Virus record (IMG/VR): IMGVR_UViG_3300025310_000222 | Span: 1-42,811 of that record | Length of the DNA: 42,811 nucleotides | Reading direction: 5' to 3' (one strand) | Origin: a virus | Part shown: piece after piece, positions 1 through 42,811 of the stretch | How positions within the stretch are numbered: position 1 is the stretch's first letter | Layout of the letters: every line of letters starts with the position of its first letter | Made by a program: the position numbers and the translations under genes | The notes under the pieces: model-generated | What the model saw: the letters and a program-made list of their open reading frames with translations, nothing else | Databases searched by the model: none | What the model was told of the DNA's origin: nothing

Positions 1-216
1 CTAGCGGCCATTCACATCCCCGTTTTTCCGCTGGTTGATCAGCTTCTCGACCGAGTCCAGATACACGCGCCACCAGCCACGCGGCTGCTTCAACTGGTAG
101 CCCTCAAGAGTGCCGTCCTCGAGGTACCGAAGCACGGTCATCCGCGAGCACATCAACATCTTGGCGGCCCGATTGACGTCCATCTCCTGCCGCCCGATCT
201 TGGTCGTTAGGTTCAT
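1..216 (-). CDS. Small HTH (excisionase/MerR-like) protein, last gene of early operon
   Basis: A 71-residue protein starting at the ATG at 216, which overlaps the stop of the gene before it (ATGA). Residues 13-35 read as a helix-turn-helix of the HTH_17/excisionase type (NRAAKMLMCSRMTVLRYLED), followed by a wing-like RGWW segment. It is clearly related to its neighbour at 213-461: both carry CSRMTVLR and a GWW motif, so the pair arose by tandem duplication. Such proteins bind DNA as architectural or regulatory factors; a role in phage transposition or the early-late switch is inference. The stop codon is the first three bases of the window. Confidence 0.75.
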   Translation of the reverse strand: MNLTTKIGRQEMDVNRAAKMLMCSRMTVLRYLEDGTLEGYQLKQPRGWWRVYLDSVEKLINQRKNGDVNGR

Positions 217-461
217 CGTTTCACCTTCCCTTTCCTGCCGTTCTCCTGGGCCCGCAGCGAAGCCAGGTAGCCCGCCAGGGAGACCTTCGATACGTGCCAC
301 CAGCCGCGGTCTGTGAAGCGGCAGCCGGCCAACTTGCCGAGATCGAGCAGCCGCAGGACCGTCATCCGTGAGCAGCCGATCTTGACCGCCGCCGCTTCCA
401 CCGAGACGTGATCGTCCGGCCGGTAGAAGCCGTTACGGTGACCGGCGTGGCCCTTAGCCAT
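213..461 (-). CDS. Small HTH (excisionase/MerR-like) protein, tandem paralogue
   Basis: An 82-residue protein with a central helix-turn-helix (residues about 20-42, including the VEAAAVKIGCSRMTVLRLL segment) and a GWWHV wing-like motif. The C-terminus is basic (NGRKGKVKR), suiting nucleic-acid contact. It overlaps the end of the GemA-like gene by 8 bases and the next gene by 4, so it is translated from the same early message. It is a paralogue of the 71-residue protein that follows. DNA binding is a sound inference from the motif; the target is unknown. Confidence 0.75.
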   Translation of the reverse strand: MAKGHAGHRNGFYRPDDHVSVEAAAVKIGCSRMTVLRLLDLGKLAGCRFTDRGWWHVSKVSLAGYLASLRAQENGRKGKVKR

Positions 462-966
462 GACGCTGACCCTCCATCCGATTCGCCATGTTCTTCAGCG
501 CCCAGAAGACCCGGTTGGCGTCAGCCTTGGTGCGGATCTGGGTACGTCCGCGAAGCGGTGATGACGAGGCGGCCAGGAAGCTTTCGAGCCGGTTCTGGCT
601 CCAACCCAGGCGCGCGAGCTGTTGCTGGATGCCGGCGAGGTCACGCGCATCGGCCATCGTAACCACACCGGTGCGCCGGCCGCGGCGGCCTTCGTTTCCC
701 ATCGCGTGCGCGCGCTGCCGGCTCGGCCGGCTGTTGCTGATGCCAAGGCCGCCCTGCAGGAGCTCGATCAGCTTGTGCGCCTCGCGATTACTGAGCTCCT
801 TGAACGAAGTGACCAGGTGGCCGAGCTGCTGGCTCGCCCAGTCCAGGCGCGCCTGGCGGTCCATGTCCTTCGTGGGGCAGATGTCCCGCGAGGCCTGCTG
901 CTTCCATAAGACCTGCAGGCGCTGCATCTGGCCTGGCGTTATCGGCTTGAAACCGCTCTCGCTCAT
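454..966 (-). CDS. GemA / Mu gp16-like early protein
   Basis: 170 residues from the ATG at 966, which overlaps the preceding stop (ATGA) and has a purine-rich AAGAAGAGGAGG upstream. The N-terminal half has the pattern of the Mu gp16/GemA family: ITPGQMQRLQVLWKQ, then RLDWASQQLGHLVTSFKELS and a helix with EAHKLIELL. The C-terminal half (RDLAGIQQQLARLGWS...) looks like the small helical domain often found in these proteins. In Mu, GemA is an early product reported to modulate host gene expression. Its position near the distal end of the early operon fits. Family assignment is by eye and fairly firm; function here is inferred. Confidence 0.75.
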   Translation of the reverse strand: MSESGFKPITPGQMQRLQVLWKQQASRDICPTKDMDRQARLDWASQQLGHLVTSFKELSNREAHKLIELLQGGLGISNSRPSRQRAHAMGNEGRRGRRTGVVTMADARDLAGIQQQLARLGWSQNRLESFLAASSSPLRGRTQIRTKADANRVFWALKNMANRMEGQRHG

Positions 967-1316
967 GCCCGCGGCCTCCTCTTCTTTATAGGAGGTGGAT
1001 CCGGTGGCATCGCAGCAGCGGCGATGATCTCCTCGGCGGTGTCGTGGTTCATCACGCCCACCTTGACGCGGCGGCCGTCCCGGCGATGGACGGTGAGCCA
1101 GGTGCGGGTCTTTTTGCGGCCGCAGTCGGCGCAGGTTTTCCGCAGCTTTCGCTTCTGCTTCTTCCGTGCCCGCTGCGCTGCGATCCGAGCGATCTTGTCG
1201 CGGCGGCGGCACTCGAAACTGAAGAAGACGCGATCAAAGTCAGGCTCACCATTCTTGTCCCGCAGCTCGTTCTTGCACCCGCAGGTGCAGACCCGTACGT
1301 ATTCGGCCCCTGGCAT
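963..1316 (-). CDS. Small basic Cys-rich (putative zinc-binding) protein
   Basis: 117 residues. Cys pairs occur as CTCGC near residue 10 and CADCG near residue 62, with a very basic stretch between them (RIAAQRARKKQKRKLRK). This suggests a split zinc-binding site and nucleic-acid contact. The ATG at 1316 has AAGGGGA about 5 bases upstream. It sits in the early operon before the GemA-like gene with a 4-base overlap. No family was recognised. Confidence 0.65.
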   Translation of the reverse strand: MPGAEYVRVCTCGCKNELRDKNGEPDFDRVFFSFECRRRDKIARIAAQRARKKQKRKLRKTCADCGRKKTRTWLTVHRRDGRRVKVGVMNHDTAEEIIAAAAMPPDPPPIKKRRPRA

Positions 1317-1338
1317 CCATTCCCCTTAACCCAGAAAT

Positions 1339-1575
1339 TCACTTCTTCCTGCGCCGACAAAACCGGTTGTGCTCGTCGCGGACCCACGCTATCGACCGCT
1401 GCAAGAACTCGCGCGCGTCGTACGTCACGAACCAGCAGTTGGTGCGACTTAGGCCGCCGATCTTTGCCTGCAGCCGGCGCCGCTGTTGCGGCGTCAGCTT
1501 CTGCATCACCTCGAGCACGGCGCCAAGATGCTTGCCGATCTCGTTCTGCGCCTTCCTGATCACGCGAGCACTCAT
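1339..1575 (-). CDS. Small early protein of unknown function
   Basis: 78 residues, predicted largely helical (AQNEIGKHLGAVLEVMQKL, then TPQQRRRLQAKI), with a basic C-terminal tail FCRRRKK. It starts with an ATGA overlap on the previous gene, a strong sign of translational coupling. No domain was recognised; it could be a DNA-associated accessory protein, but nothing in the sequence proves that. Confidence 0.6.
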   Translation of the reverse strand: MSARVIRKAQNEIGKHLGAVLEVMQKLTPQQRRRLQAKIGGLSRTNCWFVTYDAREFLQRSIAWVRDEHNRFCRRRKK

Positions 1576-2222
1576 GCGGCGTCACCCCTGTCATCGAAGA
1601 CGTGCTGGACCTGGTAGCCAAACACCAGGCCCTTGAACCAGGTTTGATCCACGCGCCTCAGGTCGTACTCATGGGGATGAAGTTTCAGGAACTTCAGCAC
1701 AGCGTCATCGTCGTAGCGGCCGTGAGGCAGTCTTTTCAGGAGCCCGCGTCGCTCCCATCCCTGGACCGTCGCCCACCCAACGCCGAGGAGCTCCGCGATG
1801 TCCCTGACGGTATAGCCGTCGACGACGCGACCGGACACGCCCATGCGCGCCAGTTGAATGAGGACGGAGTCAACGCTGCGGCCCAAGCGCTTCGCCATCC
1901 GTCGGACCGGGACACAGCCGCGGCTTTCATCGAGGTACGCGACCTCCTCCGTGGTCCACTTGCGCTTGTTGATAAAAGTCAGACCGAGGCCGCGCGCCCG
2001 GGCATAGATCAAAGAGCGACCGAAGCCGGTTCGTGCCGCCATGGCAGTGATGGACTTCACCAGCTCGGCCCGACGCTTGACCGCGTAACACTGGCGCAGC
2101 ATAACGTCGTGCTCTGGCTTCCAGGCCGGATTAGCGCGGGCGCGCCCGAGATCTCGGCAGTGGCACACCGTGCACTTCCCGTTGCGATTGGCCGGCTGGC
2201 CACATAGACAAGTCTTCATCAT
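1572..2222 (-). CDS. Zn-ribbon plus Myb/SANT-like plus HTH_17 regulator
   Basis: 216 residues starting at the ATG at 2222 (ATGA overlap). Three parts are visible: an N-terminal Cys cluster (CLCG at residue 4, CTVCHC near residue 16); a middle region with WTTEEVAYLDE near residue 95 and a following helix pair, reminiscent of SANT/Myb-type or gcrA-like helical bundles; and a MerR/excisionase-type HTH near residues 140-165 (TVRDIAELLGVGWATVQGWE, then RRGLLKRL). It is the largest of the small early proteins and a good candidate for the switch to late transcription, a job done by Mor and C in Mu, neither of which was recognised here. That role is inference. Confidence 0.65.
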   Translation of the reverse strand: MMKTCLCGQPANRNGKCTVCHCRDLGRARANPAWKPEHDVMLRQCYAVKRRAELVKSITAMAARTGFGRSLIYARARGLGLTFINKRKWTTEEVAYLDESRGCVPVRRMAKRLGRSVDSVLIQLARMGVSGRVVDGYTVRDIAELLGVGWATVQGWERRGLLKRLPHGRYDDDAVLKFLKLHPHEYDLRRVDQTWFKGLVFGYQVQHVFDDRGDAA

Positions 2223-2602
2223 GCGGTCGCAGCCAACCCTTTCTTCTTGCGCCACTCCGAGCGGAACTCGTCCCACGAGCGGAACCATTCGCGGATCCTC
2301 TCGTCCTGCGCGTACAGGCGCTTCGTGGCGTTCTCCGTGGTGACCGTAGGCCAGTCCATCGGAACGTGGACCAGAATGTTGGCGATCCGCAGCGCGACTT
2401 CGGGGCACGGGAAGTAGCAGAAGACCGCGTGCCCGGTGGGAACGTGGCTGATGGTCCAGAGGTCGTCAAGGTCGTCGCAATGCGCCGCCGGCCAACGCAG
2501 GAACTTCTGCGTGCGATGGACGACCAACTCCGGGCACCGGCTGACAAGAGCGTCAACCTCGGCCGAGTGCTCGAGCGATGGGCAGTAAACCTGTACCCTC
2601 AC
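2219..2602 (-). CDS. Early protein of unknown function
   Basis: 127 residues, coupled on both sides by 4-base overlaps. The sequence is mixed alpha/beta with a conserved-looking core (TGHAVFCYFPCPEVALRIANIL) and a charged C-terminus (EWFRSWDEFRSEWRKKKG). Three spaced Cys are not arranged as a zinc ribbon. No family was recognised; it is supported as real by overlap coupling and high third-position GC. Confidence 0.6.
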   Translation of the reverse strand: MRVQVYCPSLEHSAEVDALVSRCPELVVHRTQKFLRWPAAHCDDLDDLWTISHVPTGHAVFCYFPCPEVALRIANILVHVPMDWPTVTTENATKRLYAQDERIREWFRSWDEFRSEWRKKKGLAATA

Positions 2603-3036
2603 AGCAACCTCCCTTGTTCCGGTACCGGCGACGGCGCCAGCGCCTTAACACAGTCCGGGCAAAGGTCACGGTCGGGGCCGATCGACTTCGCGTGCTCGTC
2701 GCACATGGGCGCGTCGCACGTCTTCCGCTGGTGGCTGACGATGGCCGGGTTGTGCGCTCGCGGGCCATCGCAAAGCTTCGTCGACCACGCCGAGCACCAT
2801 TTGCAGCGTCGCCGGGCACTCGGCGCCTCCCGTTCCCGCAGGAATTGTTTTGCCTGGCGGACGGACTCGCAGTAGCCGCGCTCGTCGTAGAGAGCGCGCT
2901 TCATCGCGGAGCGCAGCTTGCACCAGCACTGCCAGCAGAAGCTCTTCCCCGCACCCTTGCGCCGGCCGCAGGAACACTTCGTGCCGGCCAGCTCGGTGTA
3001 AATCTCGGCGTCGGCTTGTTTCAACTGCCGGGTCAT
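2599..3036 (-). CDS. Double zinc-ribbon small protein
   Basis: 145 residues from the ATG at 3036, overlapping the previous stop. Two cysteine regions are visible: CSCGRRKGAGKSFCWQC near residues 21-37, and a C-terminal half with CKWC, CDAPMC-DEH and CPDC. The first unit is paralogous to the 85-residue protein at 6122-6379, which has CACGHHKRSEESFCRQC followed by the same kind of helical segment. Zinc binding is likely; partner and job are unknown. The repeated use of this module within one operon is notable. Confidence 0.65.
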   Translation of the reverse strand: MTRQLKQADAEIYTELAGTKCSCGRRKGAGKSFCWQCWCKLRSAMKRALYDERGYCESVRQAKQFLREREAPSARRRCKWCSAWSTKLCDGPRAHNPAIVSHQRKTCDAPMCDEHAKSIGPDRDLCPDCVKALAPSPVPEQGRLL

Positions 3037-3176
3037 GACGGCCGCCTCCTGGCTTCCAGCGCCGCGCGAATGTTGTCGATGAGCAGCGTGATCTCCATCG
3101 CGTACTGGCGCAACGTCACTTCGCCGTCCTGACTCTTCCAGGTTTCGATCGCGGCGATGATCTCTTCGTCGGTCAT
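3033..3176 (-). CDS. 47-residue early protein
   Basis: A short ORF starting at the ATG at 3176, which overlaps the stop of the wHTH gene (ATGA), and ending at 3033, where it overlaps the next ATG. It encodes a helical acidic/basic peptide beginning MTDEEIIAAIETWKSQDGE and ending RRRPS. The perfect 4-base overlaps at both ends and the reading frame filling an otherwise empty 144-base gap make it a convincing small gene. No function recognised. Confidence 0.65.
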   Translation of the reverse strand: MTDEEIIAAIETWKSQDGEVTLRQYAMEITLLIDNIRAALEARRRPS

Positions 3177-3613
3177 GCGGACCTTTCTTCTTCCAGCGTG
3201 AGCTGGCCGTGCAGTTCGGCGACGCGTTCCGGGCCATACAGGACACGCAGCCGGCGAGCGAGCTCTCGCATTTCATTGATCAACGGTCGGCCGGCGACTT
3301 CGAGGTCCTCCGCGCTGTCGACGAGGAAGTAGCCGTGGTCCTTGCCGCGCGTGGCGCCGATGGCCACACCGTGGTTCACGATCAGGTCCCGGACTACAGA
3401 CTTCACCTCGCGCTCCGCCAGGCCCGTAGCTTCCTCGAGTCGCTGGCGCGTGATCGGCTGCTTCCTGCCAATGTGCAGGCAGATACGGCGCAGGACCTCG
3501 CGCTCGTTGCGCGTGAGCGGCGGTACCGGCGGCGGTTGCGCGTAGAGCAGCTGGCGCGCCCGCTGCTCGGCCGTGAGCAGCGCGGTGAAGCCGAGTTGGA
3601 CCTGATCTGGCAC
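3173..3613 (-). CDS. Winged-helix DNA-binding protein
   Basis: 146 residues. Residues about 35-110 form a winged-helix pattern: a first helix (LTRNEREVLRRICLHIG), a recognition-type pair (TRQRLEEATGLAEREVKSVVRDL) and a wing with a Gly-Lys-Asp turn (ATRGKDHGYFLV). The C-terminus is a charged helix (INEMRELARRLRVLYGPERV). Such domains act as transcription or replication accessory factors; in this position it could regulate late genes. Start ATG at 3613; gene coupled downstream by ATGA. Confidence 0.7.
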   Translation of the reverse strand: MPDQVQLGFTALLTAEQRARQLLYAQPPPVPPLTRNEREVLRRICLHIGRKQPITRQRLEEATGLAEREVKSVVRDLIVNHGVAIGATRGKDHGYFLVDSAEDLEVAGRPLINEMRELARRLRVLYGPERVAELHGQLTLEEERSA

Positions 3614-3619
3614 GAGAAG

Positions 3620-3793
3620 CTAGGCGCACCCCCCGTGGGCGCGGATCGCGTCGGCATCCTCGGCCATAGCTGCGGCGCGCTCTGCCTGTTCGCGCGCGAA
3701 GGCCTGACACGGCTTGCAGTATTCGGACTCGGGCAGGTCGCGCTGGATGCAGTCGCGATCGTCGATGATGTTGGTGCAGTCTTCAGCAGTCAC
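3620..3793 (-). CDS. Small Cys-containing early protein
   Basis: 57 residues, read from the GTG at 3793 that overlaps the preceding TGA (GTGA). Residues include TNIIDDRDC near the start and EYCKPCQAF in the middle, a probable half zinc ribbon; the rest is a helix rich in Ala and acidic residues. The segment TNIIDDRDC resembles TNIVDDRHVC in the protein at 4419-4975, so the two may share an ancestral element. A longer in-frame start at 3844 would overlap the neighbouring gene and is less likely. Confidence 0.55.
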   Translation of the reverse strand: MTAEDCTNIIDDRDCIQRDLPESEYCKPCQAFAREQAERAAAMAEDADAIRAHGGCA

Positions 3794-3983
3794 ATTTCCT
3801 CCGTGATTCGCCCGGCCGCTTCGGCCAGGATGTGCAGGGCCCACGTTCCTTCCTCAGTCCGCTCTACCCCCCCCCCCTAAGGAGGTGGGCCATCGCGCCG
3901 GCGACACACATCAGCGCCGCCTGCTTCTGTAGTCGCTCGAGCTGCCACGCAAGCCGCCTACCGGATCGGCAGCGGTTAGCCAC
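3790..3983 (-). CDS. Small early gene interrupted at a G11 homopolymer
   Basis: Read from the GTG at 3983 (overlapping the previous stop), the frame encodes about 39 residues (VANRCRSGRRLAWQLERLQK...) and then hits TAG directly after a run of eleven G (plus-strand C run 3867-3877). With one more G, or a -1 shift, it continues as VERTEEGTWALHILAEAAGR and ends at TGA 3790-3792, overlapping the next GTG. The downstream frame has high GC at third positions and the canonical GTGA coupling, so it looks like genuine coding sequence; the product would be 64 residues. Either the run is miscounted, or slippage controls expression. Function unknown. Confidence 0.55.
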
Positions 3984-4416
3984 GGCCGCACCCCTTGTGG
4001 GTCCAGGTGTCGCCGCCGGCCAGGCACCCACCGAGCGCGCGGAGCTCGTCGTATACGCAGCGCGCGCAGACTTCAGGCTTGCCGAACTCCCGCATGCGTT
4101 CCTGCGCGATCCGCGCGAAGAGCATCACGTCAAGCTGGTAGTCGTTGCGGATGGGACCCGGATCCTGCAGGCGGCCGCCGACCTGCACGAGCGTCGGCGG
4201 GTACACGCCATTCGCGGTCCAGATGGTCACGAAGATGTCGGCGCCCAGCGCGACCTGGCTGCGCTCCTCGTCAGTGAGCTCCCAGCGCGACATCACGCGG
4301 CCGTCGGGCGACTGGAAGCACGGCAGCGGCAGGAACTCGGGCTGGCCGTTCTGCGGGCCACCGATGTTCGTCTCGAATTGTTGAAGCCCGTGAACGACGG
4401 GCGACTTAGGCTGCAT
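3976..4416 (-). CDS. Phage early protein, unknown function, C-terminal Cys cluster
   Basis: 146 residues with ATG at 4416 preceded by GGAG. The central part (RWELTDEERSQVALGADIFV, then TIWTANGVYPP) matches a pattern I associate with small phage proteins of unknown function, with a conserved Trp-x-Leu-Thr-x-x-Glu-Arg and a Gly-Ala-Asp-Ile. The C-terminus has CARC, GGC and KGC, a possible zinc site. It follows the frameshifted gene at 4419-4975 by two bases and overlaps the next gene. Confidence 0.65.
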   Translation of the reverse strand: MQPKSPVVHGLQQFETNIGGPQNGQPEFLPLPCFQSPDGRVMSRWELTDEERSQVALGADIFVTIWTANGVYPPTLVQVGGRLQDPGPIRNDYQLDVMLFARIAQERMREFGKPEVCARCVYDELRALGGCLAGGDTWTHKGCGRG

Positions 4417-4418
4417 GG

Positions 4419-4975
4419 CTACTCCGCGTCCGTGGCCAAGTGCTGGCTGATGAGGTCGGCCTTGCGCTCGACCGGGAGCGCAAGGAAGAGGCGATCAAGC
4501 TGCCGCTCGCTGACGCAGATCGTGGCCACCGGGTCGGCGCCGTCGGTCGCCCTCCGTGATGGGGGGGGGTGTTCCTGGCAGGCTTCTTCGCGGCGCGCGG
4601 CGTGCGCTTGGGCGCGGCCTTCGCGGCCGGCTTCTTGCCGGCGCCCTTATGCTCTTTGCAGAGACCGAGTTTGTTGTTGGCGTTGATCAAGTTGTCGCAG
4701 CCGCCTTCAAAGCGACACTTCTGGCGTTCGGACTTCATGGTCGGGCTCTCTTTCCGTGCAGAGGATTCCGGCTCAGCCGGGGCCGTGGGTTGTCGTTTGA
4801 GCAACTGACGCTTCACTACCGGGCACGCCACGCCGTCTTCGCAGAAGACGCAAACGTGGCGGTCGTCAACGATGTTGGTCGTCATGCAGCGGTGACCCTT
4901 CTCGAGGCACGGCCGGCAGAACGATTCGCCGACGTTCTGGAGGTCAGCGTGAAAGAGTCTGACGGGATGCGACAT
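4419..4975 (-). CDS. Zinc-finger protein with H1-like basic linker, interrupted at a C9 homopolymer
   Basis: Begins at the ATG at 4975, six bases after a perfect AAAGGAGG. It has an N-terminal Cys set (CRPC near residue 19, CVFC and GVAC near residues 51-60), a second Cys/His set (CRFEGGCDN...CKEH near residues 88-108) and a Lys/Ala/Pro linker like histone H1 (KKPAAKAAPKRTPRAAKKPA). In the frame as written, translation after the C9 run (plus-strand G run 4561-4569) becomes Arg/Ser-rich and runs into the next gene. One extra C, or a -1 shift, gives a sensible ending (TDGADPVATICVSERQLDRL ... LATDAE) and a TAG two bases before the next ATG. About 185 residues if restored. DNA or RNA binding is likely; function unknown. 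Confidence 0.6.
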
Positions 4976-5147
4976 CCGCTGCCTCCTTTCCCGCGCAGCC
5001 AAAGCAGCAAGTGCGGCCGTTACGGTTTACGAACCAGTAGTGGGCCGCCCCGCACAGCCGACACCGGAGCGGCTTCGCCGTCACGATGCGGATCACATCG
5101 CGGTCGACGAAGAGCCAGACTCCGGGGATGGCGGCGCGGGCGAACAT
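4944..5147 (-). CDS. Small zinc-ribbon protein
   Basis: 67 residues from the ATG at 5147, whose first base is the last base of the previous TGA. Two Cys pairs, CRLCG and CCFGC, are separated by about 17 residues that include aromatic residues, the classic spacing of a zinc ribbon. The N-terminal hydrophobic stretch (IPGVWLFV) is too short for a membrane segment. The end overlaps the next gene by 32 bases. No specific family recognised. Confidence 0.6.
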   Translation of the reverse strand: MFARAAIPGVWLFVDRDVIRIVTAKPLRCRLCGAAHYWFVNRNGRTCCFGCAGKEAADVASRQTLSR

Positions 5148-5593
5148 CAAGCGGCGGCGTCCTTCTTCCGCTCAACCTTTAATGAAGGCTTGTTGGTGGT
5201 GACACAGATGCAGGCGCGGTATGCCTGCTGGGCGCGCGCCCCCAGCTGCGCGACGAGGTCATCGGCGCCGGCGGACAGCGAATAGCGGACCTCGCGGCGG
5301 AAGATCTTCTTGAAGCGCAAACTCAGGTCGTATTCGCGCAGGTGCGCGAAGAACTTCTCGACGGCGCCATAGTCGATGCTGGTCGAGCTTCCCGTGGTGA
5401 CCGTGACCTGGAACTGGTCGCCGTCTAGGCGCAGCGACTTGTCGGAGCGGGGCGGCGTTGTGCCGTAAGCCTGCACCGTGGCGATCAGTGCTTCCCTCGC
5501 CTTCGCGGTGCGCTCAGCGGCAAGGTCCTCGGCGGCCTTGGCCTCGAGGTAGTGGTTGGCGGCAGTGTCTATGGAGCGTTTGTCGATACCCAT
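5147..5593 (-). CDS. Early protein with helical N-terminus and small beta domain
   Basis: 148 residues, ATG at 5593 with a purine-rich GAAGGAACACGAAG upstream. The first 45 residues form a charged helix (EAKAAEDLAAERTAKAREAL); then comes a small beta unit (LRLDGDQFQVTVTTG) and a mixed segment ending with Lys/Asp. The shape, and the place in the operon between MuB and GemA, recall the Gam host-nuclease inhibitor of Mu-like phages, but the Gam signature motifs are not evident, so I do not assign it. A structure prediction compared with Gam would settle this. Confidence 0.55.
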   Translation of the reverse strand: MGIDKRSIDTAANHYLEAKAAEDLAAERTAKAREALIATVQAYGTTPPRSDKSLRLDGDQFQVTVTTGSSTSIDYGAVEKFFAHLREYDLSLRFKKIFRREVRYSLSAGADDLVAQLGARAQQAYRACICVTTNKPSLKVERKKDAAA

Positions 5594-5622
5594 CTTCGTG
5601 TTCCTTCCTTCAGTCGTTTAGT

Positions 5623-5901
5623 TCAAAACTCGTCGTGGTGGTTGAAGGCCAGGCGCAGCGCATGCGGCGCTGGCACATCCACCGTGAAATTGGTCAGCTC
5701 GCCGCGGAGCTCGCGCCGGCCGGGAAAGAGCTGGCCGTGCTCCAAGGCTGCGGTCCGCAGCTCGCGCGCCGCTTCCTGCTTCCGCACCTTCCAGGCGATC
5801 TTGTCGCTGTAGCCGGCGGCGTAACGCTCCTCCATCGCGGCGATGAAATAGCGGCGAACCATCTCGTCGACCTGGACGGGCGTGGGCGCGGCGGTGTTCA
5901 C
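5623..5901 (-). CDS. Early protein of unknown function
   Basis: 92 residues; the ATG at 5901 overlaps the preceding stop. Helical N-terminal half (VDEMVRRYFIAAMEERYAAG, then IAWKVRKQEAARELR), followed by a short beta-rich end (ELTNFTVDVPAPHALRLAF). No motif recognised. Supported by operon coupling and codon composition. Confidence 0.55.
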   Translation of the reverse strand: MNTAAPTPVQVDEMVRRYFIAAMEERYAAGYSDKIAWKVRKQEAARELRTAALEHGQLFPGRRELRGELTNFTVDVPAPHALRLAFNHHDEF

Positions 5902-6125
5902 TGGACCGCGACCTCCTCTTTCGTAACCTCTTCCATCACGTAGTCATTTGGGACCACCTTCATGCGGTCCCAGTCGTAGGCGAACTCCTTGCCGCAATCG
6001 AGGCAGACGACGTAAGTCCCGGTCGCCTTGGCCGCCGCCGAGCGGTTTCCCGGCTTGGCGGTGATGGGGAAGCTGTAGCGGGTGTGCCAGCACCCGAACA
6101 GCATGTCCATGACGTCGGTGATCAC
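5898..6125 (-). CDS. Small early protein with a CxxC pair
   Basis: 75 residues when read from the GTG at 6125, which overlaps the TGA of the gene before it (GTGA); an ATG at 6110 is an alternative. Contains CWHTRYSF near the N-terminus and VVCLDCGKEFAYDW in the middle, the latter a typical half zinc ribbon, and an acidic C-terminus (MEEVTKEEVAVQ). Longer in-frame starts upstream lie inside the neighbouring genes and are improbable. Confidence 0.55.
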   Translation of the reverse strand: MITDVMDMLFGCWHTRYSFPITAKPGNRSAAAKATGTYVVCLDCGKEFAYDWDRMKVVPNDYVMEEVTKEEVAVQ

Positions 6126-6379
6126 GCCTGCTCCTTCGCCTTCGGGGTCCGTCCGGTGTACTTCGTCAGCCAGTCGACCGCCTCGAAATAGAAGTCGACG
6201 TAGCCGTTGCGGAGAGTGGCGTAGAGGTTCGAGCGCATGGGCGCAGGGAGCGAGTGGTAACACTGGCGGCAGAAGGACTCTTCGCTGCGCTTGTGGTGCC
6301 CGCACGCACAGTGGTCCGAGCGCAGCGCTGCGAGCGCCTGCCGGGTGCGGGGATCGATTTGTTGCCTTTCGACTGCCAT
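6122..6379 (-). CDS. Small zinc-ribbon protein
   Basis: 85 residues with CACGHHKRSEESFCRQCYHS at residues 24-43, a compact C-x-C...C-x-x-C unit with nearby His, followed by a helical part (APMRSNLYATLRNGYVDFYF). The Cys module and the following helix are paralogous to the N-terminal half of the 145-residue protein at 2599-3036. Zinc binding is likely; function unknown. Confidence 0.6.
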   Translation of the reverse strand: MAVERQQIDPRTRQALAALRSDHCACGHHKRSEESFCRQCYHSLPAPMRSNLYATLRNGYVDFYFEAVDWLTKYTGRTPKAKEQA

Positions 6380-6382
6380 AGA

Positions 6383-6496
6383 TCACCTCGTAAACAAGTG
6401 GCCGATGCCGGCGCCCAGCAGCAGCCCGAGCCAGAACAAAGCCGCGGCCCCCCAGGAGTAGCGCTCGGCCAACGGCATGGGGCGCGCGGACCTCAT
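6383..6496 (-). CDS. 37-residue single-span membrane peptide
   Basis: Short gene starting at the ATG at 6496, whose ATGA overlaps the stop of the previous membrane peptide. After a short basic head (MRSARPMPLAER) the rest is one hydrophobic segment (GAAALFWLGLLLGAGIGHLF) ending in TR, consistent with one inner-membrane span. It pairs with the similar 49-residue peptide just upstream. Small early membrane peptides in phages can act in exclusion or lysis timing; nothing here decides between those. Confidence 0.6.
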   Translation of the reverse strand: MRSARPMPLAERYSWGAAALFWLGLLLGAGIGHLFTR

Positions 6497-6642
6497 GAGA
6501 GCCACACTCCGACAACGGCGCCAACGACGGCGCCGCAGACAAAGAAGAAGCCCGCCAGAACCAGGCCCCAGATGAACTGCGCTCGATCTTCCTGAATCGC
6601 GGCCGCGCGATGCGGCGTGCGCAACACTCGCGTTGATCTCAT
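6493..6642 (-). CDS. 49-residue single-span membrane peptide
   Basis: Read from the ATG at 6642 that overlaps the preceding TGA. Basic N-terminus (MRSTRVLRTPHRAAAIQED) followed by one strongly hydrophobic, Gly/Val-rich segment (FIWGLVLAGFFFVCGAVVGA) to the C-terminus. One membrane span with the N-terminus in the cytoplasm is predicted. Adjacent to a second peptide of the same kind with a 4-base overlap; the two may act together. Confidence 0.6.
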   Translation of the reverse strand: MRSTRVLRTPHRAAAIQEDRAQFIWGLVLAGFFFVCGAVVGAVVGVWLS

Positions 6643-6863
6643 TCGCCACCTCCGTCCGCGTGGCCGATGTGCCACTCGAGGCAGAACTCGCATTTGTAGG
6701 TGTGCATCAGGTGAGCCTTCGACACGCGCTTGCTCCGGAGCAGCTCCGCGAGGGCGGCGCCGGCCGCCGACTCGGACGGGTAACGGTCCTTGCCGAGGCA
6801 GCCGCGCTCAAAGCGCAGCTTGGCTTTGAAGTCCTTCAGGAACGGCATGGCGTGGGCCGTCAC
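6639..6863 (-). CDS. Small protein with C2H2-like motif
   Basis: 74 residues if read from the GTG at 6863, which overlaps the stop of the MuB-like gene (GTGA); the ATG at 6848 is an alternative. The central part is helical (SESAAGAALAELLRSKRVSK). The C-terminal motif YKCEFCLEWHIGH has C-x2-C-x3-H-x2-H spacing, a probable zinc knuckle. It follows MuB directly, a place where Mu-like phages carry small replication accessory genes. Function is not assigned. Confidence 0.6.
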   Translation of the reverse strand: MTAHAMPFLKDFKAKLRFERGCLGKDRYPSESAAGAALAELLRSKRVSKAHLMHTYKCEFCLEWHIGHADGGGE

Positions 6864-7891
6864 GCAACACCGCCCTTCTTGTGTGCCGCAGCGAGTTCCT
6901 TCATGCGTTGAATGGCGAACCACACGCTGCGCGCGCAGATGTAGGTGGACCTGCCCGCGGCCTTGTCCATGCGGCGGGCGGCGAAGGTCTGGCGGAAGTC
7001 CTCGACGGTGGACTCGGCGATGATGTCGTCGATGACCGACTTGGGCGGCTTCCGGCCGAACTCCGCCTCGGCGATCCGCTCGACGTCGTCGCGCACCAGG
7101 CCAGGCAGCACGATGGTGCGCGAGAGCCGCTGGCGCGCCTGCTCGAGGCGCAGGTCGTTGAACAGGTCCTGGACGGCATGCGAGCCGGCGAAGATCAGGC
7201 CGAAGTGCGGCGGCTCGTCAAAGAGCTCGCGCACCGTCTCGATACAGGCGACGCTCAAGTGCTGCGCTTCATCGAGGGCGAGGACGCAGCGGCGGCCGCG
7301 GAGGAAGAACTGGAGCTTACGCAGCAGCTGCGCGATGCTGCCTTTGGTGGGCAGGCCCGCCGCCTTGGCGATCCGGCGCAGGAGCTCGCAGGGCGGCACG
7401 TCCTGCTTGCAGTAAACGTACATCGCGCGGCGGCCATGGCCGTTCTTGTTCGCGTCGACCGTGGCGAGCTCGCGGCACAGCCGCTTCAGCATGAAGCTCT
7501 TACGCGTGCCCGGCGCGCCGTCGAGGCAGTAGGCGTGGCCGTGGTCCACGGCGGAGTAGAACGCCTGGCGCACCTTCTTGAAAGTCGCGTCCTGGTAGAT
7601 CTCGCCGCCGGCGCGCAGGTCCTCGCCGGTGTCGGCCGTGAACTCGTCTATCAGGCCTTTGATGGCGGCGCGGATGTTGGCGGTGTTGGCGGTGTTGCCT
7701 TCGACCCGGACGTTGTAGTGGCCAGAAAGAAAGACCGCGAGCGACGAGCGCGAATAGCCGATGCGGGCGGCGACCTCGGCCGGGGTGAGCCCGGAGTCGT
7801 CCATGAAATTCTGGAGCATGACCCGGGTGTCAGCCTCGCTGGGGATACTGAGTGAGGCTAGTTGCTGACGACGTTGCGCAGTGAGAGCCAT
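6860..7891 (-). CDS. MuB-like AAA+ target-DNA activator for transposition
   Basis: 343 residues. An N-terminal HTH (about residues 32-58: DSGLTPAEVAARIGYSRSSL) precedes the AAA+ core. Walker A is GAPGTRKS at 125-132 and Walker B is CVLALDEAQHL near 202-212, with an arginine-rich sensor region after 245. This is the architecture of Mu B and related transposition ATPases, which bind target DNA in ATP-dependent filaments and stimulate the transposase. The Walker A has Arg before the catalytic Lys, but GxxGxxKS is complete. The ATG at 7891 directly abuts the transposase stop, so the pair is co-translated. Confidence 0.93.
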   Translation of the reverse strand: MALTAQRRQQLASLSIPSEADTRVMLQNFMDDSGLTPAEVAARIGYSRSSLAVFLSGHYNVRVEGNTANTANIRAAIKGLIDEFTADTGEDLRAGGEIYQDATFKKVRQAFYSAVDHGHAYCLDGAPGTRKSFMLKRLCRELATVDANKNGHGRRAMYVYCKQDVPPCELLRRIAKAAGLPTKGSIAQLLRKLQFFLRGRRCVLALDEAQHLSVACIETVRELFDEPPHFGLIFAGSHAVQDLFNDLRLEQARQRLSRTIVLPGLVRDDVERIAEAEFGRKPPKSVIDDIIAESTVEDFRQTFAARRMDKAAGRSTYICARSVWFAIQRMKELAAAHKKGGVA

Positions 7892-9877
7892 CTATCCTTG
7901 TTCCTCCTGGATCAACCAGCCGAGATTGCGTTCCGCGACTTCTTCGGGGCCCGCGGCGCTACGGACAGTGGCCCCACCCACCGCCGCGGCGAGCGGCAGT
8001 GCCCGAACGATCTCAACGTCCTCGGGGCGCGGCTGCGTCGCCGCCGTGATGCCGGCGCGGCCGCTGATCAACTGCAGCGGCGTGGGCGTCCCGGCCTGGA
8101 TCGAGCGGATCGCGCTCATGACGTTGCGGCGCATCCCGCGGCGGAACTGCTGGATCTTCTTGACCTCTTCCATCGAACGGTTCAGGCCCTGGGCGACGAG
8201 CTGCTGCGACACCAGGCGGAACAGGACGCCGTCCGCGCCGTAGGCCACGGCCTCGCTCACGTCATCGGGGTCGACCGCGACAGTGATGGTCTGGCCGTTG
8301 AGCTGATAGAGGCGCGCCTGCGCTTCCTGATCGGCGCCCTCGAAGATCCCGGTCAGCAGCTGGACCGTGGCGTTGCGCACGATGCGCTGCTCGCGATCGT
8401 TCCAGAAGAGTTCCTTCAGCTCCCGGACATCGACCTTGACGCGCTTGTCTTCGGGCAGGAGTTGATTGAAGACGTCCATCGGCGTCCGCCGGCGCATGCC
8501 GTGGCCGGAATGCTCACGCTCGTAGTTGAACCATTCGTTCCAGTAGAAGCCGATCTGGATGCCGTGACTGGCCGGCGGCAGCGGAGTGCGCTCGAGCTTG
8601 CCTTCAAGGAAAAGCTTGTGCTGCTTCAGCGCGACCGCGCAGGAGTCCGGCCGCCGATCGGGCCGTTGGCCGGCATAGGCGCCGCCGAAGTACTTGTCGA
8701 GCCGCTTGGACTGGATGCTGAAGTAGGACTCGATCAACTTGGACTGCGGGTGCCGCGGCTCGCAGTAGCGGACCTTGATGCCGAGCCGTTGCAGCAGCCC
8801 TTCCCCGCGAGGGTCCATCGGGACGCGGCCAGCGTCATCGAGGCCGAGCGGTGCCTCGTTCGCATGCAGCGCGCCCTTGCCGATCTTGCGGTAGTCCTTC
8901 CCGTTGTCGACGTAGAACTCCTTGGGGACACCGTAGCGGCTGATCGCCGCGCGCAGCGCACTGGCAATGGTGCGGGAGCTGGGGCTGGCCGAGAAGGCGC
9001 TGCCCACGATGGCGCGCGTCCGCATGTCCTCGATGGCGGTCTCCCAGATCCGCATCCACGCGAGCTTGGGTTTGGTGGTGAAGCAGTCGTTGAAGAAGAA
9101 GACGTCATGGATGCGGTGGTCGGAGACCCAGACGTCATTGGGCAGCAGCCCGATCTCGTAATCGCGGCGCACGTAGGGCGCGTGCTTCTGATCGAACTGC
9201 CCTTTCGGCAGGACCGCGGCGTCGCGCGCGACAGCCGGCATCTGCGTAGCGAGGAAAGCGCGCAGGGTGCTCTCGCTCGGCGGCTGCGAACCGTGGTTGA
9301 CATTGCCGCGCCACCAGATCTTCAGCTCGTCATAGATGTTGGTGATGTTCAGGTTGCGCGTGTAGAGGCTGAGCACGAACTTCGCCGCCTCCGGGTGCTT
9401 CTTGAAGGCGCGCGACTGGCCGCGGTCCGAGCGCGTGCCCGACAGCGCCACCAGGCCCCCGCCCTTGAAGTAGCGCGTGTAGCGCTTCCAGAGACCGCGA
9501 GAGGTGACTCCGTAGCGCGGCGCTAGCCACTTGGCGTAATCGTCGGAGCTGCGCACCGGCCGGCCATCGTCGAACTTCAGGTCCAGCTTCTCGCCATCGA
9601 CCCAGCGCTTCAGCTTGTGCACCGGCTCGAACCGCTTCCTCGCCTTAGCCTCGAGCTTTTCGGAGACGATCGCCTTCGGCGCCGGCGCCGCGGCCAGCGG
9701 GACCAAGGCGAAATCCTTCGCGTATCTGACCTGCGCTTCGGCCGGCAGAGACTCGAGGGCGTACTGCGAGCGGCCGTCGACCTCGCGCCACTCAAGCTTC
9801 GGCTTCATGCGGCGGATGTGGCGCGCGGTCCAGCCGGTGAGCTGCGCGACCTGGTCGGTAGTGAGCCAGGTCTTCAC
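7892..9877 (-). CDS. MuA-like DDE transposase
   Basis: 661 residues, near the length of Mu A (663). The N-terminus is a short winged-helix/HTH (TTDQVAQLTGWTARHIRRMK), as expected for end or enhancer binding. The catalytic core has Asp253 in DVWVSDHRIHDV, Asp324 in FYVDNGKDYR and Glu383 in SKLIESYFS, spaced like D269-D336-E392 of Mu A. A beta-barrel-like and basic C-terminal region follows (EREHSGHGMRRRTPMDVF and beyond). It cuts the phage ends and joins them to target DNA for integration and replicative transposition. The start overlaps the Zn-ribbon gene by ATGA. Confidence 0.96.
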   Translation of the reverse strand: MKTWLTTDQVAQLTGWTARHIRRMKPKLEWREVDGRSQYALESLPAEAQVRYAKDFALVPLAAAPAPKAIVSEKLEAKARKRFEPVHKLKRWVDGEKLDLKFDDGRPVRSSDDYAKWLAPRYGVTSRGLWKRYTRYFKGGGLVALSGTRSDRGQSRAFKKHPEAAKFVLSLYTRNLNITNIYDELKIWWRGNVNHGSQPPSESTLRAFLATQMPAVARDAAVLPKGQFDQKHAPYVRRDYEIGLLPNDVWVSDHRIHDVFFFNDCFTTKPKLAWMRIWETAIEDMRTRAIVGSAFSASPSSRTIASALRAAISRYGVPKEFYVDNGKDYRKIGKGALHANEAPLGLDDAGRVPMDPRGEGLLQRLGIKVRYCEPRHPQSKLIESYFSIQSKRLDKYFGGAYAGQRPDRRPDSCAVALKQHKLFLEGKLERTPLPPASHGIQIGFYWNEWFNYEREHSGHGMRRRTPMDVFNQLLPEDKRVKVDVRELKELFWNDREQRIVRNATVQLLTGIFEGADQEAQARLYQLNGQTITVAVDPDDVSEAVAYGADGVLFRLVSQQLVAQGLNRSMEEVKKIQQFRRGMRRNVMSAIRSIQAGTPTPLQLISGRAGITAATQPRPEDVEIVRALPLAAAVGGATVRSAAGPEEVAERNLGWLIQEEQG

Positions 9878-10125
9878 GGGCGGCCTCCCTGGATGTGTTC
9901 GAGGGCGCGCTGGACCGCGGCGACAACCTGGCGCAGGGACTTGAAGGTGACGGGCTCGGCGTCAAGCCCGGCGAGGCAGCCGGCGCAGAGATGACAAACA
10001 CCGGAGTAGCCGCGGCTGCGGAACGCCCCGAGAAGGCCGGTGAAGGTAAGCGGTCGCAGCGTGACGCTGAGGGCGAGGACGCCCGTAGCAGCGCCGCAGC
10101 CGGAACAGGTGACAGGCCGACTCAC
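9874..10125 (-). CDS. Small zinc-ribbon protein upstream of transposase
   Basis: 83 residues with CSGCG near residue 7 and a CHLCAGC cluster near residue 44, followed by a helix (SLRQVVAAVQRALEHI). Four or five Cys suit a zinc ribbon. It is coupled by 4-base overlaps to the regulator upstream and the transposase downstream, so it is made together with MuA. It could be a transposition cofactor or regulator; this is inferred from position only. Confidence 0.65.
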   Translation of the reverse strand: MSRPVTCSGCGAATGVLALSVTLRPLTFTGLLGAFRSRGYSGVCHLCAGCLAGLDAEPVTFKSLRQVVAAVQRALEHIQGGRP

Positions 10126-10526
10126 TGGGCGACCTCGTCAGAGCAGGCCCCGCCTGCTTCGACTTTACGAATCTCGGCGAGAAGGGCCAGCCTTATCCGC
10201 TCCGAGCGCATGTGGCCGGTGGCGACGCGCCTCACGGTGGAACGAGCGACACCGAGTTGCTTTGCAACGCGCGCGGCGAGACCGATGTAGCTATTGGAGC
10301 GCCGGAGGAGTTGATCGTCTGGGGAGTCTCCGGCCGGTGCTTCTGGAGTGGGGGTGGTGGTAGCCAGTTCAGCAAGCCAGTGGTCGATACAACCATGGAT
10401 CTCGCGGATGCGCTTCTGGCAGGCAGCCAATTCTTCAGAAGCAAAAACGATCGAATAAAGGAGCTGCTGGCGGCGAACGTCGGGTTCAGCCTTGGCGTAC
10501 ACACGGAGCGGGGCGGTGGGCTTCAT
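10122..10526 (-). CDS. HTH regulator, paralogue of the Cro/Ner-like protein
   Basis: 134 residues. The C-terminal half (about 84-125) is a helix-turn-helix: ARVAKQLGVARSTVRRVATG, then HMRSERIRLALLAEIRKVE. This aligns closely with residues 24-62 of the 73-residue protein at 10985-11206, including the RVAK, S, V, R-S-x-R-I and LLAEIRK/LVAELRR positions, so one arose from the other. The N-terminal half is helical with paired Cys/His (CQKRIREIHGCIDHW). DNA binding at the early control region is likely. Confidence 0.7.
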   Translation of the reverse strand: MKPTAPLRVYAKAEPDVRRQQLLYSIVFASEELAACQKRIREIHGCIDHWLAELATTTPTPEAPAGDSPDDQLLRRSNSYIGLAARVAKQLGVARSTVRRVATGHMRSERIRLALLAEIRKVEAGGACSDEVAQ

Positions 10527-10945
10527 AGAGCGCCTCCTAGCTTTTGGGTGAGTTCAGCAACTTTCTTTTCGGCGCTCTGGCGGATAAAGAACTGACGGCC
10601 GAGCTCCAGCAGGTGGACCTCGTCCTGGGTGATGAGGCGGAGGCCGGAGCGCTCGGCGAGGACGGCGAGCAAGGACCAGTCGCCGGTGACCTGACAGAAG
10701 GCGCGGGCGAAGGCCAGGGGGAAGCGGTGCTTCTCCTGCGAGTCCGCGGTGAAGGCGTTGAAGGTGCGCAGGGTGACCGGACGCTGAAGCAGTTCCTCCA
10801 TCTCTTCGGCGATCTGGGCGCGGCTCTTAGGGGAGCGTTTACAGATGTCAGTGATGAGGCCGCGGACCAGCGCGTCGTCATCGAAGGCGCCGGAGGCAGC
10901 GGCCTCAGTGTGGATTTTTTGTGCGTCCTTACCCATCGACATCAT
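10523..10945 (-). CDS. Phage regulator, possibly CII-like
   Basis: 140 residues from the ATG at 10945; ATG 10936 or GTG 10972 are possible alternatives. It is helical, with a segment like phage regulatory CII/CP76 proteins: ITDICKRSPKSRAQIAEEME near residue 30 and LAFARAFCQVTGDWSLLAVL near residue 77, then a C-terminal coiled helix (SAEKKVAELTQKLGG). The RAQIAEEME stretch could be the HTH. It lies second in the early operon, where a delayed regulator would fit. Family assignment is tentative. Confidence 0.55.
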   Translation of the reverse strand: MMSMGKDAQKIHTEAAASGAFDDDALVRGLITDICKRSPKSRAQIAEEMEELLQRPVTLRTFNAFTADSQEKHRFPLAFARAFCQVTGDWSLLAVLAERSGLRLITQDEVHLLELGRQFFIRQSAEKKVAELTQKLGGAL

Positions 10946-10984
10946 CCCTGCCCTGCACCTACCGTGGTGCACGCTATGTCACGC

Positions 10985-11206
10985 TCAAGCAGCATCTTCG
11001 TCCGCAAACTTTTCGATCTCGCGCTCGATCCGGCGCAGTTCGGCCACGAGGGCGGCATCAATCCGCTTCGACCGCTTCCTCCCGTTGGCGACGTTGCATA
11101 CGATGGTCGGCGACACCTTCAGCCGCTTCGCGACCCTGGAGTAAAGGCCTTTGTAAAGTCGCGCCCGCATGCGGAGCACTTTGGTAGGATTGGGGTTCAA
11201 AACCAT
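10985..11206 (-). CDS. Cro/Ner-like HTH protein, first early gene
   Basis: 73 residues, basic, with a helix-turn-helix SRVAKRLKVSPTIVCNVANG at about 22-41 and a basic C-terminal helix (RIDAALVAELRRIEREIEKF). It is the first gene of the leftward operon, divergent from the repressor, exactly where Mu places ner and lambda-like phages place cro. It probably shuts down the repressor promoter and tunes early transcription. The ATG at 11206 has GAGG only two bases upstream and lies within a GGTT/AACC symmetric element that may be an operator. Confidence 0.75.
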   Translation of the reverse strand: MVLNPNPTKVLRMRARLYKGLYSRVAKRLKVSPTIVCNVANGRKRSKRIDAALVAELRRIEREIEKFADEDAA

Positions 11207-11210
11207 AACC
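11194..11210. promoter_or_regulatory. Candidate operator overlapping the Cro-like start
   Basis: The 17 bases GGTTCAAAACCATAACC contain GGTT-CAA-AACC and a second AACC. The element covers the start codon of the Cro-like gene and lies between the divergent promoters, so a bound repressor or Cro dimer could block both. It is short, and no second copy was found nearby, so it is only a candidate. Confidence 0.3.
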
Positions 11211-11226
11211 TCACGACCACGGCAGG

Positions 11227-11253
11227 ATATTATTTGGCTAATCAGACTGTCAA
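11227..11253 (-). promoter_or_regulatory. Early leftward promoter (sigma70-like)
   Basis: On the minus strand a perfect TTGACA (11253-11248) is followed after 15 bases by TAATAT (11232-11227, 4 of 6 matches to TATAAT). The spacer is two bases shorter than ideal. The local sequence is AT-rich against a GC-rich background. It points at the first early gene 21 bases further on and overlaps the proposed start of the repressor, which fits mutual control. Confidence 0.5.
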
Positions 11254-11923
11254 GAAAAAAATAAGCGAAATAGACACTGCCGAATTGCCCCAGAGAATCA
11301 AGGGGTTACGGAAGGCTCTAGGCATCACTCAGCGACAGCTGGCGGAGGGACTGTCGGTAAGCCAGGGGGCCGTCGCGCAATGGGAGGGTGGAGATGTCAT
11401 CCCGGAGACAAAGCACCTCTCCCGCATGGCGCAACTGGGCGGCATCGATGACGAGTTGAGGGCCTGGCTCCTCGCCGCCGCGGGCGTTAAGGTCCCAGAG
11501 TCCGCTGACGATGAAGGTCAGATGCTGCGAATCCCGCTGTTCAGGGACGCAGTGGCCGCAGGGAGCGCACGCGTGATCGATGAGTCTGAACATGAATGGC
11601 TCAGCGTTCCTCGCAACCTAATGCAGGGCGGAAAGATCGTGGCGCTGTGGGTCAAAGGCGACTCGATGTATCCGCTGATCATGACTGGGCACCTGGTGTT
11701 CGTCGACATCGCCGACCGGGATCCACATAAACTCGTGGAGAAGATGGTCGCGGCGCGCGAAGGAAACGGTGTCACGATCAAGTGGCTGAGGAGAGATGGG
11801 AACCTTTTTGTCCTCGTGCCTCAGCGAACCTCCCGCAACAATCCGGTGCGCGTGTTTAAAGCTGGGGACGACGTTGGAATCGTGGGCCGCGTGGTGAAAT
11901 GGATCGGCGAGCCGCCGAAGTAG
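11234..11923 (+). CDS. Prophage repressor, XRE HTH plus S24 self-cleaving peptidase
   Basis: The coding frame is open from further upstream, but no ATG precedes the HTH. The best start is TTG at 11234 after AGGA (11224-11227), giving 229 residues; TTG near 11284 is an alternative. Residues 20-75 are an XRE helix-turn-helix (LRKALGITQRQLAEGLSVSQ). The C-terminal half is a LexA/CI-type S24 peptidase: Ser144 in VKGDSMYP and Lys183 in GVTIKWLRRDG, spaced like LexA's Ser-Lys dyad. The Ala-Gly bond in AVAAGSA (109-110) is the expected cleavage site. It keeps the early operon silent and should be inactivated by RecA during SOS. The weak TTG start suits low expression. Confidence 0.9.
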   Translation: MANQTVKKKISEIDTAELPQRIKGLRKALGITQRQLAEGLSVSQGAVAQWEGGDVIPETKHLSRMAQLGGIDDELRAWLLAAAGVKVPESADDEGQMLRIPLFRDAVAAGSARVIDESEHEWLSVPRNLMQGGKIVALWVKGDSMYPLIMTGHLVFVDIADRDPHKLVEKMVAAREGNGVTIKWLRRDGNLFVLVPQRTSRNNPVRVFKAGDDVGIVGRVVKWIGEPPK

Positions 11924-11934
11924 GAGGTCCCCCG

Positions 11935-13002
11935 ATGGGTCGCATAGCCGTCGCAGTTCTGCTGCTGTTGTGTGTAGCCGCACAAGGCCAGACGAGAGAA
12001 GAGAAACGGCGCCTCAATGAAGAGCGGAAGGCCGCGGAGCGCCGCGAGAAGCAGGCGAAGAAAGACGCGGAACTGAAGCGAAAACAGGAGGCGTGGGAGG
12101 CTGAGCATCACCGCCGGCAGCAAACGCTCTATGCATACGAGCAGCGGCGGTTCTCGTGCGGCGGCGGCGCTCGAGTGGACATCGCTGCTTCTGCTGAACA
12201 GGTAAAAGCGGAGCTGGTCTCCCGGTACACGAAAGCGGGGTTCGCCATCTCGTCGGACAGCACATTCCAAGTCGCCTTCATGCGAGACCAGGCGGCCCAG
12301 CGAAACTTCTGGGGCTACCTGCTGTTCGGCGAGAACCTCCCCAACCACTACAAGCTCGGAGTGCAATTCTCGATGTCACCGAAAGAGGGCGGGGTCACGG
12401 CCTCCGGGATATCAGAGGCTTACGTGCAGGACGGATACGGCCGCACCACGCGCTACGCGTTGGGCGAGGACCGCGAGGCTAGCGACCAACTGTGCACCGC
12501 GCTTCTGGAAGTCAAGGCGAAGGTGGAGAAGGAGGCCGTAGCCGCCGCGGAGGCGCAGGCCGCGCAGGATGCAGTGAAACGCGCCCTAGAGGAGCAGGAA
12601 TCCGCGTCGCGCGAAGTGGCTAAGGCCCGGAAGGAGTTCGCGGAGCTGAGCGAAGAAGCTCTGGATTACCTGAACGCTGCCATGGCCGAGGTGAAGTCAG
12701 CCGAAGTGATCTACAAGATGGAATTCTCAAAGGCGCGTGACAGCGTGAACAAGGCGCGACGCGCCGCTTCAGAGCCGGATCAACAAGGGATGGCCGAGAC
12801 GCTGGCAGGCTTACTGTCGACTGTAGAGGAGTGCCGTCGGGTCAACGGGCCGCGGACCGCGGCTGCGTTCAAGCAAACCAAGGACGGGTTCACAGGCGCG
12901 GAAGCAAGAGCCCGGCATCAACTCCAAGGTCTACGAGAAGCCCCAACGAGTCCAGCGCCGAAACTAGTGCCGGCAATCGGCACCGTGAGTGAGCGCCCGT
13001 AA
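11935..13002 (+). CDS. Secreted coiled-coil protein downstream of repressor (candidate lysogeny gene)
   Basis: 355 residues, ATG at 11935 with TAGGAGG 6-7 bases upstream, 11 bases after the repressor stop. The N-terminus is a Sec signal peptide (MGRIAVAVLLLLCVAAQGQT), then a highly charged helix (REEKRRLNEERKAAERREKQ...), a globular region (about 75-195, with paired aromatics and a Cys at each end), and a long Ala/Glu coiled coil (about 198-300). Being in the same transcript as the repressor, it is likely made in the lysogen and exported, as expected of a lysogenic-conversion gene. No specific family was recognised. Confidence 0.7.
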   Translation: MGRIAVAVLLLLCVAAQGQTREEKRRLNEERKAAERREKQAKKDAELKRKQEAWEAEHHRRQQTLYAYEQRRFSCGGGARVDIAASAEQVKAELVSRYTKAGFAISSDSTFQVAFMRDQAAQRNFWGYLLFGENLPNHYKLGVQFSMSPKEGGVTASGISEAYVQDGYGRTTRYALGEDREASDQLCTALLEVKAKVEKEAVAAAEAQAAQDAVKRALEEQESASREVAKARKEFAELSEEALDYLNAAMAEVKSAEVIYKMEFSKARDSVNKARRAASEPDQQGMAETLAGLLSTVEECRRVNGPRTAAAFKQTKDGFTGAEARARHQLQGLREAPTSPAPKLVPAIGTVSERP

Positions 13003-13204
13003 ACAAGCAGCGCTGGCGCGGATCCGCGGCAAGTTCCTGCTCAGCTACGACGACTGCCCGGAGGTCCGGGATCTGGCCCGGCGCCATCGCTTCCAGGTAC
13101 GGCCGGTGTCGGTGCTGTACACCCTGGCGGCCAAGGGCGGGCCAAAGCGGGTGCGGGAGCTGCTGATCGCCAACTATCCCCTTGCGCGGCGCGGCCGCGG
13201 ATGA
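12989..13204 (+). pseudogene. C-terminal remnant of a D12-class (Dam-like) DNA adenine methyltransferase
   Basis: The 71-residue frame reads GKFLLSYDDCPEVRDLARRH and then VRPVSVLYTLA...VRELLIANY. This matches the last section of Dam-like D12-class methylases, where GKFLLSxND-x-PEVR, a strand and a terminal REVLI/LLI segment follow the catalytic part. The SAM-binding and DPPY parts that should lie upstream are missing; that space holds the end of the secreted coiled-coil gene. No ribosome-binding site is obvious. I therefore read it as a decayed remnant rather than an active enzyme, though a short protein could still be made. Confidence 0.65.
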
Positions 13205-13243
13205 GAGGATAGGCGTCACATTTGGGAAGCCCGGAAAGCCAGC

Positions 13244-13275
13244 AGGCCCGCCGCGAAGGCGGGCCTTGGTTTTTG
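13244..13275 (+). terminator. Intrinsic terminator
   Basis: A perfect 9-bp stem (AGGCCCGCC / GGCGGGCCT) with a 5-base loop GCGAA at 13244-13266 is followed by TGGTTTTT. It is a strong rho-independent terminator closing the repressor-secreted protein-Dam remnant unit before the second methyltransferase remnant. Confidence 0.85.
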
Positions 13276-13292
13276 GACCATAACGGGAAAAT

Positions 13293-13321
13293 TTGCACAA
13301 TCTGAGGTGCAGTGGTAGGGT
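13293..13321 (+). promoter_or_regulatory. Candidate promoter before methyltransferase remnant
   Basis: TTGCAC (13293-13298), a 17-base spacer and TAGGGT (13316-13321) form a moderate sigma70-like promoter, placed between the terminator and the ATG at 13349. The flanking AAAATTTG is AT-rich against a GC-rich background. Any transcript would continue into the fibre genes. Confidence 0.4.
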
Positions 13322-13348
13322 ATTCGGCCTCCCCCTGAAGGCTGCCCT

Positions 13349-13876
13349 ATGAACCACCTATTTTACGGTGACAATCTGGACGTGTTGCGTCGGCACATTG
13401 ATGACGAGAGCGTCGACCTCGTCTACCTGGACCCGCCCTTCAACAGCAACCAGGACTACAACGTCCTGTTCGCCGAGCATGACGGTACGCCATCCTCCGC
13501 GCAAATCGTGGCCTTCGAAGACACCTGGAAGTGGAGCACGGAAGCTGCCGCGGCCTGTGAATCGGTGATCGAGGGCGGCGGCCGCCTGGCAGAAGTGATG
13601 ATTGCCTTCAGGACCTTTCTCGGCACCAGCGACATGATGGCTTACCTCGCGATGATGGCGCCTCGCCTTTCCGCATTGCATGATGTGCTGAAGCCGACCG
13701 GATCGCTGTACCTGCATTGCGATCCAACCGCGAGCCATTACCTTAAGCTACTGCTCGACGCGGTGTTCCGGCCCGAGCAGTTCACGAATGAGGTGACCTG
13801 GAAAAGGACCAGCGCGCACAGCAGCGCGAAACAGCATTCAAACAAAATAGAACATTTAGAACAGATGAAACACTGA
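13349..13876 (+). pseudogene. N-terminal fragment of a type III Mod-like N6/N4 DNA methyltransferase
   Basis: 175 residues. The start MNHLFYGDNLDVLRRHID, the catalytic motif IV DLVYLDPPFNSNQDYNVLF (DPPF), and LKPTGSLYLHCDPTASHYLK are hallmarks of the beta-class site-specific methyltransferases whose members run to several hundred residues. The match stops after VTWKRTSAHSSAK. The last residues (about QHSNKIEHLEQMKH) are encoded by an AT-rich 33-base repeat and unrelated DNA. The C-terminal SAM-binding and target-recognition parts are missing, so it is a truncated, presumably inactive gene, cut at the edge of the fibre cassette. Confidence 0.8.
13841..13873 (+). repeat. AT-rich direct repeat, left copy
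   Basis: Begins AACAAAATAGAACA, identical over 14 bases to 19093-19106, and matches 27 of 33 bases over the whole unit. It contains tandem TAGAACA heptamers. It forms the aberrant 3' end of the methyltransferase fragment and marks the left edge of the fibre cassette. Confidence 0.7.
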
Positions 13877-13905
13877 AAAACGAGCGGCTGATACAGAGTC
13901 GCGGT

Positions 13906-16900
13906 ATGTTCCGGACATGCGTGTTGTTGGTCCTCGTCCTGGGCGCGACCGCCCAGGCTTCAGTCACTGTCACCGGTAACGTAAAGACGCTGGCCGGCCA
14001 GGCGCCGGGCACGGGCATCAAGGTCCAGCTGACCCTGCAGGGTTGCGATTCGAAGGACGCGACTGTAGAGGGTTCATACCTCGGCCTGGACCGCACGCCG
14101 TCGACGACCGCCGATCCGACGACCGGCGCCTTCACCTTTGCGACGCTGGCCGGCAACGACGAGATCAAGTGCAATGGCCAGCTGAACGTGACGCATTGGA
14201 CCGTGTCGATCATTAAGTCGGGCACCACGACGCCGAGTTGGTCGGCGAACTACATCATCAATGCGGCCGACGGTCCCGCGAACCTGAACACAAAAGCCAA
14301 GATGGCGACGGCGCCGCTACCCGCGGTCCTTGACTATGCGGTGCGGAACCAGGCGAACACCTTCACGCAGTCCAACGACTTCACCACGGCGACAATCACG
14401 CGGCCTTTCCGGTGGCTGGCGTTCGCGAGCTTTCCGGCGACGTGCACGGCGAACAAGGACATGTTGGTTCGCTCGGACGCACTGACGGCCGGGCAGGCGC
14501 TCTACATCTGCAACGCGGCCGGGAATGGCTGGAACCTGGTGGGCGACGGCGGCGGCGGGCTGGGGCCCGGCACGGCGGGCACACTGGCGAAGTTTACCGG
14601 AACGGGAAACACGATCGGGGATTCTACGTTCACCGAGGCAGGGTTAACTTCTACCCTTGCGGCTAAAGCCGCTGATGCCGATGTAGTGCACAAGACGGGC
14701 AATGAGACGATCGCCGGCACTAAGACATTCACCAGCCCTATTGCTGGCAACATCACGGGCAACGCTGCGACCGCGACGTGGGCCGCTACCGCGACCGGCG
14801 CCACGCAGCTTACCGGCGACCCGGCAGATTGCGCGGATCCAGTATTGGGCTATGCGTATGGTATCAACGAGTTCGGAGACCTGGCCTGCGTTTCATTTCC
14901 CTTCTCGTTCAAGGGGCAGCTGTTGGTCTCTGACCTCAGTGGCGACACGCTCATCCTCACTGCGCTGGCGCGCAATGTTACGACGACGAAGCTTTTTCTT
15001 AGCCAAGTAGGAGATGGATCCACGGCCAACCTGCCGTCGTGGGCGCAGCCCGCCTTCTCTGACATGGCCGGCGTGGTGACGGACCCGCAGGTCCCTAATA
15101 ACATCACGGTCGACCTCGCCGGCACGGCGACGGCGCTGGCGGCCAACCCGACCGATTGCAGCGCGGGCCAGTACGCCACGACGATCGACGCCGGCGGCAA
15201 CCTTGGGTGCGCGCAGGTGGCGTACGCGCAGGTGAGCGGCACGCCCAGCCTGGCGGCGATCGCGACGTCGGGATCGGCGAGCGACCTGACGGCCGGGACG
15301 GTGCCCGACGCGCGCTTCCCGGCGACGCTGCCGGCGGCGAGCGGCGCCAACCTGACCAACCTCAACGCTTCGAACCTTGCCAGCGGCACAGTGCCGGTGG
15401 CGCGGATCCAGGAGGTGCTGAGTGTCGCAGATCTGACGGACTTCGCCTCGAAGAGTGGGACGGGCACGGCGGCGATCGGCGCCACGATGACGTCGCTGGC
15501 CACGGACGACGTCCTGAAGTGGAGCGGAACGAACTGGGTGAATGCGACGGCGGCGCCCAAGGCAACGGCGCTGGCGGCGAACCCGAACGACTGCGCGGCG
15601 GGATCGGCGCCGCGGGGCGTGGACGCTTCCGGGGTGGCGGAGAACTGCGCTGACTTCATGGAAGAGCCGGGCGCCAGTGGGATCGTGGCCCGGACCGCGG
15701 CGAACACTTCATCGGCCCGCACCATCACCGGCACGGCGAATGAGATCACGGTGACGAACGGCGACGGCGTGAGCGGTAACCCGACGCTCTCGATCGCGGC
15801 CGCCTTTGACATCAGCGGGAAGACGTCGACGAAGCCGGCGAAGATGGGGACCGCGGCGCCGGGGACGTGCGGCTTGGGCGAAGTGTTCTTTGACACGGAT
15901 GCCCCAGCCGGCCAGAACCTGTACGGCTGCACCGCGACGAACACCTGGACGTTGCTGGGGGACGGCGGCGGCGGATCCGGCACGATCAATTCCGGCGTGA
16001 CGAATGTGATCCCGAAGTACACGGCGTCGACCACGCTGGACGACTCGCTGCTCACCGATGACGGCACCACGCTGGGCTACACGGGCAGCGGCGGCATCGC
16101 AGTGGGATCCTCGACTACGGTCGAGATGTCGGCGACGAACGGCGTGCTGCGCTTCCTGGGCGCGCATACGGGCAACGATGAAGACCTGAAGATCGACCTG
16201 GACGGCACGGCGAACACGGCGGTGGTGACTTCGACCACGGGCGTGACCAAGGTCGACTTCCAAAGCATCGACCTCCAGGTGCCTACGGAAGCCTACAGCG
16301 CTACCAACTGGAACGGCATAAACACCGTGCCGACGAAGGACGCGGTTCGCGACCAGTTCGAGGCCGAGCCAGCTGCCACGCGGACGCTGACGAACAAGAC
16401 GCTGGACGCGGAGGGCACGGGCAACGTCATCACCACGGTACAGAAGGTGTGGTTCCAGGCGGCGGGCGGAACGGTGGCGGCTCCGACGCTGCTGGCCGAA
16501 GCCACGACGAACGCGCCGACGGCGACGTGCTCGGCGGGCGCCACGGAGACGACGCTGATCCGGTGCGTGGCCGACTTCCCGGACTCAGACGGCGACAAGG
16601 ACCTGCAATGGACATTCCCGCTGCCGGAGGACTGGACCGGGAACATCGACCTGAAGTTTCGCTGGCGCTCGGCAGCGACTTCCGGCGACGCCGTGTGGCA
16701 AGCGACGCTGGTCTGCCGGGCGGACGCCGAGGTGGATGACGCGGCGTTCAACGCTGCGAACACGGTGACGGACACGGCCAAGGGCACCGCGAACCAGATC
16801 AACGAGGCTTCGATCACGGCCATGACCACGACCGGCTGCGCGGCCGGCGAGCTGGCGCACCTCAAAGTGTTCCGCAACCGGACCCATGCCTCCGACACGA

Positions 16901-16956
16901 TCGCGGGAACGATCTCGCTGATGGGCGTGCAGATGACGATGCGGAGGGCGCAATGA
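13906..16956 (+). CDS. Large secreted/fibre-like repeat protein
   Basis: 1016 residues beginning with a Sec signal peptide (MFRTCVLLVLVLGATAQA) and an Ig-like or Cna-B-like domain. The rest is fibre-like: NETIAGTKTFTSPI is the motif of phage tail-fibre stalks (T-x-x-G-x-K-T-F). Three units with NPxDC...G...C occur near residues 303, 414 and 559. A longer unit with WNLVGDGGGG / WTLLGDGGGG followed by a GT-x-x-K-Y/F-T strand occurs near 205 and 675. Ser/Thr/Ala/Gly content is high. It is probably a receptor-binding or surface adhesin protein; the signal peptide is unusual for a tail fibre. First of three overlapping genes. Confidence 0.7.
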   Translation: MFRTCVLLVLVLGATAQASVTVTGNVKTLAGQAPGTGIKVQLTLQGCDSKDATVEGSYLGLDRTPSTTADPTTGAFTFATLAGNDEIKCNGQLNVTHWTVSIIKSGTTTPSWSANYIINAADGPANLNTKAKMATAPLPAVLDYAVRNQANTFTQSNDFTTATITRPFRWLAFASFPATCTANKDMLVRSDALTAGQALYICNAAGNGWNLVGDGGGGLGPGTAGTLAKFTGTGNTIGDSTFTEAGLTSTLAAKAADADVVHKTGNETIAGTKTFTSPIAGNITGNAATATWAATATGATQLTGDPADCADPVLGYAYGINEFGDLACVSFPFSFKGQLLVSDLSGDTLILTALARNVTTTKLFLSQVGDGSTANLPSWAQPAFSDMAGVVTDPQVPNNITVDLAGTATALAANPTDCSAGQYATTIDAGGNLGCAQVAYAQVSGTPSLAAIATSGSASDLTAGTVPDARFPATLPAASGANLTNLNASNLASGTVPVARIQEVLSVADLTDFASKSGTGTAAIGATMTSLATDDVLKWSGTNWVNATAAPKATALAANPNDCAAGSAPRGVDASGVAENCADFMEEPGASGIVARTAANTSSARTITGTANEITVTNGDGVSGNPTLSIAAAFDISGKTSTKPAKMGTAAPGTCGLGEVFFDTDAPAGQNLYGCTATNTWTLLGDGGGGSGTINSGVTNVIPKYTASTTLDDSLLTDDGTTLGYTGSGGIAVGSSTTVEMSATNGVLRFLGAHTGNDEDLKIDLDGTANTAVVTSTTGVTKVDFQSIDLQVPTEAYSATNWNGINTVPTKDAVRDQFEAEPAATRTLTNKTLDAEGTGNVITTVQKVWFQAAGGTVAAPTLLAEATTNAPTATCSAGATETTLIRCVADFPDSDGDKDLQWTFPLPEDWTGNIDLKFRWRSAATSGDAVWQATLVCRADAEVDDAAFNAANTVTDTAKGTANQINEASITAMTTTGCAAGELAHLKVFRNRTHASDTIAGTISLMGVQMTMRRAQ

Positions 16957-17651
16957 GGCTGATCCTGGTCCTGCTGCTGCTGGCCTGCGCGGCGCCGGCG
17001 CAAGTGGCGCGCGCGGGAACGAACTGCACGGGAACCACGAGCTGCACGCCGACGAACGCCATCGGCGACCTGCAGCTGGCGTTTGCGTTCCGCGACGGCA
17101 GCCAGACAGCCCCGACGGTACCGGCCGGCTGGACGAGCGCCGGGACGGCCAGCATCAACGGGACGTCATCGGCTGACAGCGCGGCTGTGCTGGCGTGCAA
17201 GATCTCGACCTCAGCGAACGAAGCGAGCGGCACGTTCACGAACGCGAACTCGCTGGTCATCATGATCTATTCGGGCGTGGGCGGGACGACGGCCAACTGC
17301 AATACGGTGTCGATCGGCACGCCGAGCTTCTTTACCTCCACCGTCAACACGACGACCACCACCGAGACGTTCAACTCGCTGACGAACGGGTCGGCGACTT
17401 CGTGGGTGATCGGTTTTGGCGGGTGTTCGGCTTGCACCGCGGGCATCGGAACGGCGCCGACCGGGATGTCTAACCGCTCTGCGCACTCGAGCGGCACTCC
17501 GCCTTCGACCGGCGGGCACGACACGAACGGCGCGGTGGCGTCATTCACCACGGCCAACGTGACGCTGACGACCGCGGGCCGCATCATCACGGCAGTGGTG
17601 GAGGTGAAGGCGGCGGCGCTGGGGCGGCCGCGGAGGGTCTATGTTTATTAG
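16953..17651 (+). CDS. Secreted beta-rich protein of the fibre cassette
   Basis: 232 residues, ATG overlapping the stop of the large fibre gene (ATGA). Clear signal peptide (MRLILVLLLLACAAPAQVARA), then a beta-rich Thr/Ser/Gly protein with several Cys (CTGTTSCTP near the N-terminus; CSACTAG later), including strands such as LVIMIYSGVGGTT and SWVIGFGGC. The pattern resembles phage-encoded proteins with a concanavalin-like or virion-associated beta sandwich, but no family is certain. Translationally coupled to both neighbours. Confidence 0.6.
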   Translation: MRLILVLLLLACAAPAQVARAGTNCTGTTSCTPTNAIGDLQLAFAFRDGSQTAPTVPAGWTSAGTASINGTSSADSAAVLACKISTSANEASGTFTNANSLVIMIYSGVGGTTANCNTVSIGTPSFFTSTVNTTTTTETFNSLTNGSATSWVIGFGGCSACTAGIGTAPTGMSNRSAHSSGTPPSTGGHDTNGAVASFTTANVTLTTAGRIITAVVEVKAAALGRPRRVYVY

Positions 17652-19086
17652 GCTGCTAGTGGTCGTGCTGTTACTGAGCGCAGCAGCAGCATGCGCTGAT
17701 ACCGATGCCGCGCTGAGGCTGCCGACGCCGGATGACTACGCCGCGGGAGAGTTAGAGCATCTGGCGATGATGTTAGCCGCTGACGGCATCACCCTGAAAA
17801 GCGGGGTGAAGGTTAGCGGCGTCAAGGTGACCGTGGGCGCCGACCCGCAGTGCGGAGCTGGCACCAACGGCGCCGCGCTGGACAACCAGAACAAGTGCGG
17901 CGTGACCGGAAGCAGCGGGTCGTTGTCGCTCTCGTCGCCGACCAACGTCTCCAGCTGTCAGACGCTGAGCACCGCTGACGGCGAATACCGGCTCACGCAG
18001 AACATCGGCTCGGATGCGACGGCGGTCTGCCTGGAGCTGAACGGTCCACGGATGAAGGTGGACCTGAACGGATACGGCGTGACGGGCCGGGTGCGTGCGA
18101 CCACCGCGGGCGATGCCAGGGGCTTGGAACTGGCGAACGGCTCGATCACCTGCGACCGGACCACGGCGCAGGCGCCGGCGTGCCTGGAGTACACGACGGA
18201 ATCCTTTGGGTCATTCACGAACGTCACCAAGTTCCACCACCTGACGGTGACGAACACGGCGAACTGCGGCGCGAGCGGGGCTTCCAGGGCGCTGCATATC
18301 GACTACTCACCTTCAGGCTGGACGGGGACGTACCTGTTCGAGATCTACAACAACTCGATCGAGACGCAGACGTGCACCGATTCGGTGCGGACCGTGGCAT
18401 TCAATGTGACCACGAACAAGCCGGTGAAGTTCGAGTACAACTACGTGACCTTCAAGACCGACTCGGGCGCGGCACAGGGCCTGCAGCTTTCCGGGGCGGC
18501 AGGTTGCCTAGTTCGCAATAACCGATTCCGCAGCTTGGGCGCCAACACGACTGCCAACCTAGGGCGTCCTTGGATGATTGATTCTGGTTCGAATAATTGC
18601 ATCGTCGAATACAACCTGGTGGAGACATACAACCTGTTTTCCGCGGTGCGCGACAACACGGGGACCATCGTCCGCCATAACCGCTTCCTGAAAGTGCAGA
18701 ACTCCGGCAACCGCGGGGCGGTGTGGATGGCTGACCCGGACACCGGGACCTACGACCTGGGCGGCGCGCGAGTCATCAACAACTATTTCGACGTCGAGGA
18801 CGGCACGGCGGTGGCGTCGCGCTGCGCGGCCGGGTCGGGGGCGAGCAACGGCTTCATCGTGAAGGACAACACGATGGCCTGCTCGGGACTGGGATGCAGC
18901 AGCGGCTTGTTGGGCAGGGCGCGCGATGCGACGGGCTGCTCGAACACCAACATCATGCAGCTCTGCGCGAACACCACGGCGGTCAACAGCCAGGCGGACG
19001 CGGGGGCGGAGATCAAGCTGCCGTCGTCCGGGACGGGCACTTGCTCAGGCGCGGGCACCTGCACCACGCAGGCGTGTCCGATCTAA
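17641..19086 (+). CDS. Secreted parallel beta-helix protein (possible depolymerase or spike)
   Basis: 481 residues with GGAGGG before the ATG at 17641 and an 11-base overlap with the previous gene. Signal peptide-like start (MFIRLLVVVLLLSAAAACA). From about residue 110 to 400 the sequence has turns typical of right-handed beta-helices: MKVDLNGYGVTGRV, FEIYNNSIE, CLVRNNRF, CIVEYNLVE, TIVRHNRFL, RVINNYF and FIVKDNTM. Asn at regular intervals matches the Asn ladder of pectate-lyase-like folds. Phage spikes and polysaccharide depolymerases use this fold. Catalytic residues cannot be named. Confidence 0.65.
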   Translation: MFIRLLVVVLLLSAAAACADTDAALRLPTPDDYAAGELEHLAMMLAADGITLKSGVKVSGVKVTVGADPQCGAGTNGAALDNQNKCGVTGSSGSLSLSSPTNVSSCQTLSTADGEYRLTQNIGSDATAVCLELNGPRMKVDLNGYGVTGRVRATTAGDARGLELANGSITCDRTTAQAPACLEYTTESFGSFTNVTKFHHLTVTNTANCGASGASRALHIDYSPSGWTGTYLFEIYNNSIETQTCTDSVRTVAFNVTTNKPVKFEYNYVTFKTDSGAAQGLQLSGAAGCLVRNNRFRSLGANTTANLGRPWMIDSGSNNCIVEYNLVETYNLFSAVRDNTGTIVRHNRFLKVQNSGNRGAVWMADPDTGTYDLGGARVINNYFDVEDGTAVASRCAAGSGASNGFIVKDNTMACSGLGCSSGLLGRARDATGCSNTNIMQLCANTTAVNSQADAGAEIKLPSSGTGTCSGAGTCTTQACPI

Positions 19087-19092
19087 AAGAGG

Positions 19093-19125
19093 AACAAAAT
19101 AGAACAAATAGAACAAACTGAACAC
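19093..19125 (+). repeat. AT-rich direct repeat, right copy
   Basis: Starts AACAAAATAGAACA, identical to 13841-13854, and goes on with further TAGAACA-type units (three GAACA in a row). It lies six bases after the stop of the beta-helix gene and closes the 5.2-kb cassette. A small CCTTAA/TTAAGG inverted repeat follows it, from about 19129 to 19150. Confidence 0.7.
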
Positions 19126-19159
19126 ACACCTTAATCCTGCGGCGTTAAGGTCTCCCGCA

Positions 19160-19657
19160 GTGACCCGCAAAGAACAGCTGGATTTCATCGGCCGCGTGGC
19201 GCCGGCGGCGCAGCAATCGCAGAGGAAGCACGGCATCCCCGCCAGCGTAACGATCGCGCAGTGCATTCTTGAGTCCGGCTGGGGCAAGCGGGCGATCGGC
19301 AACAACTACTTCGGGATCAAGAAGGGCGTGGCCAACGTGCCCTACGTCGAGTTCACCACCCATGAGTACCGCAACGGCGTGAAGCAGCAGGAGAGCGCTA
19401 GGTTCCGCGCCTTCCCGTCGCTTGAGGCCTCGGTCCGCGCGCACGGCGACCTGATCGCCCTGGGCAAGGACCGGAGCGGGAAGCTGATCTACGCGGCCGC
19501 CATGGCGGCGGTCGATGATCCGCTGGTCTTTGCGATGCGACTCAAGGAGTGCGGCTACGCTACCGACCCGAACTACGTGAACACGATCGCGCGCCTGATC
19601 AAGCAATGGAACCTGACGCAATACGACGAGAGGCGCCCGAAAGGAGCGACCGCATGA
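19160..19657 (+). CDS. Endolysin, glucosaminidase (FlgJ-like) domain
   Basis: 165 residues from the GTG at 19160. The motif SVTIAQCILESGWGKRAIGN, then NYFGIKKG, is the signature of the mannosyl-glycoprotein endo-beta-N-acetylglucosaminidase-like family, with Glu in ESGWG the expected catalytic acid. The rest matches a single catalytic domain (SARFRAFPSLEASVRAHGDL; DPNYVNTIARLIKQW). It cleaves peptidoglycan at the end of infection. No signal peptide, so it needs a holin; membrane proteins encoded at 20759-21795 are candidates. The next ATG overlaps by 4 bases. Confidence 0.88.
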   Translation: MTRKEQLDFIGRVAPAAQQSQRKHGIPASVTIAQCILESGWGKRAIGNNYFGIKKGVANVPYVEFTTHEYRNGVKQQESARFRAFPSLEASVRAHGDLIALGKDRSGKLIYAAAMAAVDDPLVFAMRLKECGYATDPNYVNTIARLIKQWNLTQYDERRPKGATA

Positions 19658-20415
19658 ATACCCAGATCCGCACCACCGAGAGACAGCTGCGCGAGCGACG
19701 ATCGTGGATCCTTGCCGGACTGATCTCGCTCGCCCTGCTGAGCTGCCTCGCATTCCCGCTGGCGTTCATCACCGGCTGCGATGACGACGACTACCGCAAG
19801 GCAGTCCGCGCGGCGGCCGGCATCGCGACGAGCCTCGCCGAGACGCAGGCGGTGAACGAGCGACTCTACGCCGCGGCGCTCATCGACCGCGAGGAAGCGA
19901 TCGCGATCGCGCGCATGGTGAAGGAGGCGACCTTGGCCAACGACCACTTTGTCGCCAGCCTGCGCCGCTACGACCGGCTCAACAAGAATTCGCGGGCGGA
20001 CCTGGTGCGCTTGGTCGCCGACGTGGCGCGCAGTGTGCGCCAGCTGAACGAGCAGGGCGTGCTGCGCATCAAGAATGCGGACGCGCGCCTGCGCTTCCGC
20101 GCCGCGGTCGACGGCGCCGTGACGGCGCTCGACATCCTCGCCGCCGTGATCGGCGCGCATGAGGCGCCGCGCGCGACGCCCACGAACAATCTTCTGCAAA
20201 CAAGATCCCTCAGAGAAGGGGTAGCAACTCCGACAGGTCATGCTCGCCGCTCAGGGACCGTGCAACTGAGAGCGGCCGACACTTCAGCAATCCGTCGCTG
20301 GGCGAAGACTGAAGACGAAACGGGAGCGATTGCCGGCGGAATGCCCCGACACGACGACGCAAGACCCCGGCGGCTCCCAGTGGCGGCCGGGGAATTTCTG
20401 CGAGGTGCCGCATGA
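19654..20415 (+). CDS. Predicted lipoprotein in lysis cassette
   Basis: 253 residues, ATG at 19654 with AAAGGAG upstream. A positively charged N-terminus (RQLRERRSW), a hydrophobic stretch and the lipobox-like ITGC near residue 44 suggest a lipid-anchored or single-span protein. The following 130 residues form a long helix bundle (RAAAGIATSLAETQAVNERL ...). Lying behind the endolysin, it could act as a spanin or anchor; this is inferred. After about residue 178 codon composition drops in quality (AT-rich third positions) although the frame stays open to 20415, so the last 75 residues may be degraded or acquired. Confidence 0.6.
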   Translation: MNTQIRTTERQLRERRSWILAGLISLALLSCLAFPLAFITGCDDDDYRKAVRAAAGIATSLAETQAVNERLYAAALIDREEAIAIARMVKEATLANDHFVASLRRYDRLNKNSRADLVRLVADVARSVRQLNEQGVLRIKNADARLRFRAAVDGAVTALDILAAVIGAHEAPRATPTNNLLQTRSLREGVATPTGHARRSGTVQLRAADTSAIRRWAKTEDETGAIAGGMPRHDDARPRRLPVAAGEFLRGAA

Positions 20416-20600
20416 ACCAGGAACAAATACTCGAGCTGATCTTACTGGCGGGCAGCCTCACGAAGCTGATCGTCGAGCTCAAGCGCCAGGGCCAGATGGA
20501 GAGCGAGGCGCTGCTGCGCCTGGCGGAAGAGAAAGGCCCGGCGACCCGCGAGCGAGTCGACGCCTTTCTGCGCCAGCTCGAGGCGCCGGTCGAAGGATAG
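20412..20600 (+). CDS. 62-residue protein of lysis region
   Basis: Starts with an ATGA overlap on the lipoprotein gene. A hydrophobic first helix (QILELILLAGSLTKLIVELK) is followed by a charged helix (MESEALLRLAEEKGPATRER). It could be a small membrane-associated holin partner or antiholin, but one half-hydrophobic helix is not enough to say. Confidence 0.6.
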   Translation: MNQEQILELILLAGSLTKLIVELKRQGQMESEALLRLAEEKGPATRERVDAFLRQLEAPVEG

Positions 20601-20758
20601 GTTTTCGCGCGACGTTCCCCCAGGACGGTTGGGGTGGGGCTCTGGGGGGGGGTAGGCGCCCGAACGGCTCCTGGCCCCGGTGTGACGGTCACAAAGTGGC
20701 TTTTAGGCGGCGCAGCGGTACGGATTTTCATAGTCGGGCCCGAGGAGGGGCTCCGGGG
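20601..20758. other. Short intergenic stretch with G9 run
   Basis: No convincing gene in any frame. It holds G-rich tracts, including nine G at 20644-20652, and the sequence GTGACGGTCAC. Unlike the three homopolymers noted elsewhere, no good coding frame is found on either side of this run. It may carry a promoter or leader for the membrane genes that follow; none is clear. Confidence 0.35.
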
Positions 20759-21328
20759 ATGTGGAAAAGCCTGGAAGGCAAGAAGACTTACATCGGTGCC
20801 GCACTGCTTTCCTTGGCAGTCGTGGCGGCCTGGTTCGGCGTCGTCTCTCCGGGTCAGGCCGCCACGGGCGCGGCGCTCGGGGTCGCGCTGATCGGTATCG
20901 GCCTGGGGCACAAAGCCGACCGGTACGGCAAGGCGGCGGTCGAAGCAGCCTTGCTCGCGAAGGACCTGATCGACCAGCGCAGGACTTCGGGCCGCGTGGA
21001 CCTGCTGAAGGGCGGCGACGAATTCGCCCGGATCCTGAAGTCGCTGCAGCACGAAGGCGTGAACGCGATCATCGAGCGCGCGGATCGCGAGAGCAAACTC
21101 GCGATCGCACTCGCCGAGGAGCTCGCGAAGCATGACGCCGGCGTCTTCCACTCCAGCCTGACCTGGAACGGCCAGGAGTGGGTCAAGGGATCTGCGCCGG
21201 CAGCCCGCGAGCTCAAATACGAGCCCGTGCCCGATGAAGCTGCCCAAAGTCCGCGCGTGCGTGCGGCGCAGGGCGGCGCGGTCACCCAGGCCGACGGCAC
21301 CGGCGCGGTGGAGGAACACGAACAGTGA
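20759..21328 (+). CDS. Two-span membrane protein, holin candidate
   Basis: 189 residues from the ATG at 20759. Two hydrophobic segments near the N-terminus (TYIGAALLSLAVVAAWFGVV and ATGAALGVALIGIGLG) precede a long hydrophilic cytoplasmic part with helices and a Trp-containing C-terminal segment (SSLTWNGQEWVKG). A membrane hairpin encoded near the endolysin makes it a holin or lysis-associated candidate, though the long soluble part is unusual for a holin. It overlaps the next gene by GTGA. Confidence 0.6.
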   Translation: MWKSLEGKKTYIGAALLSLAVVAAWFGVVSPGQAATGAALGVALIGIGLGHKADRYGKAAVEAALLAKDLIDQRRTSGRVDLLKGGDEFARILKSLQHEGVNAIIERADRESKLAIALAEELAKHDAGVFHSSLTWNGQEWVKGSAPAARELKYEPVPDEAAQSPRVRAAQGGAVTQADGTGAVEEHEQ

Positions 21329-21795
21329 CTTCACGCGTCGCCGCTGCGGTCAACGGGTCTTCGGTCAAGAGCGCACTGCTTACGCTCGGGGGGATCGGCG
21401 GCGGCGTGAGCCTCTCTTACCTACTGGTGGAGCTGCTCAAGGCAGATCCGGAGCTCTCGAAGGCGGCGCTGCAGACGGTGATGCAGTGGGGGCCCCTGTT
21501 CGTCCTGTTCGCCGCGGTGCTCTACCTGAACGATCGCCGCTTCGGGCAGATGATCCACAACCAGAACGAGAGCCAGAAGGCCACGCTCGAAGTGCAGCGC
21601 GACCACGCGGCGGCACAGCAGAAGCTGGCCGAGTCGGTGCACCGCTTGGCGGAGCGCGATTATGAGCGGCAGCGCGAGACGGAGCTGGTGGTGGCGCACA
21701 TGGCGCGCGATGCCAAGCGCAACCGCGAGCTACTGGAAGAGATCCACAACCGACTGAACCAAAGCGAGAAGGCGCATGGACATCACGCAGGCTGA
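21325..21795 (+). CDS. Membrane protein with coiled-coil tail
   Basis: 156 residues from the GTG at 21325. Two N-terminal hydrophobic segments (LLTLGGIGGGVSLSYLLVEL and MQWGPLFVLFAAVLYL) are followed by a long charged coiled coil (about 77-150). This is the shape of the gp25/DUF2730-type proteins that sit before the terminase genes in Mu-like phages, and also of i-spanins (Rz). Either is possible; a two-span start fits a holin-like protein better than Rz. Confidence 0.6.
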   Translation: MTSRVAAAVNGSSVKSALLTLGGIGGGVSLSYLLVELLKADPELSKAALQTVMQWGPLFVLFAAVLYLNDRRFGQMIHNQNESQKATLEVQRDHAAAQQKLAESVHRLAERDYERQRETELVVAHMARDAKRNRELLEEIHNRLNQSEKAHGHHAG

Positions 21796-22093
21796 AAACA
21801 TCCGGCAGTTGCGCGCGACCATCCTCCGCACGGTGTACGACAACCACCGGCAGCAGCAATCGCGCCTGCGCCTGGTCCTGCTCGAGGGGATGCTTGAGCG
21901 GCTGTTCTTCGAGGTGGCGCGCAACGACTTGATCGCGGTGCTGCAGGACTTGAAGGAGCGCGGCTACCTGAACTTCCGCGAAGACAGGGATCGCTACACG
22001 CGCAAGGTCAATATTGGCGAGATCCAGATCACGCCCAAGGGGCGCGACCTGGTGGAGAAGACCGAGACCGACGAGGCTGTGGACTTTGACTGA
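21776..22093 (+). CDS. Winged-helix-like Mu gp26-type protein
   Basis: 105 residues, overlapping the previous gene by 20 bases. Helices (IRQLRATILRTVYDNHRQQQ; LVLLEGMLERLFFEVAR) and a wing-like end (NIGEIQITPKGRDLVEKTET) give a winged-helix appearance. It occupies the position of the small gene before gp27 in Mu-like phages. It may bind DNA during packaging. Stop and next start overlap. Confidence 0.6.
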   Translation: MDITQAENIRQLRATILRTVYDNHRQQQSRLRLVLLEGMLERLFFEVARNDLIAVLQDLKERGYLNFREDRDRYTRKVNIGEIQITPKGRDLVEKTETDEAVDFD

Positions 22094-22755
22094 TGGCAGA
22101 CACTCGGCCGAAGACCGGCGACAAGCGGCAGATCAACAAGCAGCTGAACATCGACAAGCTGCCGCTGGAGGTCCGCGACCAGATCCAGACGCTGCGTGCC
22201 GAAGGCTACACCTGGGCGGAGATCGAAGAGCTCTCGGCCAAGTTCGTGAAGTGGGAGGAGCTGCCGACGCGGATCCTCGAGCTCTTCCCGGACATGCGGA
22301 TCCCGTCGTCGAACCTGCACCGCTGGTACGACCTCGTGGATCAGGTCATGGAGGAAACGCGGGCGCAGGCCGAGCGGGCGCGCGCGCTCGCCGACGCCAT
22401 GGCGCAGAAGGCGCCGGCCGGTCTCGACAAGGCTGTGCTCGCGGCGTTGCGCGACCAGATCTTCGCGGTGTTCGAGGCCTCCGACGCGAAGAGCAAGGCG
22501 CGGCTCACCAGCGAGCTGTTGTCATTCTTCGAGCTCCTGCAGATGGAGCGTGCGAATGACATCCGGCAGCAGAAGGTAAAGCTGGACGAGGGCAAGTTGA
22601 AGCTGGCCGAGCGCCAGCTGGAGCTGAAGAAGAAGGCAGTCGATAGGGTCACGAATGAAGCAGCAGCCAAACTCGGGAAAGGCAAGCCGGTCACGGTCGA
22701 CGACATCAACCGCATCCGTGAGCGGACCTTCGGGCTTCCACCCGTCCAGCGGTAG
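22093..22755 (+). CDS. Small terminase-like protein (Mu gp27/DUF3486 family)
   Basis: 220 residues. The order of features follows the DUF3486 (Mu gp27) family: an N-terminal HTH region (LPLEVRDQIQTLRAEGYTWA, then EIEELSAKF), the IPSSNLHRWY segment, and a long helix of the DNA-packaging protein. Mu gp27 is thought to recognise phage DNA for the large terminase gp28. It directly precedes the gp28-like gene. Assignment is by pattern and gene order. Confidence 0.75.
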   Translation: MADTRPKTGDKRQINKQLNIDKLPLEVRDQIQTLRAEGYTWAEIEELSAKFVKWEELPTRILELFPDMRIPSSNLHRWYDLVDQVMEETRAQAERARALADAMAQKAPAGLDKAVLAALRDQIFAVFEASDAKSKARLTSELLSFFELLQMERANDIRQQKVKLDEGKLKLAERQLELKKKAVDRVTNEAAAKLGKGKPVTVDDINRIRERTFGLPPVQR

Positions 22756-24238
22756 CCTGCCGCCGGTCATCCAGCTGCGGCCGTATCAGCAGCGCTGGAT
22801 CGACGACGGCGCGCGCTTCAAGCTGGCGGTGAAGTCCGCCCGCATCGGCTTCTCCTTCGGGACCGGCATCGAATCGCTGCTCGACTGCATCGAGCGCCCG
22901 ACCACCTGGACGGTCCTCAGCGCCTCGAAGGCACAGTCGGTCGAGTTCGTCGACCTGGCGCAGAAGAATCTGAAAGCGATCGGCGGCGTAGCCGAGCTCT
23001 ATCCCGAGGAGCCTTTCGCCGACATCGAGGGGCTGACGTCGATCACGCAGACGCGGCTGCAATTTCCAAATGGATCGCGACTGATCGCGCTGCCGGCGAA
23101 TCCGCGCACCGCCCGCGGCTATCCCGGCAACGCCATCCTGGACGAGTTCGCGCACCACCAGGATTCGCACGCGATCTTCGCCGCGGTCGCGCGCCAGGTT
23201 GCGCTCGGCCACAAGCTGCGCGTGCTGTCGACGCCGAACGGTGAGACCGGCAAGTTCTTCGAGCTGGCCAAGGACCTGGGGCTCACTCTCGGCGTAGCGC
23301 CTTCGCCCAATCCCGTGTTGAAGCAGGCATGGTCCGGGCACTGGGTCGACATCCACCTGGCCATCCAGGAGGGCTGCCCGATCTCTGTCGAAGAGATGCG
23401 CGACCTCTTCAAGGATGAAGAGATGTTCGGCCAGGAATTCCTGTGCGTCTTCGTGCAGGCCCGCGGCGCCTGGCTGCCGCTGGAGCTCATTGCCAATGCC
23501 GAGCACGACGGCGCCACCATCGACTGGCCAGCCGGCTACGAGCCCGTGGGCCCGCTGTTTGCCGGCATCGACGTAGCGCGCGACCACGACGCCACGGTGA
23601 TGTGGATCGACGAGCTCGTCGGCGACGTCGCCTGGACGCGCGCCATCATCGTCCTGCACGGCACGCCGTTCCCTGAGCAGCACGACATCCTGGCTCCGCT
23701 CGTGCGCATGACGACGCGGACCTGCATCGATTCGACCGGCATGGGCGTCGCGCTCTACGACTACCTGAACAAGAGCTGCCCGGGGACGGCGATGGGCATC
23801 AACTTCGCCGGCACGAACGACCAAGGCGTGAAGCTGAAGACTGACCTGGCGGTCCGCATCAAGAAGAACTTCGAGAGCGCGAAGTCACGGATCCCGCGGC
23901 ATCCAGCGATCCGCCAGGAACTGATGGCGATCAAGCGCGAGGCGACCGCCACGGGTGTGCGCTTCGACGCGCCGCGCATCGAGATCGAGTCGCCGGTCGC
24001 CGGCGCCAAGAAGCAGAAGGTCTACGGCCACGCCGACCGCTTCTGGGCGAAGGCGCTTGCCGATCTTGCCGCCGCGAGCGCGCCCGCGGCCGTGGCTGCC
24101 GTCGAGCAGGGCGAAGGCGTGGTGCGCCCCGAGCGCCGCGGAATGATGAGCGAGATCACGCGCATCGGCCAGACGACCCACGACGTCCTGGTCGACCAGG
24201 GCGTGGTGCACGAGCGGAGGTCGGTATGGCCCCGCTGA
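22718..24238 (+). CDS. Large terminase subunit (Mu gp28-like)
   Basis: About 506 residues from GTG 22718; an in-frame ATG at 22655 is possible and neither has a clear ribosome site. The ATPase part has a divergent Walker A (VKSARIGFSFGTG, residues 38-50) and a clear Walker B NAILDEFAHH with Asp142-Glu143. The nuclease part has GIDVARDHDATVMW and CIDSTGMGVALYDYL, acidic residues of the RNase H-like fold. It packages DNA into proheads, for Mu-type phages by headful cutting beyond the phage end. Overlaps gp27 by 38 bases and the portal by 13. Confidence 0.88.
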   Translation: MSGPSGFHPSSGSLPPVIQLRPYQQRWIDDGARFKLAVKSARIGFSFGTGIESLLDCIERPTTWTVLSASKAQSVEFVDLAQKNLKAIGGVAELYPEEPFADIEGLTSITQTRLQFPNGSRLIALPANPRTARGYPGNAILDEFAHHQDSHAIFAAVARQVALGHKLRVLSTPNGETGKFFELAKDLGLTLGVAPSPNPVLKQAWSGHWVDIHLAIQEGCPISVEEMRDLFKDEEMFGQEFLCVFVQARGAWLPLELIANAEHDGATIDWPAGYEPVGPLFAGIDVARDHDATVMWIDELVGDVAWTRAIIVLHGTPFPEQHDILAPLVRMTTRTCIDSTGMGVALYDYLNKSCPGTAMGINFAGTNDQGVKLKTDLAVRIKKNFESAKSRIPRHPAIRQELMAIKREATATGVRFDAPRIEIESPVAGAKKQKVYGHADRFWAKALADLAAASAPAAVAAVEQGEGVVRPERRGMMSEITRIGQTTHDVLVDQGVVHERRSVWPR

Positions 24239-25779
24239 CATTGCTTGGGCTGAACAAGAGCACGGAGGTCTTTGCTGAGGCCCGCGAGAACGCCGGCATG
24301 GTCGTCCTGGACCTGAGCGAAGCCCGGCGCGCCGAACAGCAGCGCCAGGCAGACAGCGGATCGTCGAAGGTCAGCGAGGCGCTGGCGCCGCAGATGTTCA
24401 TGATCGGCGGCGACGCAGAAGACGCGCGCTACAAGCGCATCACCTCGAAGAAGACGCTGCGTGATCTGAACCCGCTCATGCAGGAGCGGATGCAGCAGAT
24501 CTGCTTCTTCATCGCGACCACGATCCCGTTCGCCAAGCGTTTCATCGAGCTGGTGACCGACTACGTCGTTGGCGCCGAGGGCTTCACGCTCGTAGCCAAG
24601 GACAAGAACGTCCAGGCGGTCCTGGACCGCTTCGTGGCGGACAGTGTCAATGACCTCGAGAAGACGCTGCCCGAATGGAGCGACGAGCTCGGCAAGTTCG
24701 GCGAGCTCTGCGTGCCGGTCGCCGTCAATCCCGTCGACGGCATGGTCCGGCTCGGCTACATCGACCCCTGCGAGATCGAGGCGATCGAGTATGGCCTGCT
24801 CACCGCGGGCGACGGCCGGGAGGAGATCGCGATCCCGGTCGCAGTACGCCTGAAGCAGAAGATCGGCGAGCAGCAGGGACGCCGGCTGCGCATCGTGATG
24901 CGCGACGAGGACCCGGACTCGGACACCTTCGGGCAGCTGTCCGGCGAGTGCTTCTACTTGGCGGTGAACAAGGCGAAGAGCGCGAGCCGCGGGATCTCCG
25001 ACCTGTTCTGCATGGCCGACACGCTCGACGTTCTGGACCAGCTGGTCTTCGACGGCGCCGACCGGGCGCGCTTCATGAACTCCTTCATCTGGCAGTACAT
25101 CATCAAGGGCGCCGACGACAAGAAGCTGGAGGAGTTCCGCAAGAAGACCTTCAAGTCGCCGCCGAGGCAGGGCGGCGTGCTCACCACCAACGACCAGGTA
25201 GAGCTGAAGGCGCTGAGCCCCGACCTGAAGGCGTACGAGTTCGGCGAGATCGTCAGCAATATCAAGACCTACGGCCTGGGCGGCATCGGCTTCCCCAACC
25301 ACTGGTTCGCCGATCCGGGCGACGTCAATCGCGCTACGGCCGGCGAGATGGGCGAGCCCACGCTGAAGAAGCTCGAGGGCAGGCAGAAGGCGCTGAAGCG
25401 CTTCTACCTAAGTATGGTGCACTTCGTTATCGACAAGGCGCAGACGGCCGGCGTGCTCAAGTCCAGCGTCGACCGCACGGTCGAGATCCAGACGCCCAAG
25501 CTCAACAAGAAGGACCTCTCGAAAGGCGCGACGACGGTGCAGACCACGGCCAACTCCTTGGCCCAGGCCGAGGACCGGGGCTGGATCCGCAGCGAGACCG
25601 CGGCGAAGGCTTTTCATCAGTCGCTGCGCGAGATCGACATCGAGATCGAGGACCCGGGCAAGGAGTTCACTACGGCGCAGCGCGAGAAGCAGGACCGCGA
25701 TGCCACGGAGATCGACCGCCTGAATCCGCAGGCGAACCTGGCCGACGCCCTCGACCAGGCAGGAGGAGCTGTGCAATGA
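24226..25779 (+). CDS. Phage portal protein
   Basis: 517 residues, start ATG 24226 with GGAGG close upstream. The sequence has the length and layout of a portal: NPLMQERMQQICFFIATTIPF near residue 85, a membrane-like/stem region, an aromatic segment SFIWQYIIKGADD near 290, and DVNRATAGEMGEP near 365, a conserved part of portals in Mu-like heads. Twelve copies form the channel at the head vertex. Position after terminase and before the gp7/gpF-like gene is standard. Confidence 0.85.
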   Translation: MAPLTLLGLNKSTEVFAEARENAGMVVLDLSEARRAEQQRQADSGSSKVSEALAPQMFMIGGDAEDARYKRITSKKTLRDLNPLMQERMQQICFFIATTIPFAKRFIELVTDYVVGAEGFTLVAKDKNVQAVLDRFVADSVNDLEKTLPEWSDELGKFGELCVPVAVNPVDGMVRLGYIDPCEIEAIEYGLLTAGDGREEIAIPVAVRLKQKIGEQQGRRLRIVMRDEDPDSDTFGQLSGECFYLAVNKAKSASRGISDLFCMADTLDVLDQLVFDGADRARFMNSFIWQYIIKGADDKKLEEFRKKTFKSPPRQGGVLTTNDQVELKALSPDLKAYEFGEIVSNIKTYGLGGIGFPNHWFADPGDVNRATAGEMGEPTLKKLEGRQKALKRFYLSMVHFVIDKAQTAGVLKSSVDRTVEIQTPKLNKKDLSKGATTVQTTANSLAQAEDRGWIRSETAAKAFHQSLREIDIEIEDPGKEFTTAQREKQDRDATEIDRLNPQANLADALDQAGGAVQ

Positions 25780-26045
25780 CGGCGACGGCCAAGAGTACGC
25801 AGCTGGCCAGCCAGGTCGTGGCCTGCAAGGCGAGCCGCGAGGACGTGAAGCTGCCGGGCGACTTCGCCTTCATGCGGCTCGACGACAAGCGCGTCGTGAT
25901 GCTGGCGTGCCCGTGCTGCGGCAAGCCCTGCCTGGCCGACGGCCACACGATCGTGCGCGACGAGCCGCTGACGCTGGTACCGGTGGTCGAATGCCCGAGC
26001 GGTTGCCGCTACCGGATCCATGAGGGGAGGGTGATCCCGCAGTGA
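25776..26045 (+). CDS. Small zinc-ribbon protein between portal and gpF-like gene
   Basis: 89 residues, ATG at 25776 with AGGAGGAG 8 bases upstream. Cys pairs CPCCGKPC near residue 48 and CPSGC near residue 77 make a convincing zinc ribbon. Its place inside the head operon, with 4-base overlaps on both sides, suggests a head assembly or packaging accessory. No known family recognised. Confidence 0.75.
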   Translation: MTATAKSTQLASQVVACKASREDVKLPGDFAFMRLDDKRVVMLACPCCGKPCLADGHTIVRDEPLTLVPVVECPSGCRYRIHEGRVIPQ

Positions 26046-26890
26046 ACAACCAGCAACAGTTCGCAGCGAAGGTCCAGAACCTGATCCAGCAGTCGCGCGC
26101 CCTCACGCCGGCGACGCGCAAGGCGGTGACCGAGCTCCTGGACGAAGCGCGCAAGCGGATCATCGGCGAGCTGGCGAGCGCTGACCCCAGCCGCTTCCAG
26201 GCAGCGCAGCTTACGCAGCTGAAACAGTCGATCGAGCGGGCGATGGACACGTTCCGCCGCGGCGCGACGCGCGAGGTCAATCTCCTGCAGCTGCAGTCGG
26301 CGCGCATCGGCAGCCGGCTCGCGACCGAGCCGCTGGGAGATCTGCCGCTGGGCCAGATCGCGACCGATCGCATCCGGGTCGCGCAGGGCTACACCGCGGA
26401 CCTGATCACGTCACTGTCGCGCAAGGCAGCGGCGGACGTGAACGGCGCCATCCAGCGCGCGTTCCTGGGCGGCCGTCAGATGAAAGACATCGTCGCCGAC
26501 ATCGCCGCGGCCGTCGGCGAGGAGCGCGTCAAAGCGATCGCGACCACTGAAGTGCTCAGGGTGCAATCGATCGCGACGCAAGCAAGTTTCGAAGAGATCC
26601 GGGAACGGCATCCGGATCTCCGCAAGCAGTGGCAGCACGTCAATGCGGCGATCGTGCCGCGCGTTTCGCATGTGATCGCCGACGGCCAGGTGCGCGAGGT
26701 CCAGGAGGCGTTCACCGTCGACGGCGAGCAGCTGATGTACCCGCGCGACCCGAACGGGTCGGCGGCGAACACGATCAGCTGCCACTGCCTGATGAAGCCT
26801 TATTTCGATCCCGAAGCGCTCGCGCCGAAGCCGGCGCACCGCCGGCTGCTCGACCGCCTCGGGATCGGGGTAGATGTTGAAGCCGCGTAG
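26042..26890 (+). CDS. Head morphogenesis protein (SPP1 gp7/Mu gpF-like)
   Basis: 282 residues from the GTG at 26042. A helical N-terminus is followed by the typical C-terminal core of the phage head morphogenesis domain: ATTEVLRVQSIATQASFEEI, KQWQHVNAAIVPRVSH and the ending NTISCHCLMKPYF, which matches the H...C-x-C signature of this family. These minor head proteins sit inside the capsid near the portal. Gene order portal then gp7/gpF is universal in Mu-like heads. Confidence 0.85.
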   Translation: MNNQQQFAAKVQNLIQQSRALTPATRKAVTELLDEARKRIIGELASADPSRFQAAQLTQLKQSIERAMDTFRRGATREVNLLQLQSARIGSRLATEPLGDLPLGQIATDRIRVAQGYTADLITSLSRKAAADVNGAIQRAFLGGRQMKDIVADIAAAVGEERVKAIATTEVLRVQSIATQASFEEIRERHPDLRKQWQHVNAAIVPRVSHVIADGQVREVQEAFTVDGEQLMYPRDPNGSAANTISCHCLMKPYFDPEALAPKPAHRRLLDRLGIGVDVEAA

Positions 26891-26911
26891 CGGCAGAAAA
26901 GGAGCAACACC

Positions 26912-27319
26912 ATGAGCGACGAGAAAGTGAAGATCGACGTACCTGAGGTGCCGTCGGTCCTGCCGCCCGCGGAGCAGAAGAAGTGGGTGGAAACCTACAA
27001 GGCCGCCTTCGAGGAGGCGCAGAACGACGACCCGGGTGACGTCGTGAAGCAGCGCCAGAGCGCACTGCGCGAAGCCAACCGGCTGCTGCGCGTCGAGAAG
27101 ATCACCTCGGCCGACCAGGCCAAGGCGCTGCCGAAATGGAAGCTGGTGCAGTGCGAAGAGAAGGACGGCGTCCTGAAGGTCGTGACCATCGACGGCAAGA
27201 AGTACTCGTTCGGTGTCGGCCGCGGAGCTAAGCAGCAGGCGCCGGCGGGCCAGGGCGGCGGGCAGAACGGCGCCGGCCAGCAGGGTGGGGGGGCAAGCAC
27301 TCCTCCTCCGGCGGCCTGA
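26912..27319 (+). CDS. ChaB-like domain protein of head operon, C-terminus in doubt at a G7 run
   Basis: 135 residues, AAAAGGAG before the ATG. Residues 14-36 (VLPPAEQKKWVETYKAAFEE) match the core of ChaB-like domains. A Gly/Gln-rich tail follows. At the G7 run (27287-27293) the frame as written ends as ASTPPPAA with T-ended codons. One extra G (or -1 shift) gives GKHSSSGGLKKSAEV with nearly all third positions G/C and a stop at 27337-27339. The downstream end is therefore uncertain. ChaB-like proteins occur near capsid genes in several phages; the role is unknown. Confidence 0.65.
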   Translation: MSDEKVKIDVPEVPSVLPPAEQKKWVETYKAAFEEAQNDDPGDVVKQRQSALREANRLLRVEKITSADQAKALPKWKLVQCEEKDGVLKVVTIDGKKYSFGVGRGAKQQAPAGQGGGQNGAGQQGGGASTPPPAA

Positions 27320-27389
27320 AGAAGTCGGCGGAAGTCTAAGCGACCGCCGAACATTCGCAGGAAGGAGGTCGCGGAGAATCGCCAGAGCC

Positions 27390-27422
27390 GCGGGCGACGG
27401 AACGGCAAACACCGTCGCCCGC
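27390..27422 (+). promoter_or_regulatory. Hairpin just upstream of protease-capsid gene
   Basis: An 11-bp perfect stem (GCGGGCGACGG / CCGTCGCCCGC) with an 11-base loop ends 14 bases before the ATG at 27437; AAGGA (27427-27431) lies between. No T tract follows, so it is more likely an mRNA-stabilising 5' hairpin or processing signal than a terminator. An orphan AAGGAGGT is at 27362-27369. Confidence 0.5.
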
Positions 27423-27436
27423 GTTACAAGGACTTT

Positions 27437-29929
27437 ATGAAAAAGACCAGCAAGATGATCGCGATCCTGGACGTTGCCGGCGCCGCCGGCGAAGTGCTGT
27501 GCCTGGTGCGCGAAGAGCTGTCGCTCGACGACCGCCAGCGTCAGATCCAGGATGCATTGAAGAACGCCTTCGGCGTCGACGCGCAGGGCTGGGCGAACTA
27601 TTACCAGGTCGAGACCTACGACGACTACGTGATCGCGCGCGGGCCGGAAGCCAGGCTCTATCGCATCGAGTACGCGATGACGGAAGACGGCGCCGTCACC
27701 TTCGGCAAGAAGCAGGAGGTCGAAGAGGTCTACGTCCCGGTCCAGGAGTCGGCGCGCTTCGTCGAAGAGGCAGCCGCCGGCGACGGCTGGAGCATGCCGG
27801 TGCAGATCATCGAAGCGGGTGCCGCATTCGGCAGCCTGAACGAGGAAGCGATCTCGCATTACTACACCCCGAAGGTGGTGGGCGAGTTCGCCGCGGCCGC
27901 CGACGGCGCGCGCTTCGGCCGGCGCCATCCGGGGCCGCTGGAGAATCCGCAGGATCCGGGCCGCATCGCCGGCTACTTCACCGAAGGCAAAGTCGTCGGC
28001 AATGCCGCGCGCGCGACGCTGCACATCCTGAAGACCGAGGTCGAGATCAAGGAGCGCCTGGCCGCGGCGCGCGAAGCCGGCCGTCCTGACCTGTTCAACC
28101 TTTCGGTGCTGGCGCTGGTCGCCTTCAAGCCCGGCGTGATCGAAGGCAAGCAGGTCTTGGTCTCCGAGAAGCTGGTCCGCCTGGTCAGCATCGACCTGGT
28201 CGCCGAGGCCGGCGCCGGCGGGAAGTTCCTTTCGCCGATGCGCGTCGCTGCCGGGGCGGACCTGGCGCACGAGATCTCGCGGCTGCAGTCGGCCGCGATC
28301 AAGAGTTCTTCCGGTGACCCCGGAGAGAAAAACGGTACGGCGCACGCCGGCCGAAAAGAAGGAGCACAAATGAAAAACCGCATCAAGAAGGTGCTCGAGG
28401 CGCTGCGGAAGCATGACGCCGGCCGCGCAACCGAGCTGGACACGAAGTTCAACACCCTGCCCGAGGACAAGCACTCCGAGTTCCTCGTCGAGGTCACGGA
28501 GGCGTATGCCACCGCGATCGAAGCCGCCGAGACGGCCGCTGCCGGCACGCCGCCCGCCGCGCCCGCGCAAGCGGCCCAGCCCGCCACCGCCACGGCCGTG
28601 GCCGAGGCGCAGAACCTGCTGACGGAAGCCAAGAAGATCCAGTCGGCGAACCTCATCGACCGCAAGTTGGCCGACTCGAAGCTGCAGGCGCCGTGGCAGA
28701 AGCTGGTGCGCGAGCACCTGGCCGACCGCGTCGTGACCGAGGCCGAAGTCGACACCGAGATCACGCGTGTGCGCGAGGCCGCAGCCGCCTCCAACGGCGC
28801 CGGGCGCATCAACGCCGGCGCGCCGGTCATGGTGGGCCTCGACAGCGCCGACAAGGTGCAGCTCGCGGTCGAGGGCATGCTGGGCGTGAAGGAGTCCCTG
28901 AACAAGGGCGTGGTTCCTTTCCGCAGCATCCAGCAGGCCTACAAGTTCATCACCGGCGACACCGACCTGAGCTTCGGCCGCAACGGCCGCGGCGGCTTCA
29001 CGGCCGTGAGCGAAGCGATCGCGACGTCCGACTTTGCGAACCTGCTGTCGACGTCGATGACCAAGCGCGCGATCCAGGACTACAAGGAGCTCGGCATGGG
29101 CGGCCTGGACCGCCTGATCTCGCGGTCGAGCGTCGCCGACTACAAGACGCAGGATCGGGTGCGCGACGGCTACTTCGGCGACCTGGCGTCGGTCAACGAA
29201 GCGGCGGCCTACCAGGAGATCACCAAGCCGACCGACGAGAAGATCAGCTACGCCGTCGGGAAGTACGGCAACCTGCTGACGATCTCGGAAGAGACCATCC
29301 GCAACGATGATCTCAGCAAGATCGTGCGCTTCCCGCAGAAGGTGGCGCGTGCCGGCCGGCGGACGCTGAAGCAGTTCATCACGAACTTCTTCGTGAACAA
29401 CCCGAACTACGACGTGGACTCGGTCGCGGTGTTCCATGCCAACCACAGCAACCTCGGCTCCGACGCGCTGAACGTCGACGCGCTCATCGCGGCCGAGATC
29501 ACGCTGATGAAGCAGCAGGAGAAGGACTCGAACAAGCGCCTCGGCCTGCGGCTGAGCTGGCTGATGGTCCCGGTCGACCTGGCCGCGACGGCCTGGAAGA
29601 TCAACAACAGCGAGTTCTACCAGCCGGGCCCGGGCGTCAAGGAGCCCAACCCGTTCTACAAGCGCTTCGGCCAGAACGGCGAGGCGATCATCGTGAACGA
29701 GCTGCTGACCGACGTGAACGACTGGTACTGCGGCGCGGACCCGGCCGACATCCCGTTCCTCGAGATCGGGTTCCTGGACGGCATCGAAGAGCCGCAGATC
29801 TTCGTGGCCAATGACCCCAACGCCGGCGGACTGGCCTTCACCAACGACCAGGTGGTCTACAAGGTGAAGATGGTCTTCGGCGGAGATGTGATCGACTTCC
29901 GTCCGGTGCGGAAGCACGTCGTCGCCTAG
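27437..29929 (+). CDS. Prohead protease - major capsid protein fusion
   Basis: 830 residues. Residues 1-300 are a protease/scaffold of the Mu gpI or gp21 kind: PVQIIEAGAAFGSLN...YYTPKVV, then RFGRRHPGPLENP with His164, and FNLSVLALVAF with Ser223 as the likely His-Ser pair. Residues 312-475 are a charged, Ala-rich linker. The capsid part starts near residue 480 (KGVVPFRSIQQAYKFITGDT) and goes on through DFANLLSTSMTKRAIQDYKE and FVNNPNYDVDSVAVFHANHS, as in the Mu gpT-like major capsid family. Fusion is rarer than two genes. A strong ribosome site before Met312 could make the capsid part separately. The main capsid shell protein. Confidence 0.85.
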   Translation: MKKTSKMIAILDVAGAAGEVLCLVREELSLDDRQRQIQDALKNAFGVDAQGWANYYQVETYDDYVIARGPEARLYRIEYAMTEDGAVTFGKKQEVEEVYVPVQESARFVEEAAAGDGWSMPVQIIEAGAAFGSLNEEAISHYYTPKVVGEFAAAADGARFGRRHPGPLENPQDPGRIAGYFTEGKVVGNAARATLHILKTEVEIKERLAAAREAGRPDLFNLSVLALVAFKPGVIEGKQVLVSEKLVRLVSIDLVAEAGAGGKFLSPMRVAAGADLAHEISRLQSAAIKSSSGDPGEKNGTAHAGRKEGAQMKNRIKKVLEALRKHDAGRATELDTKFNTLPEDKHSEFLVEVTEAYATAIEAAETAAAGTPPAAPAQAAQPATATAVAEAQNLLTEAKKIQSANLIDRKLADSKLQAPWQKLVREHLADRVVTEAEVDTEITRVREAAAASNGAGRINAGAPVMVGLDSADKVQLAVEGMLGVKESLNKGVVPFRSIQQAYKFITGDTDLSFGRNGRGGFTAVSEAIATSDFANLLSTSMTKRAIQDYKELGMGGLDRLISRSSVADYKTQDRVRDGYFGDLASVNEAAAYQEITKPTDEKISYAVGKYGNLLTISEETIRNDDLSKIVRFPQKVARAGRRTLKQFITNFFVNNPNYDVDSVAVFHANHSNLGSDALNVDALIAAEITLMKQQEKDSNKRLGLRLSWLMVPVDLAATAWKINNSEFYQPGPGVKEPNPFYKRFGQNGEAIIVNELLTDVNDWYCGADPADIPFLEIGFLDGIEEPQIFVANDPNAGGLAFTNDQVVYKVKMVFGGDVIDFRPVRKHVVA
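28357..28372 (+). promoter_or_regulatory. Internal translation start for the capsid half
   Basis: AGAAGGAG (28357-28364) stands five bases before ATG 28370-28372, in frame with the fusion gene at Met312. Translation from here would give a 519-residue protein without the protease, in excess over the full-length fusion. The arrangement recalls nested scaffold genes such as lambda C/Nu3. Confidence 0.6.
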
Positions 29930-29955
29930 GGCGGAGGACCCTAGGAGACACAGAG

Positions 29956-29992
29956 GCGGGAGCTGCACTGTGCAGCAGCTCCCGCTCATTTC
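29956..29992 (+). terminator. Hairpin/terminator after capsid gene
   Basis: A perfect 11-bp stem (GCGGGAGCTGC at 29956-29966; GCAGCTCCCGC at 29975-29985) with loop ACTGTGCA is followed by TCATTTC, a weak T-rich tail. It lies 27 bases after the capsid stop. It may be a partial terminator or 3' stabiliser of the abundant capsid message. Confidence 0.65.
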
Positions 29993-30057
29993 AAAACGCG
30001 AGGAGGCGTATCGAGCGAAGCAGATTGGCGGCTGCAAACCAGCCCTGGAGAAGAGAC

Positions 30058-30513
30058 ATGAAATCTAGCATCCTGAACTTCCGGCCGTTGGTCGCCGTCG
30101 TGCTGATGGCGATGATGTGCTTTATGCCGCTCGCCGACGCGCAGAAGACCTACCGCGACGCGACCGGCGGCTTCCTGAACGAGACGACCTTCCTCGCGTC
30201 GGCCGCGCGCACCAGCTCCGGCGACTCGACCGCGGTGGTCGACCTGGGCGCGTATGCCAACGGGAACATTTTCATCGACGTGACGGCCGCGTCCGGCACC
30301 CCGTCGATGACCGTCGCGTTCCAGAGTTGCCCCGATACGACCGTCGCCAACTGCTTCGACCACACGACGAGCTCCGCCATCACCGGCACCGGCAAGACGC
30401 TGCTCAAGGTGAACAACTTCGGGCGCTACGTGCTGATCAAGTACACGATCTCGGGCGGCACCCCATCGCTGACATTCAGTGTGAAGGGTGCGTTCAAAGC
30501 AGTCGGTAACTAG
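30058..30513 (+). CDS. Small beta-rich protein with signal peptide, behind capsid
   Basis: 151 residues from the ATG at 30058 (GGAG then AAGAGAC upstream). Clear Sec-type start (MKSSILNFRPLVAVVLMAMM, then CFMPLADA), then a beta-rich domain (NIFIDVTAASGTPSMTVAFQ; FGRYVLIKYTISGGTPSLTF). The place right after the capsid is where head decoration proteins are usually encoded, but those do not carry signal peptides. It may be a decoration protein with a leader-like N-terminus or an exported protein. Function unassigned. Confidence 0.6.
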   Translation: MKSSILNFRPLVAVVLMAMMCFMPLADAQKTYRDATGGFLNETTFLASAARTSSGDSTAVVDLGAYANGNIFIDVTAASGTPSMTVAFQSCPDTTVANCFDHTTSSAITGTGKTLLKVNNFGRYVLIKYTISGGTPSLTFSVKGAFKAVGN

Positions 30514-30793
30514 TCCGGGGTTTGGCGGCGAAAAGCTGACGTACCGGTTGGACGACTAGCCGGCTCCCTCCAATGACACGAGGGAGAGAAAAGTCGATCT
30601 AGGACCGCCGGGAAACCGGAAGTCGGTGTAGTGGCAGAAGGTCGCGGCACGCGGCGACGCGTGACCGGAGGGTGCATGCCGCGGTACTTGAGTCCGCGAT
30701 GAACCGTCGGGGCCTCCGGACAAGAAAGCCACACACGGACGAGGGTTGCAGCTGACCCCGGCCGCCAACATATCGGGAAGAAAGGAGGAGAGC
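30514..30793 (+). ncRNA. Gene-free region rich in hairpins, candidate structured RNA
   Basis: 280 bases with no credible gene, unusual here where genes mostly overlap. Several perfect stems: CTCCCT/AGGGAG (30564-30569, 30581-30586); a GAAA-loop hairpin CCGG-GAAA-CCGG (30608-30619), enclosed by ACCG/CGGT (30604-30607, 30624-30627); GGTC-GCG/CGC-GT-GACC (30640-30646, 30658-30666); and CCGGAGG/CCTCCGG (30665-30671, 30713-30719), enclosing CGCGG/CCGCG (30680-30684, 30694-30698). A strong ribosome site AAAGGAGGAG then precedes the next gene. It could be an untranslated leader with structure or a small phage RNA. No known class recognised. Confidence 0.4.
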
Positions 30794-31507
30794 ATGCCGA
30801 AGGCGATGAAGGATTTCGAAGACAAGATCGCGCAGGTCCTGCAGGACGCCGCGGCGAAGCTCTCCCCTGACGATCGCAAGGCGTTCATCCTCCAGGCGAT
30901 CACGCAGCGCTACTCAAAGGACCGGCCGCGCGAGATCGTGAGCGACCACCTCGGCGACGGGACCTCTGACCTGGCGCTGCCTTCGGCTACAGGCGCTACC
31001 TTCGAAGAAGAGTTCTCGCGCGTCAAGCAGATCGAGTATCCGATCGGCGACGTGCCGCCGACGTTGGTCGAAGATGACGAGTGGCAGTTCTACCGTACGC
31101 CGGCGGGACTAAAGGTCCGGCTGCTCACGGTGAAGCCGACGGCGGCCGAGTCGGTGCGCTTCACCTGGACGACGACGCACAAGGAAGACGGCAGTACGGT
31201 CGCGCTGCCCGACTTCGACGCGGTCTGCGATTACGCCGCGGGCTTGTGCTTCGCCGCGCTCGCGGCCAAGTTCGCGCAGGTCGGCGATCCGACGATCGGC
31301 GCCGACACGGTGAACTACCGATCCAAGAGCCAGGAGTACATGGCCCTGGCCAAGGCGGCGAAGCAGCGTTACTTCGATCATCTGGGCATCGACGCGGGCG
31401 GTACCGTCGAGGGTGGTAGCGTCGGCCCAGCCGTCTCGGTGGGCGAGGTGGACCAGGACCTTGGTCTCGCCGGCGATCGCCTGACGCATTCCCGGAGGAG
31501 CCGCTGA
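30794..31507 (+). CDS. Putative head-tail connector protein
   Basis: 237 residues; ATG 30794 after a perfect AAAGGAGGAG. The N-terminal half is a charged helix region (FEDKIAQVLQDAAAKLSPDD); the middle has a beta part with VRLLTVKPTAAESVRFTWTT; the C-terminal part has NYRSKSQEYMALAKAAKQRY, a pattern often seen in small connector or gp36-like proteins. Assignment rests mainly on position between capsid and the HK97 gp10-like gene. Next ATG overlaps the stop by one base. Confidence 0.5.
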   Translation: MPKAMKDFEDKIAQVLQDAAAKLSPDDRKAFILQAITQRYSKDRPREIVSDHLGDGTSDLALPSATGATFEEEFSRVKQIEYPIGDVPPTLVEDDEWQFYRTPAGLKVRLLTVKPTAAESVRFTWTTTHKEDGSTVALPDFDAVCDYAAGLCFAALAAKFAQVGDPTIGADTVNYRSKSQEYMALAKAAKQRYFDHLGIDAGGTVEGGSVGPAVSVGEVDQDLGLAGDRLTHSRRSR

Positions 31508-32001
31508 TGGCCTGGAGTTTCAAACTGCGCGGCGTGGAAGAGCTGACCGGCGACGGCAAGGCGGCAGTCCTGGTCGGCATCGGACATGGCCTGGAGAAGA
31601 TCGTGGTGCGCGGCGAGCAGCTCGTCAAAGAGGAGGCGCCGGTCGGCGCCAGCGGCCAACTGGCCAACTCGGCCAACCACCTGGTGGAAGGCACGCGCGC
31701 GGAGATCTTCATCGGCCCGCCGGCGGACGTGTACGGCGCTGCCGTCGAAGCCGGCACGCGGCCGCACTTCCCGCCGCCGGACGCGCTGATCCCGTGGGTG
31801 ATCAAGAAGTTCAATCCCAACAGCGACGCCGAGGCGCGAGAGATCGCCTGGCTGATCGCGCGGGCGATCGCCAAGCGCGGCACCAAGGGCCAGCTGTACT
31901 TCAAGCGCGCGACCGACCAACTCGGGAAAGAAGCGCGCGGGATCCTGGAGTTTGAGATTGCCGAGGCACTGGATGCTGCCGGTTTCGGAGAGGCGGCCTG
32001 A
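31507..32001 (+). CDS. HK97 gp10-like head-tail/tail completion protein
   Basis: 164 residues. The pattern is that of HK97 gp10-type and Mu virion-morphogenesis proteins: an N-terminal helix, VRGEQLVKEEAPVGASGQLA, then SANHLVEGTRAEIFIGPPAD, then VYGAAVEAGTRPHFPPPDAL and a helix ending in a long tail. The motif E-x-G-T-R-P-H-x-P-P is characteristic. It helps to complete the neck or tail. The order connector, gp10, terminator-like, tube is normal for siphophages. Confidence 0.75.
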   Translation: MAWSFKLRGVEELTGDGKAAVLVGIGHGLEKIVVRGEQLVKEEAPVGASGQLANSANHLVEGTRAEIFIGPPADVYGAAVEAGTRPHFPPPDALIPWVIKKFNPNSDAEAREIAWLIARAIAKRGTKGQLYFKRATDQLGKEARGILEFEIAEALDAAGFGEAA

Positions 32002-32471
32002 TGGGACTGCCGGAGATCAAGGCGCGCGTGAAAGTCCAGCTCGAAGCTGTTGCCGGGATCGGCTACGTCTACTCGCGCATGCTGAGCCTCACTGAGGTCC
32101 ACCAGGAGACCACGCAGCTGGTGAAGGACGGCGTGTTGAACGTCTGGATGATCACCCGCGAGGGCGCGCGGCTGACCGACGAGGACATCAACCAGGCGCG
32201 ACAGACGTGGGGCGACAGCCTCGTAGTCCACGGCTTCCGCGCGGTGAAGTCGAGCGACGGCGCCGACTCTGAGCAGGAGTTCGACGCCCTGGTGGAAGCG
32301 GTGATGGTGAAGCTGAACGACGACCGGCAACCGGCTTCAAAGCTGGGCGGCACGATCGCAAGCGGCGAAGCGCCGCAGCTGCGCACAGAAGATTACCGGA
32401 TGTTCGGGCCGAGCCAGGCGTTATGCCATCACTGCGAGATCGTGATGCGGGTGGACCGCGACATCCTGTAG
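32001..32471 (+). CDS. Tail terminator/gp37-like protein
   Basis: 156 residues, start overlapping the preceding stop by one base. The mixed alpha/beta sequence (VLNVWMITREGARLTDEDIN; FDALVEAVMVKLNDDRQ; LCHHCEIVMRVDRDIL) and its place between gp10 and the tube gene agree with the tail terminator role, capping the tube and setting its end. No definite motif; position-based. Confidence 0.55.
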   Translation: MGLPEIKARVKVQLEAVAGIGYVYSRMLSLTEVHQETTQLVKDGVLNVWMITREGARLTDEDINQARQTWGDSLVVHGFRAVKSSDGADSEQEFDALVEAVMVKLNDDRQPASKLGGTIASGEAPQLRTEDYRMFGPSQALCHHCEIVMRVDRDIL

Positions 32472-32480
32472 GAGGAGCTG

Positions 32481-32708
32481 ATGACCAGAGAGCATACGGT
32501 AGCGGTGAAGTCGAAGGGCGGGTCGGTGACGCATTGTGCCGGCGACCGCTTTGCGATCAGCCTGAAGTCGGGCGAGGTGAAGTCCGTGTGGGCGGACGGC
32601 TCCCCGATCACGAAGTCGGAGTTCGACGCGGTCCTGGCGCCCACGGGACTGTTCGAGATCGCGGAGCAGCCGCCCGCCAAACCTGCGGCTGAGAAGAAGG
32701 GAGCATAG
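32481..32708 (+). CDS. Small tail-region protein
   Basis: 75 residues, ATG at 32481 right after GGAGGAGCTG. Beta-rich (GDRFAISLKSGEVKSVWADG) with a Lys/Pro/Ala C-terminus. In siphophages and Mu-like phages a small gene before the tube is common and often codes a minor tail protein. Function not assigned. Confidence 0.55.
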   Translation: MTREHTVAVKSKGGSVTHCAGDRFAISLKSGEVKSVWADGSPITKSEFDAVLAPTGLFEIAEQPPAKPAAEKKGA

Positions 32709-32711
32709 ACC

Positions 32712-33773
32712 ATGGGAATCCCATCGAGGATGAAGGACCGCGCCGTCGTCCTGAGCAAGCTGAAGCAGGCGAACTACGCGACGCTGGTGACGGACGTGAA
32801 CCTCGGCGCCGGCAAGCGTTTCGCGCCGAACGCGGCCGTGTTCGGCCAGCCTGAGCCGCGGTACTACAACAACCGCGAGCAGACGATGAAGGCGCACGAC
32901 TACACGACGCAGATCATCGAGACCGAGCGCGAGCTGGCCGAGCAGCTCTCCTTCGACGGCGATACCTGGCTGCTGGCCTGGATGCTGGCCTTCGGTCTGG
33001 GCAAGGTGACGACGACCCAGCCGAACGCCGGCCCCAACCCGACCGCTTACCAGCACGTCTTCCGGCCGCTCGACCCGGCGACCGATGGCAAGGATCTGCC
33101 GGTCACGACGGTCTATACCGAAGTGGCGAACGTAGCGGCGTTGAAGCGCCGCCTGCACGCGTGCATGGTGCGGGAGTTGGCGATCGACTTTCCGCCGAGC
33201 TCGGTAGTGCAGGTCTCCTGCACGCTGCAGGGGTCGGGGCAGATCACGACCGGAGCTCTGGCCGGCATCCCGGCGCTCTCGGCGATGACGCTGCTGAAGT
33301 CGAACGACATGCAGTTCTTCTATGGCGCGCAGGCCGGCCCGACCGACATCTCTTCGGAGATCGTGCGCGGCTCGGTGCGCTTCGGCTTCAGCTGGAATCC
33401 GGACGACGACAACTCACGCGCTCCGGGCGGCGGACTGTATCGCTCGCGCGCGTGGGTCGGTATGCCGTCACCGACGCTCGAGTTCCAGCGTTTCGTCGAT
33501 GACGCCGCATCCACTCCGCACGACGAGTGGCTCGCCGGCACTATCCGCGAAGTGAAGATCGTAGTGGAAGGCGCGCAGATCGGGCCGGGCCCGGAGAAGC
33601 ACAAGCTCGAGATCCGCGGCCTGGCGGTGATCCCGCAGGGCGTGCGCATCGGCCAGTCCGGCGACAAGTCGGTCTACCAGTACACGATCAGCCCCGAGCA
33701 CTGGATCAAGGAGGGCGCCAACGACGTCCTCACGGTGACGGTGCTGAACACGGAAAGCTCGTACCTCGTCTAG
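32712..33773 (+). CDS. Major tail tube protein
   Basis: 353 residues. Beta-rich throughout: VSCTLQGSGQITTGALAG; VRGSVRFGFSWNPDDDNS; IREVKIVVEGAQIGPGPEKH; KLEIRGLAVIPQGVRIG; and a C-terminal EGANDVLTVTVLNTES. These features and the position before the tape-measure genes are typical of a tube protein of long non-contractile tails. It carries its own hairpin 35 bases after the stop, consistent with an abundant message. No sheath gene lies beside it, which argues against a contractile tail. Confidence 0.72.
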   Translation: MGIPSRMKDRAVVLSKLKQANYATLVTDVNLGAGKRFAPNAAVFGQPEPRYYNNREQTMKAHDYTTQIIETERELAEQLSFDGDTWLLAWMLAFGLGKVTTTQPNAGPNPTAYQHVFRPLDPATDGKDLPVTTVYTEVANVAALKRRLHACMVRELAIDFPPSSVVQVSCTLQGSGQITTGALAGIPALSAMTLLKSNDMQFFYGAQAGPTDISSEIVRGSVRFGFSWNPDDDNSRAPGGGLYRSRAWVGMPSPTLEFQRFVDDAASTPHDEWLAGTIREVKIVVEGAQIGPGPEKHKLEIRGLAVIPQGVRIGQSGDKSVYQYTISPEHWIKEGANDVLTVTVLNTESSYLV

Positions 33774-33807
33774 AACGGCAGCCGGCGGCTGCGACAACTG
33801 AATAGAA

Positions 33808-33848
33808 GGCGGCCCGCGCCTTTCCTTCAAAGGTGCAAGCGGGCCGCC
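33808..33848 (+). terminator. Large hairpin after tail tube gene
   Basis: A perfect 10-bp stem (GGCGGCCCGC / GCGGGCCGCC, outer ends 33808 and 33848) encloses an inner CCTTT/AAAGG pairing. No T tract follows, so it is a weak or rho-assisted terminator or a stabilising 3' hairpin. It lies in the 176-base gap before the next tail gene; a TTGACA at 33873-33878 could be a promoter element, but no good -10 is seen. Confidence 0.55.
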
Positions 33849-33949
33849 GAGGACCACCAGGGCTGGACTGACTTGACAGCAGCATGGGCACCGGCAACTC
33901 CACGCCGGACCGCGAGCCTGGGAAATGAAACGCATTTCCAGGAGGAGTC

Positions 33950-34843
33950 ATGTCACCAGTAGAGACCTGCAAGGCTGAGGCGCACGGTTGCCCCGGCTCC
34001 CATCTCACCTGCGACCTCGAGGCCGGCCACGCCGGGCAGCATCGTTGCATGATCTCGAATGCCGGTACCGGAGATCTGGAGCCGTTCTTCTGGGGCGAGG
34101 GTGTGAAGCCAGAAGCGCTGCTGCCGCTCGACGGCGAGCGCGTCGTCACCTTCGGCGACCGCGGCATCACCTACGTCTTCTACTTCTCGCGCATCACGCA
34201 GGCGGAGTGGGAGCACTGCTTTGCCGGGATGTACCTTTCGAGCCACAACGAGGGCAAACAGGAAGTCACGGTCCTCGACACTACCACGCCAGGCATCGAG
34301 CTGGTGGAGAAGAAGCTCGTCAAGGTCGACGGTTACGCCGAAGGCTACGACAGCAAGCCGAACTGGCAGTCGTTCGTGCCGCCGCGGCATTCACGGCCCG
34401 CGTGGCAGCTGCTGACGGCCGTCGCGCCGTCCTCGATGCCGGCGGACCGCTTCCTGCCTGAACACTTCGAAGCCGTTCTCGACGCCGGTTGGGGCATGGA
34501 GCGGCCGGGCCGCATGGCGGCCTACCTCGGGCTCACGCATGTGTTCAGTCCGCTGACCGCGGAACAGAAACGGCGTTACAGTCGGGCGACGTCGGAGACG
34601 CGCGTCATCGGTGACCGCAAGCACGGGCGCACGCTGTTCATTCCGAAGCAGCCGCTGCTGCTGAAGATCTACGACGAGCTGATCCTCGGCGTGAAGGGCT
34701 ACGCGGTGAACGGCGCGCCCCTCGCGGACCGCAAGGACATCATTCGCGAGATGGACGCCTACCACAAAGTCCGCGCGGCCGAGCAGCTCTTCATGGGCTT
34801 CAACGAGGACGATGATGCCGGCGAGGAGGCAGCCGCAGCGTGA
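33950..34843 (+). CDS. Tail assembly chaperone candidate with N-terminal Cys/His motif
   Basis: 297 residues, ATG 33950 with AGGAGG upstream. The N-terminus has CPGSHLTCDLEAGHAGQHRC, a likely zinc-binding motif, then a mixed alpha/beta core and an acidic C-terminus (NEDDDAGEEAAAA). Its position between the tube and tape measure, with a 4-base overlap to the next gene, matches the tail assembly chaperone pair of siphophages, though here the pair is coupled by GTGA overlap and no slippery frameshift site was found. Assignment is by position. Confidence 0.5.
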   Translation: MSPVETCKAEAHGCPGSHLTCDLEAGHAGQHRCMISNAGTGDLEPFFWGEGVKPEALLPLDGERVVTFGDRGITYVFYFSRITQAEWEHCFAGMYLSSHNEGKQEVTVLDTTTPGIELVEKKLVKVDGYAEGYDSKPNWQSFVPPRHSRPAWQLLTAVAPSSMPADRFLPEHFEAVLDAGWGMERPGRMAAYLGLTHVFSPLTAEQKRRYSRATSETRVIGDRKHGRTLFIPKQPLLLKIYDELILGVKGYAVNGAPLADRKDIIREMDAYHKVRAAEQLFMGFNEDDDAGEEAAAA

Positions 34844-35220
34844 TCGTCGTCTCCCAGGACGAGAAAGGGCTGAAGGGCGCGATGCTCGAGCTCCTCGAGC
34901 AGGAGCTCCAGCCGCAGCTCGACGCGGACGACGTGGCGCAGCTGAGCGACGAGGCGCTGGCGGACCGCGCGCCGGCGAACAACTACTCGCCGGGTTATTT
35001 CGTGCGCATCGACTATCTGCTGCAGCTCGAGGGAATGATCGCCGCCGGCGCGAGGCTAGAGCTGTTCGCCGACGAGATCACCGGACTGCGGGCGATCAAG
35101 CTGGCGCGGGCGGAGTTCGCCCGCGAGCATCCGGCGTGCGGCAACTGCGGCGAGGCGCAATACACGCGCTTCGCGCGGCGCTGCCACGCCTGCAGCACCG
35201 AGTTCAGGAAGGCGGGATAG
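34840..35220 (+). CDS. Second pre-tape-measure protein, zinc-ribbon C-terminus
   Basis: 126 residues from GTG 34840 (overlapping TGA). A helical, acidic N-terminal part (GAMLELLEQELQPQLDADDV) and a C-terminal ribbon with CGNCG and CHAC. It occupies the place of the downstream half of a tail assembly chaperone. The zinc ribbon is unusual for that role, so a different function is possible. Confidence 0.55.
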   Translation: MIVVSQDEKGLKGAMLELLEQELQPQLDADDVAQLSDEALADRAPANNYSPGYFVRIDYLLQLEGMIAAGARLELFADEITGLRAIKLARAEFAREHPACGNCGEAQYTRFARRCHACSTEFRKAG

Positions 35221-38061
35221 ATGGCCACACAGCGAGTCAGTTTCGAGATCACGACCGACGAGAGCGGCGCGATCACGGCCTTCCGCAAGATCGGAGACGA
35301 AGCGGACCGCTTCGGGCAGCGCGGCAGCCGCGCCTTCCAGCTGGTGTCCAAGGAGCAAAAGCGCGCGCGCGACACAGCGCAGCTGCTGCGGCAGACGCTG
35401 GGGGTCGAAATCCCGTCCGGGCTCGAGAAGATCCTGGCCAAGACGCCGGCGGTCTCGGGCGCGATGGCGAGCATGTTCCGGGCCGGCGTGGTGCTCACCT
35501 TCGCCGCGGCGCTGGTCGGGATCGTCAATAATTTCGAGGACATCGAGAACAGCATCAAGAAGGCCGGCTTCCAGCTGGCGCTGTTCGGCGACAAAGTGCG
35601 GTCGTGGTTTGGCGGCCGCAGCGAGGTGGCCGAGGGTGTGCGAGTGAAGATGGAACAGAAGTTCGTGCATCCGATCCTCGCTCAGATCCAGTCGGTGTCG
35701 AACGCATCGGCGCTCGTACTCAAGGAAGGCGTGGCTGCCATCCAGGAGCAGCGCAAGCAGGCTCTGCAAGCCGCGGAAGCCCTACGCGAGACGCAGAAGC
35801 GCGCCGCTGAGGAGCAGTTCGGCAGCGACAACAGCGACTCGTACAAGAATACGGCCGCCCTCATTGATAGGCAGATCGGCGAACTCCGCACCCAGATCGA
35901 GAAGAACACCAACCAAGAAATTCTGAAGCTGCGCCGGCAGCACGCCGCCGAGCTCTTCAACCTGCAGGCCGAAGCCGTGAACGTCGGGCTGAAGGGCACG
36001 GCGCAGATCATGGCGCAGATGACGCAGGAGATCGACCGCATCAATATCAGGGTCAGAGATGGATTTCTCGACCCCGGGACAGCTGACCGCATGATCAGTG
36101 AGGTCAAGCAGATCGCCGGCGGCAAGATCACCGAGCTGGTGCGCGGCGCTCAGCTGGAAGAGCAGAAGCTGCGCAACCAGACCGTAGAGATGGCGGTCGA
36201 GGGCGAGGGGGAGATTCTCGAGGCCGCGGAGAGCCGCATTGCCGAAGAGAAGCGCATCCACGAAGAGCTCTTCACCTGGTTCGGCGACAACAATGTCCAG
36301 CGCGAAGAAGCAGAGCGCATCCTACAGGCGAAGATCGTCGAGATCGACCGCCAGACCGCGATCAAGCTGAAGAAGACGCGTGAGCAGTTCGCGCGCGAAA
36401 CGCTGCAGATCAACCAGGAAGCCGCGATGCTGAGCGCTCCACCGTGGCAGCGTGCCAATCTGGAGATCCTGGCCGACTATGAGCGTCAGCTCGCCGAGCT
36501 CCGTCGACTAAAGGCAGCGTCGGCGATGGACGACGAACAGTTCGCTTCGCGCGCGGCCGCGCTCGATCGCCTGAAGAACGCGAAGATCGTCGAGCAGAAC
36601 CGGCAGATGCTGGAACAGGTGGCCGACGACTACCAGTCGGTATTTGACGACCTGACGACGGGCAGCCTGGGCAAGCGCATCGTCAGCAACTTCAAGAAGC
36701 TCGCCTTCCAGATCCTGGCGCAGTTCACGCTGGCTGGCCGCGGCAGCGGCAGCTTGCTGGGCGGGCTGCTCGGGTCGCTGATCTTCGGGCCCGGCTCCCA
36801 GACGGCCGGCCTCCTCGGCGGCGCCGGCGCGGCCGCTGGCGGAGGCGGCATCAACCTCGGCTCGCTGTTCGGCCTCGGCGTCACCGGTACCGGCGGTCCT
36901 GGCGGCATATTCGGCGGCGGCGCCGGACCAGGTGGGATCTTTTCCTTCGCCAACCCGGCCGCGAACCTCGGGAGCCTGACCGGACCGGTCGTGGGAGCGG
37001 CAGGGCGCAACTTTGGGTTTGGGCCGGCGGCGCCGATCGCCGGCGGGGCGGCCAACTTCGGGTTCGGTGACAGCAGCCTGGCGAGCACCGCGACGACGGC
37101 GCTAAGTTTGAAGTCGTTGTTCGGCGGGAAGGCAGGGCTCGGCAAGCTCGCTGGCGGGTTCGGGCCGCTGGCCGCGCTGATGCTGGGACAGAAGTTCGGC
37201 GGCCCTGCGGGGTTGATCGGCGGGGCCGCGGCGGCGCTCGGTCTCTCGGCGGCATTCGGCACCAGCTCACTCGCCTACAACATCGTGAATTTCCTCGGCG
37301 TCGGCGCGACTGCAGGTTTGGCCGGCGGCGGCATCGGCTTCGGCGTGGGCAGCAAGTACGGCAAGACGGCCGGGATCCTGAGCGGCGCCGGCACCGGGGC
37401 CGGCATCGGCTTCTTGTTGGGCGGGCCCATCGGCGGCCTGATCGGTGCCATCGTTGGCTTCCTCGGTGGACTCTTCGGCGGGATCTTCGGCGGCGGCAAG
37501 CGCAAGAAGGCGGCCAACAAGCTGGTCGACAACGAGGTCCTGCCGCAGATCCAGAAGCTGCTCGACCAATACAAGGGATTCCAGCTCGACTACGCGAGCG
37601 CGCTCGAAGGATTGACGCAGCTGCAGGGCGACGCCGAGACGCAGCTGAAGAAGCTCAAGGGCGAAGGCAAGAGCGTCTTCAAGAAGCGCGTCATCCCGGC
37701 GATCGCCGACGCGCGCAAGACGATCGAGGGCATCGAGATCGAGCGCCAGCGGCGCGCCGGCCTGGTCTTCGGCCCGCCGCAGTTCCACGGCGGCGGCTTC
37801 ATCGGCTTCTCCTCAAACCTGCGAGCCGGCGAGGTGATCATCAAGGCGAAGAAGGGCGAGTTCGTCGTCAACGACCGGGCGACGGCGAAGAACCGGCCGA
37901 CGCTCGAGGCCATCAATGCCGGCGAAAGCGTAGGCGGTATCACCATCAACGGGCCCCTGGTCCAGACGAACCAGCGCGTCGACGCGGAGTGGCTGCGTAA
38001 CGGCGGTGCTCAGCAGATCTATCGCGCGATCAGGCACGCGCTGAAGGAAGGAGCGTTCTAG
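35221..38061 (+). CDS. Tail tape measure protein
   Basis: 946 residues, starting directly after the preceding stop. N-terminal helical region (RVSFEITTDESGAITAFRKI), a membrane-like segment (AGVVLTFAAALVGIVNNF) near residue 90, long coiled helices to about residue 500, then a Gly/Ala-rich hydrophobic part (about 510-750: LLGGLLGSLIFGPGSQ...) as in tape measures that insert into the membrane, and a C-terminal domain with GEFVVNDRATAKNRPTLEAI, shared by many tape measures. At about 0.15 nm per residue it would set a tail of roughly 140 nm. It also helps DNA pass into the cell. Confidence 0.9.
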   Translation: MATQRVSFEITTDESGAITAFRKIGDEADRFGQRGSRAFQLVSKEQKRARDTAQLLRQTLGVEIPSGLEKILAKTPAVSGAMASMFRAGVVLTFAAALVGIVNNFEDIENSIKKAGFQLALFGDKVRSWFGGRSEVAEGVRVKMEQKFVHPILAQIQSVSNASALVLKEGVAAIQEQRKQALQAAEALRETQKRAAEEQFGSDNSDSYKNTAALIDRQIGELRTQIEKNTNQEILKLRRQHAAELFNLQAEAVNVGLKGTAQIMAQMTQEIDRINIRVRDGFLDPGTADRMISEVKQIAGGKITELVRGAQLEEQKLRNQTVEMAVEGEGEILEAAESRIAEEKRIHEELFTWFGDNNVQREEAERILQAKIVEIDRQTAIKLKKTREQFARETLQINQEAAMLSAPPWQRANLEILADYERQLAELRRLKAASAMDDEQFASRAAALDRLKNAKIVEQNRQMLEQVADDYQSVFDDLTTGSLGKRIVSNFKKLAFQILAQFTLAGRGSGSLLGGLLGSLIFGPGSQTAGLLGGAGAAAGGGGINLGSLFGLGVTGTGGPGGIFGGGAGPGGIFSFANPAANLGSLTGPVVGAAGRNFGFGPAAPIAGGAANFGFGDSSLASTATTALSLKSLFGGKAGLGKLAGGFGPLAALMLGQKFGGPAGLIGGAAAALGLSAAFGTSSLAYNIVNFLGVGATAGLAGGGIGFGVGSKYGKTAGILSGAGTGAGIGFLLGGPIGGLIGAIVGFLGGLFGGIFGGGKRKKAANKLVDNEVLPQIQKLLDQYKGFQLDYASALEGLTQLQGDAETQLKKLKGEGKSVFKKRVIPAIADARKTIEGIEIERQRRAGLVFGPPQFHGGGFIGFSSNLRAGEVIIKAKKGEFVVNDRATAKNRPTLEAINAGESVGGITINGPLVQTNQRVDAEWLRNGGAQQIYRAIRHALKEGAF

Positions 38062-38873
38062 TGTCGGAGCAGAATATCCTCAACCCTGCCGGCAGCGTGC
38101 TGAACCCGGACTTCCCGCTGGCCGTGCCGCCGCTGACGATCCCGATCTCCGAGTTCACGCCGCGCAAGGGCGGACCCTACACCCGCATCCAGGGCGAAGG
38201 GCAGCGGGTGATCCCGATGACCTGGAAGCGGCGGTCGCGCTCGACGGCCGACCAACTGCGGCAATGGTTCGAGCAGTATCGCCAGGGCTACTTCAGCTTC
38301 TTCCATTCCGAGCTGAACCGTTACTACAGCGGCCGATTCGTTGAGATGCAAGGCCCGACGCAGGAAGGCTACGAGCAGTGGACCACGAGCGCGAGCTTTG
38401 TTGAGCTGCCGGGGCTGGCCATGTACGCCAATCCTACGAACTTCGCGCGTGACGGCGTGATGATCGACAGCCACGACGACATGACGGCGCTGACGGTGAA
38501 CCGGGCGCAGATCTTCCGCACCGGGAACTTCCTCAGCGTGGTCGGCGACATCGGCGCCAACAATTACGCCGGGCACACCTTCTACAGCGACGTCACCAAC
38601 GACTATGTCGAGTGGCAGTACTTCGGGTATGGCTTCGCGCTCTGGTCCAAGAAGGACGTGAATGCCGGCCACGTCGAAGTGTCGTTGGACGGAGTGGTAG
38701 TGCAGGCCGCACTGGACTGTTACTCCGCTGTCACGGTGCCCTCAGCCAACGTCTACCAGAAGACGGACGTGTTGCTGGGGACGCACCGCGTGAAGCTGCG
38801 GGTGACAGGCACGAAGAATGCTTCGGCCGCCAACTACTACGTCTACGCCGATGCCATCCAGGTGATCCGCTGA
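38061..38873 (+). CDS. Distal tail-like protein with C-terminal jelly-roll module
   Basis: 270 residues from GTG 38061. The N-terminal third (FPLAVPPLTIPISEFTPRKG ... TWKRRSRSTADQLRQWFEQY) fits a distal tail or minor tail protein that starts the tail tip. From about residue 130 the sequence is a beta-sandwich (HTFYSDVTNDYVEWQYFGYG; GHVEVSLDGVVV; ANYYVYADAIQVI), like carbohydrate-binding modules. Such domains on tail hubs bind host surface glycans. Fusion is plausible and in line with a siphovirus tail tip. Confidence 0.6.
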   Translation: MSEQNILNPAGSVLNPDFPLAVPPLTIPISEFTPRKGGPYTRIQGEGQRVIPMTWKRRSRSTADQLRQWFEQYRQGYFSFFHSELNRYYSGRFVEMQGPTQEGYEQWTTSASFVELPGLAMYANPTNFARDGVMIDSHDDMTALTVNRAQIFRTGNFLSVVGDIGANNYAGHTFYSDVTNDYVEWQYFGYGFALWSKKDVNAGHVEVSLDGVVVQAALDCYSAVTVPSANVYQKTDVLLGTHRVKLRVTGTKNASAANYYVYADAIQVIR

Positions 38874-39592
38874 TGCCGATAGTCTTCCCCGATTTCGTCA
38901 TCAACGAGCTCAAGCTGCAGAGCGGGCCGCTGGGCGAGATTGCCCTGCTGGACATCGAGCTGCGCGATTTCACGCAGTACTTCCTCACTGACACCGAGGG
39001 CAGATACCCGTCGGTCTTGGCCGGGATGGACAAGAACTATGTGCCGTGGGTGAAGTCGGCGGGGCCGTTCCGGATGTCATCCGACTCACGCACGGACGCA
39101 GGCGACCTGATCCTGCAGAACATCTCCGGCAACCCGATCGAGCGTGAGGTGGCCGGCGCCTTCAAAGCCAAAGAGTTCGAGGGGGCGCTGGTGGTGCTGC
39201 GGTTGTGGCTGCCGCTTTGCGGCTATGCGATCTACGAGCAGCACGGCACGCTGACCGATCAGCGTGGTGACTATGAGGACGTAGGGTTCAGGCTCACGCA
39301 GATCTTCGACGCCAACCTGTACTTCGTCGCCGACGACATCGACTCGGCGACCTGCACTCTGCTGTACAAGGGCGGCCTCTGCGGCTCGGCCAGCGGGCAG
39401 GCGAGCTGCAACAAGACCATCCCAGACTGCGGGGTGCGCGCCGCGCGGGAGCGCTTCAATGGCACACCTGGCGTGCCGCCGGGTTTCGTATATCCAACCC
39501 CGACCATCGGCGGCGGAGGCCCATTGAGAGGGCCGCTGGGTGGAGGGCCCGTCGGTGGCGGACCGCGCGACATCCACGAGCTTCCTTTATAA
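38873..39592 (+). CDS. Tail tip protein, gpL-like with Cys cluster (possible Fe-S)
   Basis: 239 residues, ATG overlapping the previous stop. The body (LLDIELRDFTQYFLTDTEGR ... GDLILQNISGNPIEREVAGA) resembles minor tail proteins of the gpL/BR0599 type. A four-cysteine cluster near residues 160-187 (ATCTLLYKGGLC, ASC, PDC), followed by RFNGTPGVPPGF, parallels the lambda gpL C-terminal domain, known to bind a 4Fe-4S cluster before an N-x-x-x-F-G-G-F-type motif. Fe-S binding is inferred. A Gly/Pro-rich tail ends the protein. Confidence 0.65.
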   Translation: MPIVFPDFVINELKLQSGPLGEIALLDIELRDFTQYFLTDTEGRYPSVLAGMDKNYVPWVKSAGPFRMSSDSRTDAGDLILQNISGNPIEREVAGAFKAKEFEGALVVLRLWLPLCGYAIYEQHGTLTDQRGDYEDVGFRLTQIFDANLYFVADDIDSATCTLLYKGGLCGSASGQASCNKTIPDCGVRAARERFNGTPGVPPGFVYPTPTIGGGGPLRGPLGGGPVGGGPRDIHELPL

Positions 39593-39593
39593 G

Positions 39594-42533
39594 ATGGCCG
39601 ACCAACTGGACATTGCGAGCGCAGTACTCGGCACGGCGGTGCCGGTGGCCTACGGCTACGTGAACGTAGTGGGCAACGTCTATCGCCAGATCGAGCTGGC
39701 GGACAAGACGAAGGTCGTGGGCATCCGTTTGGGTAAAGGCGAGTGGGATGGCATCGAGCGGTTGTGGATCAACAAGAAGCGCGTCGACCACACGAACACT
39801 AACCTGGTGCACTTCCACCCCGGCATCGCCGGCGAGTTAGGGCACGGCCTGGCGCCGGATTCGACGGGTGGCGACAACCGCGTGGACACCTGGTTCGCAG
39901 ATTTTCCGGCGCAGCTCGAGCGTGTTACCGACTCAGGCAAGGCGATGTTGTGGTTGAAGGTGCCACCCGATCCGGCTGCGCCCGGCCCCGACCTGACGTG
40001 GGTAGTGCATGCGCGGGCGAAGAAATGCCGGATCTTCGACAACGCCGGCAACCAGACGTCTTACGCCTTCACCACGGTGCCGGCGTGGATAGCGCTGGAC
40101 CTGTGGATCGACGCAGCAATCAAACCGGACGCAGTGCCGGGCGCGGCGCTGACGGCCGCGGAGAAGAGCCGCATCGACTTCCCCAGCTGGAAGGCTGCGG
40201 CCGACTACCACAGTGCGGTGCTAGGCAGCGGTGCAAAGCGATGGGAGTCCAGCGTATGGGCTGCCGAGCGCATGCCGCTCGGGGAGATCCTGACGCAGCT
40301 GATGATCATGTCGCGCTCATACATGGTGGAGTATGCAGGGCAGATCTTCTGCTACGCCCACCAGCCGAAGGCCGCGACATTCGTGGTGAAGGCCGAGCAC
40401 TTGGCTCCGAACGGCTTCGAGCACGACAAGGGCGAGCGGCTGAAGGGTGCGCCTAACCGGTTCATCGCGAACTACCGGGACCTCAATCCGAAGAAGCTGG
40501 TGGACATCACGTCGATCAGCCGCGCGAGCGGCGTTTGCACGCTGGTGACAGCTGCAACCCACCCGCTGTTGGTGGGCGACGATGTGCAGGTCATCAACCC
40601 GGTGAACGGGGCCTTCGCCGGCACCTTCCTCGTCGCCTCTGTGCCTTCGGGAACGCAGATCACTTATCTGCAGGCCGGCGCCGACGCGTCCACCACGGGC
40701 GGGTACATAGGCACGCCCGAGAGTCGCTTCATGGAAGTCACGGAAATACTGGACCACGACCAGCATGCCCTGCAGATCGGGCCGCGCACGCCTGGAGGAA
40801 CGACGAAGGTGCGGCGTGTGCCGATCACGCTCAATTTTGGCAGCTGCACGAAGGATCAGGTGCAACGTGCGCTGAAGTTCCTGACCTACGGCACTCTCGG
40901 GCCGGCGACGACTCCCTACAAGGCGCCATGGGATGTGAAGCTGAGGTGCTGGGGTCAATCGGTGGACGCAAACAGCGACGCCATCCTAGAGCAATTGCCA
41001 GGCGACAAGATCACGGTCGACAAGACGGTGAGCGAGGAGTTCCAGGGTGACTACAGGATCCGCGAGCGCAACCTAGTGCGCGACTCACAGCAGGGGTTGA
41101 TCGTTGAAATGCATCTGCATCCATGGGTGGAGGAGGCTCTCAGCGACGCCTCCGACACGGAACAGGCGATCGTGCCCATCCCGTCGCGTCCAGGGCTTGA
41201 ATCGGTGGCAGGGCCGGCGAACGCCAGTTACCGCCCGACATCGAATCCCCTGACTGCTCTCGATAATGGAGGGACTCCGCGCGTCAACGTGGCCGCCTTT
41301 GCTATGCGGATCTTCGGCGTAGCAGACAAGAACATCACCGCCGGGCTGGTGGATGCGACGTCGGGGGACTTCGGGAAGACGGCCTTCGTGTATTACGACG
41401 ACCCGGGATTCCGAGGCGGCCCGGTGACGTTCAATATCACCTTCACGCGCGAAGTTGCACGCAACCAGGTGGGGCGCTTCTTCGTGGGGTCAGTGCCGTT
41501 GCCCGTCGCCGGCGGGGCTGCTACCGTGGGCAACAATGATGGTGGAGGCGGCGCTGAGTACACGCGCGACGGCCGCATCTATCCGGCGAACTTCACCGCT
41601 GCGGGCTGGACGAATCCAGCCAACGGCATCGACCCTGACGAGGCCAGTTATGGTACGGCGGCGACCAGCGGTGCCGATCTGACGTTCGAAGCTTACGGTT
41701 TTCCGCAGTTCAATTGGTTCGTGTCGAAGAAGGCGCTGGTGGTGAAGTCGGAGATCACGGCGATCAGCGGCAGCACAGCCCTGTTGGAGTACTCGCTTGA
41801 TGGCGGCGCGAGCTGGACAGTGCTGCGCAGCGTAAGCGCGGCTGATTCCGCCCCGGTCAAGAGCACGGTAGAGCTCAATGTCGGACAGAAGACCGAGGAT
41901 GTGAGGGTGCGCTTACGGCTCCCGGGTGCGGCGGTGTCGGCGAACGCCAGTAACTATGGTGCGACCGGAGCCGATGACGCCGCGGTCGGAACGCGAGCGT
42001 GGACCAATCCGACCAACGCGCAGGGTGCTCCCGACGCCGTCGTGGCCACGAACACTGGCCAGGCGCAAGATTCGCTGGAGACCAGCCACTATCTAAAGGT
42101 GACAAACTTCGGCTTCGCCGTGGGAGGCACGGCGACGATCGTCGGTATCCTCGCCAAAGTGAAGCGGAAGGGCTCCTTCAACGACGATGCCGAGTTCTAT
42201 CAGTCGGTGATTGACTCCCGCGTCCGGATCGTGAAGGGCGGCGTCATTCAGGGCGCCCAGGACAAGGCAAACCTCTCCACCTTGTGGCCCTCTGTTCTGA
42301 CCGAGGCGAGCTACGGCAGCGCGAGTGATCTCTGGGGGGTAGCGTGGGTGCCGGCTGATGTGAACGCGAATGACTTCGGCCTGGCGATCGCAGTCGACAA
42401 GGAGCGGGGACCATCTGCCGGGTCAGTCACAGCGTCGGTGGATAGCGTCCAAATCACCATCTATTACACGACGGCGGGCGCGTCGAGCAGCACGGGGCGG
42501 ATCTACGCGGTGCGTCAGGAGGTCAGCTTGTGA
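39594..42533 (+). CDS. Large tail tip / host specificity protein (J-like)
   Basis: 979 residues from ATG 39594; GTG 39540 or 39555 are in-frame options with a better GGAGGG site. The N-terminal 500 residues (DIASAVLGTAVPVAYGYVNV; RWESSVWAAERMPLGEILTQ ...) look like the central tail hub part of gpJ-like proteins. From about residue 600 the rest is receptor-binding-like beta domains: an EYSLDGGASWTVLRS unit and a C-terminal sandwich (SHYLKVTNFGFAVGGTATIV, then GILAKVKRKG; ASVDSVQITIYY). It should determine host binding. Ends with GTGA overlap to the last gene. Confidence 0.75.
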   Translation: MADQLDIASAVLGTAVPVAYGYVNVVGNVYRQIELADKTKVVGIRLGKGEWDGIERLWINKKRVDHTNTNLVHFHPGIAGELGHGLAPDSTGGDNRVDTWFADFPAQLERVTDSGKAMLWLKVPPDPAAPGPDLTWVVHARAKKCRIFDNAGNQTSYAFTTVPAWIALDLWIDAAIKPDAVPGAALTAAEKSRIDFPSWKAAADYHSAVLGSGAKRWESSVWAAERMPLGEILTQLMIMSRSYMVEYAGQIFCYAHQPKAATFVVKAEHLAPNGFEHDKGERLKGAPNRFIANYRDLNPKKLVDITSISRASGVCTLVTAATHPLLVGDDVQVINPVNGAFAGTFLVASVPSGTQITYLQAGADASTTGGYIGTPESRFMEVTEILDHDQHALQIGPRTPGGTTKVRRVPITLNFGSCTKDQVQRALKFLTYGTLGPATTPYKAPWDVKLRCWGQSVDANSDAILEQLPGDKITVDKTVSEEFQGDYRIRERNLVRDSQQGLIVEMHLHPWVEEALSDASDTEQAIVPIPSRPGLESVAGPANASYRPTSNPLTALDNGGTPRVNVAAFAMRIFGVADKNITAGLVDATSGDFGKTAFVYYDDPGFRGGPVTFNITFTREVARNQVGRFFVGSVPLPVAGGAATVGNNDGGGGAEYTRDGRIYPANFTAAGWTNPANGIDPDEASYGTAATSGADLTFEAYGFPQFNWFVSKKALVVKSEITAISGSTALLEYSLDGGASWTVLRSVSAADSAPVKSTVELNVGQKTEDVRVRLRLPGAAVSANASNYGATGADDAAVGTRAWTNPTNAQGAPDAVVATNTGQAQDSLETSHYLKVTNFGFAVGGTATIVGILAKVKRKGSFNDDAEFYQSVIDSRVRIVKGGVIQGAQDKANLSTLWPSVLTEASYGSASDLWGVAWVPADVNANDFGLAIAVDKERGPSAGSVTASVDSVQITIYYTTAGASSSTGRIYAVRQEVSL

Positions 42534-42811
42534 AGCAGTTCGAGAAAAAGACTCTCAGGTTTAAGGGTAGGGACGTGGAGGTCGATGCCTTTCAAGTCGA
42601 CAACCCCGGAGGCCCGCCGGCGATCCGCGCGGTGGCCGCATGCGGGGAGACCACGGCGACTCTAACCCTCACGCTTGGACCGGTCGACGGGGCCATGACG
42701 CCGCCCGAGCCAGGCGCCATACAGAAGCGGCTAGACGACCTCCGGGAAGCGGCTGCCCGGAGGGCCGTTCACGACGCAGAGCTGGCGGCGCAGCTAGCTG
42801 GCAGCAGCTGA
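42530..42811 (+). CDS. Small protein after tail tip gene
   Basis: 93 residues from the GTG at 42530 overlapping the stop of the J-like gene; the TGA is the last codon of the window. A short beta-like N-terminus (KTLRFKGRDVEVDAFQVDNP) and a charged helix (AIQKRLDDLREAAARRAVHD). Genes at this place in siphophages often code tail-tip accessories or chaperones. Function not assigned. Confidence 0.6.
   Translation: MKQFEKKTLRFKGRDVEVDAFQVDNPGGPPAIRAVAACGETTATLTLTLGPVDGAMTPPEPGAIQKRLDDLREAAARRAVHDAELAAQLAGSS

Follow-up and report, generated by a model that had tools for sequence, protein, structure and literature searches.

The textbook view of tailed phages places their whole assembly in the cytoplasm, and the locus described here raises the question of why proteins of fiber type, and one encoded behind the capsid gene, should begin with Sec signal peptides. 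The window, by which we mean the whole stretch of DNA analyzed, is a 42.8-kb (42,811-nt) IMG/VR virus record, IMGVR_UViG_3300025310_000222, of a soil phage. The phage is transposable, Mu-like, and probably temperate; a MuA-type transposase (DDE_2 score of 23.1 versus a cutoff of 23, with rve below its cutoff) and its AAA partner (AAA_22 well above cutoff) are present in an early region that is divergent from the late genes. The rightward gene order is fiber cassette, endolysin, terminase, portal, fused protease-capsid protein, and then the tail up to 42533. The features referred to below, named by their start positions where needed, are as follows.

1-10972, leftward, early region
454-966, leftward, GemA (weak match), early region
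6860-7891, leftward, AAA partner of the transposase, early region
7892-9877, leftward, MuA-type transposase, early region
11426-11923, S24 repressor
11935-13002, plus strand, coiled-coil protein with a signal, beside the repressor
13841-13873, plus strand, left copy of a 33-nt direct repeat, inside a cut-short methyltransferase gene (region 13349-13906)
13906-16956, plus strand, tail fiber 1, 1,016 aa; signal at residues 1 to 18, BppL_N motif TIAGTKTF, 16 Cys in the mature part
16953-17651, plus strand, fiber-cassette protein 2, 232 aa; signal, N-domain homologous to RHph_TM16 QIG66716, 6 Cys
17641-19086, plus strand, fiber-cassette protein 3, 481 aa; signal of type I or lipobox, 18 Cys
19093-19125, plus strand, right copy of the 33-nt direct repeat
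19160-19657, plus strand, endolysin (glucosaminidase), directly behind the fiber cassette, no signal
27437-29929, plus strand, fused protease-major capsid protein, no signal; query used to find relatives
30058-30513, plus strand, decoration-like protein, 151 aa, behind the capsid gene; signal at residues 1 to 28, beta-sandwich, Cys91/Cys99
39540-42533, tail tip protein

The fiber cassette looks as if it were an exchanged module, judging from the flanking repeats, which are 82% identical and AT rich in a genome of 65% GC, and from the methyltransferase gene, which contains the left repeat and ends early, just upstream of the first fiber gene.

Signal peptides and identities of the window proteins

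A sequence-only reading of this DNA had claimed that five proteins (11935, 13906, 16953, 17641, and 30058) start with Sec signals ending in AxA-type sites, and this was confirmed with a weight matrix. The matrix was our own, trained on 33 Gram-negative signal peptides and checked by leave-one-out. All five N termini are of the Sec type, with scores of 6.1 to 16.2, positive n-regions, very strong hydrophobic cores (Kyte-Doolittle means of 3.1 to 3.7), and small residues at -3 and -1, which is the signal peptidase I pattern; for 17641 this is ambiguous with a lipobox. Cleavage, predicted or placed by eye, falls between MGRIAVAVLLLLCVAAQG and Q in 11935 (score, 8.8), between MFRTCVLLVLVLGATAQA and S in 13906 (16.2), between MRLILVLLLLACAAPA and Q or between QVARA and G in 16953 (11.8), between LLSAAAAC and A or between ACA and D in 17641 (12.3), and between MKSSILNFRPLVAVVLMAMMCFMPLADA and Q in 30058 (6.1). 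Alternatively, 17641 is possibly a lipoprotein, in which a lipobox (AAAC) would be cut before Cys18 and signal peptidase I would not act. None of the core head or tail genes of the window had a signal predicted by the matrix, and one further window gene scored above the cutoff, a membrane-protein-like gene at 20759 in the lysis region. No peptidoglycan-cleaving domain was found behind the signal in any of the five proteins.

In 11935 and 30058 the probable start is internal to a longer mechanical open reading frame and is preceded by a Shine-Dalgarno sequence (GGAGG and GGAG, respectively); GGAGG also precedes 16953 and 17641, and the site of 13906 is weak. Wrong start codons were rejected as the source of the signals because none of the five window genes has, within its first 45 codons, a later start with a clear ribosome site that would give a signal-less protein. 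Shuffled versions of the first 45 residues matched the observed score in 0.05 to 5% of cases. The signal of 30058 is modest when taken alone (shuffle value of about 0.05) but is kept in all of the relatives that have the gene.

The cassette proteins differ in how far they can be assigned. BppL_N in 13906 scored above the Pfam cutoff, and no match was found for the N-domain of this protein that would bear on a tail-adaptor role; an AlphaFold model of the related fiber 1 N-domain of G006, G004, and L034 had a pLDDT of 39 and was left out of the evidence. Protein 16953 matched phrog_36177 and is homologous to the signal-less QIG66716 of Rhizobium phage RHph_TM16. Protein 17641 appears beta-helix-like when its sequence is judged by eye, and profile searches gave no family or fiber motif match for it. 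The coiled-coil protein 11935 had been grouped with the others, and its signal is borne out; its membership in the fiber system is not, as it lies beside the repressor and has no virion-like features, and a distinct accessory role in the lysogen's periplasm is probable.

A decoration role is likely for 30058, judging from two matches to a capsid decoration protein of Carin1 (PDB 8cjz), each of them weak, and from gene position. The AlphaFold model is a beta-sandwich behind a signal helix (pLDDT of 73), and the Carin1 protein was picked up independently by a profile search (E = 0.015) and by Foldseek (E = 4.5e-3; 23% identity). The gene adjoins the capsid gene in the window, as do its homologs in G001, G003, and G008, and the Cys pair (Cys91/Cys99 in the window) is common to all four homologs. 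In contrast, the Carin1 protein is a chain of 129 to 130 residues with no counterpart of the signal segment, and its aligned segment has no Cys. There was also a weak fold match to PBSX XepA (PDB 6i56), a prophage protein called "exported." The published account of XepA is of a cytotoxic protein of the lytic cassette (PMC6834076) and not of a decoration protein, unlike the role proposed for 30058.

Conservation in relatives, gene specificity, and cysteine content

Relatives of the window phage were found through its capsid protein, at 49 to 57% identity. A tblastn search of INPHARED with the window proteins gave RHph_TM16 for 16953 as the only homolog, direct IMG/VR scans with 30058, 13906, and 17641 gave no matches, and two GTDB genome scans found no prophage relative. 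Homologs of 30058 lie behind the capsid gene in G001/G002, G003, and G008, each with its own signal peptide, and the start in G008 is preceded by AGGAGG; the signals are 21 to 42% identical, versus 48 to 61% for the mature parts. G004 and G006 have their fiber genes in the corresponding position, upstream of the genes for lysis and terminase, and every one of these fiber genes has a signal. Between these two genomes, identity in fiber 1 rises from 35% in the signal to 86% in the mature domain, with the switch at the AxA/QT junction. Drift of the signal beside a conserved mature part, switching at AxA, marks the signal as functional and cleaved. A homologous fiber 1 and a second fiber gene, both with signals, were also present in L034, whose capsid protein is of a different type as judged by eye. 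The proteins behind the capsid in G004, G005, and G006 are signal-less. These and the corresponding signal-less protein of L034 were considered as 30058 orthologs and rejected, since hhalign against 30058 gave no convincing homology, and they are therefore not counted as signal-less orthologs.

Across the window phage and its relatives, signals were found in 12/12 appendage genes versus 0/79 core head, tail, and packaging genes, with the appendage class defined post hoc. As a blind control, 80 IMG/VR loci were fetched by the fiber peptide TIAGTKTF; at any start, 0 of 79 survey fibers had a signal at the formal cutoff, and 2 (L077 and L109) had one by eye. Fiber signals are thus rare overall and consistent within these lineages.

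The mature parts of ten signal-bearing fibers contained 1.69 Cys per 100 residues, versus 0.33 in the 79 survey fibers (Fisher P = 4e-34; rank test P = 8e-7; both statistics ignore shared ancestry). Values were 0.63 in high-GC survey fibers and 0.60 in late nonsignal genes of the same phages. The Cys number was even in 14/16 signal-bearing proteins (P = 0.002, a statistic that likewise ignores shared ancestry). In signal-bearing L034 a small motif reads GVSCADNAGSSRTDCTI, and its Cys pair is shared by G004, G006, and ctUh1700; in signal-less MW202697 the motif reads GITATDNAGLTKTDVTL, without the pair, and it also lacks Cys in Melnitz, P-TIM68, Mic1, Sf-FS3, S-SSM7, and P-SSM2. Mature 16953 has 6 Cys, compared with 1 in the first 220 residues of its signal-less RHph_TM16 homolog. 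The enrichment and the mostly even numbers fit oxidative folding. These comparisons establish, at the level of sequence, that the signals on the fiber-cassette proteins and 30058 are genuine, confined to appendage-type genes, and accompanied by Cys enrichment, and export of these proteins is strongly supported.

Signal-bearing fibers in phages without detected relation to the window

In Mx8/Mx9 (p64 type), L077, and ctUh1700, signals stand directly before tail fiber N-domains. The cultured Myxococcus phages Mx8 (p64) and Mx9 (p14) have MRYLPSAAGLAVGVLLGVIISVSTPASA followed by TRNxVGTYTLPGGNPVV, and in Stenotrophomonas phage BUCT555 the p64-type domain starts at the second residue, with no signal, so that cleavage of Mx8 p64 would restore the N terminus seen in BUCT555. 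No start codon that would skip the signal was found in the first 35 codons of Mx8 p64. With a matrix score of only 2.5 for p64, the signal call rests on the hydrophobic core, the ASA site, and the BUCT555 comparison. Mx8 p66 and p67 also have signal-like N termini. In L077 a signal precedes a tail-protein N-domain; in the alignment with a solved tailspike, mature residue 8 of L077 corresponds to residue 9. Signals are also present in ctUh1700 (MW202637), a circular phage, where they occur on the gene behind the capsid gene, on a fiber-like gene (GSVKTWSAGEFITANDLNA), and on tail-end genes; some of its fiber-like frames lack one. These cases indicate that the trait recurs in phages without detected relation to the window.

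Two observations accompany these genomes. L077, which is unrelated to the window, has a core tail protein (1333-3627; phrog_376) at whose start the signal-like MRYLLILLLSCSSAFG replaces about 94 residues of the family, which would reflect either a gene split or genuine export. The ctUh1700 tail-end cassette (L166:33494-35475) includes two lipoprotein-like proteins, one of which is a phrog_5939 tail protein with 13 Cys.

Export and a proposed route of virion assembly

The sequence-only reading had offered several outcomes of export: coating of the lysogen, release with the virion, or an unusual assembly or maturation step. Export itself stands, as the signals are kept and Cys is enriched in mostly even numbers; coating of the lysogen is less favored. 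Virion release or unusual assembly is favored for the fibers and the decoration-like protein because the mature N terminus in the other phages is a tail fiber N-domain. We give about an even chance to the proposal that the outer appendages (13906, 16953, 17641, and 30058) are Sec exported, folded in the periplasm, and joined to virions at lysis. The phage would send these proteins through the host Sec machinery, signal peptidase would cut off their signals, and folding and disulfide formation would take place in the periplasm during the time in which the cytoplasm was producing heads and tails. Breakage of the envelope at lysis would then mix the periplasmic and cytoplasmic pools, and the appendages would bind otherwise finished particles as last-added parts, at or after lysis. 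Decoration proteins and some fibers or tailspikes, such as P22 tailspike, lambda gpD, and T4 Soc/Hoc, can bind finished particles in vitro. Joining at lysis is the best explanation of an exported set that consists of the outermost, last-added virion parts. Against it, a lipoprotein at 17641 may be hard to reconcile with release onto virions, an exported fiber might meet its receptor inside the cell, and the tail fiber N-domain cases come from other phages and not from the window; the signal-less fiber-like frames of ctUh1700 and signal-less proteins behind the capsid in G004 to G006 also count against it. The broader proposal, that several unrelated tailed-phage lineages use two-compartment assembly, in which a cytoplasmic core and periplasmic disulfide-bonded fibers and decoration proteins join only during lysis, we judge to be slightly short of an even bet.

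The main rival is an envelope function, in variants that include surface conversion, decoys, and matrix binding. On this view the proteins are exported but stay out of the virion, acting as fiber-like adhesins, enzymes, or exclusion factors that reside in the periplasm or at the cell surface, either in a lysogen or during infection. Real signals, a Mu-like and probably temperate phage, a possible lipoprotein at 17641, and another exported protein beside the repressor (11935) all suit this account, and the tail tip protein could bind a receptor without the cassette. We nevertheless consider it unlikely, though worth serious weight, as the cassette sits with late genes, before the endolysin, the exported set includes a capsid-decoration-like protein, and a tail fiber N-domain at the mature N terminus (Mx8, L077, and ctUh1700) would be useless on a cell surface.

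The very strong hydrophobic cores would also suit a scheme in which the N termini bring nascent fibers to the inner membrane and virions are finished on its cytoplasmic side without full translocation; AxA sites that sharply border the conserved domain, and a Cys enrichment that points to translocation, make this improbable. Passage through the outer membrane as well, so that the medium is the only place where fibers bind virions or cells (perhaps forming a coat shared by the particles released), is compatible with the signals and Cys content, yet no outer-membrane transport element was found in the window, and we regard it as very improbable. That the signals arose by chance or from wrong start codons is scarcely credible: the modest shuffle result for 30058 and the weak ribosome site of 13906 speak for it, against which the signals are conserved in relatives, AGGAGG precedes the G008 start, usable later starts are absent, and the trait is class specific and recurs in unrelated phages.

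A literature search of partial coverage found no report of signal peptides or Sec export for tailed-phage fibers or decoration proteins. The nearest precedents are filamentous phage coat proteins and exported endolysins. The filamentous coat proteins pIII and pVIII are virion proteins whose Sec signals are cleaved, but they enter the membrane and their assembly proceeds by extrusion; the phages described here, in contrast, have tails and lyse the cell, and signals are confined to their outer appendages. Among endolysins, fOg44 Lys44, P1 Lyz, and phage 21 R have Sec signal peptides or SAR domains (PMC6116005). As here, the host Sec system is used by a tailed phage to move a late protein out of the cytoplasm ahead of lysis; the exported proteins in those phages are lysis enzymes, whereas here they resemble fibers and decoration proteins, and the endolysin of the window lacks a signal. 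Canonical tail fibers of BUCT555 (QQM14856), RHph_TM16 (QIG66716), and MW202697 (UOF80628) have domains or motifs in common with the signal-bearing fibers, but they start without a signal and have no Cys pairs in the compared stretches. If true, Sec-exported fibers and decoration proteins would alter the picture of cytoplasm-only assembly and would account for the production of receptor-binding proteins rich in disulfides, and fiber annotation would have to take signal peptides into account. Since the trait occurs in cultured Mx8 and Mx9, it is open to direct test.

The lysis regions of the window and its relatives contain further proteins with export-type N termini. Gene 19654-20415 of the window encodes a hydrophobic N terminus ending in FITGCDDDD, a possible lipoprotein or spanin-like protein. 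A signal-bearing 173-aa protein with no family assigned is encoded in the lysis region of one relative (L001:2211-2732), and a small conserved lipoprotein with the pattern CxSRVxxKKxGYPxPIPDC, spanin-like by position, is found in those of two others (G005:11678-11896 and G006:17025-17240).
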